Shown here piece after piece: positions 1-64,000 of a stretch of 64,000 nt of DNA. Every line of letters begins with the position of its first letter. The stretch's first letter is position 1. The notes under the pieces are model-generated. The model ran no database searches, had not been told where the DNA came from, and saw only the letters and a program-made list of their open reading frames with translations. Both the position numbers and the translations under genes were made by a program. This DNA comes from Lepidostoma basale (lineage: Eukaryota > Arthropoda > Insecta > Trichoptera > Lepidostomatidae), in assembly GCA_022606425.2 (NCBI GenBank), contig JAHDVF020001467.1:744001-808000 (forward strand), read 5' to 3'.

Positions 1-75
1 CATTTTTTAAACTCATTAAAATGTTTTTCACAAACACAAATGAAAAAAAATAACTTAAAGGGAAGAAGATATAGG

Positions 76-128
76 ATGGAGACTAAGGAAAACATGGCAC
101 GATCAAATTAATGAAATACAAGGTGTTC
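76..128 (+). mobile_element. RT-1 LINE fragment, left half (split by MITE)
   Basis: The plus strand reads WRLRKTWHDQINEIQ, a decayed match to the GRPRKTWHDQINQI segment shared by all RT-1 copies here, from the C-terminal tail of a non-LTR reverse transcriptase polyprotein. It stops at a TA dinucleotide where the 131-584 inverted-repeat element begins, and the RT-1 sequence resumes beyond it. It is a dead fragment. Confidence 0.7.
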
Positions 129-130
129 TA

Positions 131-584
131 GAGGTTTGGTTTTTAAACTGGCAACATTGTTTCTACAGACTGTCAATTTGACAGTTGACAGTTGATTTGT
201 AGTCAGTACATTTTGCCATTTTACACAGTTGCTCGATAAAGTTGTCGAAAATTGGACAAAAAAACACCCTTATAGACATTGTTATATAAAGGGTGTTCTT
301 TATGGTGATATGCAAATTCAAAATGAAAAAAAAACACATTAAAATAATTGTCTATGATATTGGCTTTATTTAATAGATAATTTTATGCCATTATTGTTTA
401 AATATGATTTTGGGCATATGAGCGCCTCGGCTAGCTCAAATGAATCGCAATAGTGAAGTCCAATTTTTGACACCTTTATTGAGCAACTGGGTAAAATGGC
501 AAAACGTACTGACTACAAACCAACTGTCAACTGTTAAATCGACAGTCTGTAGAAACAATGTTGCCAGTTTAAAAACCAAACCTC
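131..584 (-). mobile_element. Mariner-like deletion derivative with 126-bp inverted repeats
   Basis: The ends GAGGTTTGG and CCAAACCTC are each flanked by TA (129-130, 585-586), the usual Tc1/mariner duplication. The arms 131-256 and 459-584 are near-perfect inverted repeats of about 126 bp. Between them, on the minus strand, lies the end of a transposase frame (decayed LAEALICPK, GAHMP-like) and a 3' UTR matching the element at 50103-50584. No functional transposase remains. The long arms look like a duplication of the 5' end onto the 3' side, because the 50-kb relative has only a short 3' repeat. Confidence 0.75.
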
Positions 585-586
585 TA

Positions 587-758
587 AAATTATTAATCAA
601 TCCTCTAAATCTTAATAACTATATTTAATAGCCATGGAGAATTCGAAAAATCGACATGCGTGCATGACACGATTTATGAATGTTGAGGATTTGAAAAAAG
701 TATGTAAGTAAAAAACAGTGTGGCGGTCCATTCTTTCTAGCATTGTTAAGTAGGTATG
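587..758 (+). mobile_element. RT-1 LINE fragment, right half
   Basis: This continues the interrupted RT-1 copy: the segment equivalent to RRNRRACMTRCMNVEEAREVCQDR, followed by GTGTGGCGGTCCATTC. The reading frame is broken and the (TTAG)n tail is missing or reduced to GTTAAGTAGG. It pairs with 76-128 to date the MITE insertion as later than RT-1. Confidence 0.75.
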
Positions 759-1236
759 TAAAATAAATGTACTTGAATGTATTTGTGCTTTTTTGCTGCC
801 AAAACTTGTCTTAAAAAGCTTTATGTAAATTGTAAAATAAATAAGATTTGTTTTATATTGGAACACAATTTATTACATAACATAAAACTGTATTTTTTAA
901 TACATTTATTCCGGATAACTCAGTGATTTTTTCAATCTTTATTTTTTTGCAAATAACAACACAAAATCATGTTTTAAATGCTAAATGATGGAAGGAGGTG
1001 GATCTTATTCTGTTAGTAGTGGTAATAATTATTTAATAATGATTTTTGATATAATTTAATTATTATTATAATATTTACGAGCCAAATCGATGTAATGGTA
1101 TAGTTATTACATTGATTATCATGAAATGTGATAGATAGCTAATCTATCGCCATTTTATTGTGACGTGAATTCTTTTTGGAAATAGGGCCAGATTAAAAAG
1201 TTAATTTGTTCTCTAGGTAATTTATAGGTCCCCGGT
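759..1236. other. AT-rich stretch, nothing recognised
   Basis: A/T-rich sequence with scattered short ORFs that lack family motifs or repeat partners in the window. No feature can be supported. Confidence 0.5.
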
Positions 1237-1473
1237 GACGGACTTCGGGGCCAAGTGGTAATTGCTTGACTACCACACCGAAGGTCTCGGGTTTGGTCAG
1301 TGATGGTCACACTGTCTTTGTACTGATGTAGAATTCACTTGAAATTAAAATGGTGACAGATTAGCTACCTATCCACAGGTAATGAGAATCAATATGATGG
1401 TTATACCCTTTGCATTGATTTGGCTCGCGCTGTAATGATGTAAAGACCGATTTAACAAAATAATAATAATTTT
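1237..1473 (+). mobile_element. tRNA-headed SINE, tail type 1
   Basis: The head starts GACGGACTTCGGGGCCAAG and has an A-box-like GGCCAAGTGGTA and a decayed B box (GGTTTGGTC for GGTTCGATTCC). A body shared with the other SINE copies follows (CACACTGTCTTTG, TAGAATTCACTTGA, TAGCTACCTATC). The 3' end is GATTTGGCTCGCGCTGTAAT then AATAATAAT. It is an ordinary decayed pol III retroposon; transposition would depend on a LINE partner. Confidence 0.85.
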
Positions 1474-1680
1474 AAGTTAAGACTAAATTATCAAAATAAT
1501 CCTAAATTTTCAAATTTATGGAGAGAAATCTTGTACACTTTTTAATTATTATACCTAAGAAGTTTTTTCTATTTAAAAAAAATGGTTTGTATCTTATCAC
1601 ATTCCGTGTGTAATTATTATCTTCTATTTTTAAAGCTGGTATAATTACATATAAACAAATCTAAAAACATACATATAATT

Positions 1681-2130
1681 CTAAAATCTTGGAAAATCCG
1701 TATTAAATATCAATTCCTCTCGTGAGGGGGAAGTAACGCGGTAACCGGTAGCAGCTCTCCTCAGAGAAGATAAGTTGTTTATCTTCAAGTTAATCATCTG
1801 TAAATCCTTTCTGAATTGCTCCCATTTTATTTCCATCTCATCAACTTTAATTGCGCTCATACAATCCGGGCGGGAGATAAAATTGCCAAAATGGCCGCAC
1901 CTGCCAAATGTTGATGGAAAAATCCACAATCTTTTCGAACACATGTACGGCGGTCGTAAAAGTGGCCGCCTGCTTGGTCAATATCTTTTTACCTCAGGGC
2001 TGCGGCCCCAGCCCCCGACCCCCCATTTATGTGCGTATTTTTTCCAGCCCCCCCGCGGAGGTTATTTTTATAGGTGCGATGGCACGGGGCGACTTCTTGG
2101 GGGTGATATCTCGTTACTACTGACCGCCAG
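1681..2130. other. GC-rich island with open frames, unidentified
   Basis: Base composition rises sharply (runs such as CCCCGACCCCCC and CCCCCCCGCGG) and both strands hold moderately long open frames: 180 aa on plus from 1775, and 87 aa on minus ending MSAIKVDEMEIKWEQF...NTDFPRF. I recognise no domain in either. The minus frame is acidic/basic and helix-like, which would fit a decayed retroelement gag or an exon. It could also be a CpG-type regulatory island. Confidence 0.25.
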
Positions 2131-3763
2131 TATTAAATGGTTTGATTACTCATTTTTTATTAAGGTGCGTACAAACTGCAGAATGACAGGTACTGGGAAT
2201 ACGATGCCTTATGATTGTGTAAGACTGATTCCTATCTTGCATTATCGAACTATTGTTGCTTCATTTTATCTCAAATTTCATACTGTTTCGTATGTATTTT
2301 ATACCCGTATTATTTAGTTTTAAATATGTGTATTTGATAAATGTAACTCGGTTCTTACCTAGAAATCTTCATATGCCCATAAATACAATGATTTATATAA
2401 AATGTAATGCATTATACAATCTTGTAAGATATGACCAGAAGTAGTTCATAATTATGAAGAAGGCACGGGGTCGCGTCCAAACTTGAATCCATGTCCCTTT
2501 TATCAGGAACTAAGCATTTTGTTCTCTAGACCATCATCTGGTTGTAATGAATTAATATGTTTTATACGGTTTATTTATATTGAATTTAATTAGAGAAATT
2601 TTAACATATAATTATGATTATTTTATTTTTATAAAATTCACAGTAAGAACAGAAATGAAAGCTTTTTATTCTGAAGATGTCAGAGGATTGAACCTATGTC
2701 ATATAGTTTTTGGTTCCTTGATTCCATATTATTCGGCAATGGGTTATTAGCGTATAAATGCTATTTAGTGTTACAAAAAAAAATATTATATAGATATTTT
2801 TTTACTAGCTTATAATCCTATGTTAAATTTATATAGCGTAAAAAAATTAATGGAAAATATGTTGATATAATGTCAGCAGACAAAATAAGCTCCAATTACA
2901 TTTTATTAGTTAAACATTACAGTGTGATTATTATTATTAACTTTACAATATATTTGTATTATTACATTGTAAATGAATAGCCATATATAAATTATAGTAG
3001 ACTTTTAAATTGCTTCCGTGCAGCAATTCAGAGCGTGTTAGTAACCTTACTCGTATCGTAGTATAAATTTGGTTTTTACAGTATTCTTGGATTATAAATA
3101 CACTCAAATAACTACAGATCTTTTTAAACCCAATGATTTAATATTTTATCTAATTTATTGTAGTTCTTGCGTGTGTTATTTTAATCTTATTGATAATTTT
3201 GTTTCAGGTTTGACATTGAACGTATTCTTAACTGAGTTCATCTTTGCTGAATAGATGGTAAGATTAATATTATTTAATTTGTTTATACAAAATATCACAG
3301 CAAATACAAAATATCACGTTTTAGTATTGTGAAAAAAACAAAAAACCTCGTGCTAGGGAGATAACTACATTGTATAACATGTTTTCTGTCAATTTCAACT
3401 TGAGCCAATTGATTAAAAGGTTTCCTTCAGAAGCCAAAAGAATCCATAGAAACGAGGTCTAACGAAGGTAATTTATTTTTAATACTACTTGTAGTGGGGT
3501 TATATGAAACGGTAACAAAAATGAACGTGGTAGGTGGTAATAACAAAATACCCTATTACAATATCGAGAAAATTCTTTCGGATCGTACGAAAAATAAAAT
3601 TTCCGTCACTAGATTCGAACTAAATAAGTTAAATAGATGCTACTAGGTTATATATTTGATCATAGACGCCAAAAGGTTTTTATAAAACGGTGGGTACTAT
3701 ATACAGACGCATTAATATACATTTGAACTTCTGTATTTTTTTTTTCTAAAATATTCCAATGTA
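2131..3763. other. AT-rich spacer
   Basis: About 1.6 kb of A/T-rich sequence without repeat partners in the window. Short ORFs at 2253 and 3069 are low-complexity hydrophobic frames and are not supported as genes. Confidence 0.45.
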
Positions 3764-4140
3764 CATATTTTACCTGATATGTTTATTTTTACTTTGTCTT
3801 ATGCTATTGTCTTATTTTACTTAATTTGTCTATTTTGACTTTGTCTTAAGCACCTGTCTTATTTGACCTAATTTGTTTATTTTTTCTTTGTCTTAAGCTA
3901 TTGTCTTATTTTACCTGATGTGTTAATCATTTTCTTCATATTATGCTATAGTATTATTTTATCTGATATGCATATCTCTTCTCTATCATGTTCTATTGTC
4001 TTGTTTTATTTGATTTGTGAGTTTTTTCTTTGTCTCATGGTTTTGTCTCATTTTACCTGATTTGTGTACATGTTCTATATCTTTTGCCATCTTGATATTT
4101 CTGTTATTTTACTTGATTTGTGTATATTTCTGTTATTTAA
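3764..4140. repeat. 47-bp minisatellite, about 8 units
   Basis: The unit runs TTATTTTACCTGATTTGT, a T-rich middle, then CTTTGTCTTATGCTATTGTC. Consecutive units of 47-48 bp can be read from 3764; the first six keep length while diverging in sequence, and the last two are shortened (unit ends in ATATTTCTG). There is no open frame of note. The preserved length with sequence drift indicates an old tandem array. Confidence 0.85.
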
Positions 4141-4339
4141 TTTAATATTATGCTAATATTTTATTACAGTTCTGCTTACTGCTTTAAATTAAATATATTC
4201 TTCTTAAATTTAATTAATTATCTTGACTTGTTTGTATGATAAATCATCTTCGGGAAAAAATATAGATATATCTCTATTAGTTATACTTACAATATTTCAA
4301 ATTTTCATTTGAAGCACTTACTTTGTGATTTAATATTTT

Positions 4340-4434
4340 TAACTTTTAGATATGAAATAACAAAACACTTGTATTAAAATGCATGCACACCGTGGTTAAA
4401 TACAAAGTGTTTTATTATTTTATGTCTAAAAGTT
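4340..4434. repeat. Foldback, FB-D arm type (ACCGTGGTTAAATAC)
   Basis: Arms of about 40 bp: AACTTTTAGATATGAAATAA...CACTTGTATTAA faces TTAAATACAAAGTG...TATGTCTAAAAGTTT. The apex holds CACCGTGG. The phrase ACCGTGGTTAAATACAAAGT recurs at 18.92 kb and 59.4 kb, so this is a dispersed family. No hammerhead-like core is left in this copy. Confidence 0.75.
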
Positions 4435-4754
4435 TTATATTATTTTCTTTCAATAATTCATCATATTGTTCAATTATTAATCCGCTACACAAAGTAATGG
4501 TGAATACAGAAGAAATAAGAATGATTGTATCATCAATTAAACATCTTTGTTAATGTTTAATACAGTAGCTATATTTTGTAGATTTTTATTAAATAGGGTA
4601 TGTACGAGAATTTAAGAACATTAAGATGTAAAATGGTAAAACGTAAATATATATTTTTAGTTATATTTTTGAAATAGGTAAACATATCGCCATTTTATTA
4701 CATCTGAAACATCTTTAAACAGCGAGAAATCAAATATCAAACGGTCATCTTCAA

Positions 4755-4965
4755 CAATAATAGTGCGACTCAACCCTCTGTATCACGGGGGTACGTGCGA
4801 CGTCCGGCATACTAAACCACGCTGCCGGGCGGGTGGGGCAGGCACCCCACGATCGCCAATATGCGTATTGGAAGAACTACCTCAGACGGAGGGCTAGCAG
4901 ATGTCATGCGGTATTGTCATATTGGACCTGACAGAGGACGGATCTAGGGAAAGAAAACGTCAATA
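4755..4965. other. GC-rich insert-like segment, unclassified
   Basis: A sharply bounded GC-rich block (CACGGGGGTACGTGCGAC, GGGCGGGTGGGGCAGGCACC) in AT-rich surroundings, ending before AATAATAAATAAAT, which resembles a retroposon 3' tail. The plus frame gives HDRQYAYWKNYLRRRASRCH. I cannot name the family; a LINE or SINE 3' end is the likeliest explanation. Confidence 0.35.
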
Positions 4966-5082
4966 ATAAATAAATCGCACATTTTATTATTATTTATAAT
5001 TAAATTGATTGCAACACCTGTTTATGCAACATTGGATACCAAAATAATTGTCTCGACAATTTCATATTTTTTTTGTTATTTC

Positions 5083-5300
5083 TTGAACAATAATGTTTTA
5101 AAACTTTATATTAAAAAAATAACATGAATGAAAACGTCTGTTTCATCTTCTCGGCAACTCTCTTCAACTCCACATAAGAGGTGCAGCCCATATCTCGGTA
5201 AATCTGGTCTAGGTACTCTTGGCGAGGTCGTCCTTTGCCAATCGATCCCTCGACCATTGTTTCATAGAAGTTTTATTATATTTTATTTGTTATGCTATTA
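5083..5300. repeat. FB-B foldback arm, interrupted
   Basis: TTCTTGAACAATAATG and GAATGAAAACGTCTGTTT are the outer arm of FB-B elements. The arm resumes after an insertion as AGAAGTTTTATTATATTTTA. The central hammerhead-like part is not recognisable beyond 5290. Confidence 0.65.
5147..5258 (-). mobile_element. RT-10 LINE tail inserted in FB-B, 7-bp duplication
   Basis: The minus strand reads GRPRQEYLDQIYRDMGCTSY then VELKRVAEKM, the C-terminal tail of an RTE-like reverse transcriptase; it matches GRPRDTYMDQMIRDMRCGNY in the 7.0-7.6 kb copy. The insert is flanked by GTTTCAT on both sides (5140-5146 and 5259-5265), which splits an FB-B arm at a known point. It is a very short 5'-truncated copy. 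Confidence 0.75.
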
Positions 5301-5309
5301 TAAAATGTA

Positions 5310-5849
5310 GCGCGTACCCTAGAGAAGCGACACAATTGACATTATTTTCATGAAAACAAAATACTAATCGTTACCATAAATATAAAAAAAGTTATTTTCC
5401 TATATTTTTTGCCATTGTTATATTTTGCTTAGCTAGATCAATAAATATCATTTGATTTTTTCTTCCAAAAATACCATAAAATTTTCCAGAAACGGCCATT
5501 TCCATCAGTTTTTATTATTTAAAATGGAGATTTAAATCACAGATCAAGATAAAATAATTACTCAAAAAGATAACTCCTTCCTTTGTTGAAGGTTGGAATT
5601 GGAATTCCATTGTTAATTTGTAATAAGAATTTATTAAATATGTTTATAAACAAAAATATTTGATAATTATTATAGTTTCAGGTGTGACCTCCATTCTCAG
5701 GTGTAAATATTAATAAAATAATATTTATACTGCATAGTTATAAAGATTTAAACTTAAAACTAAAACTACAGAAACGGTTTTCGAACTGGTCTTGATAAAC
5801 TAATAAACCTAGACATAAACAAGATACCTCTATATTATTTTATTATTTA
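5310..5849. other. AT-rich spacer
   Basis: No gene or repeat family recognised. A local palindromic phrase GGAATTGGAATTCC lies near 5591. Confidence 0.4.
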
Positions 5850-6103
5850 TTATTATTATTTTGTTGAATCGCTCTTCACATCATGACAGCATGAGCCAAA
5901 TCGATGTAAAGGGTATTAATATAGCTATCATAGTGATTCTCGTGGCATGTAATAGGTAGCTTATCTATCGCTATTTTATTGTCACATGAATTCTACACCA
6001 GACCAAAGACAGAGTGACAATCACACTGCCCTTGCCGGGAATCGAACCCGGAACCTTCGGGGTGGCAGTCAATGCACTTACCACTTGGCCACGAAGGTCG
6101 TCA
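5850..6103 (-). mobile_element. tRNA-headed SINE, tail type 1
   Basis: Read on the minus strand: GACGACCTTCGTGGCCAAG head, B box GGTTCGATTCC intact, CACACTGTC-type body missing a few bases, then the CATGCTGTCATGATGTGAAG region and an (AATA)n tail. It is one of the better preserved copies. The 5' flank shows GTCGTCAAATTAC twice in tandem (6097-6122), partly overlapping the SINE start. Confidence 0.9.
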
Positions 6104-6723
6104 AATTACGTCGTCAAATTACGGTCGTTAAACACGTATTTGTTGTGTCCATCGTTGACTGACACTTGGAAGAAGGCCAATCATCCATAGAATACATAGA
6201 TTATTATTTTGAATCTAAAACAATATTTTATACTCATGATGTACAACGCGTAATTCATTCTGATTTTTCTTATTATTTTTTTAAGAATTGTAAATTATAA
6301 AAAAAATAACAATTAAATAACCAAGTGCGGCGCTGCGTGCTGACCAATAATGAAAAGGTGGAAACTGAAAGTTTGTCATTTTTATGCTCGACCCGTAAAT
6401 GGGATTGGTCATTCCGGACATTTGTCCTCCACCAGCGCCCCCTGCTCATGTCTTACTCTCAAATGTGCTATCTTGACTTATTCTGAGCATGTGCTTTTCT
6501 GATATTTCAATATACATTTTTTGCTGTTTATTTTATTTGGAATACACGAAATTCTTAAGTTAGTCCGGCTTATCTCTACACTCACCCCAGCTTACCTACA
6601 AAATAATGATACCATTTGTAAATCTAGGACCTAAGATCGATGAATTGTTAAGAATTTTATTGCCAAAATAAGTAATGAAAACAATTTTGTAGTTTTTAAA
6701 ATACATATATTATACTTTATTTC
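6104..6723. other. Unclassified spacer
   Basis: Mixed-composition sequence including a GC-richer patch (6340-6480, CACCAGCGCCCCCTGCTC). No open frame or repeat partner found. Confidence 0.4.
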
Positions 6724-6785
6724 TCTTTTTCTTTTTTATATACTTTGTATATACAACACTTATATTAAAAAAATAAAATTACATA

Positions 6786-6816
6786 GACATGTTTCGGATA
6801 ACCAGTCCTTCTTCAG
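6786..6816 (-). ncRNA. Hammerhead-like core, FB-A left
   Basis: Minus strand: CTGAAGA, extra A, GGAC-TGGTT-ATCC hairpin (one mismatch), GAAAC, AT, G, TC. This matches the hammerhead order C3-A9, stem II, GAAA, minimal stem III (C with G), UH cleavage dinucleotide. The extra A between A9 and stem II departs from the textbook core. Confidence 0.55.
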
Positions 6817-6856
6817 TGATAAATATTACAAAGATATATCACTATATGATATGATA

Positions 6857-6887
6857 CTGAAGAAGGACTGGTTGTCCGAAACATGTC
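6857..6887 (+). ncRNA. Hammerhead-like core, FB-A right
   Basis: Plus strand: CTGAAGA, extra A, perfect stem II GGAC-TGGTT-GTCC, GAAAC, AT, G, TC. It mirrors the core at 6786-6816 with one stem II change, here restored to full pairing. Stem I beside the core is weak (two pairs). Whether it cleaves is unknown. Confidence 0.6.
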
Positions 6888-7029
6888 TAGGTAATTTTAT
6901 TTTTTAATATAAGTGTTGTATATACAAAGTACGAGTATATAAAAAAAAAAGATAAATAAACTATTATAACAACACAAAGTATGGCGAATATAGAAGAAAC
7001 ATATATTACGAACTAAAATCAACTTGGAT

Positions 7030-7610
7030 TCCAACTCCGGGGTGTGGGTTCAATCCTAGATTCTACCTTATCCCTTTTCATACTCAATCCTGAGGATTGG
7101 TCTGCAACAAGCTTCACTCGTTTCCTTCACTCAGTCCTGTTTCCAGCCAGTCTCTTCATCTCTGTGTAGTTGCCACAGCGCATGTCTCGAATCATTTGGT
7201 CCATATAGGTGTCCCTTGGGCGGCCTCTGCAGTTCCTGCCCTCGACAATTCCCTCTGCAATAGTAAGCAGGCCCGGGTGCCCGATATTATGGTATATACA
7301 GCTCGTTGCTGGGTAATCTTTTTGATCATCTGACTAGTTTCTCCGGCCCTTCTCACTACCCCGCTGTTTTGGATGTGTTCCAACCAATGGACCCCCATCA
7401 TACGTCTGTAGCACCACATTTTAAAAGCAGCTAGACGTCTGCACTCATTCAGCACCACACTCCAGACAATAGTCTTGATCAGGTTTTTTCTGATGCTCAT
7501 ATTTATGTTATTTGATTCAAGTATCTTTGTCGTTTTATTGAAGGATATTCTGGCTTGCTGTATCCAGCTAACGATTTCTGTCTTTGAGCGCCCATCTTAG
7601 TTATGCTGCT
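7030..7610 (-). mobile_element. RT-10 LINE, 3' part of reverse transcriptase region
   Basis: In broken minus frames one reads SIRKNLIKTIVWSVVL, MWCYRRMMGVHWLEHI, VVRRAGETSQMIKKITQQRA, then GNCRGQE/GRPRDTYMDQMI-like, RCGNYTEMKRLAGNRTEW. This is the order seen at the C-terminus of RTE-like insect LINEs after the reverse transcriptase. Several frameshifts make it dead. The 3' end lies near 7030 and the 5' end is truncated near 7610. Confidence 0.8.
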
Positions 7611-8042
7611 GTCCAGATATACCAACTGATGACACTCAGAACAACATTCGCATACTAATAACAAATATATCTAAATCATGATCATGTATTTTTTTACTTT
7701 AATTATTATTTTGTTAAAATTATTAAAAATTACAATTATTAAATCAAAAGAGTGAAGTAATTTTTTTATTAATAAAACAGAGTTCATTTTTTCATTAGTT
7801 CATTATAAACACAATCGGTTTCGTTGACATCGACACAATATTTGTTTTCAGAGAGGATGTAATAACTTTACAGTCCTTAGCTTGCGGATCATTAATAAAT
7901 TTCCTTTAAACAAATGTTTCCAAAATATATTATATCTCATTAATTTTCCTAGTTGATTTCTAAGTGTAAGAACATATTTTGATTACTTTTCTGCGTTCAT
8001 ATGTAAGATAAACATATTGTATCATAGAGTTTGGAAACTTAA
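7611..8042. other. AT-rich spacer
   Basis: Homopolymer-rich A/T sequence. No feature recognised. Confidence 0.45.
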
Positions 8043-8112
8043 TTTTTTTTACCATTCTCTCCACGTGCCCAAAACACCTAAATGATCATTTCATTAATTT
8101 TGTCGTCATCAC
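8043..8112 (-). mobile_element. RT-1 LINE relic
   Basis: TTTTACCATTCTCTCCACG and AATGATCATTTCATTAATTT align with the reverse complement of the RT-1 segment encoding MNKIMKGSLRWFGHMERM. It is about 70 bp, heavily diverged, with no tail. Confidence 0.5.
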
Positions 8113-8880
8113 AATTTATTATTAATGTAATCAATTGATTTCATAACAATGTTCGGTCTATCGTAGTAAAGCTAGTTAAATGTACGTTTTTGAATTATGA
8201 ACATGATTGTATACACCAAACTGTGCGGCACCTGGCAGCAGGTTACACTTACTAATAACAATTAATAACGATCCCTCGTCCAGATAGCGAGGGGTATTTA
8301 TTTGGCTGTGTCCTGCGGCCACGAGAATGTTTTGCACCTATTAAACTCCAGAGAATACGAGCGCTATCTAAATTGCCTACAATTCTGGTAAGGATTTTTA
8401 TTTTTGCAATCAGAACACACGTGGAAATAGAGGGCCAAACAATCCACAACAAATTGCTGTGTATACTCGTATGTATTTCCTCTATATTCGTTTTCACTTT
8501 GTGCAAATATTACAAACATTGTTTATATTTTTCCCTCCTCTCATGGATGGATTTTAGATATTTTTGGAGGCCGAAGTAACATCTCTTGGCTGAGAAAATG
8601 CGTTTTTTTTTGTTTCGGATGGGTCTCATCCAGCCCGTCTGACTTTTTTGTGTTATAATATTAGTTGAGGGTCACGATAATGTACGATTATTTTTACGGA
8701 TTTAAAGAGTTTTATCTTTCTAAATTCATTTCGTGAATTAATTGATTTTTTTTAAACCCATTTTAGGCGCATTTTAAATCTATACAAAAAATATTTTTTT
8801 GCGTCATCAAACTCTCAACTCTGTTCTTGTATAATATAATAATGTATTCAATAGTATATAACATATAATATACCGCCTTC
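8113..8880. other. Unclassified spacer
   Basis: Includes a moderately GC-rich patch at 8240-8400 (TCCCTCGTCCAGATAGCGAG) and a phrase near 8470-8500 (CTATATTCGTTTTCACTTTG) that recurs at 20.58 kb beside other repeats. No gene is supported. Confidence 0.35.
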
Positions 8881-9240
8881 CATTTAAAGTTTCATTTCTT
8901 AATGCTTTTCTCGCTATGAACGAACGAGTGTCTTAAGATAATCTAAAATACAATCAGTATTTCAAATACTCTGCACAATGGCCATGTATGTAACGTGGGA
9001 TTTGGGTTAAGCAGGACAACCTTAAAGCTTTGTACAGGTTGCTGATATTCTGATATTCGGACGCGGGCGTCGGTCCGTACAAAGGGGGCGCGCCGGTCGC
9101 CCGCGCATAAAATGCAATTTCCTTTTATATCCGCCGTGACATGCTTCGCCGTCTGACCGCCGGACTCCGCATGCAAGATATTGTGAAACGCGTAAATAAC
9201 ATCGGCAGATAGCCCAGAGTAAGTGGCGTAGCTAGACCCA
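8881..9240. other. CpG-rich patch, unidentified
   Basis: A dense CpG block at 9058-9180 (GGACGCGGGCGTCGGTCCG, GGCGCGCCGGTCGCCCGCGC) in AT-rich flanks. The open frames are short and unrecognised. It has no repeat partner here, so it may be single-copy regulatory or exonic DNA. Near 9220, AGTGGCGTAGCTAGACCC resembles hAT-type termini. Confidence 0.3.
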
Positions 9241-9715
9241 AACCACTTAAATATGTATTATACATTTTTAATATTTTTTATGTTCAAATTGTTGGCATCA
9301 TAAACCACCCTACGTAGGTATTTGAACGTACGTGTTACGTTCACTGTGACTGTACCATTCTGCGCTATCCCGCATCACGTACGCGCTTGAGAAAAAGTAA
9401 TGTGCCTAAAATGTTCAAACTTTTAGGGATACGCGCGTGTGCCAACAACACTTGAGTAGTCTTCAGTGAAATGATAGTTTTACAAGAAGCAGGCGAAGTG
9501 TGCGGCCGAGTATTTGACGTTTCGTAATTTAAAAAAATAAAATTAATGTATAACTAAGTTTCATTAATTATAAACCTGCTTTTTTGCACTTTTCTCAGTT
9601 ACCTGAAGGTAGGGCGGTTAAATTACATTAATATAAAAATAGTATTTAAACTTTTACATGATATGGTAGTAAAATAATCCACGAATTTTAAAAATATTAT
9701 AAAGTAAATATTCTA
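9241..9715. other. Unclassified spacer
   Basis: AT-rich with ACGTACGTGTTACGTTCACTG-type CpG words near 9330. No feature can be defended. Confidence 0.4.
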
Positions 9716-10094
9716 ACTAACTAACCATCACGCCGTTTCTCCGGAGGGGTAAACAGAGAGAATGGATCACCACATTGTTCTATCCTGGCATAATACACGC
9801 GCCTTTTCTACATTCACACATCGTGACATGCAAGCTCGTCGATTGTTCCTACTTCGAACTTAGCAGCCTTTCAGTAATTGATTAATTTGGTCATGCCATG
9901 TCTTCCTTGGCCTTCCTCGACTTATTTTACCATTCACATTGCTTGTATATATCTTTTTAGCCATTCTTCCCTCATCCATTCGTTCCATATTTCCAAACCA
10001 TCTTAGTGACCCTATTTGAATTTGATTTATCACGCATTCATCTGCATTACATTCCTTTTTTACTTTATCATTAGATATTCTATCTACCAACTGT
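9716..10094 (-). mobile_element. RT-1 LINE 3' end
   Basis: The minus strand encodes VDRISNDKVKKECNADECVI, SLRWFGNMERMDEGRMAKKI, RGRPRKTWHDQINQLLKGC (stop), then RACMSRCVNVEKARVLCQDR in frame after the stop. The 3' end is GGAGAAACGGCGTGATGGTT followed by the tail seen on plus as CTAACTAACTAA. It is truncated 5' inside the region following the reverse transcriptase domain. Confidence 0.85.
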
Positions 10095-10147
10095 ATAAAT
10101 CTTTTATTATATTAATATGAATTTGAGTAACAATACGTTGACAGAAT

Positions 10148-10564
10148 CTTCTTCTTCGATGGCCCTACAGCCCATATCGAGCCTTAGCCTCCAGTATTCT
10201 TCGCCTCCAACTCCTCCTGTCCTCCGCTTCGACCCTCCAATCTGACACTCGTAATAATCTTGCCCCATCTCTCCCAACATCATCCTCCCATCGCACCCTT
10301 GGTCGTCCGATTGGTCTTCTACCACCTGGGTGCCACTCCAGCAATCTTTTTGGGGTTCGCGATGACGGCATCCTCTACACGTGACCGGCCCATCTCAGTC
10401 TATTCAGTCTGACCTGGGTGGAGAGACTGGGAGCTTTGTAAATATGGTACAGCTCATCATTATGCCGTACTCTCAAGCCTTCACCGTTATTTACAGGTCC
10501 TAGAATTCTGCGCAGCACCCTTCTCTCAAAAGTATCCAGACGCTCTGTGGACAGAACAGTCACA
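10148..10564 (-). mobile_element. RT-8 LINE 3' end with 13-bp target duplication
   Basis: The minus frames read TFERRVLRRILGPVNNGEGL, VRLNRLRWAGHV, GGRRPIGRPRVRWEDDVGRD, LEAKARYGL, with one frameshift, and end in GAAGAAGAAGA. The word ACGTTGACAGAAT occurs exactly at both borders (10135-10147 and 10565-10577). It is a 5'-truncated insertion of about 420 bp, probably fairly recent given the intact duplication. Confidence 0.9.
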
Positions 10565-10577
10565 ACGTTGACAGAAT

Positions 10578-11104
10578 ACGATAGCATAATTTACTAGAAT
10601 ATTTTTTTTAGCTTTGAAATTCCATCTTTCAATAGAAAACAGATTAAAAAGTCAGAGCAAAAATCTTAATACAATTCGGAGAAATTAATATTCCAAAATC
10701 TTTTTTTTAATCCGAGTAGAAAAATATACTTGCTCAACAGATTTATCTCGTTGTTTGATTTACTAAAATATTACTTATAGTCATTTGTTCCCCGTCACGC
10801 CACTGCGCAGGACATTGCTCTGACGTGGACGCCAGGATATTTGCATACAGGGAGCAATACACCTTGAGTCTCAAGTACCCCCATAAAAATATAATCAAAT
10901 GTTATGCTAACCATTGCTTAGGGGACGTGCAATACGGCGTCCACCTCCACTGGCGTTTGATATGCATCGCTGACTGCATAATGAAACGAGGTTTTGATAG
11001 GATCTATCTTATGCATTGGTAATAACACCTACTTGCTCGGGTACAGGCAGCTGCACAAACGTCTTCACAGAAAAATAAAATAAGTAAGTTTAAAACATTT
11101 TTAT
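10578..11104. other. Spacer with GC-richer middle
   Basis: AT-rich until about 10790, then a mixed block (GTCACGCCACTGCGCAGG, GACGTGGACGCCAGG) to 11060. A 65-aa plus frame is unrecognised. GTCACGCCACTG resembles a hAT terminus, but no partner end was found. Confidence 0.35.
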
Positions 11105-11285
11105 TATTATTATTCGTTCTTTTGTGGTACACACGTTGATCTGTTTCTTTGATATAGGTCTCCTGAGACATCGAACAATGACTGTCTCTCCACCATTTTG
11201 TTTATCTTCTGGGTTGCTGGCAATTCTCTGGCATGTTATTTCTTACCACGTGCAGAAGTCTGTTGGTGTCAATCCTCTCTCACTT
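11105..11285 (-). mobile_element. LINE 3' tail fragment with (AAT)n
   Basis: The minus strand reads RLLHVVRNNMPENCQQPRR then KWWRDSHCSMSQETYIKE and ends in AATAATAATAA. The layout, including a WWRD motif near the end, fits an RTE-like C-terminus. It abuts but seems distinct from the RT-4 copy beside it. Confidence 0.55.
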
Positions 11286-11970
11286 ACTTATTTAGACAGC
11301 TGTTGTCGTCCACTGCTGGACATAGGCCTCCCCTATACTTCTCCACGTATCCCTATCTTGTGCCTTTTGCATCCAATCCAATCCCCAGCAATTCTTCTAA
11401 TGTCATCGGACCATCGTGTGGTGGGTCTCCCTCTGTTTCGTTTGTCTTCGCGGGGTCTCCACTCTACTATCCTTCTGGTCCATCTATCGTTTGCCAATCT
11501 GGTAACATGTCCAGCAAATGACCATTTAAGCTTCTCTACCCTTGCGTTGACATCTGTTACTCCCGACCTTCTACGTATTTCAGTATTTCTTATCCGGTCT
11601 GAGAGTCTTACGTGTAGCATGGCGATTTCGTTTTTCCTCTGTGCTACACGGAGTCTCCTAATGGTTGACTAGGTGAGGGTTAGCGATTCTGCTCCATATG
11701 TCAGTACTGGAATCCTCTCTACATGATCGAATTAGAAGAATCTGAGTCGTCTCATTTTCCTGCACTATCTTACTATATCATCCATTTTTCAGGCTTCACA
11801 TACGACAGTGTTTCTGATTCTGTATCTCATGATCTTTCCTAGAATAGCAGTTATATTTTCAGTTCTAAGCAGCGCTTTTCTTTTAGTTGTGTCAACTTTT
11901 GGTTCAATTACATATGTCACTATCGGCCGAACACAGGTTTCATAAATTCGCACTCTGATTTCTATATTGG
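11286..11970 (-). mobile_element. RT-4 LINE, post-reverse-transcriptase region
   Basis: Minus frames give YETCVRPIVTYVIEPKVDTT, KALLRTENITAILGKIMRYR, then MLHVRLSDRIRNTEIRRRSG, LKWSFAGHVTRLANDRWTRR, RGRPTTRWSDDIRRIAG and GEAYVQQWTTTAV. This is the typical end of an RTE-like ORF2. The longest single frame is 95 aa and upstream parts are frameshifted. A second RT-4 scrap lies at 47.74 kb. Confidence 0.85.
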
Positions 11971-12189
11971 TACATAATAAATATTGAAACTTTCTAAAAA
12001 TAATAATTATCTTCCCTTTTAAAGAAAATCCCTGAAAAAACTACATTATCAATTACAAAATATATTTTGTTTCATATATTTATTATTGTTTTATTATTAC
12101 AACTTTCAAGAATCAACAGAATAATATGCTTTAATTTATCGACATTCATGTTATCATATATTATTTAAAACAATGCATTTTTAAACTTT

Positions 12190-12445
12190 TGATGTGATTT
12201 TTTCTCGATATGTTTCGAATATACGTTTATTGATTATGAATCCATAATTTTATAGCATTAATTGATCAAAAAAATATGATTCTTTTTAAATAAAACATTA
12301 CTTTTTCCATTATTTACAATAGTTTATTTTTCTCAACAAGTCTTAAAGGTTTTATATCCTTCATCGTCGAGTTTATATCATTATCCCGATTACGAGGGTG
12401 TGAAGCTTTCAATATATGTCGAGAAAAGTAAAAAGATAACAGTAT
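12190..12445. repeat. FB-C foldback, decayed
   Basis: TTTTTTCTCGATATGTTTCG (12195) and TATCCTTCATCGTCGAG with GTGAAGCTTTCAATATATGT, GAGAAAAG downstream are decayed versions of the FB-C phrase CTCGACATGTTTCG ... CACCTTCATC. The arms are diverged and the core is not readable as a hammerhead. Confidence 0.5.
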
Positions 12446-13075
12446 TTCAATTCTTGAAAAATTCTAGTATTCTGGTATATCTAGTATTTCCAAGGCCTTA
12501 AGATTATCAAAATGTATTATGAATGTCAACATTGAGAATGATATATAATATATAGAAGCTTGTGTATACAAGTTACCAACAGTGTAACGAATACGTCTGC
12601 CCTTATAAATGACCACTTAGCCGCCATATTCCGCATTGAATAGACGTCAGAAGACACATCGAGGAGAGCTGCCATCGCTCATAGAGTTTTCTAAAACCCA
12701 ATGCATTTGGCTCTAATGTCTCCTTGAGAAATGGCTCCCGGCATCCGCAGCGTCCCCACTTAAAGGTATTGCTAGTCTCTGATTTCACTCACTTATCTCG
12801 GATATGACTTGTTTGTATACGTGTATTGTCATAAATTTAGCGATATAACGAACGCTCGTCCCCGTATTCGAGTTAAGTAGCAGCTACGCTAGCTCGGGGT
12901 AATCCCCCGAGTTGCGCTAAGTAATTGCCGTGGTTAGGATCGGCGGAGTCGCGTGAATTGAATTTGGACAGTGCCAAACTGAACGATTTCGTATTTCCCC
13001 TATTAACGTTATTCTACATATGTATGAAATTTTTTTTTTGTTTCTAATATTGGAGAGGTTCTTTTTTGTAATAAT
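12446..13075. other. Spacer with two GC-richer patches
   Basis: 12600-12790 and 12840-12990 are GC-richer (CTAGCTCGGGGTAATCCCCC, GGATCGGCGGAGTCGCGTG) and have no repeat partner here. GGGGTAATCCCC is a perfect 12-bp palindrome. No exon can be defended. Confidence 0.35.
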
Positions 13076-13330
13076 AATAACTAACTAACCAACACCCAAT
13101 CTCCCTCAAAGGATAGAAAAAATGATCGCCACATTGTTATTTCCTGACGAATTTCTCTCGCTCCCTCTATCCATACATCGTGTCATGCAAGCACGTCGAT
13201 TTCTCCTACTCTTCGTGTGACTAATATTTAATATTTGATTGATTTAATCGTGCCACGTTTTCCTCTATCATCTTTTTCCGCATACATATTAAACCATTTC
13301 CACCATCTTTCCATGCATCCCAAAATGTTA
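13076..13330 (-). mobile_element. RT-1 LINE 3' end
   Basis: Begins on plus with TAACTAACTAACC (tail) and follows RT-1 through the CGTGTCATGCAAGCACGTCG and TTTAATCGTGCCACGTTTTC segments, the reverse complement of the RACMTRCMN and KTWHDQINQ coding stretches. All frames are broken. Confidence 0.8.
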
Positions 13331-13424
13331 TCCATGCATCGTTAATCTTAAAGAAAGAGGATTGTTAGGACCATTATAATGAAAAATACTCTGAGATTAA
13401 TATTAGCAATTGCGGATCGCTCAG

Positions 13425-13512
13425 AATAGAAGAGAATGGAAAATGCGAGAGGAGGCCTACGTCCAGGAGTGAACGGTCAATACAGGCTGAAGAAGAAGAA
13501 GAAGAAGAATTA
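13425..13512 (+). mobile_element. LINE 3' tail with (GAA)n
   Basis: Plus strand reads REWKMREEAYVQE then ends in a run of seven GAA-type triplets. GGAGGCCTACGTCCAGGAG is the common EAYVQQW-type finish of RTE-like insect LINEs. A related minus copy lies at 47.12 kb. Confidence 0.65.
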
Positions 13513-14060
13513 ATAATTACCATTTCAGGGCGCCATAAGTTCACAAACTATTACTTTCCCATATCTAATTAACATGATGTAAAACGGCTGTAAATTGGTA
13601 TTTTATTATATTTTTACGTTTTGGAGAAACATAACGTAATGCAAGACATTTTTTTCTATATTTAATAAAATAAAAGCACCCAACAACTTGTAGAATGCTG
13701 GTTTCGTTTTTATTGTAGACTCTTACCTGGCAGAGTCGCTAAAACTTTTAAATATCGCCGATTGGTATCGATTTATATTTAAGTCTTGGTCCTGCCCTGC
13801 AAAAAGCACATTCGTGTAGCAACGAAATTACCGCGAACAAGTGAGTGGTATCTGAGCATTTTACCTTTCGGGCAATTTGATGTATCGGGAGAGCAGACAC
13901 AATAGGAGGCGGGGTCGTGGAGGGCGCTGTACCCGCACGATCCTGTGCCATAAGGAGATGAAAACTGCCAGGAGTGGATTGGGAGGCATTTATGTGTTAT
14001 GTATACATTTAAAAAATCTGTAAATAATATTAAAATATATCAATAATAACGATTTTTATT
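13513..14060. other. Unclassified spacer
   Basis: Mostly AT-rich. 13780-13960 is GC-richer (GGAGGCGGGGTCGTGGAGGG) with a 67-aa minus frame I cannot identify. Confidence 0.4.
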
Positions 14061-14061
14061 A

Positions 14062-14210
14062 ATTAAAGCAATGTTTTCTCAACTTTTGAGTTTATTTTTC
14101 TCGACATGTTTCGAAGGCTTTACACCTTCATCATTTCCCGTTTTATATCGTTCTCTCAACGATGAAGGTGTAAAATCGTAAGTGGAAAAAACAGTGTTTT
14201 AATTCATTTA
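14062..14210. repeat. FB-C foldback
   Basis: TTTTTCTCGACATGTTTCGAA faces GATGAAGGTGTAAAATCG...GGAAAAAACAGTGTTTTAAT, with outer words AAAGCAATGTTTTC opposite ACAGTGTTTTAATT. The apex contains ATCGTTCTCTCAACGATGAA. It is the best FB-C copy in the window. Confidence 0.7.
14102..14133 (-). ncRNA. Hammerhead-like relic, FB-C
   Basis: Minus strand: TGATGA, A, GGTGTAAAGCC with flanking TT/CTT, CGAAAC, AT, G, TC, G. The first core base and part of stem II differ from the consensus, so this is likely inactive. Confidence 0.4.
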
Positions 14211-14340
14211 CATTCGTCAATATGGAATTCCACAGTGTCAACGTCTTAAGTTTGTCTAAAATTTCAAGAATATATAAAATGTACTACTTTTTTTAACAAA
14301 ACACATAGTGAAAGCTAATACACATCATTAGCTTTTTATG

Positions 14341-14460
14341 TACCGCGGCAGGTCCACCCGACGTTGGCGATCACTGCAGCGAAGGCATCTTTGTCCTGCG
14401 CCACTTTGAACAGGTTCTCAACTCTGCTCATAATGTTTCACAGTTAGAAAAACTGCCTTC
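14341..14460 (-). mobile_element. RT-2 LINE 3' tail
   Basis: Reverse complement of the RT-2 end: the plus phrases GACGTTGGCGATCACTGCAG and TCCTGCGCCACTTTGAACAG encode AQDKDAFAAVIANVG on minus, as in the 51.9-kb copy. 5' truncated. Confidence 0.75.
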
Positions 14461-14610
14461 TACCAACAAAATATACGATTAAATAAAAAGGATTAATGGA
14501 ACGCCATTCTTTCCTATTCTGTCACTCTAGTGCCCTCACATTTATGCTATTTCTTCATTTTGGGGTGAAGTTAAGTCTAGAGGTAGGGGTAATTGTTTAT
14601 TTTATTGTTC

Positions 14611-14649
14611 TATATTCGCCATTACTTTATCCAAGTAATAGCGAATATG
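14611..14649. repeat. Short palindrome in foldback remnant
   Basis: Arms of 17 bp (TATATTCGCCATTACTT / AAGTAATAGCGAATATG) around a 5-bp loop. The word CGAATATAG beside ACTTTG or ACAAAGT marks the outer edge of several foldback elements here. Confidence 0.6.
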
Positions 14650-14650
14650 G

Positions 14651-15420
14651 TAGAAAAATATAACGAGGATATGTAATAGTGTTAATATCCAAATTATTTA
14701 TTAAATATTTTTATAAACAAAAATGATTCACAGGATGTTTCGAATGTGACCTCTATATGTGAATATAGTGAATATATAATGTGAATATAGACATATGACA
14801 ATAATGATTAATTTTTGGTGATTATTTAAATCGTTGCGCTATCCGTCTAAAAGGTTGTTGATGTTGAATTTTGTTATCTTAAAACTATATTTTTGTTTAT
14901 TTAAACCATGTATTTGTTTACTTTTACGTTATTTATATTTTTTGTTACGGTATTTTTGGTTTTAACGCATTTTTAATAGTCCGCTCCTTCGCGTTCCAGC
15001 CCTGCATAAAAGCGCACAGCGTTTGATAGAGAAAAGAAGGGAATAGAATAACATGAGAGTATTGTGTGATGGAATCATTTCATAACTCAGGCGATGGGAT
15101 CCGATCCGCAGGAGATGGAGGCGGGGAGAGAAAAATACTGAAAATGGAAGAGGAACATGAACAAAATGCAATACTTTCAATGCCATTTTTGTTTCTGTAA
15201 TAAGAAATACGTGGGTAGGTGGATTCTAACTGAAGTAATTCGATTTTAACCCCTTGAAAGGCTATGCCGCCTTATAACTGCCTATTATTTAATTTGAACT
15301 TCAATGAAACTTAGAAGTTCTAATAAACACTTTCCAGTATTTCTGCGCTTACCAAAATAATTATTTGTTAAAAATGTATAAAGCCACATAAATTTTCGTT
15401 AATTACCATGTTCTGCCATG
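14651..15420. other. Unclassified spacer
   Basis: AT-rich, with a mixed block at 14970-15180 (GATGGGATCCGATCCGCAGG) carrying an unrecognised 74-aa minus frame. Confidence 0.4.
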
Positions 15421-15429
15421 CTATTTACT

Positions 15430-15600
15430 AGTATATATAGTATACACTACAACGAGCTGAAATTTCGTCACATTTGATAATGCCTTAGAAGGGCGAAACT
15501 TGTCATTCTCGTAAAATATAATAAAACTTCTAGAAAACTAACGTTTTCATTCGTATTAATTATTTAATATGGAGTTTTACATCATTGTTCAAGAAACAAA
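15430..15600 (+). repeat. FB-B foldback, right arm and core
   Basis: The core at 15474-15504 is followed by the FB-B right arm: AATATAATAAAACTTCTAGA, AAACTAACGTTTTCATTCG, TTTAATATGGAGTTTTACA, TTGTTCAAGAAACAA. The left arm is absent except for ACGAG opposite CTCGT, so this is a truncated copy. Confidence 0.7.
15474..15504 (+). ncRNA. Hammerhead-like core, FB-B
   Basis: TTGATAA, T, GCC-TTAGAAG-GGC, GAAAC, TT, G, TC. The second half is intact; TTGATAA in place of CTGATGA changes C3 and G8 and should abolish normal catalysis. TTGATAA is shared by most FB-B copies, so the change is ancestral to the family. Confidence 0.45.
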
Positions 15601-15659
15601 AAATAAAAAAAACGATGTTTTTTTTTAACTACTTCCACATTTTTCTTTATTTCGACGGC

Positions 15660-15690
15660 GACCAGTTTCGCCAGTCTCGCTGGCATCAAG
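15660..15690 (-). ncRNA. Hammerhead-like core, separate foldback family
   Basis: Minus strand: CTTGAT, GCCAG-CGAGA-CTGGC (perfect 5-bp stem), GAAAC, TG, G, TC. The GA before stem II is lost, so catalysis is unlikely, but the stem and GAAAC-NN-GTC half are perfect. Confidence 0.4.
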
Positions 15691-15840
15691 AATGGTTTGT
15701 CGACCAGTATGTTGATGCAGTTCTCTACCAAAAAAGATACAAAACAACAAATAACAAACAATACATTTATTTACTTTTTAATAATTTTAACTCGAGGGTT
15801 TCCGCAAATTCAAATAAGACATGATTTTAATCTAATTTAG

Positions 15841-16685
15841 GATGTATTTTTTAAACTTTATTAATCAGTTTCTGTTCAAATAATGGTTTTCAATCAAAAG
15901 TAGCAAAAAATGGGTTCACTTTTGAGTAGATGTCAGAACACATTTCAAGGGCTATAACCATTACAGTTGGTTATCAAACAACAAAACAATAACGAAGTAT
16001 CAAAACTGCCGTGTAAACCGCCATCCAGCGTGAACATCGTGCGGAACAATGATATTGTTATGACGTCACTAAACCCCTAACGTCTTCGCGTTTAACGTCT
16101 CTTATTATACGGTCTTATTGTTACACTTTGGTTAATCGGGAATCCTTATAGACTCCTTGGAAGGTCCCATTCACGCGCGCTTCCTGGCTCCATTGTACGA
16201 TGTGTGTCAAAAGTTTCCGAGTTCATAAAAGCCCCGAATGTCGCGGTTTATACGACTTTTACCTCGCTTTGTTATCTCCTAGATTAAGATTCAAATGAAA
16301 TCTTATTTTCATGTGAATTGTAAGCACCTTGCACAACTATTTCGAACCCCAATCTTCTTACCCGACTCTTCTACGTCTAAGTACAAAATACGAGTATATA
16401 CATAAATGAAAAAATAAATAAAATTACAAAATAATATTTGTAGTTATATAATTTAATACTTACCATTATAATTTTGAATATAGCTCGAAATATTGTTTCT
16501 TACACCAATTCTATATCTTCTATCGGACATTATACGACGATGTTTTTTTTTTAATTAACAAAAATATATATATTATACACTCTGCGCATTCATTCCATAT
16601 TTAATTATTATTTATTAAAATACATACGCCACGACCGCCCCCCATAACTGGATCATTTACCTATGGACCCGCTACCGCCCCCATG
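15841..16685. other. Unclassified spacer
   Basis: AT-rich with a mixed block 16010-16270 (CCGCCATCCAGCGTGAACAT, CGCGTTTAACGTCTC). No gene or repeat recognised. Confidence 0.4.
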
Positions 16686-17060
16686 GAAAGCACCAGCGCT
16701 CAATAGGGGGCGTTACCACCTAATCTTCTTCTTTCTGTGTCCTGTCAGGTCTTCCCAACGTTGACTATCACCCTTGAATAGGCCTCCCCATCCTGGGCAG
16801 CTCGGAACAGCTCCCCCACGGTCCTCAACCCTGTCCACTCTTGGATGTTCCTCAGCCAGGAAACCCGCCTTCTCCTAACACCTCGTCGACCCTCAATCTT
16901 ACCCTCCAAGATCAGATGTAATAGTGCGTAGTTTTCGCCACTCAGAACATGGCCCAAGTAGGACACCTTACGGACTTTGATGTTGCTCAGCAACTCTCTG
17001 TCAACTCTGGATCTATGGAGAATACGCCACGGTCTTTCTTGGTCTGCCTACAAAGTAATA
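16686..17060 (-). mobile_element. RT-2 LINE 3' end
   Basis: Minus frame: RSRVDRELLSNIKVRKVSYL, GHVLSGENYALLHLILEGKI, EGRRGVRRRRVSWLRNIQEW, TGLRTVGELFRAAQDGEAYS. This is a long, only lightly damaged C-terminus (82-aa frame) of an RTE-like ORF2, ending with an AAGAAGA-type tail on minus. Function in the family: post-RT C-terminal region of the retrotransposition protein. Confidence 0.9.
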
Positions 17061-17307
17061 TAATTTTTTTCTGTGTATTTATGATCTATAATCATCTACT
17101 TAAATTGCCTACGTATTTAAAAAATCAATTCACTTTTTTATCTGTCGCAATAATGAACAGAACGTTTGACTTCTGATCCAAATGACATATTTGTTTGTTT
17201 GTTCCTAATTCTTCCTTATTTATTAGATCACATCGGACTAATTTGAAAATTCTAATGAATCGAATATTTTCCATGGTATTTTTAGTTACTTTATTTGAGC
17301 TTAAATA

Positions 17308-17600
17308 GACTAACTAACTAACTAACCATCACGCCGTCTCCCCGAAGGGATAGGCAGAAAAAATGGACTGCTTCGTGTCATGCACGCGCGTTGATTTCTC
17401 TGACTCCTCATGAGGCTGATATTTGATTTATATGATCGTGCCACTTTTCCTCTGTCTTCTTCTATTTCTAGTTCCATTTACATCGTTAACATATTTTTTT
17501 TCAAACCATCTTAATGATCCTATAATTATTTTGTTCATAATACCATCATTCGCACCGCATTCACTTCTTATGTTAAATATACTTTTACGCGGTGTTAAAT
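17308..17600 (-). mobile_element. RT-1 LINE 3' end
   Basis: The (CTAA)4 tail then CCATCACGCCGTCTCCCCGA and the RT-1 coding region on minus up to the MNKI/CGANE segment (GTTCATAATACCATCATTCG on plus). Frames are broken. Confidence 0.85.
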
Positions 17601-18224
17601 ATAATATTATTAAAATTAATTATTAAATGTTAAAAATCAAATGCTTTATGATGACGTTTACTTACTTTAAAGTACCTACTTGTTAGAATATCTACCTCAG
17701 AAGTAACTAAATAGGATTCCACTCCTGAGTCACGTCCCGAGGGGCTGAAAGTTTCCCACCCACCCCCATCCCTGCATTGTTTCAGTATTTTTGAGTTATG
17801 AGTTCTGTGTATCTTTCCAGATGTAATAATGATCCACCTTTGGGTACTCCCTTCCGGAAAATTCCTCTCCTCCCGCCCCCTGACAATGCAAGTGGATGAT
17901 GGATGGATCTTTTATGAAAACTTCAATTTTATGCTGACATTAGACTTATTAACCCTTTTAACTAGCGAAGGTATTGTGTGCATGGAAGATCAAAAGTGGT
18001 AGAGGGTGAAAGCGCGTAGATAAATTTTATTAAGATTTAATTTTAATACCTAATTATTTTCCACAACTAAGGTAGGCCATTTGTGAAATCGGTCAGTATC
18101 AAAATATATTATGTTGAAAACTATAATATGAAAAATGTGATTTTGTGACATAAATAATGTGCTCCAACAATGAAAACGAAAATAAAATATAAAAATTTCT
18201 TTATTATTATATATTTAGTGTGCT
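17601..18224. other. Unclassified spacer
   Basis: Contains a GC-richer patch at 17700-17900 (CCCACCCACCCCCATCCC). No gene or repeat partner found. Confidence 0.4.
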
Positions 18225-18487
18225 TCCACGAGGTCTTCCATTCGAGAGGTCTGCGAGGTTCTAGATGTGATCAGATGGAGGCGACAACGTCGACTGTACT
18301 GGTACCACATGTCCAGAGAATAAATCCCACAAGAATTCCATAGATGGCTCTGTACGGAATACCAGATAGACAGCGTCTACTAGGGAGACCCCCAATACGA
18401 TAGAGAGATAGCTGAAGTTCAGCGTCACAGGAGAAGAAACTTGTAAAACGACTCTTTAGTCTACACCAAGTTGAAGAAGAAGAATAA
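18225..18487 (+). mobile_element. RT-5 LINE 3' end
   Basis: Plus strand carries VIRWRRQRRLYWYHMSRE, GIPDRQRLLGRPPIR, and ends GAAGAAGAAGAAT. The order (RW...R..WR.H..R, GRPP, tail) matches the other RT-5 copies. 5' truncated, with stops. Confidence 0.7.
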
Positions 18488-18890
18488 TAAATCTAGTGAA
18501 TTGCTTTTAATATAACACACATTCATATAGTCACTGCATAAATTATTTGGTATTAAACCTTTATTAATACAAACATTGATGCAATACAATATCATCCACC
18601 CCTTTTCTAATATTTTTTTTATGAAAAAAAAAAATACATGCAAATCTTGCGAGTCTTGCGATGAGCGATCGTGTCTCAGTGTCGCATTACGTCAGAATTA
18701 TAATGAGGCATCAATTTAGATTAGTTCCGTATACAGACCACCCTCCCCTATCATCCGCCCCGAGAGTAAATTACCTTGTATCATGCGCTATGTCAAAGAA
18801 TGGAGCTTTGTATGAGATATTACGAGAAGAAACGTGAAGGTGCCCCCGGTATCGCTAGTAGGATACATTTATTATACGTAAAAATTTATT
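18488..18890. other. Unclassified spacer
   Basis: AT-rich then mixed (18650-18860, CCACCCTCCCCTATCATCCG). Nothing recognised. Confidence 0.4.
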
Positions 18891-18894
18891 TAGC

Positions 18895-18995
18895 TTATGG
18901 ATACAAAATATTAAAACATTTTGTATTTAACCACGGTATAATTGATCCCAACTAGTTTAGTTTGTACCCAAGCTTCATCAGGGCAATATAAAAAC
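18895..18995 (-). repeat. FB-D/FB-F foldback remnant
   Basis: ATTTTGTATTTAACCACGGT is the FB-D arm word; it is followed by AACTAGTTTAGTTTGTACCC and AGCTTCATCAGGGC, the reverse complement of an FB-F core. It shows that the FB-D arm and FB-F core belong to one element type. Confidence 0.6.
18950..18981 (-). ncRNA. Hammerhead-like core, FB-D/F, mutated
   Basis: Minus: CTGATGA (perfect), A, GCTT-GGGTAC-AAAC, TAAAC, TA, G, TT. G12 of GAAA is mutated to T, and one stem II pair is lost, so it is probably dead. Confidence 0.5.
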
Positions 18996-19007
18996 TCCGT
19001 TATTATT

Positions 19008-19135
19008 ATTTTTCTTCTTCTTTTTATACTGGTTGGAGATTGCAAAGGCCTGTTTCTGCAGAGCTTGCTGCCTTACGATGTGGTATCCGAGGCTTACCTC
19101 TCTGTACCGTGAGCGGTTGTATATCTATAAGTTTA
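19008..19135 (-). mobile_element. LINE 3' tail fragment with (GAA)n
   Basis: Minus strand ends LCRNRPLQSPTSIKRRRK, with GAAGAAGAA at its 3' end. The length and placement fit the extreme C-terminus of an RTE-like element. Family not assigned. Confidence 0.4.
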
Positions 19136-19296
19136 AAATGTATAACCACCAAGTGAAATGAAAATTTTCAAATGAAATATTTTGGGTATAGTGTTTTTAG
19201 AAATGTCTTTTGATAAATAAATACATTTAAACTAATACAAGGAAATGTAATCATACCAATAAATATTTAATTTCATTCCACTAGTTTTCTCGTTTC

Positions 19297-19325
19297 GACC
19301 GGTTTCGCCAGTTCGCTGCCATCTT
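19297..19325 (-). ncRNA. Hammerhead-like relic
   Basis: Minus: AAGAT, GGCAG-CGAA-CTGGC, GAAAC, CG, G, TC. Related to the copy at 15660. The CTGATGA half is largely lost. Confidence 0.3.
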
Positions 19326-19398
19326 TTAAAGGAGTGAACACAAATCTTTGGTTAATTCGTTTTGACTTGTTTCAAATACCGAGAAAGAGTTTAACATC

Positions 19399-19765
19399 AT
19401 TCTTCTTCTTCTTCTTCTGCTTTATTCAGGACTGTGTCCTCTTATTTCTCGGAGCCTGTTCCTGGGATACAAATGTCCAACTGTCTCTCCATCTTTTAGG
19501 TGGTCTTCCTGCAGGTCGATTTCCTGTTGGTACTTTATTTGCGGCTATATCGATCACTCTTTCAGAACATGCTCTTTCCACATGATCTCTTCTGTAGTGT
19601 CTTCTCAGTCTTCCCCATCGCACGACATCTTCTACATTGCAAATCTTACTTATTTCAGAATTTATTATTCTGTCTCGGAGTGTCGTTCCCGTAACGAATC
19701 GGAGAGTCTTCATTTCTGTGGTTCTTAGGAGACTTTTTGTTCTGATGGTGTCATTGGATCATTCT
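19399..19765 (-). mobile_element. RT-5 LINE 3' end
   Basis: Minus frame of 95 aa: MKTLRFVTGTTLRDRIINSE, VEDVVRWGRLRRHYRRDHVE, NRPAGRPPKRWRDSWTFVSQ, then a (GAA)5 tail. It is the best RT-5 copy. Upstream, RTKSLLRTTEM belongs to the same ORF. 5' truncated. Confidence 0.85.
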
Positions 19766-20620
19766 TCTGATGAGTAAATATTTTTTTGTCAATGGAAAAA
19801 AAAATTCGATTTTTGACAAACTCAAAGCGTTAAATCTATTGAATTCAGTAACATGATTTTTATCTCTGAAAATAATTTAATTCATTTTTAAAAAATCTGC
19901 ACATAAATTCATAAAAATTCTAGTACTTGTATATTGTAAGGAAAACGAACATGAAGAATATTATAAAATGGTATGCGTAGAGAATGAAAAACCTTTTTTT
20001 TTTTTTGAAATTATAACAAACTTTTTGCCAACTGTAAACTTTCTAGTTTTTTTAATGTAAAAAAATATTGGATATAAACTAAATAACATTGGTAACAAAA
20101 TATTCCTCAAAGAGCTTAAGATGAATTTTTATTACCTTTATCCGATTTCCGCATACATACTCCTGTTTAACTCATCCGTGTCGCCTGAACCCGTAATTTT
20201 CCAATCGGTTTAGCGTCATTCTCCGTTGGCTTGGAATCTCCCATCTTATTCCCGGTGTTGGTCAACCGCCCACACGTGGACACGTGCACATAATATCTCA
20301 TTACTATACTCGAGATCACGTGTATGCAAGCGTGAAATAATCAGACTTCGGAAATATTCGTTTACTTCAGTTTTCTAAAACGTAATTAAAATTTTCAATG
20401 GAGCACTTTTTTTAAAATATAACATTCACATTCAACCCGGATTCCACAAAATAGAACAATTTAAAAATATTTTTTAGCTTAGAGTTTACACTTATCATTT
20501 ATCAATATTGTTTTTTTTAATAGCTAATGGACCACCTAAATCGCCAAATATGTATCAATTTAAAGTTTAAACAAATTAAATGTCTTCTATGTTCGCTTTC
20601 ACTTTGTGTTGTGGAAACAT
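19766..20620. other. AT-rich spacer
   Basis: Homopolymer-rich, with a mixed patch at 20150-20340 (CCGCCCACACGTGGACACGT contains a CACGTGGACACGTG near-palindrome). No feature supported. Confidence 0.4.
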
Positions 20621-20621
20621 A

Positions 20622-20912
20622 TTTGATATCATCATCATCATCATCCTAAGCTCGACAGCCCTGGGTGGGCCTTGGCTGAATCCAGGAGCTTCCTCCATTC
20701 TTGTCTGTTTGATGCCCTTATTCTCCAATTTCTCACTTGCAACACCGATGCATCCGTGTTGACACTGTCCATCCATCGCATTTTGGGCCTTCCTGGTCTT
20801 CTACGTCCCTGTGGTACTGAGAGCGTGAGGCGTTTTGTAGGGTTGTCGTCGTCCATTCTGATTATGTGACCAGCCCATCTCAAGCGCCCTACTTTGATGG
20901 ATATGATCACAT
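20622..20912 (-). mobile_element. RT-7 LINE 3' end with (GAT)n tail
   Basis: Minus frame of 89 aa: VGRLRWAGHIIRMDDDNPTK, GRRRPGRPKMRWMDSVNTDA, VRNWRIRASNRQEWRKLLDS, AKAHPGL then GATGATGATGATGAT. A clean RTE-like C-terminus, 5' truncated just upstream of RLRWAGH. Immediately beyond its 5' end is the palindrome at 20918-20941 (TATCCATATCA-TT-TGATATGGATA). Confidence 0.9.
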
Positions 20913-20990
20913 CGGGCTATCCATATCATTTGATATGGATACATATAATTATACTTTGTTTTACAAAACTTTTTATTTTCACTGAACTCA

Positions 20991-21022
20991 AACATGTTTC
21001 GGTTACAAGTACCCTTTATCAA
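20991..21022 (-). ncRNA. Hammerhead-like core, 21-kb foldback left
   Basis: Minus: TTGATAA, A, GGGTAC-TT-GTAACC, GAAAC, AT, G, TT. Stem II has one mismatch compared with its partner, and C3 and G8 are substituted. Confidence 0.45.
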
Positions 21023-21250
21023 TATACGAGTATACAATTTTAACAATCAAATAAAACAGAGCGGTCACTTATATACTAAATGGAGATCGAGCTATGTATA
21101 AAAGTGGAAGGGGTATAATTAGGAATGAGGAGAGGGGAGATGTAACGGGTACTAATTATACCCCTTCCACTTTTATATAATAAATAACTCGATATCCATT
21201 TAGAATATAAGTGACTGCTCTGTTTTATTTGATTGTTAAAATTGTATGCA

Positions 21251-21282
21251 TCGATAAAGGTTACTTGTAACCGAAACATGTC
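21251..21282 (+). ncRNA. Hammerhead-like core, 21-kb foldback right
   Basis: TCGATAA, A, GGTTAC-TT-GTAACC (perfect 6-bp stem), GAAAC, AT, G, TC. The second half is intact and the first half is substituted at several core bases. Confidence 0.45.
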
Positions 21283-21593
21283 TGAGTTCAGTGAAAATAA
21301 AAAGTGTTGTAATACAAAGTATAATTATATTTATTCAAATTAAATTGCACTTTCGTGTGTCGACATTCACATGTTTTAATGGGTGGCTCACTGCCATTTT
21401 CTATTCTAGTATTTCACTCTACATTTCCATCGTTTCTTCAAAAACGTTTTTATCGATATGTGGATGAAAAGCAAATTTGCTATACCATGAAATGAAGGGT
21501 TGTGAGAATTTTTCCATATAGTTTAAATATAATAATATAAATAAACAAAAAATAAACAGACTCGCATGTACACCTGCTTGTAAAATCCCCTCC

Positions 21594-21705
21594 GTTCACC
21601 GTCTACCTGGAAGACCATCTAAGAGATGGAGAGATAGTTGGACTTCATCATCCCAGGATACATGGTTTCTGTACCAACATATATATTAAAAGAAGGAGAA
21701 GAAAA
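21594..21705 (+). mobile_element. RT-5 LINE 3' tail
   Basis: Plus: PPSRRLPGRPSKRWRDSW then SSSQDTWFLYQH, ending AAAAGAAGGAGAAG. About 110 bp, 5' truncated. Confidence 0.75.
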
Positions 21706-22732
21706 AGAACAAAAAATATATTTAAAAATTATAACACCCATATTCTATTTTGCAATACACAACTAAAAATCTAATTTTTGATAATATTTAAAAATTCATG
21801 AAATTATTGTCAAATTTTTTTATTTCTAAAAACGGAATAAATGTAATAATTTCGCATATTACACACGTGTCTGCGTTGTATTGCAATATTCCCCTTTTTG
21901 ATAAACTCTCAAACAAAGATCTCGCAACAAAAGACGCCGGCAATAATCTTAAATGTTTCGTTTCAGAGTGTGCGTGTGTTGTTATTCGAGGGCACGTGTG
22001 TGCGTGTGTAACATTTGGGGTTAACGAGACAAAAGGTGGGATTGTAAGTGGTAGGTGGAAACTCGTATGAAAAGGCAGGAAGTCATTAGACAAGTAGACA
22101 AGCACGTGAGCCAAAAGTCAAAAGCAATCCCTTCTCATAACGATTGCTAGTTGTTTTTATATTGTTAGATTATGACTTTTTTACAAGCTTGCAGGGTTTT
22201 CTTGCGTGTTTTAGTGTAACACTTAAAGGTTACTCTTAAATGAAAAGCCAGGAAACCATCTGCAGCAGTGTGCGTGTTTTCGTGTGATATGAAGACTCAA
22301 GGTAATAAAAGGTCTCCAAGACGGCAGTTATCTTTAATATTAGTAGATATATTAATTAGGCTCATACAGTAGGTTATATTTATACAATCAGTTTATTTTA
22401 TATTAGAAAAATTTATGAATATATTTTGCTGCCGGCAAAACAATAGTTTATTGGCATATATTACACAATCTCAGATGATATCAAAGAGTAAAAACGGAGG
22501 CTGTTATGAAACATTGAATGTCTATCCCCAGTCTTTTTCGGTTCAATAAAATAGTTCCATTGACTACATTTACTAATTTGAAAGAATAATGTTGGCTATT
22601 GAGATTTTTTGTGAATGTTCACTGTAAATAATATGGTGGATGGTTGTAGTTTTAATTTTGGTAAAACTCCATTATAAAATTCATGATTAATAGAATGAAA
22701 ACGCGATTGCTTTCGGTTATACATTGAATTAT
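21706..22732. other. Unclassified spacer
   Basis: AT-rich. 21900-22120 contains a GT-rich patch (GTGTGCGTGTTGTTATTCG, CACGTGTGTGCGTGTG). The overlapping frames (90 aa plus, 108 aa minus) have no recognisable motif. Confidence 0.4.
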
Positions 22733-23180
22733 TTAACTAACTAACTAACAAACCATCACACCGTCACGCAGAAAGAATAGACTGCCACACTTTTCTTTCC
22801 CGACATATTTCTCTCACGTGGCCGACATTCAATATTTGATTTATTTGATCGTGACACGTTTTCCTCGGTCTTCCTCTATTTCTAGTTCGATTTACATCGT
22901 TAACATATACTTTTTTACCATTATTTCTTCATTTATTATTTCCATGTGTTTCCATATTTATGATGATCCTTTATTATTTTGTTTATAACACCATCATTCG
23001 CACCGCATTCACTTCTTATATTTTCATTCGACACTCTATCATACACAGAGTATTACACATTCGTCTAAGAGATATGATTTTTACTGCATTTATTCGACTT
23101 TCTTCCTTCTTTTTGCCAGTTCCATGATTCGCTTCAATAATAATGTTCGGTACAAAAAGACCATTGTGCACTGCCATTTT
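22733..23180 (-). mobile_element. RT-1 LINE 3' end
   Basis: Tail as TAACTAACTAACTAAC, then about 440 bp of RT-1 on minus, reaching the YGSEAWNW/RINAVEMRSL segment (GCCAGTTCCATGATTCGCTT on plus). Small deletions break all frames. Confidence 0.85.
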
Positions 23181-24183
23181 AATTTGATTTATTTATATAT
23201 AAAAATATATAAACAATAGTAACCTTTTTTTTCGCCTTGTGTTAAAGTAAAACCGTCTCAATTTAAAATCGAAAATGCAGTCACACTTTCATTATATATT
23301 AATTTTAAATAAATATTTTTGTATATACTCGTATTTAATTTTACTCCACGTATTTTTCTAGTTCAACCGGTTTCGGCAGCATCAGAAGAACAATTGCTAT
23401 AAAACTAGATACAAATGCACGTATGTGCAATAAAATTAAAAAAAAAACCTCATAATTTTCAACAACAAAAAAGTCATAATTATATTCATAATTTTCTAAA
23501 TTGAACGATATTACCCGGTTGATTTTTTTGTAGTGGTTTTATTCTTGTATTAGTTTTATTATATAATATTTCAAATGTGTTTCATTATTCACTATTCTCA
23601 ATCAGCCACGATTACATGTAGTATTCGTAGTAACAATTCAATATTAGTAGTAACGGAATATTCTATTTGAAAGTCAGTCCCGAACGAACTGTTGAAAATC
23701 GATCTTAAAAATCGAAAGATTCTATAAACATCAAAATATACTTCGTCGCTTAATTCGATTTTCTTCATCTCGCTTGTCACATCTCAAACTTTGTACTTCG
23801 ACATTATCACAGTTCCTCCCCCCCCCCCCTTCTACTTTCTTGTCTCTTAATAACCGGGATTACCTACATTATTGGAGTTGAACCAAAATCACTTAATTAT
23901 TGTTTTCAACTCGGGGTTGACAAAGGGGGACTCCTTGAATCACGGCGAAGGGGAGGCGTGTTCTGGCGGGGCATAAACTTAATAAGCTACTTGATAGGTT
24001 CAAGAATCGCGAGTTGAATCAACTGATTCTTTTTCAACCATTAAAATCTCTTAAAACGTTTTTCATTTTAACGTCTTTGTATAATAAAATAATAAAGTAA
24101 TGAATAATTGAATTTAAAAAGTGCTAAGTTTATTAAAATTCGACGACCTTCCAGACGACGACGATGACCAGATCAGATCCAGA
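23181..24183. other. Spacer with a hammerhead-like half-core
   Basis: At 23365-23385 the minus strand reads CTGAT, GCTGCC, GAAAC, CG, G, TT: a core whose stem II has been deleted. A 12-base C run lies at 23818-23829. The 60-aa minus frame at 23.6-23.8 kb is unrecognised. Confidence 0.4.
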
Positions 24184-24425
24184 CGACCTTCGTGGCAGAG
24201 TGGTAAAAGCTCTGACTTCAATACCGAAGGTCCCGGGCTCGATTCCCGGCGATGGCAGTGTGATTGTCACACTCTCTTTGGTCTGGTGTAGAATTCACGT
24301 GACAATAGCTACCTATCACATGTCATGAGAATCAATATAATAATAGCTAAAAACAAATTGTATACAGTAATTGGGTTCAAATGACCATAAATACATAAGT
24401 AGGTATACATCAAATATAAAATAAA
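24184..24425 (+). mobile_element. tRNA-headed SINE, tail type 2
   Basis: GACGACCTTCGTGGCAGAG head, A-box-like TGGCAGAGTGGTAAAAG, B-box GGCTCGATTCCC, CACACTCTCTTTGG body with a short deletion (the ATAAAATGGCGATAGATT part is missing), then the second-type 3' end GTATACAGTAATTGGGTTCA. Confidence 0.9.
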
Positions 24426-24589
24426 AAAATTTAAAAATATATATATACGAGTATATGTATTTCAAATATTTGTAACAGATCTAGTTTTATATTCATTTTA
24501 TCCTTGACAATTAAAAGTAATAATAATAAAAATATATCTTATTTTTGTCCTAAACCTAAATTCTAAGGTTCTTTGCAAAAAATCTTCTA

Positions 24590-24695
24590 ATTCTTCTTCT
24601 GCTTTATTTAGGACTATGTCCTGTTATTTCTCAGAGCCTGTTCTTGGGATGTAGATGTCCAACTGTCTTGTCATCTTTTGGGTGGGCTGGATGAC
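24590..24695 (-). mobile_element. RT-5 LINE 3' tail scrap
   Basis: Plus shows TTCTTCTTCTGCTTTATTTA then GTCCTGTTATTTCTCAGAGC, nearly identical to 19.41-19.50 kb, so it is the 3' end of RT-5 on minus (TQKMTRQLDIYIPRTGSEK). Confidence 0.75.
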
Positions 24696-25344
24696 CATAA
24701 ATAATTAACGGTAATGGAAGTTTTTTTTAGAATTGAATGTATTGTTTCTTAAGTAGGTGTACTGAAATACTGCAATTCCTCATTATTATCATCAAAAAAG
24801 CTGTGCAGAAAAGTGAAAATCACCAAAAATAACATAATAAATCTCATGGAAAATGAATTCATACCATGAAATAACCATGAAATAATAATTAAAAATAATA
24901 ATGATAATTAACAGTTTATTCAACTGTGACTGATAAGATTTTTCGTTGATTGTAAGTATTTCCCTTTACCAGAACACTCTTTACTCAGTTCCCGTAGCCT
25001 CGAACCGCCTTGTTAATTAGATAGGTCTTACCTTAATGTATACGGCATGAGCAGGGTTATGATGTAAAGGCTCATTCTCATGAGGCCCCATTCAACGCCG
25101 AGGGGGAGGATAACTATTCTGTATCGAGGTATCGACTGTTGAATGGGAAATCAATTAATAATATTCTGACAAGGTATCCTCGCTCAGAGATTTCAGTAAT
25201 GGATTTTCGTAATTAGTTCACTTATTCAGACTCTCATTGTCAAAGGGGTTATAAAATTCAATTATGATTATCCGCGTATTGTAAGTTTCTAGTCTATACA
25301 CCACGTAAAATATTACGGAATTTTAAATTGAATGTACGAGTATG
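24696..25344. other. Unclassified spacer
   Basis: AT-rich with a mixed patch at 25000-25240. No gene or repeat assigned. Confidence 0.4.
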
Positions 25345-25460
25345 TTATTATATATTTGTCTTTTTCTTTTTATATACTTTGTATACCTGTTAACACTAGC
25401 TTTAAAAAAAATTAAATGTCAGACATCATTCGGACAACCCGGTCCTTCCTCAGTGATATT
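25345..25460 (-). repeat. FB-A half element
   Basis: TTTTCTTTTTATATACTTTG and ATTAAATGTCAGACATC correspond to the left arm of the 6.7-kb FB-A element; the opposite arm is missing. Confidence 0.65.
25422..25453 (-). ncRNA. Hammerhead-like core, FB-A
   Basis: Minus: CTGAGGA (perfect CTGANGA), A, GGAC-CGGGTT-GTCC (perfect), GAATG in place of GAAAC, AT, G, TC. Inactivated at the GAAA element, otherwise intact. Confidence 0.5.
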
Positions 25461-25587
25461 ATAAAGATATTTAAAATATTATAAAATTGTTACAAATATG
25501 ACCAGTTTTGACAGATGTTATGTTGATTTTTGTTTCATAAAATTGTACATATATATATTATATATACACAGTTTCCTAAAATCGAAT

Positions 25588-25890
25588 TTTAATCTTCTTC
25601 TTCTTAATATTGCTTTTAGTTTAGGTTGTATGACCTGTTTATGACGGTGAGTTGTCCTGGGATGATGATGTCCAGCCATCTCTTCATCTTTTTGGCGGCC
25701 TTTCTGGTAATCTTTTGCAGCTTTGGTTTTCATCTTTTCACAATTGTTGCAATTCTTGTATTCTCCTTGCGGTCCACGTGGTCTCTCCAAAAGCGTCTTC
25801 TACTTTTTTCCCATCTGACTATGTCCTCAACACGACAGACAGACCTTATTGTTTCGTTTCTGATCCGAGAAGAAAATATTGGAGGGTCTA
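25588..25890 (-). mobile_element. RT-5 LINE 3' end
   Basis: Minus: SSRIRNETIRSVCRVEDIVR, WEKSRRRFWRDHVDRKENTR, then AAKKMKRWLDIIIPGQLTVI and a GAAGAAGAAG tail. One stop and small changes. Confidence 0.8.
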
Positions 25891-25904
25891 TGTGAAATGA
25901 ATGG

Positions 25905-26015
25905 ACACTCAAAGATGGAAGAAGGATGCCTGGAAGACTTTCCAAGAGATGAAAAGACAGCTGGGAATCCACATCGCAAGAGGCAGCAAACTTTGCACAC
26001 AACAGGTCCTAGTGG
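25905..26015 (+). mobile_element. RT-5 LINE scrap, opposite orientation
   Basis: Plus: GRRMPGRLSKR, a stop, KDSWESTSQEAANFAHNRS, equivalent to GRPPKRWRDSWTSSSQE of other copies. It faces the minus copy at 25588-25890 head to head with a 15-bp gap, which suggests a 5' inversion during insertion or two independent insertions. Confidence 0.65.
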
Positions 26016-26655
26016 CCTCCAACTGGTTTTTAATTGTTAACACTGGTTTTTAATTGTCAATATACACTATTTGATGGTTGAGTGTTACATTGCTTTCTTG
26101 TTGTTCTTCTCTGTTTCATTTGGTAGGTAAATACCTATGTATATCAAACAACAACAAAAAAATCAACTCCACCCCAAACGATTCCCAACCCCCTGAGATT
26201 TATATTGAAAAAGTGAAAGAAACCCTTAGTATCAGAAAAGGAAAATATTACTAATTTGTTTGTTTTGCCCACAGACAGTTCTGTTGTTGGAATGTTTACC
26301 AATAAAAATTATCGTGTTTCGTCTTTTGTCTTTGTACCGAATTAACCCCTCGTAGCAAGGGCGTAACATTTTATTTTAAATATAAATAATATATTAGTAT
26401 CCCTTATTTTCTTGAAAACATACACACGACAAAAGAAACGTGTTATGACCAAACCAATCCAATTTTCAATGTCGGTCATGTGAGGAGTCGATAAATTTAT
26501 GTGCATGCATGACACACCTGAATGTTAAAACCCTAGGGAAGTACATACAAAAAGTAGAATTTAGCGGTTGACCTACGGAGTAATAATTAAATATATATTT
26601 TTTGATTAATCTGAAAAACCGCGAAATTCGATAATTAAGGTTTTTATGAATTTAG
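26016..26655. other. Unclassified spacer
   Basis: AT-rich. No gene or repeat partner recognised. Confidence 0.4.
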
Positions 26656-26659
26656 ATAC

Positions 26660-26925
26660 TTTTAAAAACTTCTTTTTTTTTCTTTCCTATGGCCATACAA
26701 CTCTTGAAGATTTTTGACCTCCTCGATAATTTTTCGCCAAGCTCCTCGTTCCTGCGCTTTTTGCTCCCAGCAGCCCGATTCGCCCAACCTAGCCAGATCA
26801 GCCAGAACATTGTCCATTAGGCGATGCCTATACCTACCTAGAGGTCCGACTCCAGTCGGTCTAGACGCGTACAGGGTCTTGATTGCTCTGGTTTCTTCGG
26901 CTCTTTTAAAAACATATGTTAAAAT
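26660..26925 (-). mobile_element. RT-6 LINE 3' end
   Basis: Minus frame of 92 aa: RAEETRAIKTLYASRPTGVG, PLGRYRHRLMDNVLADLARL, GESGCWEQKAQERGAWRKII, EEVKNLQELYGHRK. Almost identical in protein to the 42-kb copy. The 3' end is KEKKRS with an A/G-rich tail. Confidence 0.85.
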
Positions 26926-26949
26926 TGCGGATATCCACAACGACGATTT

Positions 26950-27260
26950 TTTAAATTAATAAAAGCACTGTTATTTATATTTTTGAGATTATATTTTGCG
27001 ACGTGTTTAAAGGTGTCATACTTAATATAGTTATCCCAATGATGAAGGTATAAAATCTTTCGAGAAAAATAATCTTAATTTTATTATAAAAACAGGGTTT
27101 TCTATAAAACACTGTTTTTTTTACTTTTAGATTATTTTGCATGACATGTTTTGAAAAATTTGTACCTCAATCATTGGGTGAAAAACATAAAAGAATGATG
27201 AAAGTATAATACATTCGAAGCGTGTCGGAAAAAATGTACTCAAATGAGGAAAAAATATTG
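26950..27260. repeat. FB-C foldbacks, two decayed copies
   Basis: Phrases ATTTTGCGACGTGTTTAAAG, CCCAATGATGAAGGTATAAA, TTTGCATGACATGTTTTG and GAATGATGAAAGTATAATAC are decayed FB-C units in alternating orientation. Hammerhead-like cores are no longer readable. Confidence 0.5.
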
Positions 27261-27838
27261 TTTCAATTTATTAAGATTCAGATTTATTAAATATCAAAGA
27301 AATGTCTTTGATGCGTCCACAATTAGCTACTTACTGAATTTGGTCACGCCAGTGCTTGAAACTCAACGAATCCTAGAAGGAGGGTTCTTTAAGAAAAACT
27401 TGCTTTCGTTTTCGTAAAGCCGAATTTTCCGATACAAAATGACTTTGTTAATAAAAATAATACGATTTTTATGAACTTAACAATTACTTTCCATTTTTTA
27501 TGATGTTTCTTTCACATCAATTTGGAATAGAAGGAACACGAGAAAATGCGAAGGAGTAGGTATTGAGTAATTATAATCAATTGAAGTTGCTTAAAATTTT
27601 TAATAACGATATTTATTTTTAAGTTAACTTAAGTTAGCTTTTTAAGAAGTATAACATTTTAATATAAAAAATCTTTTAAAAAACATACGTTTTCATCAAT
27701 ATTAAATTATTAATTACTTAAGAAACTATAATGTATATCTCCTCTACATTCGCCATCACTGTATTGAAAAGATGGTATTTTCTTAACACTTTTTTATACT
27801 TTACACAAACTAGTAGGTAGGGCCTCTATAGCCAAACA
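27261..27838. other. AT-rich spacer
   Basis: Nothing recognised. CTCTACATTCGCCATCAC near 27740 is the foldback edge word. Confidence 0.4.
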
Positions 27839-28185
27839 TATCAAATCAAATCAAATCAGATTATTTCATCAACGGACATTACAAAATTAATTTTTAAGGC
27901 ATCTTATTAGGAGAACAGGTAAAATAATATATTGTGTATAGTATACTACCAGAAACGCATGAGAGACGGTTCAACATTAGGAAGACAGGATACTCTCCAG
28001 AATTAAGAGTATTTGCCTTCTGAACGTACTTTCACTGGTATGAAAGACGTCGATCTCCGAGGAGACAGCGTTCAGCAGATTGATTGCTCCTCCCACCGGT
28101 GTCACCAGAGCCAGGTTGGTTCTAGCGGCGGGTAGGTAAAACAATCTATGCTGGCGCTGTCGGAAATATCTGTCGGGAACAAAAC
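27839..28185 (-). mobile_element. RT-3 LINE 3' end, (TGATT)n tail
   Basis: Minus: FVPDRYFRQRQHRLFYLPAA, RTNLALVTPVGGAINLLNAV, SSEIDVFHTSESTFRRQILL. This is the conserved C-terminus of a jockey/CR1-like reverse transcriptase ORF (a P...R..LF..P..RTN...P..R...N spacing). The tail on minus is TGATTTGATTTGATTTGAT. 5' truncated. Confidence 0.85.
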
Positions 28186-28639
28186 ATATGAATAAGTGGA
28201 AAAAAGTTTTGCGAAAATACAATATTTTCAATAAGTTGGTCATATGTATTTGGTAATATATTGTATTTTTTTGGGAAAAACCCATTATAGTTCTGATAAT
28301 TGCTATAACCTTCAACTTCAACATTTCTAAATAATTTAATACGATATCAATAAGATAGTCAGCTTCTCGTAAGTTGCTAACTGAATATACGCCTCGTGGC
28401 GGGTTTAAATTAATGAACATAACATGTCAGATCTTGCAATTATATTTCTCAATAGGTAATCATTGAGATGACTCTACATGAGAAATTAGTAATTCGATAA
28501 TTGATAGAATAATTAGTATGAATATTGCGTATCCATATGGGAGGTAATCAAATTGATATATAATATATTATATTATACTCGTAGAGATATAATAGTTTCC
28601 ATATATAATACAATACAATCAAAAACAGCCTTTCACAAT
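28186..28639. other. AT-rich spacer
   Basis: The 147-aa minus frame that runs into RT-3 extends over this stretch but has no RT-3 counterpart here. No independent feature. Confidence 0.4.
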
Positions 28640-29127
28640 TAAGTTCAGGTCCCAACCCCAATGTATGGAAGCGAAGCATAGAACTGGCAGAAGAAGGATG
28701 AGAGCAGAATAAATGCGGTAGAGATGAGGTCCCTAAGACGTATGTGTAGTAGAACGATATACGACAGAATCTCAAATGCTGATAAAATAAAGGAATGTAG
28801 AGCGGAAGCAGGTACGAGTATTATGAAGAAAATTATGAAAGGATCGCTGCGGTGGTTCGGACATATGGAGCGCATGGATGGAGAAAGAATGGTTAAGAAA
28901 GTATACGTTAATGATGTAAATGGAGTACGGAGTCAAAGCAGACCGAGGAAAACATGGTATGACCAAATTAATCAAATTATAAAGGTTGGTCATGCTAGAA
29001 GTCGGAAGAATCAACGTGCGTGTATGACTCGCTGTATTAATGTGGAGGAATCTAGAGAGGTGTGCCAGGATCGAGTAGTGTGGCGGTCCATGCTCTCTGC
29101 CCACCCCACGGGGAAATGGTTTGTTTT
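28640..29127 (+). mobile_element. RT-1 LINE 3' end, longest open frame
   Basis: A 136-aa plus frame: MRSLRRMCSRTIYDRISNAD, MKKIMKGSLRWFGHMERMDG, MVKKVYVNDVNGVRSQSRPR, KTWYDQINQIIKVGHARSRK, RACMTRCINVEESREVCQDR, VVWRSMLSAHPTGKW. Upstream, EAWNWQKKDE in another frame. It is the clearest protein of the RT-1 C-terminus; the TTAG tail is lost or replaced by GTTTGTTTTG. Confidence 0.9.
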
Positions 29128-29159
29128 GTATTAGTTTTTAATATAATACATATGTTATT

Positions 29160-29388
29160 ATTTGTTAAATCGCTCTTTACATCATTACAGCCCGAGCTAA
29201 ATCGATGTAAAGGGTATATCTATCATATTGATTCTCATGACATGTGATAGGTAGCTAATCTATCACTATTTTATTCTCACGTGAATTTTTTACTAGACCA
29301 AAGACAGTATGACAGTGGAATCGAGCTCGGGACCTTCGGTATGGCAGTCAAACAACTTACTACTTGGCCACAAAGTATGAAGTAAAAA
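29160..29388 (-). mobile_element. tRNA-headed SINE, tail type 1
   Basis: Minus orientation. The 3' end TTTGTTAAATCGCTCTTTAC and CGATGTAAAGGGTATA on plus, body intact, B box damaged (TGGAATCGAGCTCGGGACC on plus), head ACTTTGTGGCCAAGTAG. Confidence 0.85.
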
Positions 29389-29624
29389 ATTGTCTTAATT
29401 TTTGTTACACTATTATTATATCTGGTTTTTAATGTTCAAAATGGTGCTAAATATATCAACCGATGATATAAGTAATCAAATATGAATCACTGTTATAATA
29501 TCACAATTTATTTATTTCATTTCTATGAAATCGTTGCCACAGCTGTTTGGCCAACCGAAGTTGGCATTTAATAATAGTAAACACGTTTGTTTAGTGGTTT
29601 TACTTGAATTTAATTTATATAAAT

Positions 29625-29947
29625 TATATAAATTCAAGGATCAATTGTATCTCAATAGAGACGAAGATACAAATTGGAAACAGAATATGGTGATCGAGGT
29701 GTTTACAGGACTTCAGACCTGTCATTGGTTGGGTTAAGCGCACGCTTTATGCAATACAACATTCCCTATTCCACCTTTTTCTTATGACCACCATGTCTGA
29801 CAAATTTTTGGAAGTTGTACATATGTTAATATGTAATACCACCCTTTACATGGTAGTTTGAATCTACACACTAGCGCCATCTATGGAGATTGGATTTTAA
29901 GCATTAAGCAGAAGACCTTTATAACGCAATGTGAAAGGCTACCGCCT
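29625..29947 (+). repeat. Repeat X, copy 1
   Basis: About 320 bp shared, inverted, with 44217-44503: words TCTCAATAGAGACGAAGAT, CCTGTCATTGGTTGGGTTAA, GTCTGACAAATTTTTGGAAG, CTAGCGCCATCTAT, AAGCATTAAGCAGAAGA. No terminal repeats or coding potential are evident, so it is an unclassified dispersed repeat. Confidence 0.75.
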
Positions 29948-30289
29948 TTATCGTATTGCTAGATAAATTGTGACAAATTTGTTTCACCTTGTGAGGATAT
30001 TCTCAAACTGAACCTAATCGCCAAACAGGGTCCTTATATTGAGTTTAGAAATCTCAAGGGTGGGGGAGAAAGTATATAATGCAAATGTTTAAGTTGTTAA
30101 ATAAAACAATTAAGGTTTTCTTAGAACAAATGACGAGTCATGAGTAAATTTACATTTGAATTTCTGTGAATTTTTGAGGTTCAATACATAATAATAGTAT
30201 AGAAGTTGGCATCATATATATATATTACAATCAATTGCTTTCACGACGATATCATAGAAATTAAAAGAAAAATGTTTTCATTGTTTCTT
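29948..30289. other. Unclassified spacer
   Basis: AT-rich with a mixed patch (CCAAACAGGGTCCTTATATT). Nothing recognised. Confidence 0.4.
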
Positions 30290-30505
30290 TAGCAATGATC
30301 TAAAGCTCCATAATAAATAATAAAATTAATACCAATGAAAACGTCTGTTTTCTAGAAGTTTTATAATATTTTATGTAAATGACGCTTTACTAAGGCATTA
30401 CCTATACATTTGATGATGCCTTAGTAAGGTGAAACACATAATTTCCAAAAAATGTAATAAAACTTCTAGAAAACAGAGATTTTCATTCGTTTTAATTTAA
30501 TAAAT
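30290..30505. repeat. FB-B foldback, palindromic form
   Basis: Arms AATGAAAACGTCTGTTTTCT, AGAAGTTTTATAATATTTTA face TAATAAAACTTCTAGAAAAC, AGAGATTTTCATTCG. Inside, AAGGCATTACC opposes TGATGATGCCTTAGTAAGG, so core material is present in both orientations. Confidence 0.8.
30410..30440 (+). ncRNA. Hammerhead-like core, FB-B
   Basis: TTGATGA, T, GCC-TTAGTAA-GGT, GAAAC, AC, A, TA. G8 is kept here (unlike most FB-B copies), but C3 and the stem III G are substituted. Confidence 0.4.
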
Positions 30506-30571
30506 TTTGCTATTACAACAGTGTTTTAAAATAAAAAATTCATATTTTATATTTTATAATGATTCAGGAAC

Positions 30572-30750
30572 CACGGGAGATGCCTATTGGTGGCGATGAG
30601 GGTCGCAACCCATCACACCGCGTCTCCCGCGGGGGCGAAATGAGAAGGATGGAATACTGCATCAGTTAAAGTGTGGCAGTGCATTTTTTCTGCCTACCCC
30701 TTCGGGGAGACGGCATCATGGTTAGTTAGTCAGTTAGTTAAGGAACCACT
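30572..30750 (+). mobile_element. TTAG-S retroposon, 5' truncated
   Basis: CGGGAGATGCCTATTGGTGG, CAACCCATCACACCGCGTCT, AGAAGGATGGAATACTGCAT, then GTGTGGCAGTGCATTTTTTC and the RT-1 3' end ACGGCATCATGGTTAGTTAG. The body is absent from RT-1 LINEs; only the last 70 bp and tail are shared. Confidence 0.85.
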
Positions 30751-31260
30751 CAACCTATATGTATTGTGTCTTTTAAGATGATAAGTTAATCCGTTAACTA
30801 ATTTTTATTGCTAGTAAATATTGAGATAGATTTTTCTTCCATATTCGTGTGCCGTGTGTCATATTCCTCCCACTAGGTGACGCCGCTCCCAGGTCGACCC
30901 CGCTGCCATATTGCACGGAAGGTAAACACCGTAAAGCTCTCCCATTTTTGCTAATCTTGGCAAAACTTTCTACGTTGTTTGGCCAATCATAATAACCGGA
31001 GGTAATAACATCCATCATCATCCCTGCGGGGCTAACAAAATGTCGCTTATTCGTGAAAAATCCGGGACATGGGTGGGTTTTTCAATTATCATTTTAACTA
31101 TAATGGTATCCGGTAAATACTTGTAAAACGAAACGAATCCTTAAAATCGTTAAAACGTTTAGTCAAAATAACAATCTTACTTGTTTTGTAAGAAGGTGAC
31201 TTAACGGCGAGGTGTACATATCGGTTCGCTCTGACAATTCTACGAGTCAATATAGTGTCA
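30751..31260. other. Unclassified spacer with GC-richer patch
   Basis: 30830-31080 is mixed (GTGACGCCGCTCCCAGGTCG) with a 75-aa minus frame that I cannot identify. Confidence 0.4.
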
Positions 31261-31261
31261 A

Positions 31262-31620
31262 AAATACAATTGTAACACCTGATGATGTCAACATAGGTTG
31301 ACGAAACAGCTGTCGCGTAAAATAAAATACAATTGTGATACATAAAACCAAGTAATTTAATTCAACAGTTTAAAATGTTAAGGTATCATAGTGTTTCGGC
31401 CAAAACAATGGACTATTTAATTTGAAGAAAATAATTAAATAGTCCATTGTTTTGGCCGAAATACTATAATACTTCAACTCTAACTTTTAAAATTTAAACG
31501 CTGTTTTGGTGTCACAATTTTTTAAATTTTATTTTATTATTTTTCTACAAATAAACCAAAAATTTATCGTAACACCTGATGATGCCAAAATCGATTATAC
31601 CATTACAGCGTTTTGATTTC
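31262..31620. repeat. FB-E repeat cluster with 39-bp palindrome
   Basis: Contains a hammerhead-like core (31279-31314), then a palindrome with 39-nt arms (31384-31422 / 31433-31471, TTTCGGCCAAAACAATGGAC) around a 10-bp loop, then a decayed second core start (CTGATGATGCC at 31576). The same order core, ACAATTGTGATAC, ATAGTGTTTCGGCC recurs at 56.76-57.71 kb. Confidence 0.75.
31279..31314 (+). ncRNA. Hammerhead-like core, FB-E, best preserved
   Basis: CTGATGA (perfect), T, GTCAAC-ATAG-GTTGAC (perfect 6-bp stem II), GAAAC, AGCT, G, TC. All conserved hammerhead core bases are present. The only departure is the extra T between A9 and stem II. Stem I next to the core is C-G, mismatch, C-G, A-T. Confidence 0.65.
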
Positions 31621-31754
31621 AAAAGAAAATGATTAATTAAAACGAGGCTTACAAATCATAGACTTTATTAAAAAATATTATACAACTTATTATTAAATAT
31701 AAATATAAATATCACAAAAAGGTCCGATTTTTATATCCCAATATTAGAGTATTA

Positions 31755-31995
31755 ATATTTTTTATTTTAATAGATCTATGACACAGAAATTATAACTTCT
31801 GAGATGATGAGGTCCAACTGTCCCTCCATCCTTTAGGTGGTCTTCCAGGTGGACGGTGTCCGGAGGGAAATTCATTAGCGGTTGTATATGCGAGTCTGAC
31901 ACTATCCCCATGCGAGTACATGGTCCCTCTAGTACATATTCTGGATCTACTCCACCAAACGATGTCATCTATTTCGCAAGTTTAAAAAAAAATAC
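31755..31995 (-). mobile_element. RT-5 LINE 3' end
   Basis: Minus: ACEIDDIVWWSRSRICTRGT, then RLAYTTANEFPSGHRPPGRP, PKGWRDSWTSSSQKL. Conserved order with the 19.4-kb copy. 5' truncated. Confidence 0.8.
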
Positions 31996-32094
31996 TCGTT
32001 CTCGGACATCATTGTTTGCAAAATGCGCTCCAAACGGCCGACGCCTAGTTAATAATTGCCATAACCTCCACCACCGCCCTAATGCCGATTGATA

Positions 32095-32215
32095 TCGAAA
32101 GATCGCCAACAGCTGCCATAATAATGTGATGGTAACACCAAATCACCTTCCAACAATGTTCTCATCAGACGTAAGAGGAATAGCCACATGAGCTGAACCT
32201 CTGTAAGCCGGAAGA
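32095..32215 (-). repeat. Repeat Y, partial copy
   Basis: AATCACCTTCCAACAATGTT, CATCAGACGTAAGAGGAATA, AGCTGAACCTCTGTAAGCCG match repeat Y at 60.6 kb. On minus it would read YRGSAHVAIPLTSDENIVGR, then stop. Confidence 0.75.
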
Positions 32216-33049
32216 TACAAGTCCAAGTCCATACAAATTGTATGGTTGCGATACTATTATGCCGCATCACAAGATGTGAGTATGTTTCCACCTTGACACA
32301 CATTGAAAAAATGGTCCGCGAGATCAAAGAATGTTGTTGGATGAACTATGGGTAGGTGCCTATTTATCTCGTAAAACTAACTGCCGTGTAAGTTTCTCTC
32401 CTCTAGTCCCCGTCACAGTCTCTAGTAATGACGTAAACACTTGCCTAAATCACCCAGATTATATTCCTCAATAAAAATGAATGTTTCGCGTCTCAATTTG
32501 TGCTTAAAATCGCTTTATGTCTCCGTGAAGCCATCAAATAATAATGTCTCGGATATCTGCTTTGATCTCGATGGCTTCTTCTGTCTTCCTGGTACTTATA
32601 TCTTCCAATAAATAGGTGTTATTATTATATCGAATTTGTAGCAATTTCTTTATTTCATTTTTATTGAAGATCCGATAGAAATTGGGCAAAGAACATAAAA
32701 GTAACACAAATTCTTCCATCCTTGAATCATTCTTTTGAGGGGGTGCTAAAGTTGAATTTAAATTGATTGTAAGAACTATATTGGCCATGGCTACCCTGCA
32801 ATACTTATATAGAGTGCACACATGTATTTGTAGATGTAACCACATCTTGATTATAATGAAAATCTTTATAAAACATCCATATAACCAATTCATCACTCAA
32901 ATGACTTGAAATGACGATTTTTTGTATGAATAAAAACTCTGTTTTTTTCATGTTTGACTTAAACAGAAACATAAAGAAAAAAAAAAGTGTTCTTTCATAA
33001 TCATAATAAAAACATTTTTTCGTGCGTTTAATTAATTTTATATTGAATG
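32216..33049. other. Unclassified spacer
   Basis: Mixed then AT-rich. The 120-aa minus frame at 32534-32896 (RKTEEAIEIKADIRDI at its end) has no recognised motif. Confidence 0.4.
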
Positions 33050-33203
33050 ACGGCTACATGAGGAGTCAGAGAAATCGACGCGCGTGCATGACACAATGTA
33101 TGAATGTTGAGGAAGCGAGAGAAATGTGTCAGGAAAGAAAAGAGTGGCAGTCCATTCTTTCTGCCTAGAGAGATGGTTAGTTAGTTAGTTAGTTTATATT
33201 TTT
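33050..33203 (+). mobile_element. RT-1 LINE 3' tail
   Basis: RRACMTQCMNVEEAREMCQE then GTGGCAGTCCATTCTTTCTG, GAGATGGTTAGTTAGTTAG. The CGGGGAGACGGCG part is deleted. 5' truncated. Confidence 0.85.
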
Positions 33204-33990
33204 ATCAACATGTAAGAGTCCTAAAACTTAACTATAAAGTGAAAATAAAACACTTGATTATTTTAAAAATAGTCTAAAGCTTAGCAAGTCGTGTTCATTA
33301 GAAAAGAGGAACAATAAATGTGCTTGAACAAAAAATATGATACTGACTCTAAAAAACAGAACAGAGAATTGCTTTCGGAGAATATTTTTATTTCGAATTG
33401 ACGAGTAATTTGTAGCTGAAGATTTTAATTGAGTCAGTCATATTTGACATAACAGAAAAAGAAGACATTGAATGAAACAAACGTAGGTGATTTTTTTAAA
33501 AACATTTTCTATACATCAAGGATACAGATTGCACAATTAAAATATAATATAGATTAAATTCCTATAATCCTTTAACAAAGGGTTGAGGGAGGAGGTATCG
33601 GAGTTAGAGAAGCAAATACTAGGAAACATCTGGCAATTAAATTTGAAAAGAGAATTAATCCCCTCCCCACGTTTTTATTTACTTTTTTATACGAATGAGT
33701 TGGACGGTTCTAAACCTTGTATATTGTATATGGTATGCAGAATAACTAGATATTATTGAATTTAAAAATATATATAAAAACATTACATTTTTAAGAAATA
33801 AATAAAATAGTGGGATAAAAATGCTGTATAAAACATTTAAAAATATATAAAAAAAATAACAAAAAACACATTGCATATCAAACATATTGTATCATTCGTT
33901 CGTTGAAATTGTTCTTTAAGTAGACTTTTAATCAACATATTGTTGAAAACTAAATATTTCTTCACAGCTAAATAGATATAATAGATATAA
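33204..33990. other. AT-rich spacer
   Basis: No gene or repeat recognised; the hydrophobic minus frames are composition artefacts. Confidence 0.45.
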
Positions 33991-34275
33991 TTGACGACCT
34001 TCGTGGCAGAGTGGTTAAGAGCTCTGACTTCCATTCCGAAGGTCCTGGGTTCGATTCCCGGCGATGGCAGTGTGATTGTCACACTGTCTTTGGTCTGGTG
34101 TAAAATTCACGTGACAATAAAATGGCGATAGATTGGCTACCTATCACATGTCACGAGAATCAATATAATAGCTAAAAATTAAAAATAGTATACAGTAATT
34201 GGGTCCAAACGACCTGTTGTGTACATTAAAAAAAAAAATAATAAAAAAAAATAAAATAAAAAAAAAAATAATAAT
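33991..34275 (+). mobile_element. tRNA-headed SINE, tail type 2, near-complete
   Basis: GACGACCTTCGTGGCAGAG head, A-box-like TGGCAGAGTGGTTAAGAG, perfect B box GGTTCGATTCC, full body (CACACTGTCTTTGGTCTGG, AAAATGGCGATAGATTGG), type 2 end (ATACAGTAATTGGGTCC, CCTGTTGTGTACAT) and a long A-rich/ATA tail. The best copy for a subfamily consensus. Confidence 0.95.
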
Positions 34276-35371
34276 AATAATAATTTGATTACATAAATGC
34301 ATGTTGTGATGCATTTGAGGTGCATATTTCTTTATAAAACATTGTAACTTGTTTATATTTTAATTAGTTTACCAATAATAATAAAACCATTCGGAAAAAA
34401 TAATTAATATCAACCTTAACTCTTTCTGCTTAAATAAAATCCAAATACCACCCTTGTGTGGGTAGGTACTTACATGTACACACGATTTCGTTTATAAATC
34501 TCTTTTTCAAAGCGCAGAAAAATGTTATTTCATTATTGTTTTCCCGCCTTTAAAAAAAGTTTGAAAAGCGAACGTTCCGTTTTCGACCAGCTGTTGTGAG
34601 GCACGGGGTGCCTACTCAGAAAACGGAAAACCGCGGGAAAGGTAGAAAATAAGCGCCGTTCATAAATCAAAGGGCTTTTAGATAACGCTACGGACCTTGT
34701 ATTATTTTATCTCTTTATCGGAATTACAGACTCCGGATTAAGGGACCGATTTTTGTAATGTTTTTGCGAGAATAGCCGCATAAGTTATCGAGAGAATAAA
34801 CGGGACTGGCGGCAGGTGTCGCAATATATAAATATCGAAAATGGCCGCTGCAAACCTGTTACGTTGTAAAGAAGATTACTTTTATTTGCCTTTTTATTTA
34901 TTTAAATGGCGCTGTAAATCGTCGGCCGCGAGCAATTAAGATTAAAGTGTATTTTATACGATATTTTATTAGTTTATTTTCGTGTTCCGCGGTTGTCCCA
35001 CATAGGTAACTAGAAATATATTTCCGTAATTTATTGGTATCGTTACATTCTCTACGGAATATTAAAACGCATGACGGCTGTCGCAATTTGAATTAGCTTT
35101 TGATTTACGTTTGGTTGAGTGATACTTGCGGGTCCTAAGTTCGTGCTCAAATCAGTCTCGAATCATAAAAGCTTGCATTAGTTTGAATTTATCTCCTAAT
35201 TTTAGGGCTACCTTTGACAGTGTGACCAACTTAATGGGCGCTACCTGGAAATATTCCGTTAACGATTAAGTATGTTATTTTGTTTCACCAACGTTCATTA
35301 TATTTCAGTTTGAATTGTAGGACATGAAAGATTTTTTATATATTATAATTAAAATAACCAAAAATGTACAG
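34276..35371. other. Long single-copy-looking spacer, GC-richer core
   Basis: 34490-35260 is less AT-rich than its surroundings, has no repeat partner in the window and no long frame (CACGGGGTGCCTACTCAG, GGCGGCAGGTGTCGC). A candidate for conserved non-coding or intronic DNA; no exon can be defended. Confidence 0.35.
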
Positions 35372-35605
35372 GGTATCTAGCATCTTCTTCTAAAGTAGAT
35401 CCAGAAGAAGATACTGGGGGGACCATGTAGCCAGAATGGATAGTAACAGATTCTCATATACAGCCGATTACGAAATACCTTCCGGACACCTACCACCTGG
35501 AAGACCACCTAAGAGATAAAGGGACAGCTGGACCTCATTATCCCAGGAGACATGATTTCTATGCCACAGATCGTTAGATCTATTAAAAGAAGAAGATGAA
35601 GAAGT
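35372..35605 (+). mobile_element. RT-5 LINE 3' end
   Basis: Plus: KVDPEEDTGGTM, then PEWIVTDSHIQPI, LPPGRPPKR-like (CACCTGGAAGACCACCTAAG), and a GAAGAAGATGAAGAAG tail. Stops present. Confidence 0.75.
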
Positions 35606-35656
35606 CGATAAATATAATTTTTACAGTAACCTTTGGTGATCACATTGTTAGTTTGC

Positions 35657-36150
35657 TATTAGTAACTAACTAACTAACTAACCATCACGCCGTCTCCCCG
35701 AAAGGGTAGGCAGAAAGAATGGACTGTCACACTTTAACCGATGCGGCACTCCATCCTTCTCTTTACGCCCCGCGGGAGACGCGGTGTGATGGGTTGCGAA
35801 CCTCATCGCCACCAATAGGCATCTCCCGCGCACACTTCGATCTTTCAACATCCACAAAATAAATCTAAAACAAATAATATAAAATACAATGATATAAAAT
35901 AAAATAACAAAATAAAAATAATTTAATACAAAATGTTATTTTTAGATGGTGCATATTTGTCTATTTAATTTATGTTCCACGAATCCACCGTTTTTTAAAT
36001 TTAGCACATTTTTTTTCCGATGTTGCACATGTTGACATGGACGATCCGGACTTTTGTGTTTATTTAATTTATGTTACACGTATCCACCGTTTTTTTAAAT
36101 TAGCTGTTATATGATTTAATTAATGTTCCACGTATCCACTTTTTTTATTT
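35657..36150 (-). mobile_element. TTAG-S retroposon with extended 5' part
   Basis: From (CTAA)4 on plus through ACGCCGTCTCCCCGAAAGG, GGCACTCCATCCTTCTCTTT, GCGGGAGACGCGGTGTGATG, CACCAATAGGCATCTCCCGC to AT-rich sequence shared with the 41-kb copy. Its far end holds three direct repeats of TTTAATTTATGTTCCACG, TATCCACCGTTTTTT (35961, 36060, 36113), which may be the internal 5' repeats of the full-length element or a separate minisatellite. Confidence 0.75.
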
Positions 36151-36204
36151 GCTATTAGTACCGCCAATAAATTCAATCAAGTTAATTTAGTTACCTACAT
36201 AGAG

Positions 36205-36551
36205 TGCCAAATGAATGCAGTGCGAATGATATGGAAAAAAATAATGAATGTATCATTAAGATGGTTTAGATACATGGAATGAATGAATGATAAATAAAGT
36301 ATAAGTAAACGACGTAAATGGAACTAGAAAAAACGGAAGACTGAGGAAAACTTGGCACGATCAAATCAATAAAATAATAAATGACGGCCACGTGAGGATT
36401 CGGAGAAATCGACGTGCGTGATATGACACGATGAATGAATGTTAAGGAATCGAGATAAGTTTGTCAGAAAAAAACAGTGCAGCAGTCCATTATTTATGGC
36501 TATCCCTTCGGGAAGACGACTTGCTGATTAGTTAGTTGGTTAGTTTACATC
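36205..36551 (+). mobile_element. RT-1 LINE 3' end
   Basis: Follows RT-1 from GAATGCAGTGCGAATGA through AAGATGGTTTAGATACATGG, ACGTAAATGGAACTAGAA, GATCAAATCAATAAAATAA to GATTAGTTAGTTGGTTAG. Many substitutions; an old copy. Confidence 0.85.
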
Positions 36552-36664
36552 GAATCAATTAAAATAATGAACATCGATATTTGATATAACTTCCCTGAAG
36601 ATGGAGATCAGAAACGCCGGCCAAAAAGTAAAAGTTACACGGATCTACCCAAAATTTCAAAAAA

Positions 36665-37075
36665 AACATATGAAAATCTTCTTCTTCTTTCCCCCCGCCT
36701 CTTTCAGTTACTCGGGTCGACTTTTCTTATCATTTGGCGCCAGGTATTTCTTTCGTAGGCAGCTTCCTCCTTAAGGCCTAGGGCCTTCATATCCCTCTGC
36801 ACATTCGTCAGCCAGGTAGTTTGAGGTCTTCTTCTCCCTCTCCTACTAGTCACGGAAAGACACTTTTTCACTACATGGTCGTGAGGTCTCCTCATCACGT
36901 GACCATACCTTTTGATATGACTTTTGTTTTATGGGGGCTACCTTGAAACTTCAATGTGACTCCTCCCGACCACCGCAGCATGCGCATTTCTGTTGTATTG
37001 TGTGAGTTTTTGTTCATAGATCTTTTTAGATGGCCTTACTTCGCTTCCGTATAGTAATGCCATAAAAACATATGA
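36665..37075 (-). mobile_element. RT-9 LINE 3' end
   Basis: Minus: MMRRPHDHVVKKCLSVTSRR, GRRRPQTTWLTNVQRDMKAL, GLKEEAAYERNTWRQMIRKV, DPSN. Upstream, ALLYGSEVRPSKK in another frame. A distinct RTE-like C-terminus with an A/G-rich end. Confidence 0.85.
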
Positions 37076-37507
37076 ACGATGTTAAATTTTTAACGAGTTA
37101 ATTCATAAAAGTATTTAAATATGGGTACCTAGAGAAATGAAGCAAGGAAATCCAAATCGGGTGACACTCCATCAAAAGTAGTGGTAAGTGAATGAAACAA
37201 AAGCGAAACAACATGGCGCTCTTCATTTATTATCACGGGAGCTGTCACCGGCCATGAGAACTTTCTGAATCTCACGACAGACATGCACTTGAGTCTACTT
37301 AGGCGGCACAATATGCGCACTTAGATTATCACAACTCCTGGGTACAGTTCGTGACAAAATTTCGTTACCATTCATATCTATATTTGAATTGTCTTTGTCT
37401 GCTTTAATGGTAGGCCATAATAACGTGAATTTTAAAAATTATTAATGTAACAGAAGTTACCGGTTACGGATTCAGAAGATAGAACACTATATTCAATAAA
37501 TAAATAA
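37076..37507. other. Unclassified spacer
   Basis: Mixed composition at 37130-37330 with a 63-aa minus frame, unrecognised. Confidence 0.4.
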
Positions 37508-38040
37508 AAACTAACTAACCATCACGCCGTCTCCCCGAAGGGGTAGGCAGAAAGAATGGACTGCCACACCTTTCTTTCCTGACATATTTCTCTCGCTTCC
37601 TCAACATTCATACATCGTGTCATGCACGCGCGTCGATTTCTCTGACTCCTCCATGGCCGACATTCAATATTTGATTTATTTGATCGTGCCACGTTTTCCT
37701 CGGTCTTCCTCTATTTCTGGTACCATTTACATCATTAACATATAATTTTTACCATTCTTTCTTCATTCATTCTTTCCATATGTCCAAACCATCTTAATGA
37801 TCCTTTCATTATTTTGTTCATGACACCATCATTCGCACCGCATTCACTTCTTATATTTTCATTCGACACTCTATCATACACAGAGTATCCACACATTCAT
37901 CTAAGAGATCTCATTTCTACTGCATTTATTCTACTTTTATCCTTCTTTTGCCAGTTCCATGCTTCGCTTCCATACATAAGGGTCGGTAGAAGAACACCAT
38001 TGTGCACTGCCATTCTAGCTTTTTTGGATAGTATTATTAC
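37508..38040 (-). mobile_element. RT-1 LINE 3' end
   Basis: Nearly consensus sequence of about 530 bp from CTAACTAACC and CGGGGAGACGG (minus) up to the KAxMAVHNGVL/LPTLMYGSEAWNWQKK segment. Few indels; a comparatively young copy. Confidence 0.9.
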
Positions 38041-38271
38041 AATTCAATATACATATGGTAGGTACACAGAATTATTATATAATTAGATACTCTGTAGTAT
38101 GCAATATTGTTACCGATGGACGTAATAGGAATAAATATAAGGCAGATGTTTTTGCCTATTTAAATTATGATTCGTTTAAGATATGTAATTTCTACCATTT
38201 TCTGGTGTTTTATATAAGTTTCAATTTATGAACCTAGGCAAAATTTATTTAATGTTTTGAAATATCATTAG

Positions 38272-38945
38272 TATACGGTGGAAATCTGAAACAAGCGGAT
38301 GAATTTGTTTATTTAGGAAGTATGTTAACAAAGACTGGAAGAGTGGATAAGGATATTGAAAGAATGGTTGGGGCAGGCAACATAGTAAATGGTGCACTTA
38401 AAGCTGTCATCGCAAATAAAAACCTATAAAAAAAGTTAAGATGGCAGTGCATAATGATGTTCGTGTGCCGACCCTTATGTATGGAAGTGAAGCATGGAAC
38501 TGGCAAAAGAACGATGAAAGTAGAATAAATTCAGTAGAAATGAGATATCTAAAACGAATGTGTGTAAATCTGTATATAATAGAGTGTCAAATTCAAGTAT
38601 AAGAAGTGAATGCGGTGCGAATGAATGTGTTATGAACAAAATAATGAAAGGGTCGTTAAGATGGTTCGGACACATGGAAAGAATGAGTGAAGACTGAATG
38701 GTGAAGAAGGGATATGTAAACGACGTGAACGGAGCTAAATATAGAGGAAGGCCGAGGAAAACGTGGCACGATCAAATCAATCAAATATGAAAATTCGGTC
38801 ACGTCGGAGAAATTGACGTGCGTGCATGACAAGATGTATGAATGTAGAGGAACCAAGAGAAGTATGTCAGGACAGAATAGTGTGGCGGTCCATTATTTTT
38901 GCCTACCCCTCCGGGGAGACGGCGTGATGGTTAATTATTTAGTAA
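38272..38945 (+). mobile_element. RT-1 LINE, longest copy
   Basis: Plus: GGNLKQADEFVYLGSMLTKT, GRVDKDIERMVGAGNIVNGA, LKAVIANKNL, then the YGSEAWNW, SLRRMC, WFGHMER and CMNVEEPREVCQDRIVWRSI segments, ending GACGGCGTGATGGTTA. It reaches furthest 5', into the FxYLGS region that follows the reverse transcriptase thumb. Frameshifts and stops throughout. It faces the 37.5-kb copy in opposite orientation. Confidence 0.9.
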
Positions 38946-39740
38946 GTCAAATATCTACCAAAAAATCTATCTACGAGATGTTATTTACACAACTCTGTAA
39001 TCTCCCGGTGAGAGTTAAACACATTTTAATTTAAGTACTCTTAAAACGGATTAAACCCATCAAAGTAGTTTCAGTTATAGTCTTTACTAAGGAAACCAGC
39101 GGTTGTGGTTTAACTGGTATGTGAGTGAATACGTTCTAGTTACAGCATGCATGACAACTTCACACGAAGCCATCCTTGTGTTCTTTATGGCCTAAATTAA
39201 AAATTAAGAAAAAAGTGTAATTAAAGTGAACATGTCAAAGGTTTGTTTTTAGGTGCTTGGCTTAAGAGTGAGAATTCTAATTAGGCGAGAGCGGCCAACT
39301 AATCCAAGGTTCAGAGTCAAAAAGGATAACATAATAGTATTATTATATTGTATGTAAAATATCATATATATTTTTGATAAATTTATGTTATTACCATTGT
39401 GGAATTCCTTTTATTTGAAATCCTTTTATTGAAATACTTTTTCTTTCCAATTTTTAGATTAATTTTTTGATCTTGTTTCGAAAAATTATGCCTTCGCATT
39501 AAAATATATAATGTCTTCGAGAAACGTGTCGGGAAAAATGAATTAATAAATAGTAAAAACAATAGTTTTATAATAAAAATCTAATCATTTGTACGTATGA
39601 ATAATATCGTACTCAAATGTTATTAACTCTCAAAATTCGTCGGAGATCAACTTAAGGTGAAACTGATCCTTCCAAAAAAAACAAGCATGATTTAACTAAA
39701 CAAGTATATATTATATTTATGAAATCACAAATAATACAAA
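38946..39740. other. Unclassified spacer with decayed FB-C
   Basis: Mixed sequence at 39050-39330. At 39455-39560, TTGATCTTGTTTCG and CTTCGAGAAACGTGTCGGG are decayed FB-C words. No gene. Confidence 0.4.
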
Positions 39741-39845
39741 TCCTCATCATCGGGTGTGATGAACAAACTGATGATGTCAACACAGGTTGGCGAAACTCAA
39801 ACGTCAAACTCACATAAATCAATAGAAATATAAATCATTTTGCTG
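39741..39845 (+). repeat. FB-E foldback remnant
   Basis: TCATCATCGGGTGTGATGA precedes a hammerhead-like core; the flanking FB-E sequence is diverged. Confidence 0.5.
39768..39805 (+). ncRNA. Hammerhead-like core, FB-E
   Basis: CTGATGA (perfect), T, GTCAAC-ACAG-GTTGGC (one wobble), GAAAC, TCAAAC, G, TC. All core bases are kept with a six-base stem III loop. Extra T before stem II as elsewhere. Confidence 0.6.
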
Positions 39846-39897
39846 TCAACTCCATAAATAAGGAGAGGTACAAGATAACCATTTTGCAAAACCATAT

Positions 39898-40120
39898 TAA
39901 CTAACTAACCATCACGTCGTCTCACCGAAGGGGTAGACAGAATAAATGGACCGCCACATTGTTTTTTCCGGACATATTTATCCCAGTTTCTCAACATTCG
40001 TACATCGCGTCATGCACGCGCGTCGATTTCTCTGACTCTTCGCGTGGCCGACATTCAAAATTTGATTTATTTGATCGTGCCACGTTTTACAGGGTCTTAC
40101 TCTATGTCTAGTTCCGTTTA
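39898..40120 (-). mobile_element. RT-1 LINE, part a (interrupted by L2L)
   Basis: From TAACTAACCATCACGTCG to TCTATGTCTAGTTCCGTTTA on plus. The sequence continues at 40377 after an L2L insertion; the expected uninterrupted word is TTTACATCGTTAACATAT. Confidence 0.85.
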
Positions 40121-40376
40121 ATAATAATATATAATTTTATGCTAACTTTTAAAGCGCCGTTTTTGTGATGTAATCACCTCAAGGGCGCATTAAGACGTGA
40201 TTTAAATCTAAATGTGAACGATGCATCTGATTGATATTCGCGATCGATTAGAAAGTATAATCGAACAAAATATGCAAATTTTAAATTGGATATGAAATAT
40301 GAAAAATATGGGTTTTCAGCTTAGATCTGAAGTCTGTCGGATCATTTATCCATCTGAGGTTGAATTAGATGAATTA
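40121..40376 (-). mobile_element. L2L LINE 3' end inserted in RT-1
   Basis: On plus: ATAATAATATATAA tail, then TTTTAAAGCGCCGTTTTTGT, CACCTCAAGGGCGCATTAAG (3' UTR) and the start of the C-terminal coding part (AGTCTGTCGGATCATTTATC, reverse of NDPTDFRSKLK). TTA is shared by both borders. Confidence 0.8.
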
Positions 40377-40490
40377 CATCGTTAAAATATACTTGTTTTA
40401 CCATTCGTTCTTCATTATTTTTTTCCATGTGTCGAAACCATCTTAATGATCCTTTTATTTATTTGTTCACATTTATTCACATTTATATGC
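40377..40490 (-). mobile_element. RT-1 LINE, part b
   Basis: CATCGTTAAAATATACTTG, TCTTCATTATTTTTTTCC, TGTGTCGAAACCATCTTAAT, TTTGTTC: the WFGHMERM-encoding part on minus, completing the copy split by L2L. Confidence 0.75.
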
Positions 40491-40535
40491 ATTAATTTTT
40501 AATGTATATTATATAGTGTATTATAGGTAAAACAC

Positions 40536-41108
40536 GATTTTGTCAACAAATAAACAAACTTCAATCTGCGTTCAATGCAGCAACAAGGCTCATTAAAGGC
40601 ATTCCAAAAAAGTCCCATATAACACAACATCTAAAAGAACTTCACTGGCTTAAAAGTCCAGAAAGAATCCAGTATAAACTCTGCTGGACAGTCTTCAAAG
40701 CGCTACATGGAATGGCACCAAGTTATATATCTGAACTCTGTATAACGGACAGCCTAGAACTCCTCAGCAATAGGAAGATTAGTTGAGCCGAAGCGTTGCC
40801 CCAGTACAAATTTCGGGGATCGAGCGTTCGCGGTAGCCGGTCCATCAGCTTGGAACAATCTTCCTTCACACCTCAGATGCATAAATGATCCGACAGACTT
40901 CAGATCTAAATTGAAAACCCATCTTTTTCATTTTTCATACCCAATTTAGACATCTATACTTTGTTCTACTATACTTTTAAACCGATCGTTTATAAGCGGT
41001 CACATATAGATTTTTAGATTTAAAACACGTCTTAATGCGCCCTTGAGGTGATTACATCACAAAAACGGCGCTTTAAGAGTTAGCATATTATTATTATTAT
41101 TATTATTT
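40536..41108 (+). mobile_element. L2L LINE 3' end, reference copy
   Basis: Plus frames: KLQSAFNAATRLIKGIPKKS, HITQHLKELHWLKSPERIQY, KLCWTVFKALHGMAPSYISE, LCITDS, then NFGDRAFAVAGPSAWNNLPS, HLRCINDPTDFRSKLKTHLF. This is the C-terminus of an L2/CR1-type reverse transcriptase (the FGDRAF...WN.LP..LR signature). The 3' UTR has ATGCGCCCTTGAGGTGATTA and the end is (ATT)n. A small deletion shifts frame after LCITDS. Confidence 0.9.
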
Positions 41109-41437
41109 GTCTCTTATAATTTTTATCAAAAGTTAATATTTGCCCTTTAGGCTATGTGCCTCTTCACACAGACAACTCCAGGCATCTGGTGCTTGTCCCC
41201 CGGATCCTCAATCCTGATCCTCGCCGTGGGAAAGAACCCACCTGCGGGATCTCCGTCACATGGCGACCCGGCCGCGCCGACCAATCAGGACCCGGCGACT
41301 ATATATGGGCTTCAGGTTTAATGTACGCAGCGATAGGAGGCCAGTCTAAGGAATCAGGGTTGAACTGGCACAAGTCAAGATTAGTATAATTATAACATTT
41401 CCAACCGTTATTTATTATTATTATTATTATTATAACT
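41109..41437. other. GC-rich segment, unidentified
   Basis: 41150-41390 is GC-rich (GGCGACCCGGCCGCGCCGAC) with a 77-aa plus frame (RGKEPTCGISVTWRPGRADQ). It sits between an L2L tail and a TTAG-S tail. Origin unknown. Confidence 0.3.
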
Positions 41438-41735
41438 AACTAACTAACCATCACGCCGTCTCTCCGAAAGGGTAGGCAGAAAGAATGGACTGCCACACTT
41501 TAACGGATGCGGCACTCCATCCTTCTCTTTTCGCCACCGCGAGAGACGCGGTGTGATGGGTTGCGAACCTCATCGCCACCAATAGGCATCTCCCGTTCAC
41601 AGTTAGAAACTAAAACGTCCACAAAATATATCTAAAATATCAAATAAAATAACAAAATAAAAATAATTTAGCACATAATGTTTTTTTAGATGCTGCACTT
41701 GTTGACAGCTGGACGATAAGTATTGTAGAAACATA
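41438..41735 (-). mobile_element. TTAG-S retroposon
   Basis: CTAACTAACTAACC, GCCGTCTCTCCGAAAGGG, GATGCGGCACTCCATCCTTC, GCGAGAGACGCGGTGTGATG, CACCAATAGGCATCTCCCG, then AT-rich 5' part matching the 35.7-kb copy up to TTAGATGCTGCACTTGTTGA. Confidence 0.85.
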
Positions 41736-41782
41736 TAAATCTCATTAACATGTATTTAGTTTTATTGTACGTTATTTATTAT

Positions 41783-41985
41783 TATTTTGTTGAATCGCTC
41801 TTTACATCATTACAGCGTGAGCCAAATCTATTAATTCTCGTGACATGTGATTGGTAACTTATCTATCGTAATTTTATTGTCACGTGAAATCTACATCAGA
41901 CCAAAGTGTGACAATCACACTGCCATCACCGGGACCTTCGGTGTGGCAGTCAAAACACTTACCACTCGGCCACGATAGGTCGTCA
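41783..41985 (-). mobile_element. tRNA-headed SINE, tail type 1
   Basis: On plus: TTGTTGAATCGCTCTTTACA (3' end), a deletion around the CGATGTAAAGGGTATA part, ATTTTATTGTCACGTGAAAT, CACACTGCCATCACCGGGAC (B box partly deleted), CACTCGGCCACGATAGGTCG. Confidence 0.85.
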
Positions 41986-42007
41986 ATTTATCCCTGAATA
42001 TATACTT

Positions 42008-42447
42008 ACTTACTTCCTATGGCCATACAACTATTGAAGAGTTTTAGCCTCCTTGATGATTTTTCGCCAAGCTCCTCGATCCTGCGCCTTTTGCTTCCAG
42101 CAGTCCGATTCGCCCAACCTAGCCAGGTCAGCCAGAACATTATCCATTAGGCGCTGTCTAGGCCTTCCTAGAGGTCTTACTCCAATCGGTCTATACGCGT
42201 ACAGGGTCTTAATTGCTCTGGTCTCTTCGGCTCGGCATTCGTGCCCAATCCGTCCTAGGCGATCGGCTCTCACGGTGCACGTTATAAGGGGCTGCTGGGT
42301 CATCGTATGGATCTCTTGGTTGGTCCTATATCTCCAAGTTCCCGCTGCAATACCGGGTCTGGGTCCCAGGATAATTCTAAGTATTCTATTCTCAAACCAG
42401 TAGATTCTTTGTTGTTCTTTTATAGTCATTGTCCATGACTCAGGCCA
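42008..42447 (-). mobile_element. RT-6 LINE, 3' part
   Basis: Minus: ESWTMTIKEQQRIYWFENRI, LRIILGPRPGIAAGTWRYRT, NQEIHTMTQQPLITCTVRAD, RLGRIGHECRAEETRAIKTL, GRPRQRLMDNVLADLARLGE, QDRGAWRKIIKEAKTLQ. A 168-aa frame, of which the first part is SINE sequence. A rather intact RTE-like C-terminus. Confidence 0.9.
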
Positions 42448-42705
42448 TGACGACCTTCGGGGCCGAGTAGTAAGTGCATTGACTGCCACTCCTAAGGTTC
42501 CGGGTTCAATTCCCGGCGAGGGCAGTGTGATTGTCACACTTTCTTTGGTCTGGTGTAGAATTCAAGTGGCAATAAAATGGCAATAGATTAGCTACCTATC
42601 ACATGTCACGAGAATCACTATGATAGCTATAATACCCTTTACATCGATTTGGCTCATGCTGTCATGATGTAAAAAGCGATTCAACATAATAATAATAATA
42701 ATATG
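42448..42705 (+). mobile_element. tRNA-headed SINE inserted in RT-6
   Basis: GACGACCTTCGGGGCCGAG head, B box GGTTCAATTCC, complete body, type 1 3' end (CCTTTACATCGATTTGGCTC, ATGCTGTCATGATGTAAA) and (AAT)n tail. It interrupts the RT-6 word encoding VVTYG-ESWTM; RT-6 continues on the far side. Confidence 0.95.
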
Positions 42706-42825
42706 TCACCACTGGCTTGATGATGGTGTTATAAATACGCAACTTGGTGTTTCTGGATAGAAACTTGGACTTTAGGAACGTTCGCAAGGAGGCCGCAGCT
42801 CGTATATGCCTGAATATATATTTAT
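42706..42825 (-). mobile_element. RT-6 LINE, 5' continuation
   Basis: Minus: AAASLRTFLKSKFLSRNTKL, RIYNTIIKPVVTY, directly upstream (in RT-6) of ESWTMTIKEQ beyond the SINE. Truncated 5' near 42825. Confidence 0.85.
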
Positions 42826-43532
42826 CCACAATTGAGAAACACTTGAACCGTTATAGTTATGAATTACTCACATCTGGAGTACACTGACGTCACTAAGCGT
42901 GATTGTTGTTTTTTAATTGGCGCCTGGAAAACAAGTGCAAATATCATCTTACGCCTGTATTAGTAAGGTAACTACCTATGTAGTTCAGCATGTGTTAGTA
43001 CGTATTACTAGGTACATACCTACACAGAGAGGTAGTTGCGCAGTACTGGTTAGGGTGAACGTACCGATGATTGACCACAAGCACATAAAATCAACTATCT
43101 GAAAACAAAAAAGTGCCCAACTCAAGTATTACAAATGTAATCAGAGGTTATTAAATGTTTATTACCCGGAAGCAAATAAATATATAATCTATTATCTAGT
43201 ATTGTAATTGACATGGTTAAAAACTAGTGATTGGTGTATTTTTAACTCTGTAACTCAAATATAGATTTATTATTCTTCTTCTTTTTCAACTTGCCGCAGA
43301 CTTGTCTTCGATGTCTGATCTGTCTTACGTTATCCTTAGACATATCTCTTTAATCCTGGTATTCCTCGCTTGATTTCTTAAAATTATTTATATATTAATG
43401 TTTATTGTAAATAAAAAGACGGAATATTTACAATCTTTCACGACTGGAAACAATCAATAATCAACAATCAATCAGTATTTTTATTTTTCTTTCAATGGAT
43501 CGAACGATCTGTGACACAGATATCACATCTTG
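42826..43532. other. Unclassified spacer
   Basis: Mixed then AT-rich. 43265-43350 (TTCTTCTTCTTTTTCAACTT) looks like a LINE 3' tail on minus, too short to assign. Confidence 0.35.
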
Positions 43533-43865
43533 TTTTACACAGCACAGATTGTTTTACCTACCGGCCACCAGAACCAATCTGCCTCTGGTGTCACCGGTGG
43601 GAAGAGCAATTAGTCTGCTGAACGCGGTCTCCTCGAAGATCGACGTCTTTCATATTAGTGAAGGTACGTTCAGGAGACAAATACTCTTGACTTTAGAAAC
43701 TATCTTGTCTTTTCGAACCATCTCTAATGCGTTCCTGGTAATATGTTGTATTTTTATAATATTTTATCTGTAATTAATAGATGCCTTAAACATTTTTCTG
43801 TTTGTAATGTCTTTTGAGTTTATAAACTGATTTGATTTTATTTGATTTATATGGAACAGGATAAT
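43533..43865 (+). mobile_element. RT-3 LINE 3' end
   Basis: Plus: QHRLFYLPATRTNLPLVSPV, GRAISLLNAVSSKIDVFHIS, EGTFRRQILLTLETILS, stop-containing 3' UTR, then TGATTTGATTTTATTTGATT. Jockey/CR1-like C-terminus, 5' truncated just before QHRLFY. Confidence 0.85.
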
Positions 43866-44216
43866 GCGTTTCTCTTCAATTTTCATATGATTAAAAAAAT
43901 ATCAGTTCCGTTTATGCACCTATAAGTTATCTCATTTTAATTAAAAAAATTATGAAATATGTTTATGAAATGATACTAACAGTCAATAATCGGTGCATTT
44001 ACCCTGTGTAAGTTATGTGATAAACGTGTGGTCAAGGATGCCTGTAAAAAGGCGTAAATTATAATTTCATTGAAAGTGATAGTTTTGTTTTGAAATCATT
44101 TGTTTATAAACAGTATTGTGTGATAATGTTTAATATGCTCTTAACGTGTCAACTAGGTTTATAGTAGATACGTTTTCATAACTACGCAACACTATTTAGT
44201 AAAATAAATTTAATTA
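43866..44216. other. AT-rich spacer
   Basis: Nothing recognised. Confidence 0.45.
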
Positions 44217-44503
44217 ATTAGAGTTAATAAAGATCTTCTGCTTAATGCTTAATCCAATCTTAATAGATGGCGCTAGTGTAGATTTAACTAAAAAATGTGA
44301 AGTGTAGTCCACCATCTTCCAAAAATTTGTCAGACGTGGTGGTCGTAAGAAGGGCGGAATGGGGAATTTTATATTACATAAAGCGTGCACTTAACCCAAC
44401 CAATGACAGGTCATAAGTCCTGTAAACGCCTCAACCACCATATTATGTTTCCAATTTTCATCTTCGTCTCTATTGAGATACAATTAATCCTTAAAATGCT
44501 AAC
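44217..44503 (-). repeat. Repeat X, copy 2
   Basis: Inverted relative to 29625-29947, with about 80% identity by eye across TCTTCTGCTTAATGCTTAAT, AGATGGCGCTAGTGTAGAT, TTCCAAAAATTTGTCAGACG, TTAACCCAACCAATGACAGG, CGTCTCTATTGAGATACAAT. No coding or terminal repeats. Confidence 0.75.
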
Positions 44504-44519
44504 CCGCAATGGGTAAAAT

Positions 44520-44670
44520 CCAGTATTCGTCTACAAGTACCTATTTGTATACATTATTTTTTGTTTGTTTTATCAAACCAACCAGTTTCGCTCCCGTCGA
44601 AGCTTCGTCAGGGTAACTAAAAACAAACTAAATAACAAACAAATAAACACATTATGGCATATACGAACAT
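44520..44670. repeat. FB-F foldback, single core
   Basis: TATTTTTTGTTTGTTTTATC faces ACAAACTAAATAACAAACAA, AATAAACA across the core at 44580-44611, so the arms extend stem I of the core. Confidence 0.65.
44580..44611 (-). ncRNA. Hammerhead-like core, FB-F
   Basis: Minus: CTGACGA (fits CTGANGA), A, GCTTC-GACG-GGAGC (5 bp with one wobble), GAAAC, TG, G, TT. All core bases are kept; UH is TT. Extra A before stem II. Confidence 0.6.
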
Positions 44671-44879
44671 TTAAAATAGGGGAGAGGAGAGGGTGTGGCC
44701 TATAAAAGTATAAAAATATTGACATTCATACAAAAGTATGAAAATGTTTCTTCTTCTTCTTTCTTGCTGTAGACCTATGTGGTCTATTCTTCATAGGGTT
44801 GCTCCTCATTTTATGTTTTATAATAAATCTCGTCGCTTTGTTACCAATTTTATGTTTTATCTTTCAGGTGAGGATTTTT

Positions 44880-45320
44880 TGGATGGTATAACAGTGCATA
44901 ATGAAGTTCTTGTGCCGACCCTTATGTATGGAAGTGAACCATGGAACTGGCAAAAGAAGGATGAAATTTGAATTAATGCAGTAGAAATGAGATCTCTAAG
45001 ACGAATGTGTGGTAAATCTGTATATGATAGAGTGTCAAATGCAAGTATAAGAAGTGAATGCGGTGCGAATGAAAGTGTTATGAACAAAATAATGAAAGGG
45101 TCGTTAAGATGGTTTGGACACATGGAAAGAATGTGTGAAGACAGAATGGTGAAGAAGGTATATGTAAACGAAGTGAATGGAGATAGAAATAGAGGAAGAC
45201 CGAGGAAACTTGGCACGATCCAATCAATCGAATATCAAATATCATGACAATATATATCAATGTAGAGGAAGCGAGAGAAGGTCAGAACAGTGTGGCGTTC
45301 CATTATTTCTGCCTACCTAG
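44880..45320 (+). mobile_element. RT-1 LINE 3' end
   Basis: Plus: HNEVLVPTLMYGSEPWNWQK, a stop, then MRSLRRMCGKSVYDRVSNAS, GANESVMNKIMKGSLRWFGH, MERMCEDRMVKKVYVNEVNG, RGRPRKLGT, and a frameshift. The end shows GTGTGGCGTTCCATTATTTC but no TTAG tail. Confidence 0.9.
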
Positions 45321-45399
45321 TTTACAAAAAAATTAATATTATAAACAAATAATATAAACAAATCATAATATAATATAAAAAAATCTTCAATGATTCAAA

Positions 45400-45600
45400 A
45401 TAATACTGAAATAGACGTAGAAAACGATTCGTGAGAACGGGTGGTTATGTATATAACACTCCTATGAGGTGGATTCCCAGCTGGCCTACCATCTTTGAGG
45501 AGGTTGCAATATAGGAGAGTCTTGTGGTGTCCATTATTTGGACATGACCGTACCAATCCCTCCTTCGCTTTCTTCTTCATCTCATGATATTTGAATTTCA
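45400..45600 (-). mobile_element. Probable LINE C-terminal scrap
   Basis: Minus: YHEMKKKAKEGLVRSCPNNG, then in another frame RYGHVQIMDTTRLSYI and KMVGQLGIHLIGVLY, reminiscent of a GH...M...G..G region of RTE-like tails. Family not assigned. Confidence 0.4.
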
Positions 45601-45659
45601 CATATCTCTCTTTATCTGGTGTTCCTCACGCGATCTCTTTGTGTTTTACTTTCTATCAT

Positions 45660-45800
45660 TCTTCTTCTTCAAGAGCCTTGTCGGGTCCCCCCTACGTTTG
45701 CGATCACCTCGGCAAACCTGTCCCTGTCCTGCGCCGCTCGGAACAGCTCCTCCACACTTCGGATGCCGCTCCACTCCCTCACGTTTCGCAGCTAGGACAT
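45660..45800 (-). mobile_element. RT-2 LINE, 3' part (split by RT-3)
   Basis: Minus: SLRNVREWSGIRSVEELFR-like (one stop for W), AAQDRDRFAEVIANVGGTRQ. It ends at GACAT, where an RT-3 tail begins, and is continued at 46019. Confidence 0.85.
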
Positions 45801-46018
45801 CAAATCAAATCAAATCAAATCAGTTTATTTTCTCAAAAGACATTACAAATATTTTTTATATTATAGTTTAAGGCATCTATTGAGAACAGGTAAAACATAA
45901 TAAATATATAATACCAGGAACGCATGAGAGATGGTTCGACATTAGGAATACAAGATACTCTCCAAAGTCAAGACAAAAATGTAAAAATGTAGGTTGACAA
46001 AAACAAAGATGTCGTTAA
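45801..46018 (-). mobile_element. RT-3 LINE 3' end inserted in RT-2, GACAT duplication
   Basis: The plus strand begins CAAATCAAATCAAATCAAAT, the tail of RT-3 on minus, followed by the RT-3 3' UTR (AAGGCATCTATTGAGAACAG, ACGCATGAGAGATGGTTCG) and a decayed end of coding sequence. GACAT flanks both sides (45796-45800, 46019-46023). Confidence 0.85.
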
Positions 46019-46345
46019 GACATTTGTCTCCTACCAGGCCCTCGGCGTCCCTCAATTTTCCCCTGCAATATCAGTTGGAGAAGGTGGTTACCCCACGGAG
46101 TATATGATCCAGATGTGAAATCTTCTGAACCTTGATAGTTGATAACAGTTCGCTGTCAACTCTAGCTCGCCTCAGGACTTCGGTATTGGTAACCATGTCT
46201 GTCCAGGGAATTTTGAGCATTCGGCGTTGGAGCCACATTTTAAATGCTTCCAGTCTGTTCATTGAGTTGACTTTCAAGGTCCACGCTTCACATCCATACA
46301 ATAAAACAGACCACTCAGACCACACATCATTATAAGTGTCTTTAT
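46019..46345 (-). mobile_element. RT-2 LINE, 5' continuation
   Basis: Minus: SVLLYGCEAWTLKVNSMNRL, EAFKMWLQRRMLKIPWTDMV, TNTEVLRRARVDSELLSTIK, VQKISHLDHILRG, frameshift, RGPGRRQMS joining to the part at 45660-45800. A classical RTE-like post-RT region. Confidence 0.9.
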
Positions 46346-47009
46346 CTCGGAAGTCCTTAGAACTTGTTGGTCCTGACTGTGTCTACCTTTGCTTCAACGC
46401 CTCAGACGAACAAAAATGTGTGATTATTTTATTTTACATAGTACATAATTTTCTTAACGAGTATTAACGTCGCACATAAAATTATCCATAATGAACTCAG
46501 AACTTGTAATCGATCATTCTAATAAAAAAATTGATCGATGTTTACCGAGGAATTTATGAGCTGTTTACGATCAATTACCTTCATAAAACAAAGATGTCAT
46601 TAACCACTCACCCTGCCATCGAACTCGTGCTTTACTGCCGCGTATTACTGATAACGTCCAGATGATTGACGCATTCTCCTCAAATGGCCCGTTTGTTTTA
46701 TTCTAGGTAAATATAATCACCAATTAGTGCCGCATCGTGTTCGTAAATAGCGCGCCTTATAAACCAACAGCTTCTTAATTCATTGAGCAAAACATATTAA
46801 TTTATGGACTGCTTGTTATGGACACGGGTATTATATCTTAACCAACTAAATAAATAACCACCAAGGCATTTACTGTATTCTGAACAATGATGTAAAAGCT
46901 CAAGAGTTCAAGAATTGTATGGTCAAATAAAGTCTAAAATCTTTATTTTTAACAAAATCTTTATTCTGAACCAAAATTTTCGCTTTAACTAAAATATGTA
47001 TCTTCAACT
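46346..47009. other. Unclassified spacer
   Basis: The first 70 bp may continue RT-2. 46600-46800 is mixed with no repeat partner. No gene. Confidence 0.4.
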
Positions 47010-47110
47010 AGTTCATAAAATGGAGCTACAGCGTCCTTGAGATGATTAATTCATAAAAATGGCGCTCAATAAATCATCTAATTTATTATTATTATTATTA
47101 TTATTATTAT
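47010..47110 (+). mobile_element. L2L-related LINE 3' UTR and (ATT)n tail
   Basis: AATGGAGCTACAGCGTCC, TTGAGATGATTAATTCATAA, AAATGGCGCTCAATAAATCA then ATT repeated about ten times. It is a divergent version of the L2L 3' UTR (GCGCCCTTGAGGTGATTACA, AACGGCGC), probably another subfamily sharing the same end. Confidence 0.6.
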
Positions 47111-47112
47111 GT

Positions 47113-47205
47113 TCTTCTATTTCTTCTTCTTCAGCCTACTCCCGTCCGCTCCTGGAAAAAGGCCCCCTCTATTTGCTTCCACGACATTTTGTCTCATGTA
47201 TAATG
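47113..47205 (-). mobile_element. LINE 3' tail with (GAA)n
   Basis: Plus TTCTTCTTCTTCAGCCTACT, CCCGTCCGCTCCTGGAAAAA, GGCC: the reverse complement of the tail at 13425-13512 (GGCCTACGTCCAGGAG). Confidence 0.6.
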
Positions 47206-47374
47206 CATCCAAGTAACTTCATTTAATTTATTTTAATAAAAATTACAAACATTACAGAAATACAATTCCAGATCGTTTGCAATTACATTATAGGAATTTA
47301 ATAGAGAAGCATTAAAAAAATAAGCTTAAGAATTAGAAAGAATCATAGCATTGATATTGCATCCCTGAGGCAAC

Positions 47375-47712
47375 TCACACTATCACGAAATATGTCGACC
47401 TCCGAGGCGACCCGATTAAGCAATAAGATTGCCCTACCCACAGGCATAACCATTGGCAGGTTGGTTCTGCAGTGCGGCAAATAAAACAATCTGTGCTGTC
47501 TTTTACGAAGGTAATTATCAGGGACAAATAGTCTACATCACTCAGGACATCCGAGTTTTGTATACGGCCGCCAATAAGCTGAAAGTAGTGAACTCCTAAG
47601 TGAATATTTCTCCTTCTATCCAATGATTGGTAGCTTAGCATACCTAGCACTAATGCTGACGTGACGGTTCTGGTAATCCTTCCACCGTAGTCGCGGTCAC
47701 CCTGCACTTCTT
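47375..47712 (-). mobile_element. RT-3 LINE, longest copy
   Basis: Minus: VQGDRDYGGRITRTVTSALV, LGMLSYQSLDRRRNIHLGVH, YFQLIGGRIQNSDVLSDVDY, then after a frameshift FVPDNYLRKRQHRLFYLPHC, RTNLPMVMPVGRAILLLNRV, ASEVDIFRDS. The first half is the conserved segment upstream of LFYLP in jockey/CR1-like elements. Confidence 0.85.
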
Positions 47713-47739
47713 TTTTCCGTCTATAGTCTCCAAGTTAAC

Positions 47740-47896
47740 AATATTTTTGTCCATTTTTCGTCCTAACTTCTGGTTACATGACCAGCTCTTTGCCATTTTA
47801 GAGACGCTACGCGGTGGACGGTATTAGTGACCTTCGTTTTTTTTTTCTCGCCGTGTCGTTTCTGACCCTGTCTCTATAGCTTATTTCTAAACAAGT
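47740..47896 (-). mobile_element. RT-4 LINE fragment
   Basis: Minus: EISYRDRVRNDTARKKKTKV, TNTVHRVASLKWQRAGHVTR, stop, DEKWT. It matches LSDRIRNTEI...VEKLKWSFAGHVTRL of the 11.3-kb copy. Truncated at both ends. Confidence 0.75.
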
Positions 47897-48644
47897 ACAT
47901 TATTCACCAAATATTTTTTGATTACTAAACCCAAAGAATATGTTGAAAATTTGGATTACACAATATAAAGAAGGTACCCGTCCACGGCCAGACACTATTT
48001 CAGAACATGTGGTGGGAAAGAGGTGTGAAGAGAATTGATGGCACTAAAATAACGGGTTTCGCAGAGAGATGTATCTCATTATAAGGTAAATGAAACGTAG
48101 AAAAATGACTTGCCGATAGACGGAGAGATAATTGTTTTTGCAGATGTTGAACTGACATCTTATTTAGGTGCTTCTGCCATAATAATTAAAACCTATGCTC
48201 ACTTGAAATAACAGATATCGAGCGTAATGGAAGCCAAGAATAACGATATTTCAAAAGCAAAATTGACTGTTCTGTTGAAAACTGGATACAGATAAAAAAA
48301 ATTAATTATACAATATAATATTATACAAGAGTAGGTTAATTACCTCGATTTATTTATTTTTATGTATTACTCGTGTATATCTTGTGGAGCATTTCCAGAA
48401 GTTATTAATTTTACAGAATTTTCAATATTTCTTCAGCTATGGCATTATCAAATGCCAACCTTTGCATTTTTGATAATATAAGCAGCATTAAATAATGATA
48501 AAAGTTATTTTTTAAGTCTCAATCCTAGGAATTATTTTGCGTCAAAGTCTATGTTATTATCTGCTTGCTGATTCTTGGGATGCCACTTGGACCTTTTTAT
48601 TCCTCTCCACATTTTTGTGTACATTCCACATTCAAATCAAAATA
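47897..48644. other. Unclassified spacer
   Basis: AT-rich. 48430-48480 (CTTCAGCTATGGCATTATCA) may be a decayed FB-B core on minus. No gene. Confidence 0.35.
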
Positions 48645-48838
48645 TTGTTTACAATACTTACAATGTATGGAAGCAAAGCATGGAACTGGCGAAGAAGTAT
48701 GAGAGCAGAATAAATGAGAGGTCCCTAAGACGTATGTGTGGTAGAACGATATACGACAGAATTTCAAATGCTGATATAAGAAAGGAATTTAGAGCGGAAG
48801 GAGGTATAATAAACAAAAATATGAAAGGATTGCTGCGC
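48645..48838 (+). mobile_element. RT-1 LINE internal segment
   Basis: YGSKAWNWRRSMRAE-like, then RSLRRMCGRTIYDRISNADI, RKEFRAEGGIINKNMKGLLR, stopping exactly where WFGHMERM should start. What follows is RT-5, so this copy has lost its own 3' end. Confidence 0.8.
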
Positions 48839-48930
48839 TGCGGAGAGAAAGCTAGACAACATCATCTTAGGACAACTCACCATCATAAACAAGTCATGGG
48901 AACTCAACTTAGAAAAAGAAGAAGAGTTTA
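48839..48930 (+). mobile_element. RT-5 LINE 3' tail fused to RT-1
   Basis: KARQHHLRTTHHHKQVMGTQ and GAAAAAGAAGAAGAG, matching the last part of RT-5 at 25.6 kb (MKRWLDIIIPGQLTVINR in that copy's frame). The join with RT-1 leaves no visible spacer. Confidence 0.65.
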
Positions 48931-48933
48931 TAT

Positions 48934-49495
48934 ATAATATCGCACCGTGAGTGTAAAACCGAGATAATTGCAAATATAAATTTTGTGTTAAATTATTTTT
49001 ATTTTGTTATTTTATTTTATATCATTGTATTTTATATTATTTGTTTTAGATTTATTTTGTGGGTGTTGCACGATCGAAGTGTGCGCGGGAGATGCCTATT
49101 GGTGGCGATGAGGTTCGCAACCCATCACACCGCGTCTCCCGCGGAGCGAAAAGAGAAGGATGGAGTGCCGCATCAGTAAAAGTGTGGCAGTCCATTCTTT
49201 CTGCCTACCCTTTCAGGGAGATGGCGTGATGGTTAGTTAGTTAGTTAGTTAAATTTTGGAGATATGGGAGTTAAAAGACTTCATATTGCTTGGAAAAAAC
49301 GTTTTTTTTTTTTAAATAAACCAATAATTTTTGGTTTAAAGGTATATTACTATAAACCGAAAATCATTGGTTTATTTAAAAAAAAAACAGTTTTTCCTAG
49401 CAATATGAAGTCTTTAAACTCCCATATCTCCAAAATGTATATTTGCACTTATCTCGGTTTTACACTCACGGTGCGATATACTCGTATATGTATTA
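48934..49495. repeat. Foldback FB-G, split by TTAG-S
   Basis: The left arm ATATCGCACCGTGAGTGTAA, AACCGAGATAATTGCAAATA faces TATTTGCACTTATCTCGGTT, TTACACTCACGGTGCGATAT. The inner arms are ATATGGGAGTTAAAAGACTT and AAGTCTTTAAACTCCCATAT, then AAATAAACCAATAATTTTTG opposed by ATCATTGGTTTATTT. Once TTAG-S is discounted, this is a near-perfect foldback of about 297 bp. No hammerhead-like core found. Confidence 0.85.
48986..49250 (+). mobile_element. TTAG-S retroposon, delimited by 8-bp duplication
   Basis: 265 bp between two AAATTTTG words (48978-48985, 49251-49258), which are one word in the opposite foldback arm. It has an AT-rich 5' third, the GC-rich body (GCGGGAGATGCCTATTGGTG, CACACCGCGTCTCCCGCGG, which contains a GGGAGA/TCTCCC inverted repeat), GTGTGGCAGTCCATTCTTTC, GGCGTGATGGTTAGTTAG and a (TTAG)4 tail. 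There is no tRNA-like head. Confidence 0.9.
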
Positions 49496-50100
49496 AATTA
49501 TACACACAACAATCATAATAATATGATTGTTTCGTAACGGCTAGAATCATGCCTATTCTCACGTTGATATAATAAAACAGATTTATGTCCTCGTCTGCAT
49601 TTTTAATTTCAAGGCCTGTTTAAAAAGAGTGACGTTAATCATAAACAAGAACCCCATACGAAGAATTTTAGTTTACACCTTAAAAAGAGGTCATTAGTCA
49701 TACAGCGTGGCGTGGGGGAGATGGAGACCGCATCATGTATCCGAACATCTCACAAATTTGTTCCTTTTTTTTAATACTTACGCAGGTTATTTACCTCGCT
49801 CATTTTACACTTAAATGATATCACGTGTATTCAGCCTGAACACTTGTGCGAGACTCCATATTGTATGGTAGTCTTTATACCAGCAAAGTACGGCTGCCTA
49901 CATTTACATTCTCAAAAAAATGGTTTTGAACTGCGACAGAATACATTTGCTGTTCATATTTGAATGTCACTTATAAATATTTTTATTTCAGTTCCTTACT
50001 ACAATACTAAATTGTACGTAATATTATGATGAATTTTGGGTTATCTGTCAGAGCTGTAAATTTAGTCAACTACAGTTCGAGCCTAATATAGTGTGTTTTT
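49496..50100. other. Unclassified spacer
   Basis: AT-rich with a mixed patch near 49690-49740. Nothing recognised. Confidence 0.4.
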
Positions 50101-50102
50101 TA

Positions 50103-50584
50103 GAGGTTTGGTTTTTAAACTGGCAACATTGTTTTTACAGACTGTCAATTTGACAATTGATAATTGATTTGTAGTCAGAACGTTTTACCATTTTATTGTA
50201 AATAAACTGATGTCAGAACAGCGCTTGCGAATTGTGCAAATTTATTTTGAAAATTATGGTTCGGTTCGCCAAACTTATCGTCCACTACGTCCATTTTACG
50301 GTCGACATAATTGTCCACCCGAGCAAGTTATTCGGAAGAACATGGATCGTTTTCGCACAACGTACACTCTAGTGGATAATACGCATCCACAAAGACGACA
50401 ATTGTCGAAAATTGGATTTCACGATTGCGCTTCATTCGTGCTAGCCGTGGCGCTCATATGCCCGAAATCATGTTTAAACAATAATGGCATAAAAGTATAT
50501 TTTAAATAAAGCCAATATCATATACATTAATATTATTTTCATGTGTTATTTTTTTCATTTTGAATATGTATTGTATTATACCTC
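50103..50584 (+). pseudogene. Tc1/mariner-like transposase, internally deleted
   Basis: Starts GAGGTTTGG after TA (50101-50102) and ends CCTC before TA (50585-50586). The frame from 50210 reads MSEQRLRIVQIYFENYGSVR, QTYRPLRPFYGRHNCPPEQV, IRKNMDRFRTTYTLVDNTHP, QRRQ: the N-terminal helix-turn-helix (DUF4817-type) used by insect mariner-like transposases for end binding. The catalytic DDE domain is deleted; after the junction (about 50410) a shifted frame gives IRASRGAHMPEIMFK and a stop, the expected extreme C-terminus. About 75 N-terminal and 17 C-terminal residues survive. The 5' part matches the arms of 131-584. Confidence 0.85.
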
Positions 50585-50758
50585 TAAAAAAATCACCTTA
50601 TATTTCTCTACTGCAAATGAATCTAGACGCACAATGGGGATAAATTTAATATTAAAACTATTTACTAAGAATCTGAAATTTACCAAGTATTAATATCAGT
50701 GTATTGCTCATAGAAGGGGCCTACAAAATTATTATGAGGTAATTTATAACATGGGTGT

Positions 50759-50789
50759 AGCATGTTTCGCCTTGCTAAGGCATTATCAA
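50759..50789 (-). ncRNA. Hammerhead-like core, FB-B
   Basis: Minus: TTGATAA, T, GCCTT-AGC-AAGGC (perfect 5-bp stem II), GAAAC, AT, G, CT. FB-B type first half (C3, G8 substituted); UH is changed to CT. Confidence 0.45.
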
Positions 50790-50827
50790 ATGTTTTTTAT
50801 AGAAAATTATCATCTCGAAAATAGACG

Positions 50828-51085
50828 TAATTATTTAATGTATTTGGGACACATTCTCCACAACGTGAAAAACGATCTGCTGCACCTCATCATAAAAGGG
50901 AAGATCGAGTGTAGGCGAGGTGTGGGAGTACCCCAGATGTCCTGGCTCGAGAATATCAAAGAATGGACCAGAGTTCAAGGGGAGGGGGAGTTGTTCCATC
51001 TGGCATAGGACAGAGAGGCCTACACCAGGGTGATAGCCGACGTCGGTGGGACGTGACATAGCACTTCAAGAAGCAGAGGATTTTT
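50828..51085 (+). mobile_element. RT-2 LINE 3' end
   Basis: Plus: RNYLMYLGHILHNVKNDLLH, LIIKGKIECRRGVGVPQMSW, LENIKEWTRVQGEGELFHLA, stop, DREAYTRVIADVGGT, then CAAGAAGCAGAGG. It abuts an FB-B core at its 5' side. Confidence 0.9.
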
Positions 51086-51139
51086 TTAAAATTGAGTTTT
51101 ATTTCATTGCCAATATCGACAGTTCTTCAGAAGAACACT

Positions 51140-51275
51140 CTAAGTTACAAAATCAAGCCCATGCTTAAATTATCAACCCACTAAATCACCTTTCCTATAA
51201 CGATCTCGCTGGACGTAAAAGGAATAGCCACAAGAGTTGAACCTCCGTATGCCAGAAGATTCAAGCCCAAGTCCA
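51140..51275 (-). repeat. Repeat Y, partial copy
   Basis: CAACCCACTAAATCACCTTT, GGACGTAAAAGGAATAGCCA, GAACCTCCGTATGCCAGAAG match repeat Y. On minus: LLAYGGSTLVAIPFTSSEIV, IGKVI, stop. Confidence 0.75.
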
Positions 51276-51929
51276 ATCAGTATTATTAACATAATGATGA
51301 TGGTATACTACCTTAGTAATGTGTCAAAATATACTAAATATTACAATCTCAAATGTTGTAAATATTGTCTTACAATTGATAAAAAATTAAATATAAAAAT
51401 TCACGTTGTTAATTGCCGAAGTTTATCAAAACAATAAAAGATACTCGTTATTGTGAAGAGCTCGTGACAATTATTTTATGTACTCGTATAGTCATTTAAG
51501 AAGATTGTGTTATTTGGATGAGCAACATTTTAGTGTTGATAGGTAACCAGCGCAAAATTGGGTCACACAGCGCGTGCGTAATCAAATGCGTATTTTTTAA
51601 ACGAAAATAGGAAGAGATAAAGAATTCACAGGCACCTTGAACGTTACGATCGTATTCTATTGCAGCGGTGCTTAATTTCGTTGATAAGAAGTAATTAAAA
51701 CAGTATTTATATTTGCCGATCATGGTCCAAATGACCAGTAATTCGAGTAAATTATCTAGGTAACTGGCTGACGCAACACGCAATTACAGTAGAGATAACG
51801 AACACATGTTTTGCTAATAATCAAGTCATTATTAATATTATTAGACCATGAAGCTTGTTTTTTACACCTCCAGTTTAACATTTTGACTGTTTTTAGCTCG
51901 TGTACGCAGTGCTTTAAATTTAATTCTTC
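51276..51929. other. Unclassified spacer
   Basis: AT-rich with no repeat partner; the 95-aa minus frame is unrecognised. Confidence 0.4.
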
Positions 51930-52400
51930 TTTTGGTGCCGTGTCAGATCCCCCCAACGCTGGCGATCACTGCAGCAAAGGCATCTCTATCCTGCGCCACT
52001 TGGAACAGGTTCTGAAATCTTGTTATTCCTGGTAACTCTTTGATGTTCTGCAGACAGGACAGATGCCTTCTACCAAATCCCCGACGTCTCTCCACTTTAC
52101 CCATTAATATCAGTCGAAGGAGATGATATTTTTCTCCCCTTAGCACATAACCCAAATATGAGACCTTTCTAATTTTCACACTCGGCAACAGCTCTCTATT
52201 GACTCTGGCTCTCTGTAGTACGTCTGCATTACTGACCCTATCGGTCCACGGTTTATGGAGCATTCTGCGGTATATCCACATCTCGAACGCTTCCAACCGG
52301 TTTATTACATTCACTTTCAGAGTCCACGTTTTGCAGCCATATAGTAGAATAGACCATATATAACATTTAAACGTTATTTGTCGGAGTTTCAAGTAAAGAT
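51930..52400 (-). mobile_element. RT-2 LINE, longest open frame
   Basis: Minus frame of 172 aa: LRQITFKCYIWSILLYGCKT, WTLKVNVINRLEAFEMWIYR, RMLHKPWTDRVSNADVLQRA, RVNRELLPSVKIRKVSYLGY, VLRGEKYHLLRLILMGKVER, RRGFGRRHLSCLQNIKELPG, FQVAQDRDAFAAVIASVGG. An essentially intact RTE-like C-terminal region, 5' truncated before the catalytic reverse transcriptase motifs. Confidence 0.92.
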
Positions 52401-52413
52401 TATCATTGCAAAA

Positions 52414-52458
52414 GAATGTTCTCATTTTAAATGAAGAACATCTAAAATGAGAACATTC
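52414..52458. repeat. Perfect 16-bp inverted repeat
   Basis: GAATGTTCTCATTTTA and TAAAATGAGAACATTC around a 13-bp loop, at the 5' edge of the RT-2 copy. It may be a by-product of the insertion or a small foldback. Confidence 0.65.
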
Positions 52459-52504
52459 CAAAATTTAATATCATGACCAAATTGATCTATCATCATCACC
52501 ATGA

Positions 52505-52755
52505 AGTTATATATCCGAACTCTGTCTAACGGACAGCCCAAACTCAAGAAAATCCACACTTTGCTCAGCGAACACCTCTGCAATAGGCAGTTGAGCCGAG
52601 GCGTTGATTTAGTACAAATTTCGGGATTGAACCATTGCAGTAACCGGCCCATCAGCTTAGAACAATCTCCCTTCATACTCCTAAAAAATCCCACAGATTT
52701 CAGATCTAAGCTGAAAATCAGTATTTTTCCCATTTTCATATTCCCATTTCAATTA
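52505..52755 (+). mobile_element. L2L LINE C-terminal fragment
   Basis: YISELCLTDSPN-like (TATATATCCGAACTCTGTCT), then ISGLNHCSNRPISLEQSPFI, NPTDFRSKLKISIFPI. Strongly diverged from 40.7 kb, with deletion of the 3' UTR. Confidence 0.7.
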
Positions 52756-52929
52756 TAATTTATTATTATTATAATTTTTTTTTCAAGTTATATTGATAAA
52801 AATTACTACTCGTATATTTTATTTTTTACAATCATTGCTTTAACTTCTTTCAGTAAAAATTAAATACGAATATAATAAAGACATCCATGTTTTTATTATT
52901 TGTAAAACACCCGTCCATTAAAAGACGAT

Positions 52930-53060
52930 TTATATATTTTATTTCTCCGACTCCTTACGTGACCGACGCTTAATATTCGATTGATTTGATCGTGCCACGT
53001 TTTCCTCGGCCTTCATCTATTTCTACCTCCGTTCACGTCGTTTACATATACCTATTTTCA
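52930..53060 (-). mobile_element. RT-1 LINE fragment
   Basis: CTCCGACTCCTTACGTGACC, GATTGATTTGATCGTGCCAC, GTTTTCCTCGGCCTTCATC, GTTCACGTCGTTTACATATA. Internal RT-1 on minus without the tail. Confidence 0.8.
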
Positions 53061-53404
53061 AAATAACACTTCGATAATGCTCTAAAATTCAAAAGTTGAC
53101 AAACTGCAAAAAATGTATAAGGGAGTTTGAAAACGCCTTTCTCTATGGTATGCTTTCATAATCTCTTTTTTCACGTTGTTTAATTTATGTTCTATATAAA
53201 TCTTGCAGTATTCCTAACTGTATTGTGAGAATTCTAAAGTGGTACTGCGTAGTTCAGCCATTGCCCCATGACCTTTCTGGTAGTAAATATGAAAGTAGTA
53301 CCGCCATGCACTGAGTGACATATTATTACAATTAGTATTGTGCCGGCGGCAAATGCTAAAGTGATATCATTGCGCTTCTTTAACGTCAGGTTGGGATCTA
53401 ATTT
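53061..53404. other. Unclassified spacer
   Basis: No feature recognised. Confidence 0.4.
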
Positions 53405-53812
53405 CATGCCGTAATCGATAATAAATATAATGAATAACCGACAATACATACAACTTATACTGATAATAGATATAACTAATAACCGACAATATAAAAACTA
53501 ACCGATTATAGTCACAGGGAATAAATGACACTAAATTAAACGATTTTCCGACAATAGTCATAGCGAATAATAAGCAATGCGTATAGTAGATAGCTGACAA
53601 TAAAATATAACGAAATATTGACAGCAGATATAGCGAATAACCAACAGTAGACTTAACTTGTAACCGACAATAGTCATAGAGAACAACGAACAATAAAGAT
53701 AATGAAATACCGCAAGTAAGCATAACGAATAACCGACAATATACAATACTAATATCCGACACTAAATACAACGAATATAGTGAATAATCGACTATAAAGG
53801 TTGTGATCAAAT
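53405..53812. repeat. Degenerate 23-bp minisatellite, about 17 units
   Basis: On minus, units follow CTATTGTCGGTTATTCGTTATAT-like sequence with a spacing of 22-24 bp. The drift leaves the minus frame open for 147 aa and gives a Tyr/Leu-rich repeat protein (GYSLYLLSIFRYILLSAIYY) that I regard as a consequence of the array, not a gene. Confidence 0.8.
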
Positions 53813-53879
53813 AGTGTGAAAAACGGTGCGATGGTTAGATTCCAAACAATCTATTGAGATAAAGATTTATTTTACAGTG

Positions 53880-54158
53880 TAACTAACTTACTAACTAGCT
53901 AACTATCACGCCGCCTCACCGAAGGGGTAGGCAGAAATAATGGACTGCCGCACTTTTCTTTCCAGACATACTTCTCAATTCGCTTCCTCAACATTCATAA
54001 ATTGTGTCATGCACGTACGTCGATTTTTCCAACTCCGCACGTGGCCGACTTTCATTATTTGATTTATTTGATCGTGCCACGTTTTCCTCGGGCTTCTTCA
54101 ATCTAGTTCCATTTGTACTTTTTTTACCATTCTTTCCATGCGTCCATATCATCTAAAT
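53880..54158 (-). mobile_element. RT-1 LINE 3' end (split by hAT-like MITE)
   Basis: GTAACTAACTTACTAACTAG, CCGCCTCACCGAAGGGGTAG, up to TCTTTCCATGCGTCCATATC. It stops at ATCTAAAT, where the MITE begins, and continues after 54485. Confidence 0.85.
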
Positions 54159-54477
54159 CAGAGCCTTGCAGATTTCTTTTATTTTGTGTAGACCCCCTGG
54201 TTTCCTAAAATAGTTTTTTTTACAAATTCATCTATAACTATAAAAGTAGTTTTTGAAGCTGACACAGAGCTAATTATTGGGGAAAATCTGCCCGTCGAAA
54301 CGTTGGTGTGACCTTATGTTTTTTTATCTACGAATGAGCTAAAAAAAAGGTCGCTAAAGATTTCGAACATTCGACATGAGATCCACTGTCGTAGACCCTC
54401 AATTTTTTTTTCGCTGACATGGACCGATAGCAAGTTGTCGTAGAAGTATTACATATAGACCACTTTGAGAATATCTG
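54159..54477. mobile_element. hAT-like MITE with 8-bp duplication
   Basis: 319 bp from CAGAGCCTTGCAGATTTC to CACTTTGAGAATATCTG, flanked by ATCTAAAT on both sides (54151-54158, 54478-54485). The CAGNG-type termini and 8-bp duplication are hAT hallmarks. No transposase frame. The interior has GTAGACCCCCTGGTTTCC and GTCGTAGACCCTC. Confidence 0.85.
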
Positions 54478-54690
54478 ATCTAAATGATCCTTTAATTTTT
54501 CTCAAAGTGAGAATCACTGATCTAAAAAATGATCCTTTAATTTTTTTCATAACACTATCAATCGCGACGTATTCAATTCTTTCATTTTCATTTGACACTC
54601 TGTTATACACAGTTTTTCCACACATTCGTCCAAAAGATTTCATTTCTACAGCATTTATTCTACTTTCATTCTTCTTTTACCAGTTCCTTA
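54478..54690 (-). mobile_element. RT-1 LINE, 5' continuation
   Basis: Resumes with GATCCTTTAATTTTT, is interrupted by a 40-bp partial repeat of the MITE end and flank (TCAAAGTGAGAATCACTGAT), then runs through CACTCTGTTATACACAG, CATTTATTCTACTTTCATTC. Encodes KSFGRMCGKTVYNRVSNEN on minus. Confidence 0.8.
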
Positions 54691-55039
54691 CAGTGTAAAA
54701 TGTGTGTATTTCTATGGGTGCTTTAATTGTAATAGTATATATATTATCTAAGGTATGTGTGTATGTTAGATGGTAAGAAGTACCTAATTAGAATAGAGTG
54801 CACATAAAAACATGTGTCCCGCGGTAAGTTTCCCACCAGAAGAGGCAGTGACGCAACGCGCGAGGATGATGACATTTCACTGGTAACCAAAGTGTGTCAT
54901 AAACACGGCCACGTTCATTATGTTTGTAGTCTGCTTTATAAATTATCGCGCAAAGGTTAACTAGCTGCTCCCACAGTATTTAGGTACCTACCGCAAATTA
55001 TGTAGCAGATATAAAAAATAACGTATCGTTGTTTGATCC
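54691..55039. other. Unclassified spacer
   Basis: Mixed near 54810-54900 (CCCGCGGTAAGTTTCCCACC). Nothing recognised. Confidence 0.4.
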
Positions 55040-55384
55040 TTGATCCAGTCCTTCCAACTTCTGATTCCTTTATCAAATAAAAATGGCCCTCACCCAAAGC
55101 CACTCCATGTCACCGTCCCTCGGTCTCCACTCAAGACCTCGGATCAAGGCCACCCTCGACCCCTCCACACCTCCTCCCTACCCAGGTACTCAGGTCCAAA
55201 TGTCGGACACAACCCAATACATCCTGCAAGTAACCCTCCCCTCACCATCCAACAATATCCAACATCATCATCCAAGAAAGAAATTTCCAACATGTGGGGG
55301 AGCAATAACCTTCGGGCTGGTACTCCCGAAAAGACAATATCCAAAAAGACGATCGCGAATATCAGATGCAACGTTCATATTTAA
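55040..55384 (+). other. Open frames upstream of an L2L 3' end, unidentified
   Basis: Two overlapping plus frames of 112-114 aa, Pro/Ser-rich (LHSRPRIKATLDPSTPPPYP) ending in ISNMWGSNNLRAGTPEK or GLVLPKRQYPKRRSRISDAT. They lack L2L reverse-transcriptase motifs, and one runs into the L2L 3' UTR. Either a mobile element the L2L end has joined, or composition-driven frames. Confidence 0.25.
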
Positions 55385-55490
55385 ATTTAGAGATTTAAAA
55401 CACGTCTTAATGCGCCCTTGAGGTGATTACATCACAAAAACGGCGCATTAGTTAGCATATTATATTATAATAATTATTATTATTATTGGA
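55385..55490 (+). mobile_element. L2L LINE 3' UTR and tail
   Basis: AGATTTAAAACACGTCTTAA, TGCGCCCTTGAGGTGATTAC, ATCACAAAAACGGCGC, then TTAGCATATTATATTATAAT and ATT repeats. The coding region is missing. Confidence 0.85.
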
Positions 55491-55524
55491 ACATCTGGCT
55501 TACAGAGCTTCAGCTATATTCCTC

Positions 55525-55965
55525 TTACAGGCAGAAAGAATAGACCGCCATATTGTTTTATCCTGACATACTTATAATGTTTCCTCTACAATCATACATC
55601 GTGTCCTGCACGCACGTCGATTTCTCCGACTCTCGCGTGGACGACATTAAATATTTGATTGATTTGATCGTGCCACGTTTTCCTTGGCCTTCCTCTCCAT
55701 TTCTAGCTCTATTTACATCGTTCACATATAGTTTCTTTTTTATTCTGTCTTTATTTATAATTTTCATGTGTCCAAACATTCTAATATTGTTCATTTCACT
55801 TTCATACGCACCGCATTGACTTCTTATATTTGCATTTGACACTCATCTACAGATATACCACTTATCATACATTCGACTAAGAGATATCATTTTTAGTGCA
55901 TTTTTCTACTTTCATCCTTCTTTGCTAGTTCCATGCTTCATTTCTATACACAAGGGTCGTTGTTG
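55525..55965 (-). mobile_element. RT-1 LINE fragment
   Basis: AGGCAGAAAGAATAGACCGC through ATACATCGTGTCCTGCACGC, TGATTTGATCGTGCCACG, ATGTGTCCAAACATTCTAAT to AGTTCCATGCTTCATTTC. The very 3' end and tail are lost. The minus strand keeps MSNANIRSQCGAYESEM. Confidence 0.8.
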
Positions 55966-56759
55966 TTGAAAATTTGATTTATTTATTGAATGTTAAGGCG
56001 TTAGCATTATGGAATTACTTTAATTAATTTAGGTTTTACAGAGGATTTTAAACTGTAATATTATGTTGAAGTGTTGTGAAAAAAAACAAAGTTTTCAAAT
56101 ATTTATGCAATGTTATTTCACAACACAAAGTGAATACGAATATAGAATAAACAAAACAGTAATTTGATGTTATTTATTCCAATAAAAGTACAATTCAAGG
56201 AATTTTAAAATTCGTAATTTTGTTTAAAATTATGCATTCTGCAACTCTAATTTAAACTTGAGAAAGGAATAAATAAAAACAAACGAAATTAAGTTACGAA
56301 GGTACCGTCGTTGGACTAATTGTATTAAAGTAGCTACTCTACCGTTTTAAAAAGTTGTAGTTTTGAGCTCGGAACACTCAGGAAAAATGTTCCCCCCACT
56401 ACACCTAACGATCTTCGGTACAGAACACATTAAACAGATGCCGTGACGTCGCATCTTCTAGGTAAATTTCAACTGTGCACAAAACTAATTATAAAAGTCG
56501 CGACTGGGGACTTGCTCTCTGAATGCACAATGCAATCTCGCTGCACCGGCGGTGCGAGGTACATACAAACTGCGAGCCCTGGCTTATTCCTATCTGCCAT
56601 CTCCTCGCCGCTCCTGGGACCCCGGCACCCTGGTACTCTGGTACTCTGGTACCAGATAAATGTAATTAAAGTACCTATTTTGTGTATTTAGTTACTGCAT
56701 GCAGGGATATATCCAATGTGGTTTTAACGCGGATTACGGGTGATTAAAGATCTTAAATT
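55966..56759. other. Spacer with GC-richer patch
   Basis: AT-rich to 56400; then a mixed block 56430-56660 (TCTCGCTGCACCGGCGGTGC) ending with three tandem CTGGTACT words at 56628-56655. The 82-aa plus frame is unrecognised. Confidence 0.35.
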
Positions 56760-56915
56760 AATTTATTGTAAATAGTCCATTGTTTTGGCCGGAACACTAT
56801 GATACCTTAACATTTGAAACTGTTAAATTAAATAACTTTGTTTTTTGTATCACAATCGTATTTTATTTTACGCGACAACTGTTGACATCATCAGGTGTTA
56901 CAATTGTTACAACAA
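56760..56915 (-). repeat. FB-E foldback, left half
   Basis: ATAGTCCATTGTTTTGGCCG, TTAAACTG..., TATTTTATTTTACGCGACAA, CATCATCAGGTGTTACAATT. The core on this arm is damaged: minus reads CTGATGATGTCAACA and then jumps to GTTGTCGCG, losing stem II and GAAAC. The other arm is at 57590. Confidence 0.75.
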
Positions 56916-56934
56916 TAATAATAATAAATAATAA

Positions 56935-57580
56935 TAATATGCTAACTTTTAAAGCGCCGTTTTTGTGATGTAATCACCTCAAGGGCGCATTAAGACGTGT
57001 TTTAAATCTAAAAATCTAAATGTGACCGCTTAAAAAACGATCGGTTTAAAAGTATAGTAGAACAAAGTATAAAATGTTTAAATTGGGTATGAAATATGAA
57101 AAAGATGGGTTTTCAATTTAGATCTGAAATCTGTCGGATCATTTATGCATCTAAGGTGAGAAGGGAGATTGTTCCAAGCTGATGGATGGGCTACCGCGAA
57201 CGCTCGATCCCCGAAATTCGTACTGGGGCAACGCTTCGGCTCAACTAATCTTCCTATTGCTGAGGAGTTCGCCGAGCGAAGTGTGGATTTCCGTGAATTT
57301 AGACTGTCCGTTATACAGAGTTCAGATATATAACTTGGTGCCATTCCATGTAGCGCTTTGAAGACTGTCCAGCAGAGTTTATACTGGATTCTTTCTGGAC
57401 TTTTAAGCCAGTGAAGTTCTTTGAGATGTTGTGTTATATGGGACTTTTTTGGAATGCCTTTAATGAGCCTTGCTGCTGCATTGAACGCAGATTGAAGTTT
57501 GTTTATTTGTTGTTTTGGAATGGAACGAAGGAATTTATAAGAGTTTTGAAAGTGTCATGGGGAATACTCCTTTTGACGGA
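56935..57580 (-). mobile_element. L2L LINE 3' end inserted in FB-E loop
   Basis: Minus: AFNAAARLIKGIPKKSHITQ, HLKELHWLKSPERIQYKLCW, TVFKALHGMAPSYISELCIT, DSLNSRKSTLRSANSSAIGR, LVEPKRCPSTNFGDRAFAVA, HPSAWNNLPSHLRCINDPTD, FRSKLKTHLFHISYPI, then the 3' UTR and (ATT)n. The best-preserved L2L end in the window. Confidence 0.92.
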
Positions 57581-57589
57581 TTTTAATCG

Positions 57590-57712
57590 TCAATACATTG
57601 TAACACCTGATGATGTCAACATAGGTTGATGAAACAGCTGTCGCGTAAAATAAAATGCAATTATGATACAAAAAACAAAGCTATTTAATTTAACAGATTA
57701 ATTTATTGTTTC
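57590..57712 (+). repeat. FB-E foldback, right half
   Basis: CATTGTAACACCTGATGATG ... GCGTAAAATAAAATGCAATT, GATACAAAAAACAAAGCTAT, TTAATTTAACAG. It is the inverted partner of 56760-56915 and keeps an intact core. Confidence 0.75.
57607..57642 (+). ncRNA. Hammerhead-like core, FB-E
   Basis: CTGATGA (perfect), T, GTCAAC-ATAG-GTTGAT (one G-U), GAAAC, AGCT, G, TC, GCG. It differs from 31279-31314 by one transition that preserves stem II pairing. Confidence 0.65.
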
Positions 57713-57905
57713 TTGAACAATGATAAAAAAAACTCCATATTAAATAATTAATACGAACCAAAACGTCTGTTTTCAAGAAGTTAAGTGCACTCTTTAGGAA
57801 TTCAGACATTTGATAACGATTAAGCAAGGCGAAACATCTCATTCCTATTAATTGTATAATATTTCTTGAAAACAGAAGTTTTCAATCTGAAATTATATTA
57901 AAATA
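57703..57905. repeat. FB-B foldback, single core at apex
   Basis: TTCTTGAACAATGAT, CTCCATATTAAATAATTAAT, AAACGTCTGTTTTCAAGAAG and TTTAGGAAT face ATTCCTATTAATTG, TATTTCTTGAAAACAGAAG, TTTTCAATCTG. The arms pair across the core, extending its stem I. Confidence 0.8.
57810..57840 (+). ncRNA. Hammerhead-like relic, FB-B
   Basis: TTGATAA, C, GATTAAGCAAGGC, GAAAC, AT, C, TC. Stem II no longer pairs well and the stem III G is lost. Confidence 0.35.
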
Positions 57906-57944
57906 TTGCATTTAAAATCTTAGTAGACATTCATTGCATTTCTT

Positions 57945-58235
57945 CTTCTTCGATAGCTTTGCAGCTCATATCGAGCCTTTGCCTCCACAAGAACTCACTT
58001 CTATACACTTTTGTCACCTGCTTCAGCTTTTCAGTCTCTCATTTGCAGTATTTGTGCAGCGTCCTTCCTCACTACATCCTCCCATCGGAAACTTGGCCAA
58101 CTGACCCTTCTCCTTCCACCCGGATGTCCCTCAAGGATTCTCTTTGGTGACCGAGACGACGGCATTCTATCCGCATGTCCAGCTTATCCCAGCGTACCCC
58201 GTCTAGCATGTATATAGAGCTTTAGTGCTTTGTAT
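57945..58235 (-). mobile_element. RT-8 LINE 3' end
   Basis: Minus: RILEGHPGGRRRVSWPSFRW, EDVVRKDAAQILQMRD, LWRQRLDMSCKAIEEEE. Same order as 10.15-10.56 kb (WHPGGRRPIGRPRVRWEDD...EAKARYGL) and the same GAAGAAG end. Confidence 0.8.
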
Positions 58236-58587
58236 ACTTTATACAGCTACTCATTGTAATTCCATGCATGCAAATTTAAATTCTATTCTATATGCAAATT
58301 TACGTTATTTTTATTTAATTTTCATTACTCTTGTGTCATGTATCTGCCATCAGCTTATTTTTATTTATTCATTTATTAATTTTAGACAAGGTACGAATTT
58401 TTACAATAATCAATTTTATAATATTGGTTTTTATTTTCATTTACTAAAAAAACAAAAAAGCTCTAAGTGATAGATACGAGTATATTGAAACATTTAGAAT
58501 ACACTGTTTTGAATGTGAAAAATTATTCACACAATGTTTGTCTTTTCTAGTTATACCTACGTTAAAAGTTACACGTTAACGTTAAAA
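58236..58587. other. AT-rich spacer
   Basis: Nothing recognised. Confidence 0.4.
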
Positions 58588-58703
58588 GTTAACCGTATGA
58601 ATGGATTCCGGATTCGAGATAGACCGGGGAAAATATGTCATGACCAATTTAACCACATTTTAACGATTGGCTTTGTTATATAGAAGTTGGAAGAATCAAT
58701 CTA
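58588..58703 (+). mobile_element. RT-1 LINE internal fragment
   Basis: NGFRIRDRPGKICHDQFNHI, LTIGFVI, EVGRINLC: a decayed RGRPRKTWHDQINQI...RSRRNQRAC segment. It is joined directly to L2L. Confidence 0.65.
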
Positions 58704-58705
58704 TG

Positions 58706-58872
58706 CTAAACGGTTTTTAAAGCACTTCACGGAATGGCACCAGCCTATATATCTGAACTTTGTGTTGCTGATAGCCCTAACTTGCGGCAATCTACGCTTC
58801 GACAGATTAGTTGAGCCAAAGTGCAACCCCCGGACAAATTTCGGAGATCGGGCTTTTCGGGCAATTTTTTTT
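58706..58872 (+). mobile_element. L2L LINE internal fragment
   Basis: FKALHGMAPAYISELCVADS-like in broken frames, then RLVEPKCNPRTNFGDRAFRA. Truncated at both ends and followed by FB-A-type arm sequence (AAATGTGAGTGCTGTATACA). Confidence 0.75.
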
Positions 58873-59156
58873 TAAATAAATGTGAGTGCTGTATACAAAG
58901 TATATAAAAAAAAGAAACATTACCACTAGGCTAATTTATTGCACTTATTCCGGCCCTGATGATGAGTTTTTTTACAATTAAAAATTTCCTCTTATATTCA
59001 AAAAGTCATCAACAGATGATGTTCATCTTTGAACCAGTTACTAGAGATGTCCCTCCAGTGAAATCTATTACGTGAGGGCAGTAATTATTTTTTAACCAGA
59101 ATATATCACTGTCTTTTATCGTTTATTTTATTTCCCGGTTAGATCTCCGCCGTGTG

Positions 59157-59273
59157 CAGTGGCGCAACTTAATTTCTCATGGGGCCCGGTAATTTATGCT
59201 CTCGTTACACGTGACCCGCTCCCCTCCCCCGATTCTCACGCCACTGGGTGGCTATCCCTGTGTTACGTCACTG
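59157..59273. mobile_element. Possible hAT-like MITE
   Basis: Termini CAGTGGCGCAAC and GTTACGTCACTG form a 12-bp imperfect inverted repeat of the common CAGTGGCG type, around a GC-rich 93-bp interior (CTCATGGGGCCCGGTAAT). The flanking 8-bp words do not match, so the call rests on the ends only. Confidence 0.45.
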
Positions 59274-59396
59274 GGTGTAGTAACCTTTAGAAAAAATGTT
59301 AAATATATGTGTATCTAGGTAAAAAAAAATCGTACTGACAAAATCCTCCAAGTATAATGTAAAAAATCGTAAATAATTTTATTTATAAATATTAAT

Positions 59397-59494
59397 TTAA
59401 ATAATTATATAAATAAAACAACTTTGTATTTAACCACGGTAGGCTAACCTACCGTGGTTAAATGCAAAGTTGTTTTATTTATATAATTATTTAA
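59397..59494. repeat. 98-bp nearly perfect palindrome, FB-D arm
   Basis: TTAAATAATTATATAAATAA, AACAACTTTGTATTTAACCA, CGGTAGGCT directly abuts its inverted copy with no loop and few mismatches. It carries the FB-D word AACCACGGT on both arms and lacks a hammerhead-like core: apparently an arm duplicated back to back. Confidence 0.85.
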
Positions 59495-59499
59495 AATGT

Positions 59500-60488
59500 C
59501 TATCCACAAAGTGAGTGCTTTATATGAATAATTAATATTAATTTACTTTGATTTTTTTATAATTTATTTCCAGTATATAATATAAAAAAAACACCATTCT
59601 TAATATAACCACTTGTAAGGGGGGAATAACCAATAAGTGACTTGAACAACGTTTTATTATCTCAAATTACTTTAACTAATTCACGTGAAAGGCATACTGT
59701 GTAATTCTTTAACACTATATATAAATATAATATAACTGTTTTATATATAATTTTATAATATATTTATGGAGAAAGGTCACATCCCAAACATGTAGTACAT
59801 GGAATATACATATATATATATTTTTAAATATTCAATAAATATATTAAATAATCTGTATTATCCACTGAACACTATTGTTTTAAATTCGCCTTCTTAAAAC
59901 AAGTTACTTTCAATTTAAAAAAAAAATTTGGCTGATTTCTCATATTTTCTATGATTTACCTACTTCTTTCTCCTCGTTTTTTCCCGGTACTCTGGGTCAC
60001 CTTTTTATCATTTGGTTAATCGTTAATTATAAGGTATTTCGTCGGTATACCATAGGTGTATAGTGTATATTATATCAACTTGAAAAAATGTTTTCCACTT
60101 GGATTTGGACTTAACATTCTAGCATACTCAGCTTCAGTTCTTGTTGTTATTCATCTTACGTCTAATAGGTTCTATTGGGATTGCATTATAATACAATCCC
60201 AATTTAATTATTTTAATTTTGTTTACTCGACAGAGTTTTATAGCATCAGCAGGAGAAATATATAAACATTATATTGATTATTAAGGTAAACCTAAAACAT
60301 GTACAAAAAATAAACTCAAAAGTAAATAAAAACCATTATTTTTTTAAAATAAAAAGGTAATTATGTTCATTCCAATTTGAATTTACATGAAATGTCAGAT
60401 GATAATTTAGAAAAAAACAATTATTCAACCTAAAATCGGAAATCCCAATGATAGATGAATTCATTCTGACTCCCTTCATATCCTAACC
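59500..60488. other. AT-rich spacer
   Basis: About 1 kb without gene or repeat recognised. The 69-aa plus frame at 60056 has no motif. Confidence 0.4.
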
Positions 60489-60775
60489 CCACAATAAAAT
60501 ACCTCTCAAATTATGACCCAAACCCACCAGCCGCCACAAGCGCCCAAAATCGATCCTCCTTCAGAGGAACACTGCAGGCCACTGAAATTAAACTCCCACA
60601 TACACCAACAACCCACCAAATCACCTTTCTTAAAATGTTCCCATCAGACGTAAGAGGAATAGCCACAATATCTGATCCTCTGTAAGCCAGAATATGTTTG
60701 TCAAAGTCCAAGTCCTAATACAAACGTGGCACCTAAATACCTACATAAAGCATGTTTATCAATAACGAATCCCCA
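60489..60775 (-). repeat. Repeat Y, tandem unit 1
   Basis: The unit holds AGCCGCCACAAGCGCCCAAA, ATCGATCCTCCTTCAGAGGA, AATCACCTTTCTTAAAATG, GACGTAAGAGGAATAGCCAC, CCAAGTCCTAATACAAACGT. The minus frame is 66 aa: MDFDKHILAYRGSDIVAIPL, TSDGNILRKVIWWVVGVCGS, LISVACSVPLKEDRFWALVA. No protein family recognised. Confidence 0.8.
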
Positions 60776-61215
60776 TAATAAAAGACCTCTCAAATAACGA
60801 CACAAACACCTTCAGCCGCCACAAGCGCCCAAAATCGATCCTCCTTCAGAGGAGCACTCTGAGACACAGAAATCAAGCCTCTGCATAAACCGACAATCAA
60901 CCAAATCACCTTTCCAACAATATTCCAATCAGACGAAAGAGGAATAGCCACAAGTGCTGAACCTATTAAAGAAAGAAGATCTAACTCAAAGTCCAAGTCC
61001 TAATACAAACGTGGCACCTAAATACTTACATAAGGCTGCCTGTCTACCGGAGCGGAGCTAGGTGGCGGAGCGGTGAGCGAGGTAAAAATCCACATAAAAT
61101 CTCCGCTCGGACATTTTATGCAATTCTATTGGTGGATTTTACCTCGCTCACCGCTCCGCCACCTAGCTCCGCTCCGGTGGACAGGCACCCTAAATTATGT
61201 TTATCAGTAACGAAT
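60776..61215 (-). repeat. Repeat Y, tandem unit 2 (carries MITE)
   Basis: The same unit again, about 78% identical in the ORF region and identical over AGCCGCCACAAGCGCCCAAA and the next 20 bp. Minus frame of 68 aa: MDFELDLLSLIGSALVAIPL, SSDWNIVGKVIWLIVGLCRG, LISVSQSAPLKEDRFWALVA. Its end (TTATGTTTATCAGTAACGAA) is separated from the rest by the 61034-61190 MITE. Confidence 0.8.
61034..61190. mobile_element. GC-rich Harbinger-like MITE, TAA duplication
   Basis: 157 bp, almost entirely a hairpin: GCCTGTCTACCGGAGCGGAG, CTAGGTGGCGGAGCGGTGAG, CGAGGTAAAAATCCAC facing GTGGATTTTACCTCGCTCAC, CGCTCCGCCACCTAGCTCCG, CTCCGGTGGACAGGC. It is flanked by TAA (61031-61033, 61191-61193), the TWA target expected of PIF/Harbinger. 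It interrupts repeat Y, which gives the empty-site sequence. Confidence 0.85.
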
Positions 61216-61589
61216 GGAATTTGAATAATTATACGTAAATAGGTATGTCATGACTTTATCACTTCTAGTTTTAAACAACCAACAAGTGTACGTTATTTTA
61301 TCTGGAATAATAAAAAAGGTCGTGTTTATGTTATGAAGCTGTAAAAAATACTCACCTACCCATCTACTCAACGGTTTTGGGTTATCGCTGAACATTGATA
61401 ACGAGTAGGTACCACATGAATAGGGAGGTACCCTAAGGTTACAAAAAAGTTCTGATAAGAAACGAACCAAATATTTATCTCTTAAACGTATTTTTTGTCT
61501 CTACTAATCTCTGATTTATCACATATAATGCTTAGCTTGAAATATATTGTATTATATACACTTCCTTATTTACATTTTGTAAAAACACG
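61216..61589. other. Unclassified spacer
   Basis: No feature recognised. Confidence 0.4.
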
Positions 61590-61800
61590 AACATAATGAT
61601 TAAAATAAATTAAAAACGTCTGACTTTTAGGAGTTTTATTTAATTTCAAATTATTCTCAAATGTTTGATAATGTCTTAGAAGGGCGAAACGTGTCATTCT
61701 ATATTAAATTTAATAAAACCCCTAGAAGACAGAAGTTTTCATTTTATATTGATTATTTAATATGGAGTTTTACATCATTGTTCAAGAAACAATAAATAAC
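61590..61800. repeat. FB-B foldback, single core at apex
   Basis: AATGATTAAAATAAATTAAA, AACGTCTGACTTTTAGGAGT, TTTATTTAATTT faces AAATTTAATAAAACCCCTAG, AAGACAGAAGTTTTCATTTT, ATATTGATTATTTAATATGG. The arms (about 60 bp) pair across the core, forming a long stem I. Confidence 0.85.
61665..61695 (+). ncRNA. Hammerhead-like core, FB-B
   Basis: TTGATAA, T, GTC-TTAGAAG-GGC (one wobble), GAAAC, GT, G, TC. The second half is intact, with FB-B type substitutions in the first half. Confidence 0.45.
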
Positions 61801-61993
61801 GAACATTATATATATATTATTTTCTTTAAAACCTTTTTAACCTGCTATTTACGTATTTTGAAAAATAAATACTGGAGCAGCAAACATTTTCGCGCACATA
61901 AAATATTAAAAAATAATTGTGTTAAACGTGTACGTATTTTTTTTAAATTCACACATTACAATAAAAGCTTCTTTAGATATTTAAAAACACATT

Positions 61994-62118
61994 CAACTAA
62001 CTAACTAACCATCACGCCGTTTCTCCGGAGGGGTAGGCAGAGAGGATGAACCGCTAAACTGTTATATTCTGACACAACTCTCGCGCCTCTTCTACATTCA
62101 CACATCGTGACACGCACT
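61994..62118 (-). mobile_element. RT-1 LINE 3' tail
   Basis: CAACTAACTAACTAACCATC, CGCCGTTTCTCCGGAGGGGT and ACATTCACACATCGTGACAC. It ends abruptly at an FB-A half-core (GGCTGTCCGAAACATGTC). Confidence 0.8.
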
Positions 62119-62205
62119 GGCTGTCCGAAACATGTCTATTTAATTTTAGTTTTTTTAATGTTAGGGATGTATAAAGTATATAACAATAAAAAGAGAAATT
62201 AAACA
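62119..62205 (+). repeat. FB-A half element
   Basis: CTGTCCGAAACATGTCTATT, TAATTTTAGTTTTTTTAATG, GTATAAAGTATATAACAAT: stem II 3' side, GAAAC, AT, G, TC and the right arm. The CTGAAGA half has been replaced by RT-1. Confidence 0.65.
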
Positions 62206-62787
62206 TTATTTAAATAACGCCATTACACACACTCATGGTTAAAATTACGTATTGTATTTTTATTTTAATATTGATAAAGGTTTTGGTTCATATTATAATA
62301 AACATACATGTATTCTCAAAAATTGTTACGTAAATATTTGAAATTCCTGAACAAGATAAATATTTAACAAGGAAATAGCAAAACACTAGCCCATTATATA
62401 ATGTAATGTTTGCGTAATACAAATTACAGTAGCATGTTTCTCGATAAAATAGTTATCCAGCAAAACAAGTCAAAGATGCTCAATGTCAGGCCAAAGCAAG
62501 GATTCAACCCGAATTCTCAAATCCCCACACAGAGGCCTCCCTAGCGACCTATCTCGCCTGCTGGTTGTACTACACGCCAACAGAGATCTCTAGCAACATC
62601 AAAACTGTGATTATGGACCAAAGTTACGTAAATAAAAGGCACCTTATTTCGTTATCGAATAATTAATATGTTTATGCTATATATTTTTTTATTAATCCCT
62701 CCTCATAATAATGTTTTTACAAGGCATTTTTTTTTATATTAACAAGATTCTTTAATCAAATAATTTATCAAAATTTAAAGCTAGACC
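62206..62787. other. Unclassified spacer
   Basis: AT-rich with a mixed patch 62480-62620 (CACACAGAGGCCTCCCTAGC). Nothing recognised. Confidence 0.4.
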
Positions 62788-62942
62788 GCCAAGTTAGGAA
62801 GTCGTAAAAATCGACGTGCGTCTATGACTCGCTGTATGAGTTTGGATGAATATAGTGAGAAGTGTCAATATCGAGGGTGGCGGTCCATTCTCTCTGCCTA
62901 TCCCGTAGGAGAAAAGGCGTGATGTTTTGTTGTTGTTGTTGT
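62788..62942 (+). mobile_element. RT-1 LINE 3' end, variant (TTG)n tail
   Basis: SRKNRRASMTRCMSLDEYSE, KCQYRGWRSILSAYPVGE, then GGCGTGATGTTTTGTTGTTG. The tail is TTG repeats instead of TTAG. Confidence 0.8.
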
Positions 62943-62997
62943 ATACCAGATTCCTACATTGTTATGCATCAATATGTTTTTTTTTAATTATAAAAAT

Positions 62998-63240
62998 ACC
63001 TATATATATTGTTTCTTGAACAATGATGTAAAACTACATATTGAATAATTAATACGAATGAAAACGTCAGTTTTCTAGAAGTTTTATTATTTTTTATGGG
63101 AATGACATGTTTTGTCCTTGTAAGGCATTATTGAATGTCAAATTTGATAATGCCTTTGAAGGGCGAAACAAGTCATTCCCATAAAATATAATAAAACTTC
63201 TAGAAAACTGACATTTTCATTCGTATTAATAAAAATATAT
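62998..63240. repeat. FB-B foldback, palindromic form
   Basis: AAAACTACATATTGAATAAT, ACGAATGAAAACGTCAGTTT, TCTAGAAGTTTTATTATTTT, TATGGGAATGACATGTTTTG faces the same sequence inverted (CAAGTCATTCCCATAAAATA, AAACTTCTAGAAAACTGACA). Arms of over 90 bp. The right arm core is intact and the left is decayed (AAAACATGTCATT on minus). Confidence 0.9.
63144..63174 (+). ncRNA. Hammerhead-like core, FB-B
   Basis: TTGATAA, T, GCC-TTTGAAG-GGC, GAAAC, AA, G, TC. Beside it stem I pairs AAT with ATT. C3 and G8 are substituted as in the family. Confidence 0.45.
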
Positions 63241-63311
63241 TACAAAATAATGGAGATGTTTTGTTCATCATTAGTCTCTAGTATTATTTATAACTGAATA
63301 AAACTTGTTTA

Positions 63312-63525
63312 TTGACGACCTTCGTGGCAGAGTGGTAAGAGCTCTAACTGCTATAGTAAAGGTCCCGGGTTCGATTCCCGGCGATGGCATGGTGTGATTG
63401 TCACACTGTCTTTGGTCTGGTGTAGAATTCACGTGGCAATAAAATGGCGATAGATTAGCTACCGATCACATGTCATGAGATTTAATAGGTAAAAAAAACA
63501 GTAATTGGGTTTAAATAACCTGCTG
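63312..63525 (+). mobile_element. tRNA-headed SINE, tail type 2
   Basis: GACGACCTTCGTGGCAGAG, TGGTAAGAGCTCTAACTGC, perfect B box GGTTCGATTCC, body with an extra TGG after GATGGCA, TACCGATCACATGTCATGA, then AACAGTAATTGGGTTTAAAT of the type 2 end. Confidence 0.92.
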
Positions 63526-63689
63526 CAAACAAATGTTGAAAACTACGGGAATCTACCACATTAAATGCCTAAGCCTAAAGGCATCCCAATAACAAGCAAA
63601 AAATGTTACTCTTTGCTGCAAACCAATTCCAAAGATTGAAAACTAGAGAGTGAATAGAACATACTTTTGAGAAAATTTTCGTATGAAGC

Positions 63690-63925
63690 ATTCACTTTGT
63701 GGTAAGCCATTTTAATTTTTTTAAATTAATTATATTTAAAATAAAATAAAAATAAAAACGGCCCTGAGAAAACTTGGGTACAAGTTCGGGTGGTACCCAA
63801 TCTTCGTCAGGGTTTCGTAATAACATGTTATTACGAAGCCCTGAGGAAGCTTGGGTACAAGCGAAACTAGTCGGCAATTAAAATAACCGCATAGTGGTGA
63901 AAAACAAAGTGCAGTGTTTTTATTT
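63690..63925. repeat. FB-F foldback, palindromic form
   Basis: AAAAATAAAAACGGCC, GAAAACTTGGGTACAAG, CTTCGTCAGGGTTTCGTAAT, AACATG | CATGTTATTACGAAGCCCTGA-type inversion, AGCTTGGGTACAAGCGAAAC. The outer words TTCACTTTGTGG and CAAAGTGCAGTG also oppose each other. The left core (63782-63810, minus) is decayed (CTGACGA kept, stem II and GAAAC damaged). Confidence 0.85.
63841..63872 (+). ncRNA. Hammerhead-like core, FB-F
   Basis: CTGAGGA (fits CTGANGA), A, GCTT-GGGTAC-AAGC (perfect 4-bp stem II), GAAAC, TA, G, TC. Stem I beside the core pairs GCC (63838-63840) with GGC (63873-63875). All catalytic-core bases are present apart from the extra A. Confidence 0.65.
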
Positions 63926-64000
63926 CTATTTTATTTTACTTTTGATAGTTATGGTACCTATTTAATATTATCCTAATGATATTTGACTCTCGGTAGGCGC

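Follow-up and report, generated by a model that had tools for sequence, protein, structure and literature searches.

What are the short inverted repeats that recur in a 64,000-nucleotide stretch of the Lepidostoma basale genome (contig JAHDVF020001467.1, positions 744,001 to 808,000; hereafter the window), and why do their arms carry a hammerhead-like syntax? The first-pass annotation proposed about twenty hammerhead-ribozyme-like cores embedded in foldbacks, either relics of Penelope-like elements (PLEs) or a new host of the motif. Our reading, to which we give a probability of roughly 80%, is that the foldbacks are head-to-head pairs of PLE pLTRs, each with a predicted minimal type I hammerhead, likely made by the element's enzyme as it reverse-transcribed RNA 3' ends starting at each of the two cut target strands.

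The cores are real, and all six copies that had been singled out as best are present at their coordinates. Searched strictly, as CTGANGA-N-GAAAC-N(2-8)-GTH, the window holds seven sites, while BLAST with hammerhead arms finds 24 hammerhead-bearing arms and none in the reversed window; the estimate of about twenty cores is thus right when decayed copies are included and too high by the strict motif. For 7 of these 24 arms the best query was the window's own copy, and the remaining 17 rest on other copies. Embedding in foldbacks holds for part of the set, since 13 of the 24 lie more than 450 bp from any other arm. The same search over 200 kb of contig C1 returned 82 arms, 31 of them equally isolated, and a single arm in the reversed stretch. 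The features of the window are as follows.

4996-5066, + strand: decayed V2-type hammerhead arm (BLAST)
5675-5710, - strand: decayed B-type arm (BLAST)
6703-6712, no strand: left target-site duplication ACATATATTA of foldback S
6708-6968, no strand: foldback S, a head-to-head pair of pLTR arms (110/113 bp) with 94% identity
6786-6816, - strand: left-arm hammerhead core of foldback S (strict motif; BLAST arm 6726-6841)
6857-6887, + strand: right-arm hammerhead core of foldback S (strict motif; BLAST arm 6832-6950)
6969-6998, + strand: one-sided tail of foldback S, homologous to the start of the PLE ORF at locus L058 (...AAAGTAATGGCGAATATAGAAGAA)
6999-7008, no strand: right target-site duplication ACATATATTA of foldback S
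12369-12464, + strand: decayed Q-type arm (BLAST)
14044-14191: Q-type head-to-head pair, 14044-14134 (-) and 14142-14191 (+) (BLAST)
15598-15712, - strand: K-type arm (A6U-core family), core decayed (BLAST)
18901-19008, - strand: T-type arm (BLAST)
25357-25478, - strand: S2-type arm, GAAAC damaged (BLAST)
27022-27279: three Q-type arms, 27022-27101 (+), 27105-27191 (-) and 27195-27279 (+) (BLAST)
29478-29568, - strand: V2-type arm (BLAST)
31254-31376, + strand: V-type arm with hammerhead 31279-31314 (strict motif, BLAST)
31375-31416, + strand: V tail, starting with ATG and encoding MLRYHSVSAKTMDY
31558-31609, + strand: decayed V2-type arm (BLAST)
36585-36668, + strand: decayed G-type arm (BLAST)
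39743-39865, + strand: V-type arm with hammerhead 39768-39805 (strict motif, and its own best BLAST query); both the stem I pairing and the stem III palindrome have been lost
44520-44636, - strand: C-type arm with hammerhead 44580-44611 (strict motif; best BLAST query is itself)
56814-56907, - strand: V-type arm with internal deletion (BLAST); tail ATG at 56813 (-), encoding MLRYHSVPAKTMDYL
57582-57702, + strand: V-type arm with hammerhead 57607-57642 (strict motif, BLAST)
60276-60354, + strand: decayed Q-type arm (BLAST)
63669-63710, - strand: tail of the left T arm, ATG at 63710 (-), encoding MAYHKVNASYENFL
63780-63934: T-type head-to-head pair, 63780-63835 (-) and 63816-63934 (+) (BLAST); hammerhead 63841-63872 (+, strict motif), stem I GCC/GGC then GTTAT/ATAAC

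Chance does not account for the motif, as had been argued: across the genome the strict pattern matches 65,195 times (28,575 + 36,620), against 649 matches (365 + 284) of the reversed pattern, and among the genome matches listed 8 are second readings of one site. The exact spelling of one ribozyme, that of locus L048, was found 6 times. A scan with the Rfam hammerhead models, which had been proposed as a check, found nothing at E ≤ 5, either in the window or in five related loci, presumably owing to the 2-bp stem III of these hammerheads. Sub-threshold Rfam miRNA matches in the window and these loci fall on the hammerhead-bearing elements.

Copies here have the type I core (CUGANGA ... GAAA ... 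UH, with A15.1-U16.1), and judged by sequence the assignment to type I hammerheads with minimal stem III holds. For stem II the claim of covariation was borne out. Of 53 stem-blind hits, 45 form a stem II of at least 4 bp, where shuffling gives a mean of 1.7 and a maximum of 7; its second pair is C-G in 22, G-C in 18 and T-A in 9 of these hits, and its third T-A in 20, C-G in 13, A-T in 12 and G-C in 3. These counts come from the right-justified motif, the 3' strand of the stem having been wrongly placed in a MAFFT alignment of 50 cores. Stem II is therefore real, with compensatory change, and about a dozen stem II types occur in this one genome. Stem I of at least 3 bp adjoins the core in 15 of the 53 hits (shuffled mean 3.6, maximum 10); the stem I of V-type copies often has an A-C mismatch near the core. 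The stem III loop is palindromic in 43 of 55. The least probable of the readings considered is that the syntax is a DNA-level site, whether bound by protein or forming a cruciform, with no RNA role; the foldbacks are conspicuous as DNA, yet stem II changes on both sides between families with CTGANGA and GAAAC constant, and the syntax lies downstream of PLE ORFs. Catalysis by these hammerheads is predicted from their syntax. Mismatches between the arms of 24 elements (core 29/356, stem/loop 63/454, other positions 237/1790) are not taken as in-situ selection on the core, since picking one arm by its match to the motif can be expected to lower the core value.

Two large families have altered cores, Q with U4C (CCGANGA) and K with A6U (CTGTNGA); K has thousands of copies, the U4C and A6U counts being controlled by the reversed pattern only. 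Tentatively, and at clearly less than even odds, these could be natural active core variants, or else Penelope mobilisation may do without ribozyme cutting, and the mobile unit may be an RNA that starts exactly at the ribozyme, cleavage adding another set of 5' ends, of which L058 would be an instance.

The link to PLEs comes from the tails. The tail of foldback S matches the start of the L058 PLE ORF with a score of 66 (shuffled maximum 45), the tail of the L058 element itself corresponding to residues 21-33 of that ORF. Tail peptides of seven families, picked by eye from ATG frames, are alike, and none of 1000 shuffles was as good. Among 28 inverted elements, 19 have a tail on exactly one end, 7 have none and 2 are tailed at both ends (c1:154929 with two V-like tails, c1:8387 with one V and one C type). 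The L058 ORF of 845 aa matches RVT_1 (E 3.3e-9) and GIY-YIG (E 1.1e-4), both above the Pfam cut-off, and a hammerhead lies 112 nt past its stop; a GIY-YIG match at E 7.5e-5 was also found among PLE proteins of this genome, and in a second PLE family the hammerhead lies ~145 nt past the GIY-YIG match. In the 200 kb of C1, all three GIY-YIG fragments have a same-strand hammerhead or decayed remnant 168 to ~230 nt downstream. The genome search for Penelope-like RT/GIY-YIG ORFs that had been suggested thus succeeded, with the ribozyme syntax downstream on the same strand; that the window copies are PLE relics is accordingly supported at the level of sequence homology, and a new host of the motif need not be invoked. 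Within the window itself, Pfam gave no matches on eight ORFs and tblastn with one PLE family gave 0 matches. A search of the PDB by sequence returned no relative of the PLE ORF.

Arrangement agrees with this origin. Head-to-head order matches 3,562 + 3,597 times genome-wide against 5 + 3 for the reversed pattern; 21 of 30 neighbouring arm pairs in C1 and 4 of 6 in the window are head-to-head, as are, for the 150 GIY-YIG matches scored, 22 of 23 neighbouring pairs. Since inverted, head-to-head pLTRs are a known PLE arrangement in the available text of PMC3846280, the foldbacks support a PLE origin. Few neighbouring pairs point the same way (5 of 30 for C1, 1 of 6 for the window), which counts against metazoan retrozymes, small tandem repeats spread via circular RNA. 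That explanation would suit type I hammerheads with weak stem III in non-coding units of a few hundred bp, and retrozyme-like repeats are reported from many invertebrates, insects among them, in the portions of PMC7229834 at hand; the elements here, however, are not tandem repeats of 150-450 bp and have PLE tails and ORFs attached, and we consider it very improbable.

Size and abundance could instead recall MITEs, short transposase-mobilised DNA transposons, with hammerheads falling by chance in their terminal inverted repeats. Inverted elements are small (28 of 32 measure 143-326 bp, the other 4 589-794 bp), their copy number is high, the arms are inverted, and the V terminus resembles a TA-flanked TIR. 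Their ends, however, are usually unlike rather than matching, the duplications are not fixed in length, the tail represents a PLE ORF start, and GIY-YIG copies have the same layout. Flank words of at least 9 nt are shared by 10 of 28 elements, where mismatched pairings give 7.8%, and target duplications, convincing in a minority, range between 8 and 11 bp where they are clearest. The one-sided tails and the ORF link led us to reject this very improbable reading.

Two routes to the mirror image were weighed. Under the PLE reading, two independent target-primed reactions would start, one at the tail and the other at the pLTR end, proceed toward the RNA 5' end and then join in the middle. The Anolis PLE protein cuts and extends both strands, with two start sites one tail apart (PMC11167929). 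The same origin could also yield foldbacks by self-priming, the first cDNA folding back on a palindrome close to the 5' end of the pLTR and then serving as its own template, as proposed for Adineta PLEs in the available text of PMC3846280. Many short foldbacks are near-perfect palindromes (32 of 67 spacers leave just 0-3 nt unpaired in the middle) and stem III at the L058 junction is palindromic; a pure hairpin copy, however, would have equal arms with the same outer end, at odds with the 19 of 28 elements tailed at one end only and with the unequal arms of coding copies. At C1:1342451-1344013, where the arms agree at 661 of 662 aligned bases, their unequal lengths fit two independent truncations. 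We regard self-priming as unlikely, though a serious contender.

Arms of several families begin at one place, ~14 nt before the core, at the 5' edge of stem I, and the 5' ends of three sense copies examined differ: one coincides with the cleavage site and the others lie 7 nt and ~40 nt beyond it. Ribozyme cleavage as the general determinant of full-length 5' ends was rejected, as L058 fits and two others do not. If the ribozyme works at all, it would do so when part of a longer PLE transcript, perhaps dimerising via the palindromic stem III, and in a foldback transcript it would probably be masked by its own antisense arm; as RNA, foldback S has a predicted fold of -124.6 kcal/mol (z -20.6).

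The in vivo role of minimal Penelope hammerheads is described as still a mystery in the available text of PMC7761336, and insertion in vitro continues when the hammerhead is lost (PMC11167929). This one genome combines roughly a dozen stem II types and near-identical young PLE copies with both intact and altered cores and with head-to-head insertions in the thousands; it offers a natural experiment on two questions, the need for catalysis and the route of PLE insertion. Elements of this kind may end up classed as MITEs or microRNA hairpins, and the Rfam hammerhead models miss those tested.

Avsunviroidae-type RNAs have hammerheads of both polarities, and the foldbacks resemble them in having one ribozyme per strand, each facing the other's antisense in a rod; this likeness is an analogy only, with no RNA replication suggested here. 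PMC7761336 describes comparable minimal type I hammerheads, their helix III reduced, which are scattered in the thousands through metazoan genomes. Non-LTR retrozymes, with 126,247 type I motifs in axolotl, share very many type I hammerheads with weak stem III, but as far as the available text of PMC7229834 describes them they are tandem repeats giving circular RNA, unlike the head-to-head order commonest here. The closest system is that of Penelope/Poseidon-type PLEs which, in the available descriptions (PMC3846280, PMC11167929), likewise combine RT and GIY-YIG in one ORF, have hammerhead syntax at an inverted, head-to-head pLTR that encodes the first ORF residues, and have an optional ~31 nt tail beside it and an 8-10 bp duplication; here, correspondingly, we find inverted pLTRs with an optional ORF-start tail, expected at ~30-40 nt in PLEs, and, in the window, ACATATATTA on both sides. 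Unlike those PLEs, the present elements lack coding sequence in by far the greater number of copies in the stretches examined, and coding copies that lie next to each other are inverted, not tandem. What appears unusual is the scale, the many pLTR-only copies, the inner start often ~14 nt before the core and the two large altered-core families.

Hammerhead-bearing arms, that is, copies of the terminal repeat (pLTR) of Penelope-like elements (PLEs), are abundant in the window and beyond. The first-pass annotation had proposed about twenty hammerhead-like cores, and BLAST with 72 of 79 relaxed matches (7 were left out by eye as chance) recovered 24 arms in the window versus 0 in the reversed window, while the strict syntax (CTGANGA-N-GAAAC-N(2-8)-GTH) occurs at 7 sites. 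On contig C1 of the same genome (200 kb), 82 arms were found, compared to 1 in the reversed sequence. Together these amount to 106 arms per 264 kb, which by plain extrapolation gives a total, as an estimate only, of ~300,000 arms, decayed or intact, in the 768.8 Mb genome. The strict pattern has 28,575 + 36,620 matches genome-wide versus 365 + 284 for the reversed pattern, 8 of the listed matches being repeat readings of a site already counted. A scan with the Rfam hammerhead models, which the annotation had suggested, gave no match at E ≤ 5 in the window and five related loci.

The hammerhead lies inside the aligned arms in 25 of 32 distinct inverted elements, whose arms are 79–98% identical and, in 27/32, 70–130 bp long. 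The claim that the cores are embedded in foldbacks holds in part: neighbouring window arms less than 450 bp apart are head-to-head in 4/6 pairs, but 13/24 window arms have no neighbour within 450 bp (31/82 in C1). At the same spacing, pairs in C1 are head-to-head in 21/30, same-direction in 5/30 and tail-to-tail in 4/30 cases. Genome-wide, a head-to-head pattern with an 8–38 nt spacer matched 3,562 + 3,597 times versus 5 + 3 for the reversed control, each intact pair scoring on both strands. As RNA, window foldback 6708-6968 has a predicted fold of -124.6 kcal/mol (z -20.6). Since a whole-foldback transcript would be locked as a hairpin, the ribozyme, if functional, would be expected to act in longer PLE RNAs rather than in foldback transcripts. 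Rfam microRNA precursor models match several foldbacks below gathering score (window 6780-6892 and loci L046, L058 and L030 of this genome), and automatic pipelines may label hammerhead foldbacks as miRNA hairpins. Two further long hairpins with sub-threshold miRNA matches, at 49263-49427 and 61074-61150, lie outside the 24 arms.

The search for RT/GIY-YIG open reading frames proposed earlier was productive, as PLE ORFs followed by a hammerhead occur in the genome. At L058 (C853), an ORF of 845 aa (RVT_1, E 3.3e-9; GIY-YIG, E 1.1e-4) has a hammerhead 112 nt past its stop, and in a second PLE family, C916, the hammerhead is ~145 nt beyond the GIY-YIG match (L060). A coding pair is also inverted:

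C1:1342451-1344013, PLE arm pair, arms of 662 bp with 661 identical bases

In each of these arms the final part of a GIY-YIG ORF (Pfam E 7.5e-5 in one arm) is followed by a same-strand hammerhead; a tail (the short stretch outside an arm) lies on a single side, and AACTAACTAAC-like flanks lie on both. In a protein search with a GIY-YIG fragment, in which 150 of 9,650 first-look candidates were scored, the best matches reach 99–100% identity and have open frames of up to 862 aa, a further family has ~58–59% identity and frames up to 873 aa, and neighbours less than 5 kb apart are head-to-head in 22/23 cases. In C1, tblastn gave 3 GIY-YIG fragments versus 82 arms, and all three have a same-strand hammerhead or decayed remnant 168 to ~230 nt downstream; copies without detected coding sequence thus predominate there, although the count uses one PLE query, which other PLE families may escape. 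The same single query gave no match to PLE coding sequence in the window.

The outer ends of the inverted elements are mostly dissimilar. Flanks were inspected in 28 of the 32 (c1:67205, L033, L042:169 and L044 were left out) and scored against tail references, the own reference of each end being excluded; exactly one end bears a tail in 19/28, neither in 7/28 and both in 2/28. One two-tailed exception, c1:154929, has a tail like that of arm family V at both ends; the other, c1:8387-8591 (L009), is a V-type foldback that ends in a V tail on one side and in a C-type tail on the opposite side, and may be a chimera derived from two PLE families. Flank words of at least 9 nt are shared in 10/28 elements versus 7.8% of pairings between different-family elements, and of at least 10 nt in 7/28 versus 2.5%, part of them expected as chance.

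Duplications and tails of inverted elements
6703-6712 and 6999-7008, duplication ACATATATTA of foldback S, flanking foldback 6708-6968
6969-6998, foldback S tail, 30 nt, between right arm and right duplication
L046, duplication 10 bp, tail 31
L037, duplication 10 bp, tail 22
L029, duplication 9 bp, tail 36
L036, duplication 9 bp, tail 24
C1:170656, duplication 11 bp, tail 49
L031, duplication 8 bp, tail 43

Read outward, the tails of several families begin with ATG.

Tail peptides in the ATG frame, by arm family
V, window 31375, MLRYHSVSAKTMDY
T, window 63710, minus strand, MAYHKVNASYEN
R, MSNHQVLASYQK
C, MSHHKLSASYES
Q, MEFHSINALSLFK
K, single copy, MNFHQEISVKSFDY

These peptides, chosen by eye among ATG frames, resemble one another and the PLE segment MNPQHKVMANIEE, which forms residues 21-33 of the L058 ORF; the summed score of the seven was reached by 0/1000 shuffles. 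Residues 1-20 of that ORF are encoded within the pLTR itself, and the window S tail aligns to the L058 ORF-start segment with a score of 66 versus a shuffled maximum of 45. G-family tails are conserved but lack the ATG, and none is present in many decayed copies. Judged by sequence, the tail is derived from the start of the Penelope ORF.

Among the 67 head-to-head matches listed, symmetric arms (at most 3 mismatches) peak at 13–14 nt (20/67) and spacer length at 27–29 nt (21/67), a distribution shaped by the spacer limit of the search pattern; the arm peak spans families of differing sequence (GTTTATTGTAACAC, GTTTGTGTATAGCC, GTTATTACGAAGCC). These peaks suggest that many arms start ~14 nt 5' of the core, where stem I has its 5' edge. 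The simplest reading would be two target-primed reactions, one per cut strand, of which one may start from the tail and the other from the pLTR end, with the junction mid-element. In work with the purified PLE protein of Anolis, both strands were cut and extended, synthesis started inside the RNA, and the tail was the RNA stretch between the two start sites of the protein (PMC11167929). Self-priming also fits as the origin of the mirror image, since 32 of the 67 listed spacers are near-perfect palindromes with an unpaired middle of 0–3 nt; these, and the two tails in 2/28 elements, count against two reactions. In Adineta PLEs, for which self-priming was proposed, the pLTRs are arranged head-to-head, one inverted pLTR has a tail of 31 bp, and duplications are short (PMC3846280).

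The proposed covariation of stem II was confirmed, as both sides of the pairs differ between families with CTGANGA and GAAAC constant. In 53 strict matches gathered blind to stem II, at least 4 bp adjoin the core in 45 (shuffled regions: mean 1.7, maximum 7, of 53) and at least 3 bp in 48; by eye, stem II distinguishes about a dozen arm types. A stem I of at least 3 bp adjoins the core in 15/53 (shuffled mean 3.6, maximum 10), clearly so at 63841 (GCC/GGC, then GTTAT/ATAAC), and family V often has an A-C mismatch near the core. Stem III is A-U plus C-G, and its loop (AT, AGCT, CG, TA) completes a palindrome in 43/55 copies, same-family copies being non-independent. Such a palindrome is a feature that a hammerhead dimer would use; dimer-cleaving small PLE hammerheads are already known, to go by a title cited in PMC7761336.

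Altered cores are also frequent: CCGANGA has 4,389 + 4,839 matches genome-wide versus 160 + 140 reversed, and CTGTNGA 7,371 + 13,163 versus 425 + 408, many sites of the latter pattern being counted twice. In the standard hammerhead numbering these are U4C and A6U. About half of the U4C matches listed are family Q by eye, the remainder resembling decayed copies of other families, and 9/9 A6U matches listed with sequence are K-like. PMC3088659 describes in vitro activity of U4C as considerably lowered, yet enough for a viroid, and that of a C6 variant as low but detectable; a literature search found no paper on A6U in hammerhead ribozymes. Families Q and K may have spread either with a weakly active ribozyme or with no active one.

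Other repeats accompany these elements. The repeat ATCTTCGTCTCTATTGAGATACAATTAA adjoins several of them (window 44580 flank, L001, L002, L008), and a dispersed repeat around AACTAACTAACCATCACG flanks others (window 39768 right flank, L002, L046, C1:1344014 onward); the PLE insertion at C1:1344014 seems to sit within the latter. The window also holds five similar tRNA-like stretches, scoring 33.0 to 29.7 bits against an Rfam cut-off of 29, which are probably heads of tRNA-derived SINEs:

33997-34069, + strand, tRNA-like (Rfam)
24186-24257, + strand, tRNA-like (Rfam)
42453-42524, + strand, tRNA-like (Rfam)
63318-63389, + strand, tRNA-like (Rfam)
6027-6098, - strand, tRNA-like (Rfam)

L005, C1:134844-135386 and other C1 ORFs presumably encode LINE-type RT C-termini, accompanied at L005 by a (GAA)n tail; C1:178565-179534 we take to be a mariner-like transposase fragment. 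Arrays of TTAGG, a repeat typical of arthropods, gave 1,511 + 1,498 overlapping matches versus 10 + 23 reversed and thus point to an arthropod host; at C23:86902-89637 they are broken at regular ~193 bp spacing, perhaps as a satellite or telomeric element.

For foldbacks of pLTRs only as a dominant class, no report was found among the literature matches inspected. PLE hammerheads and inverted pLTRs are already in the literature, and the pLTR-only foldbacks are a variant of this known PLE system rather than a separate kind.
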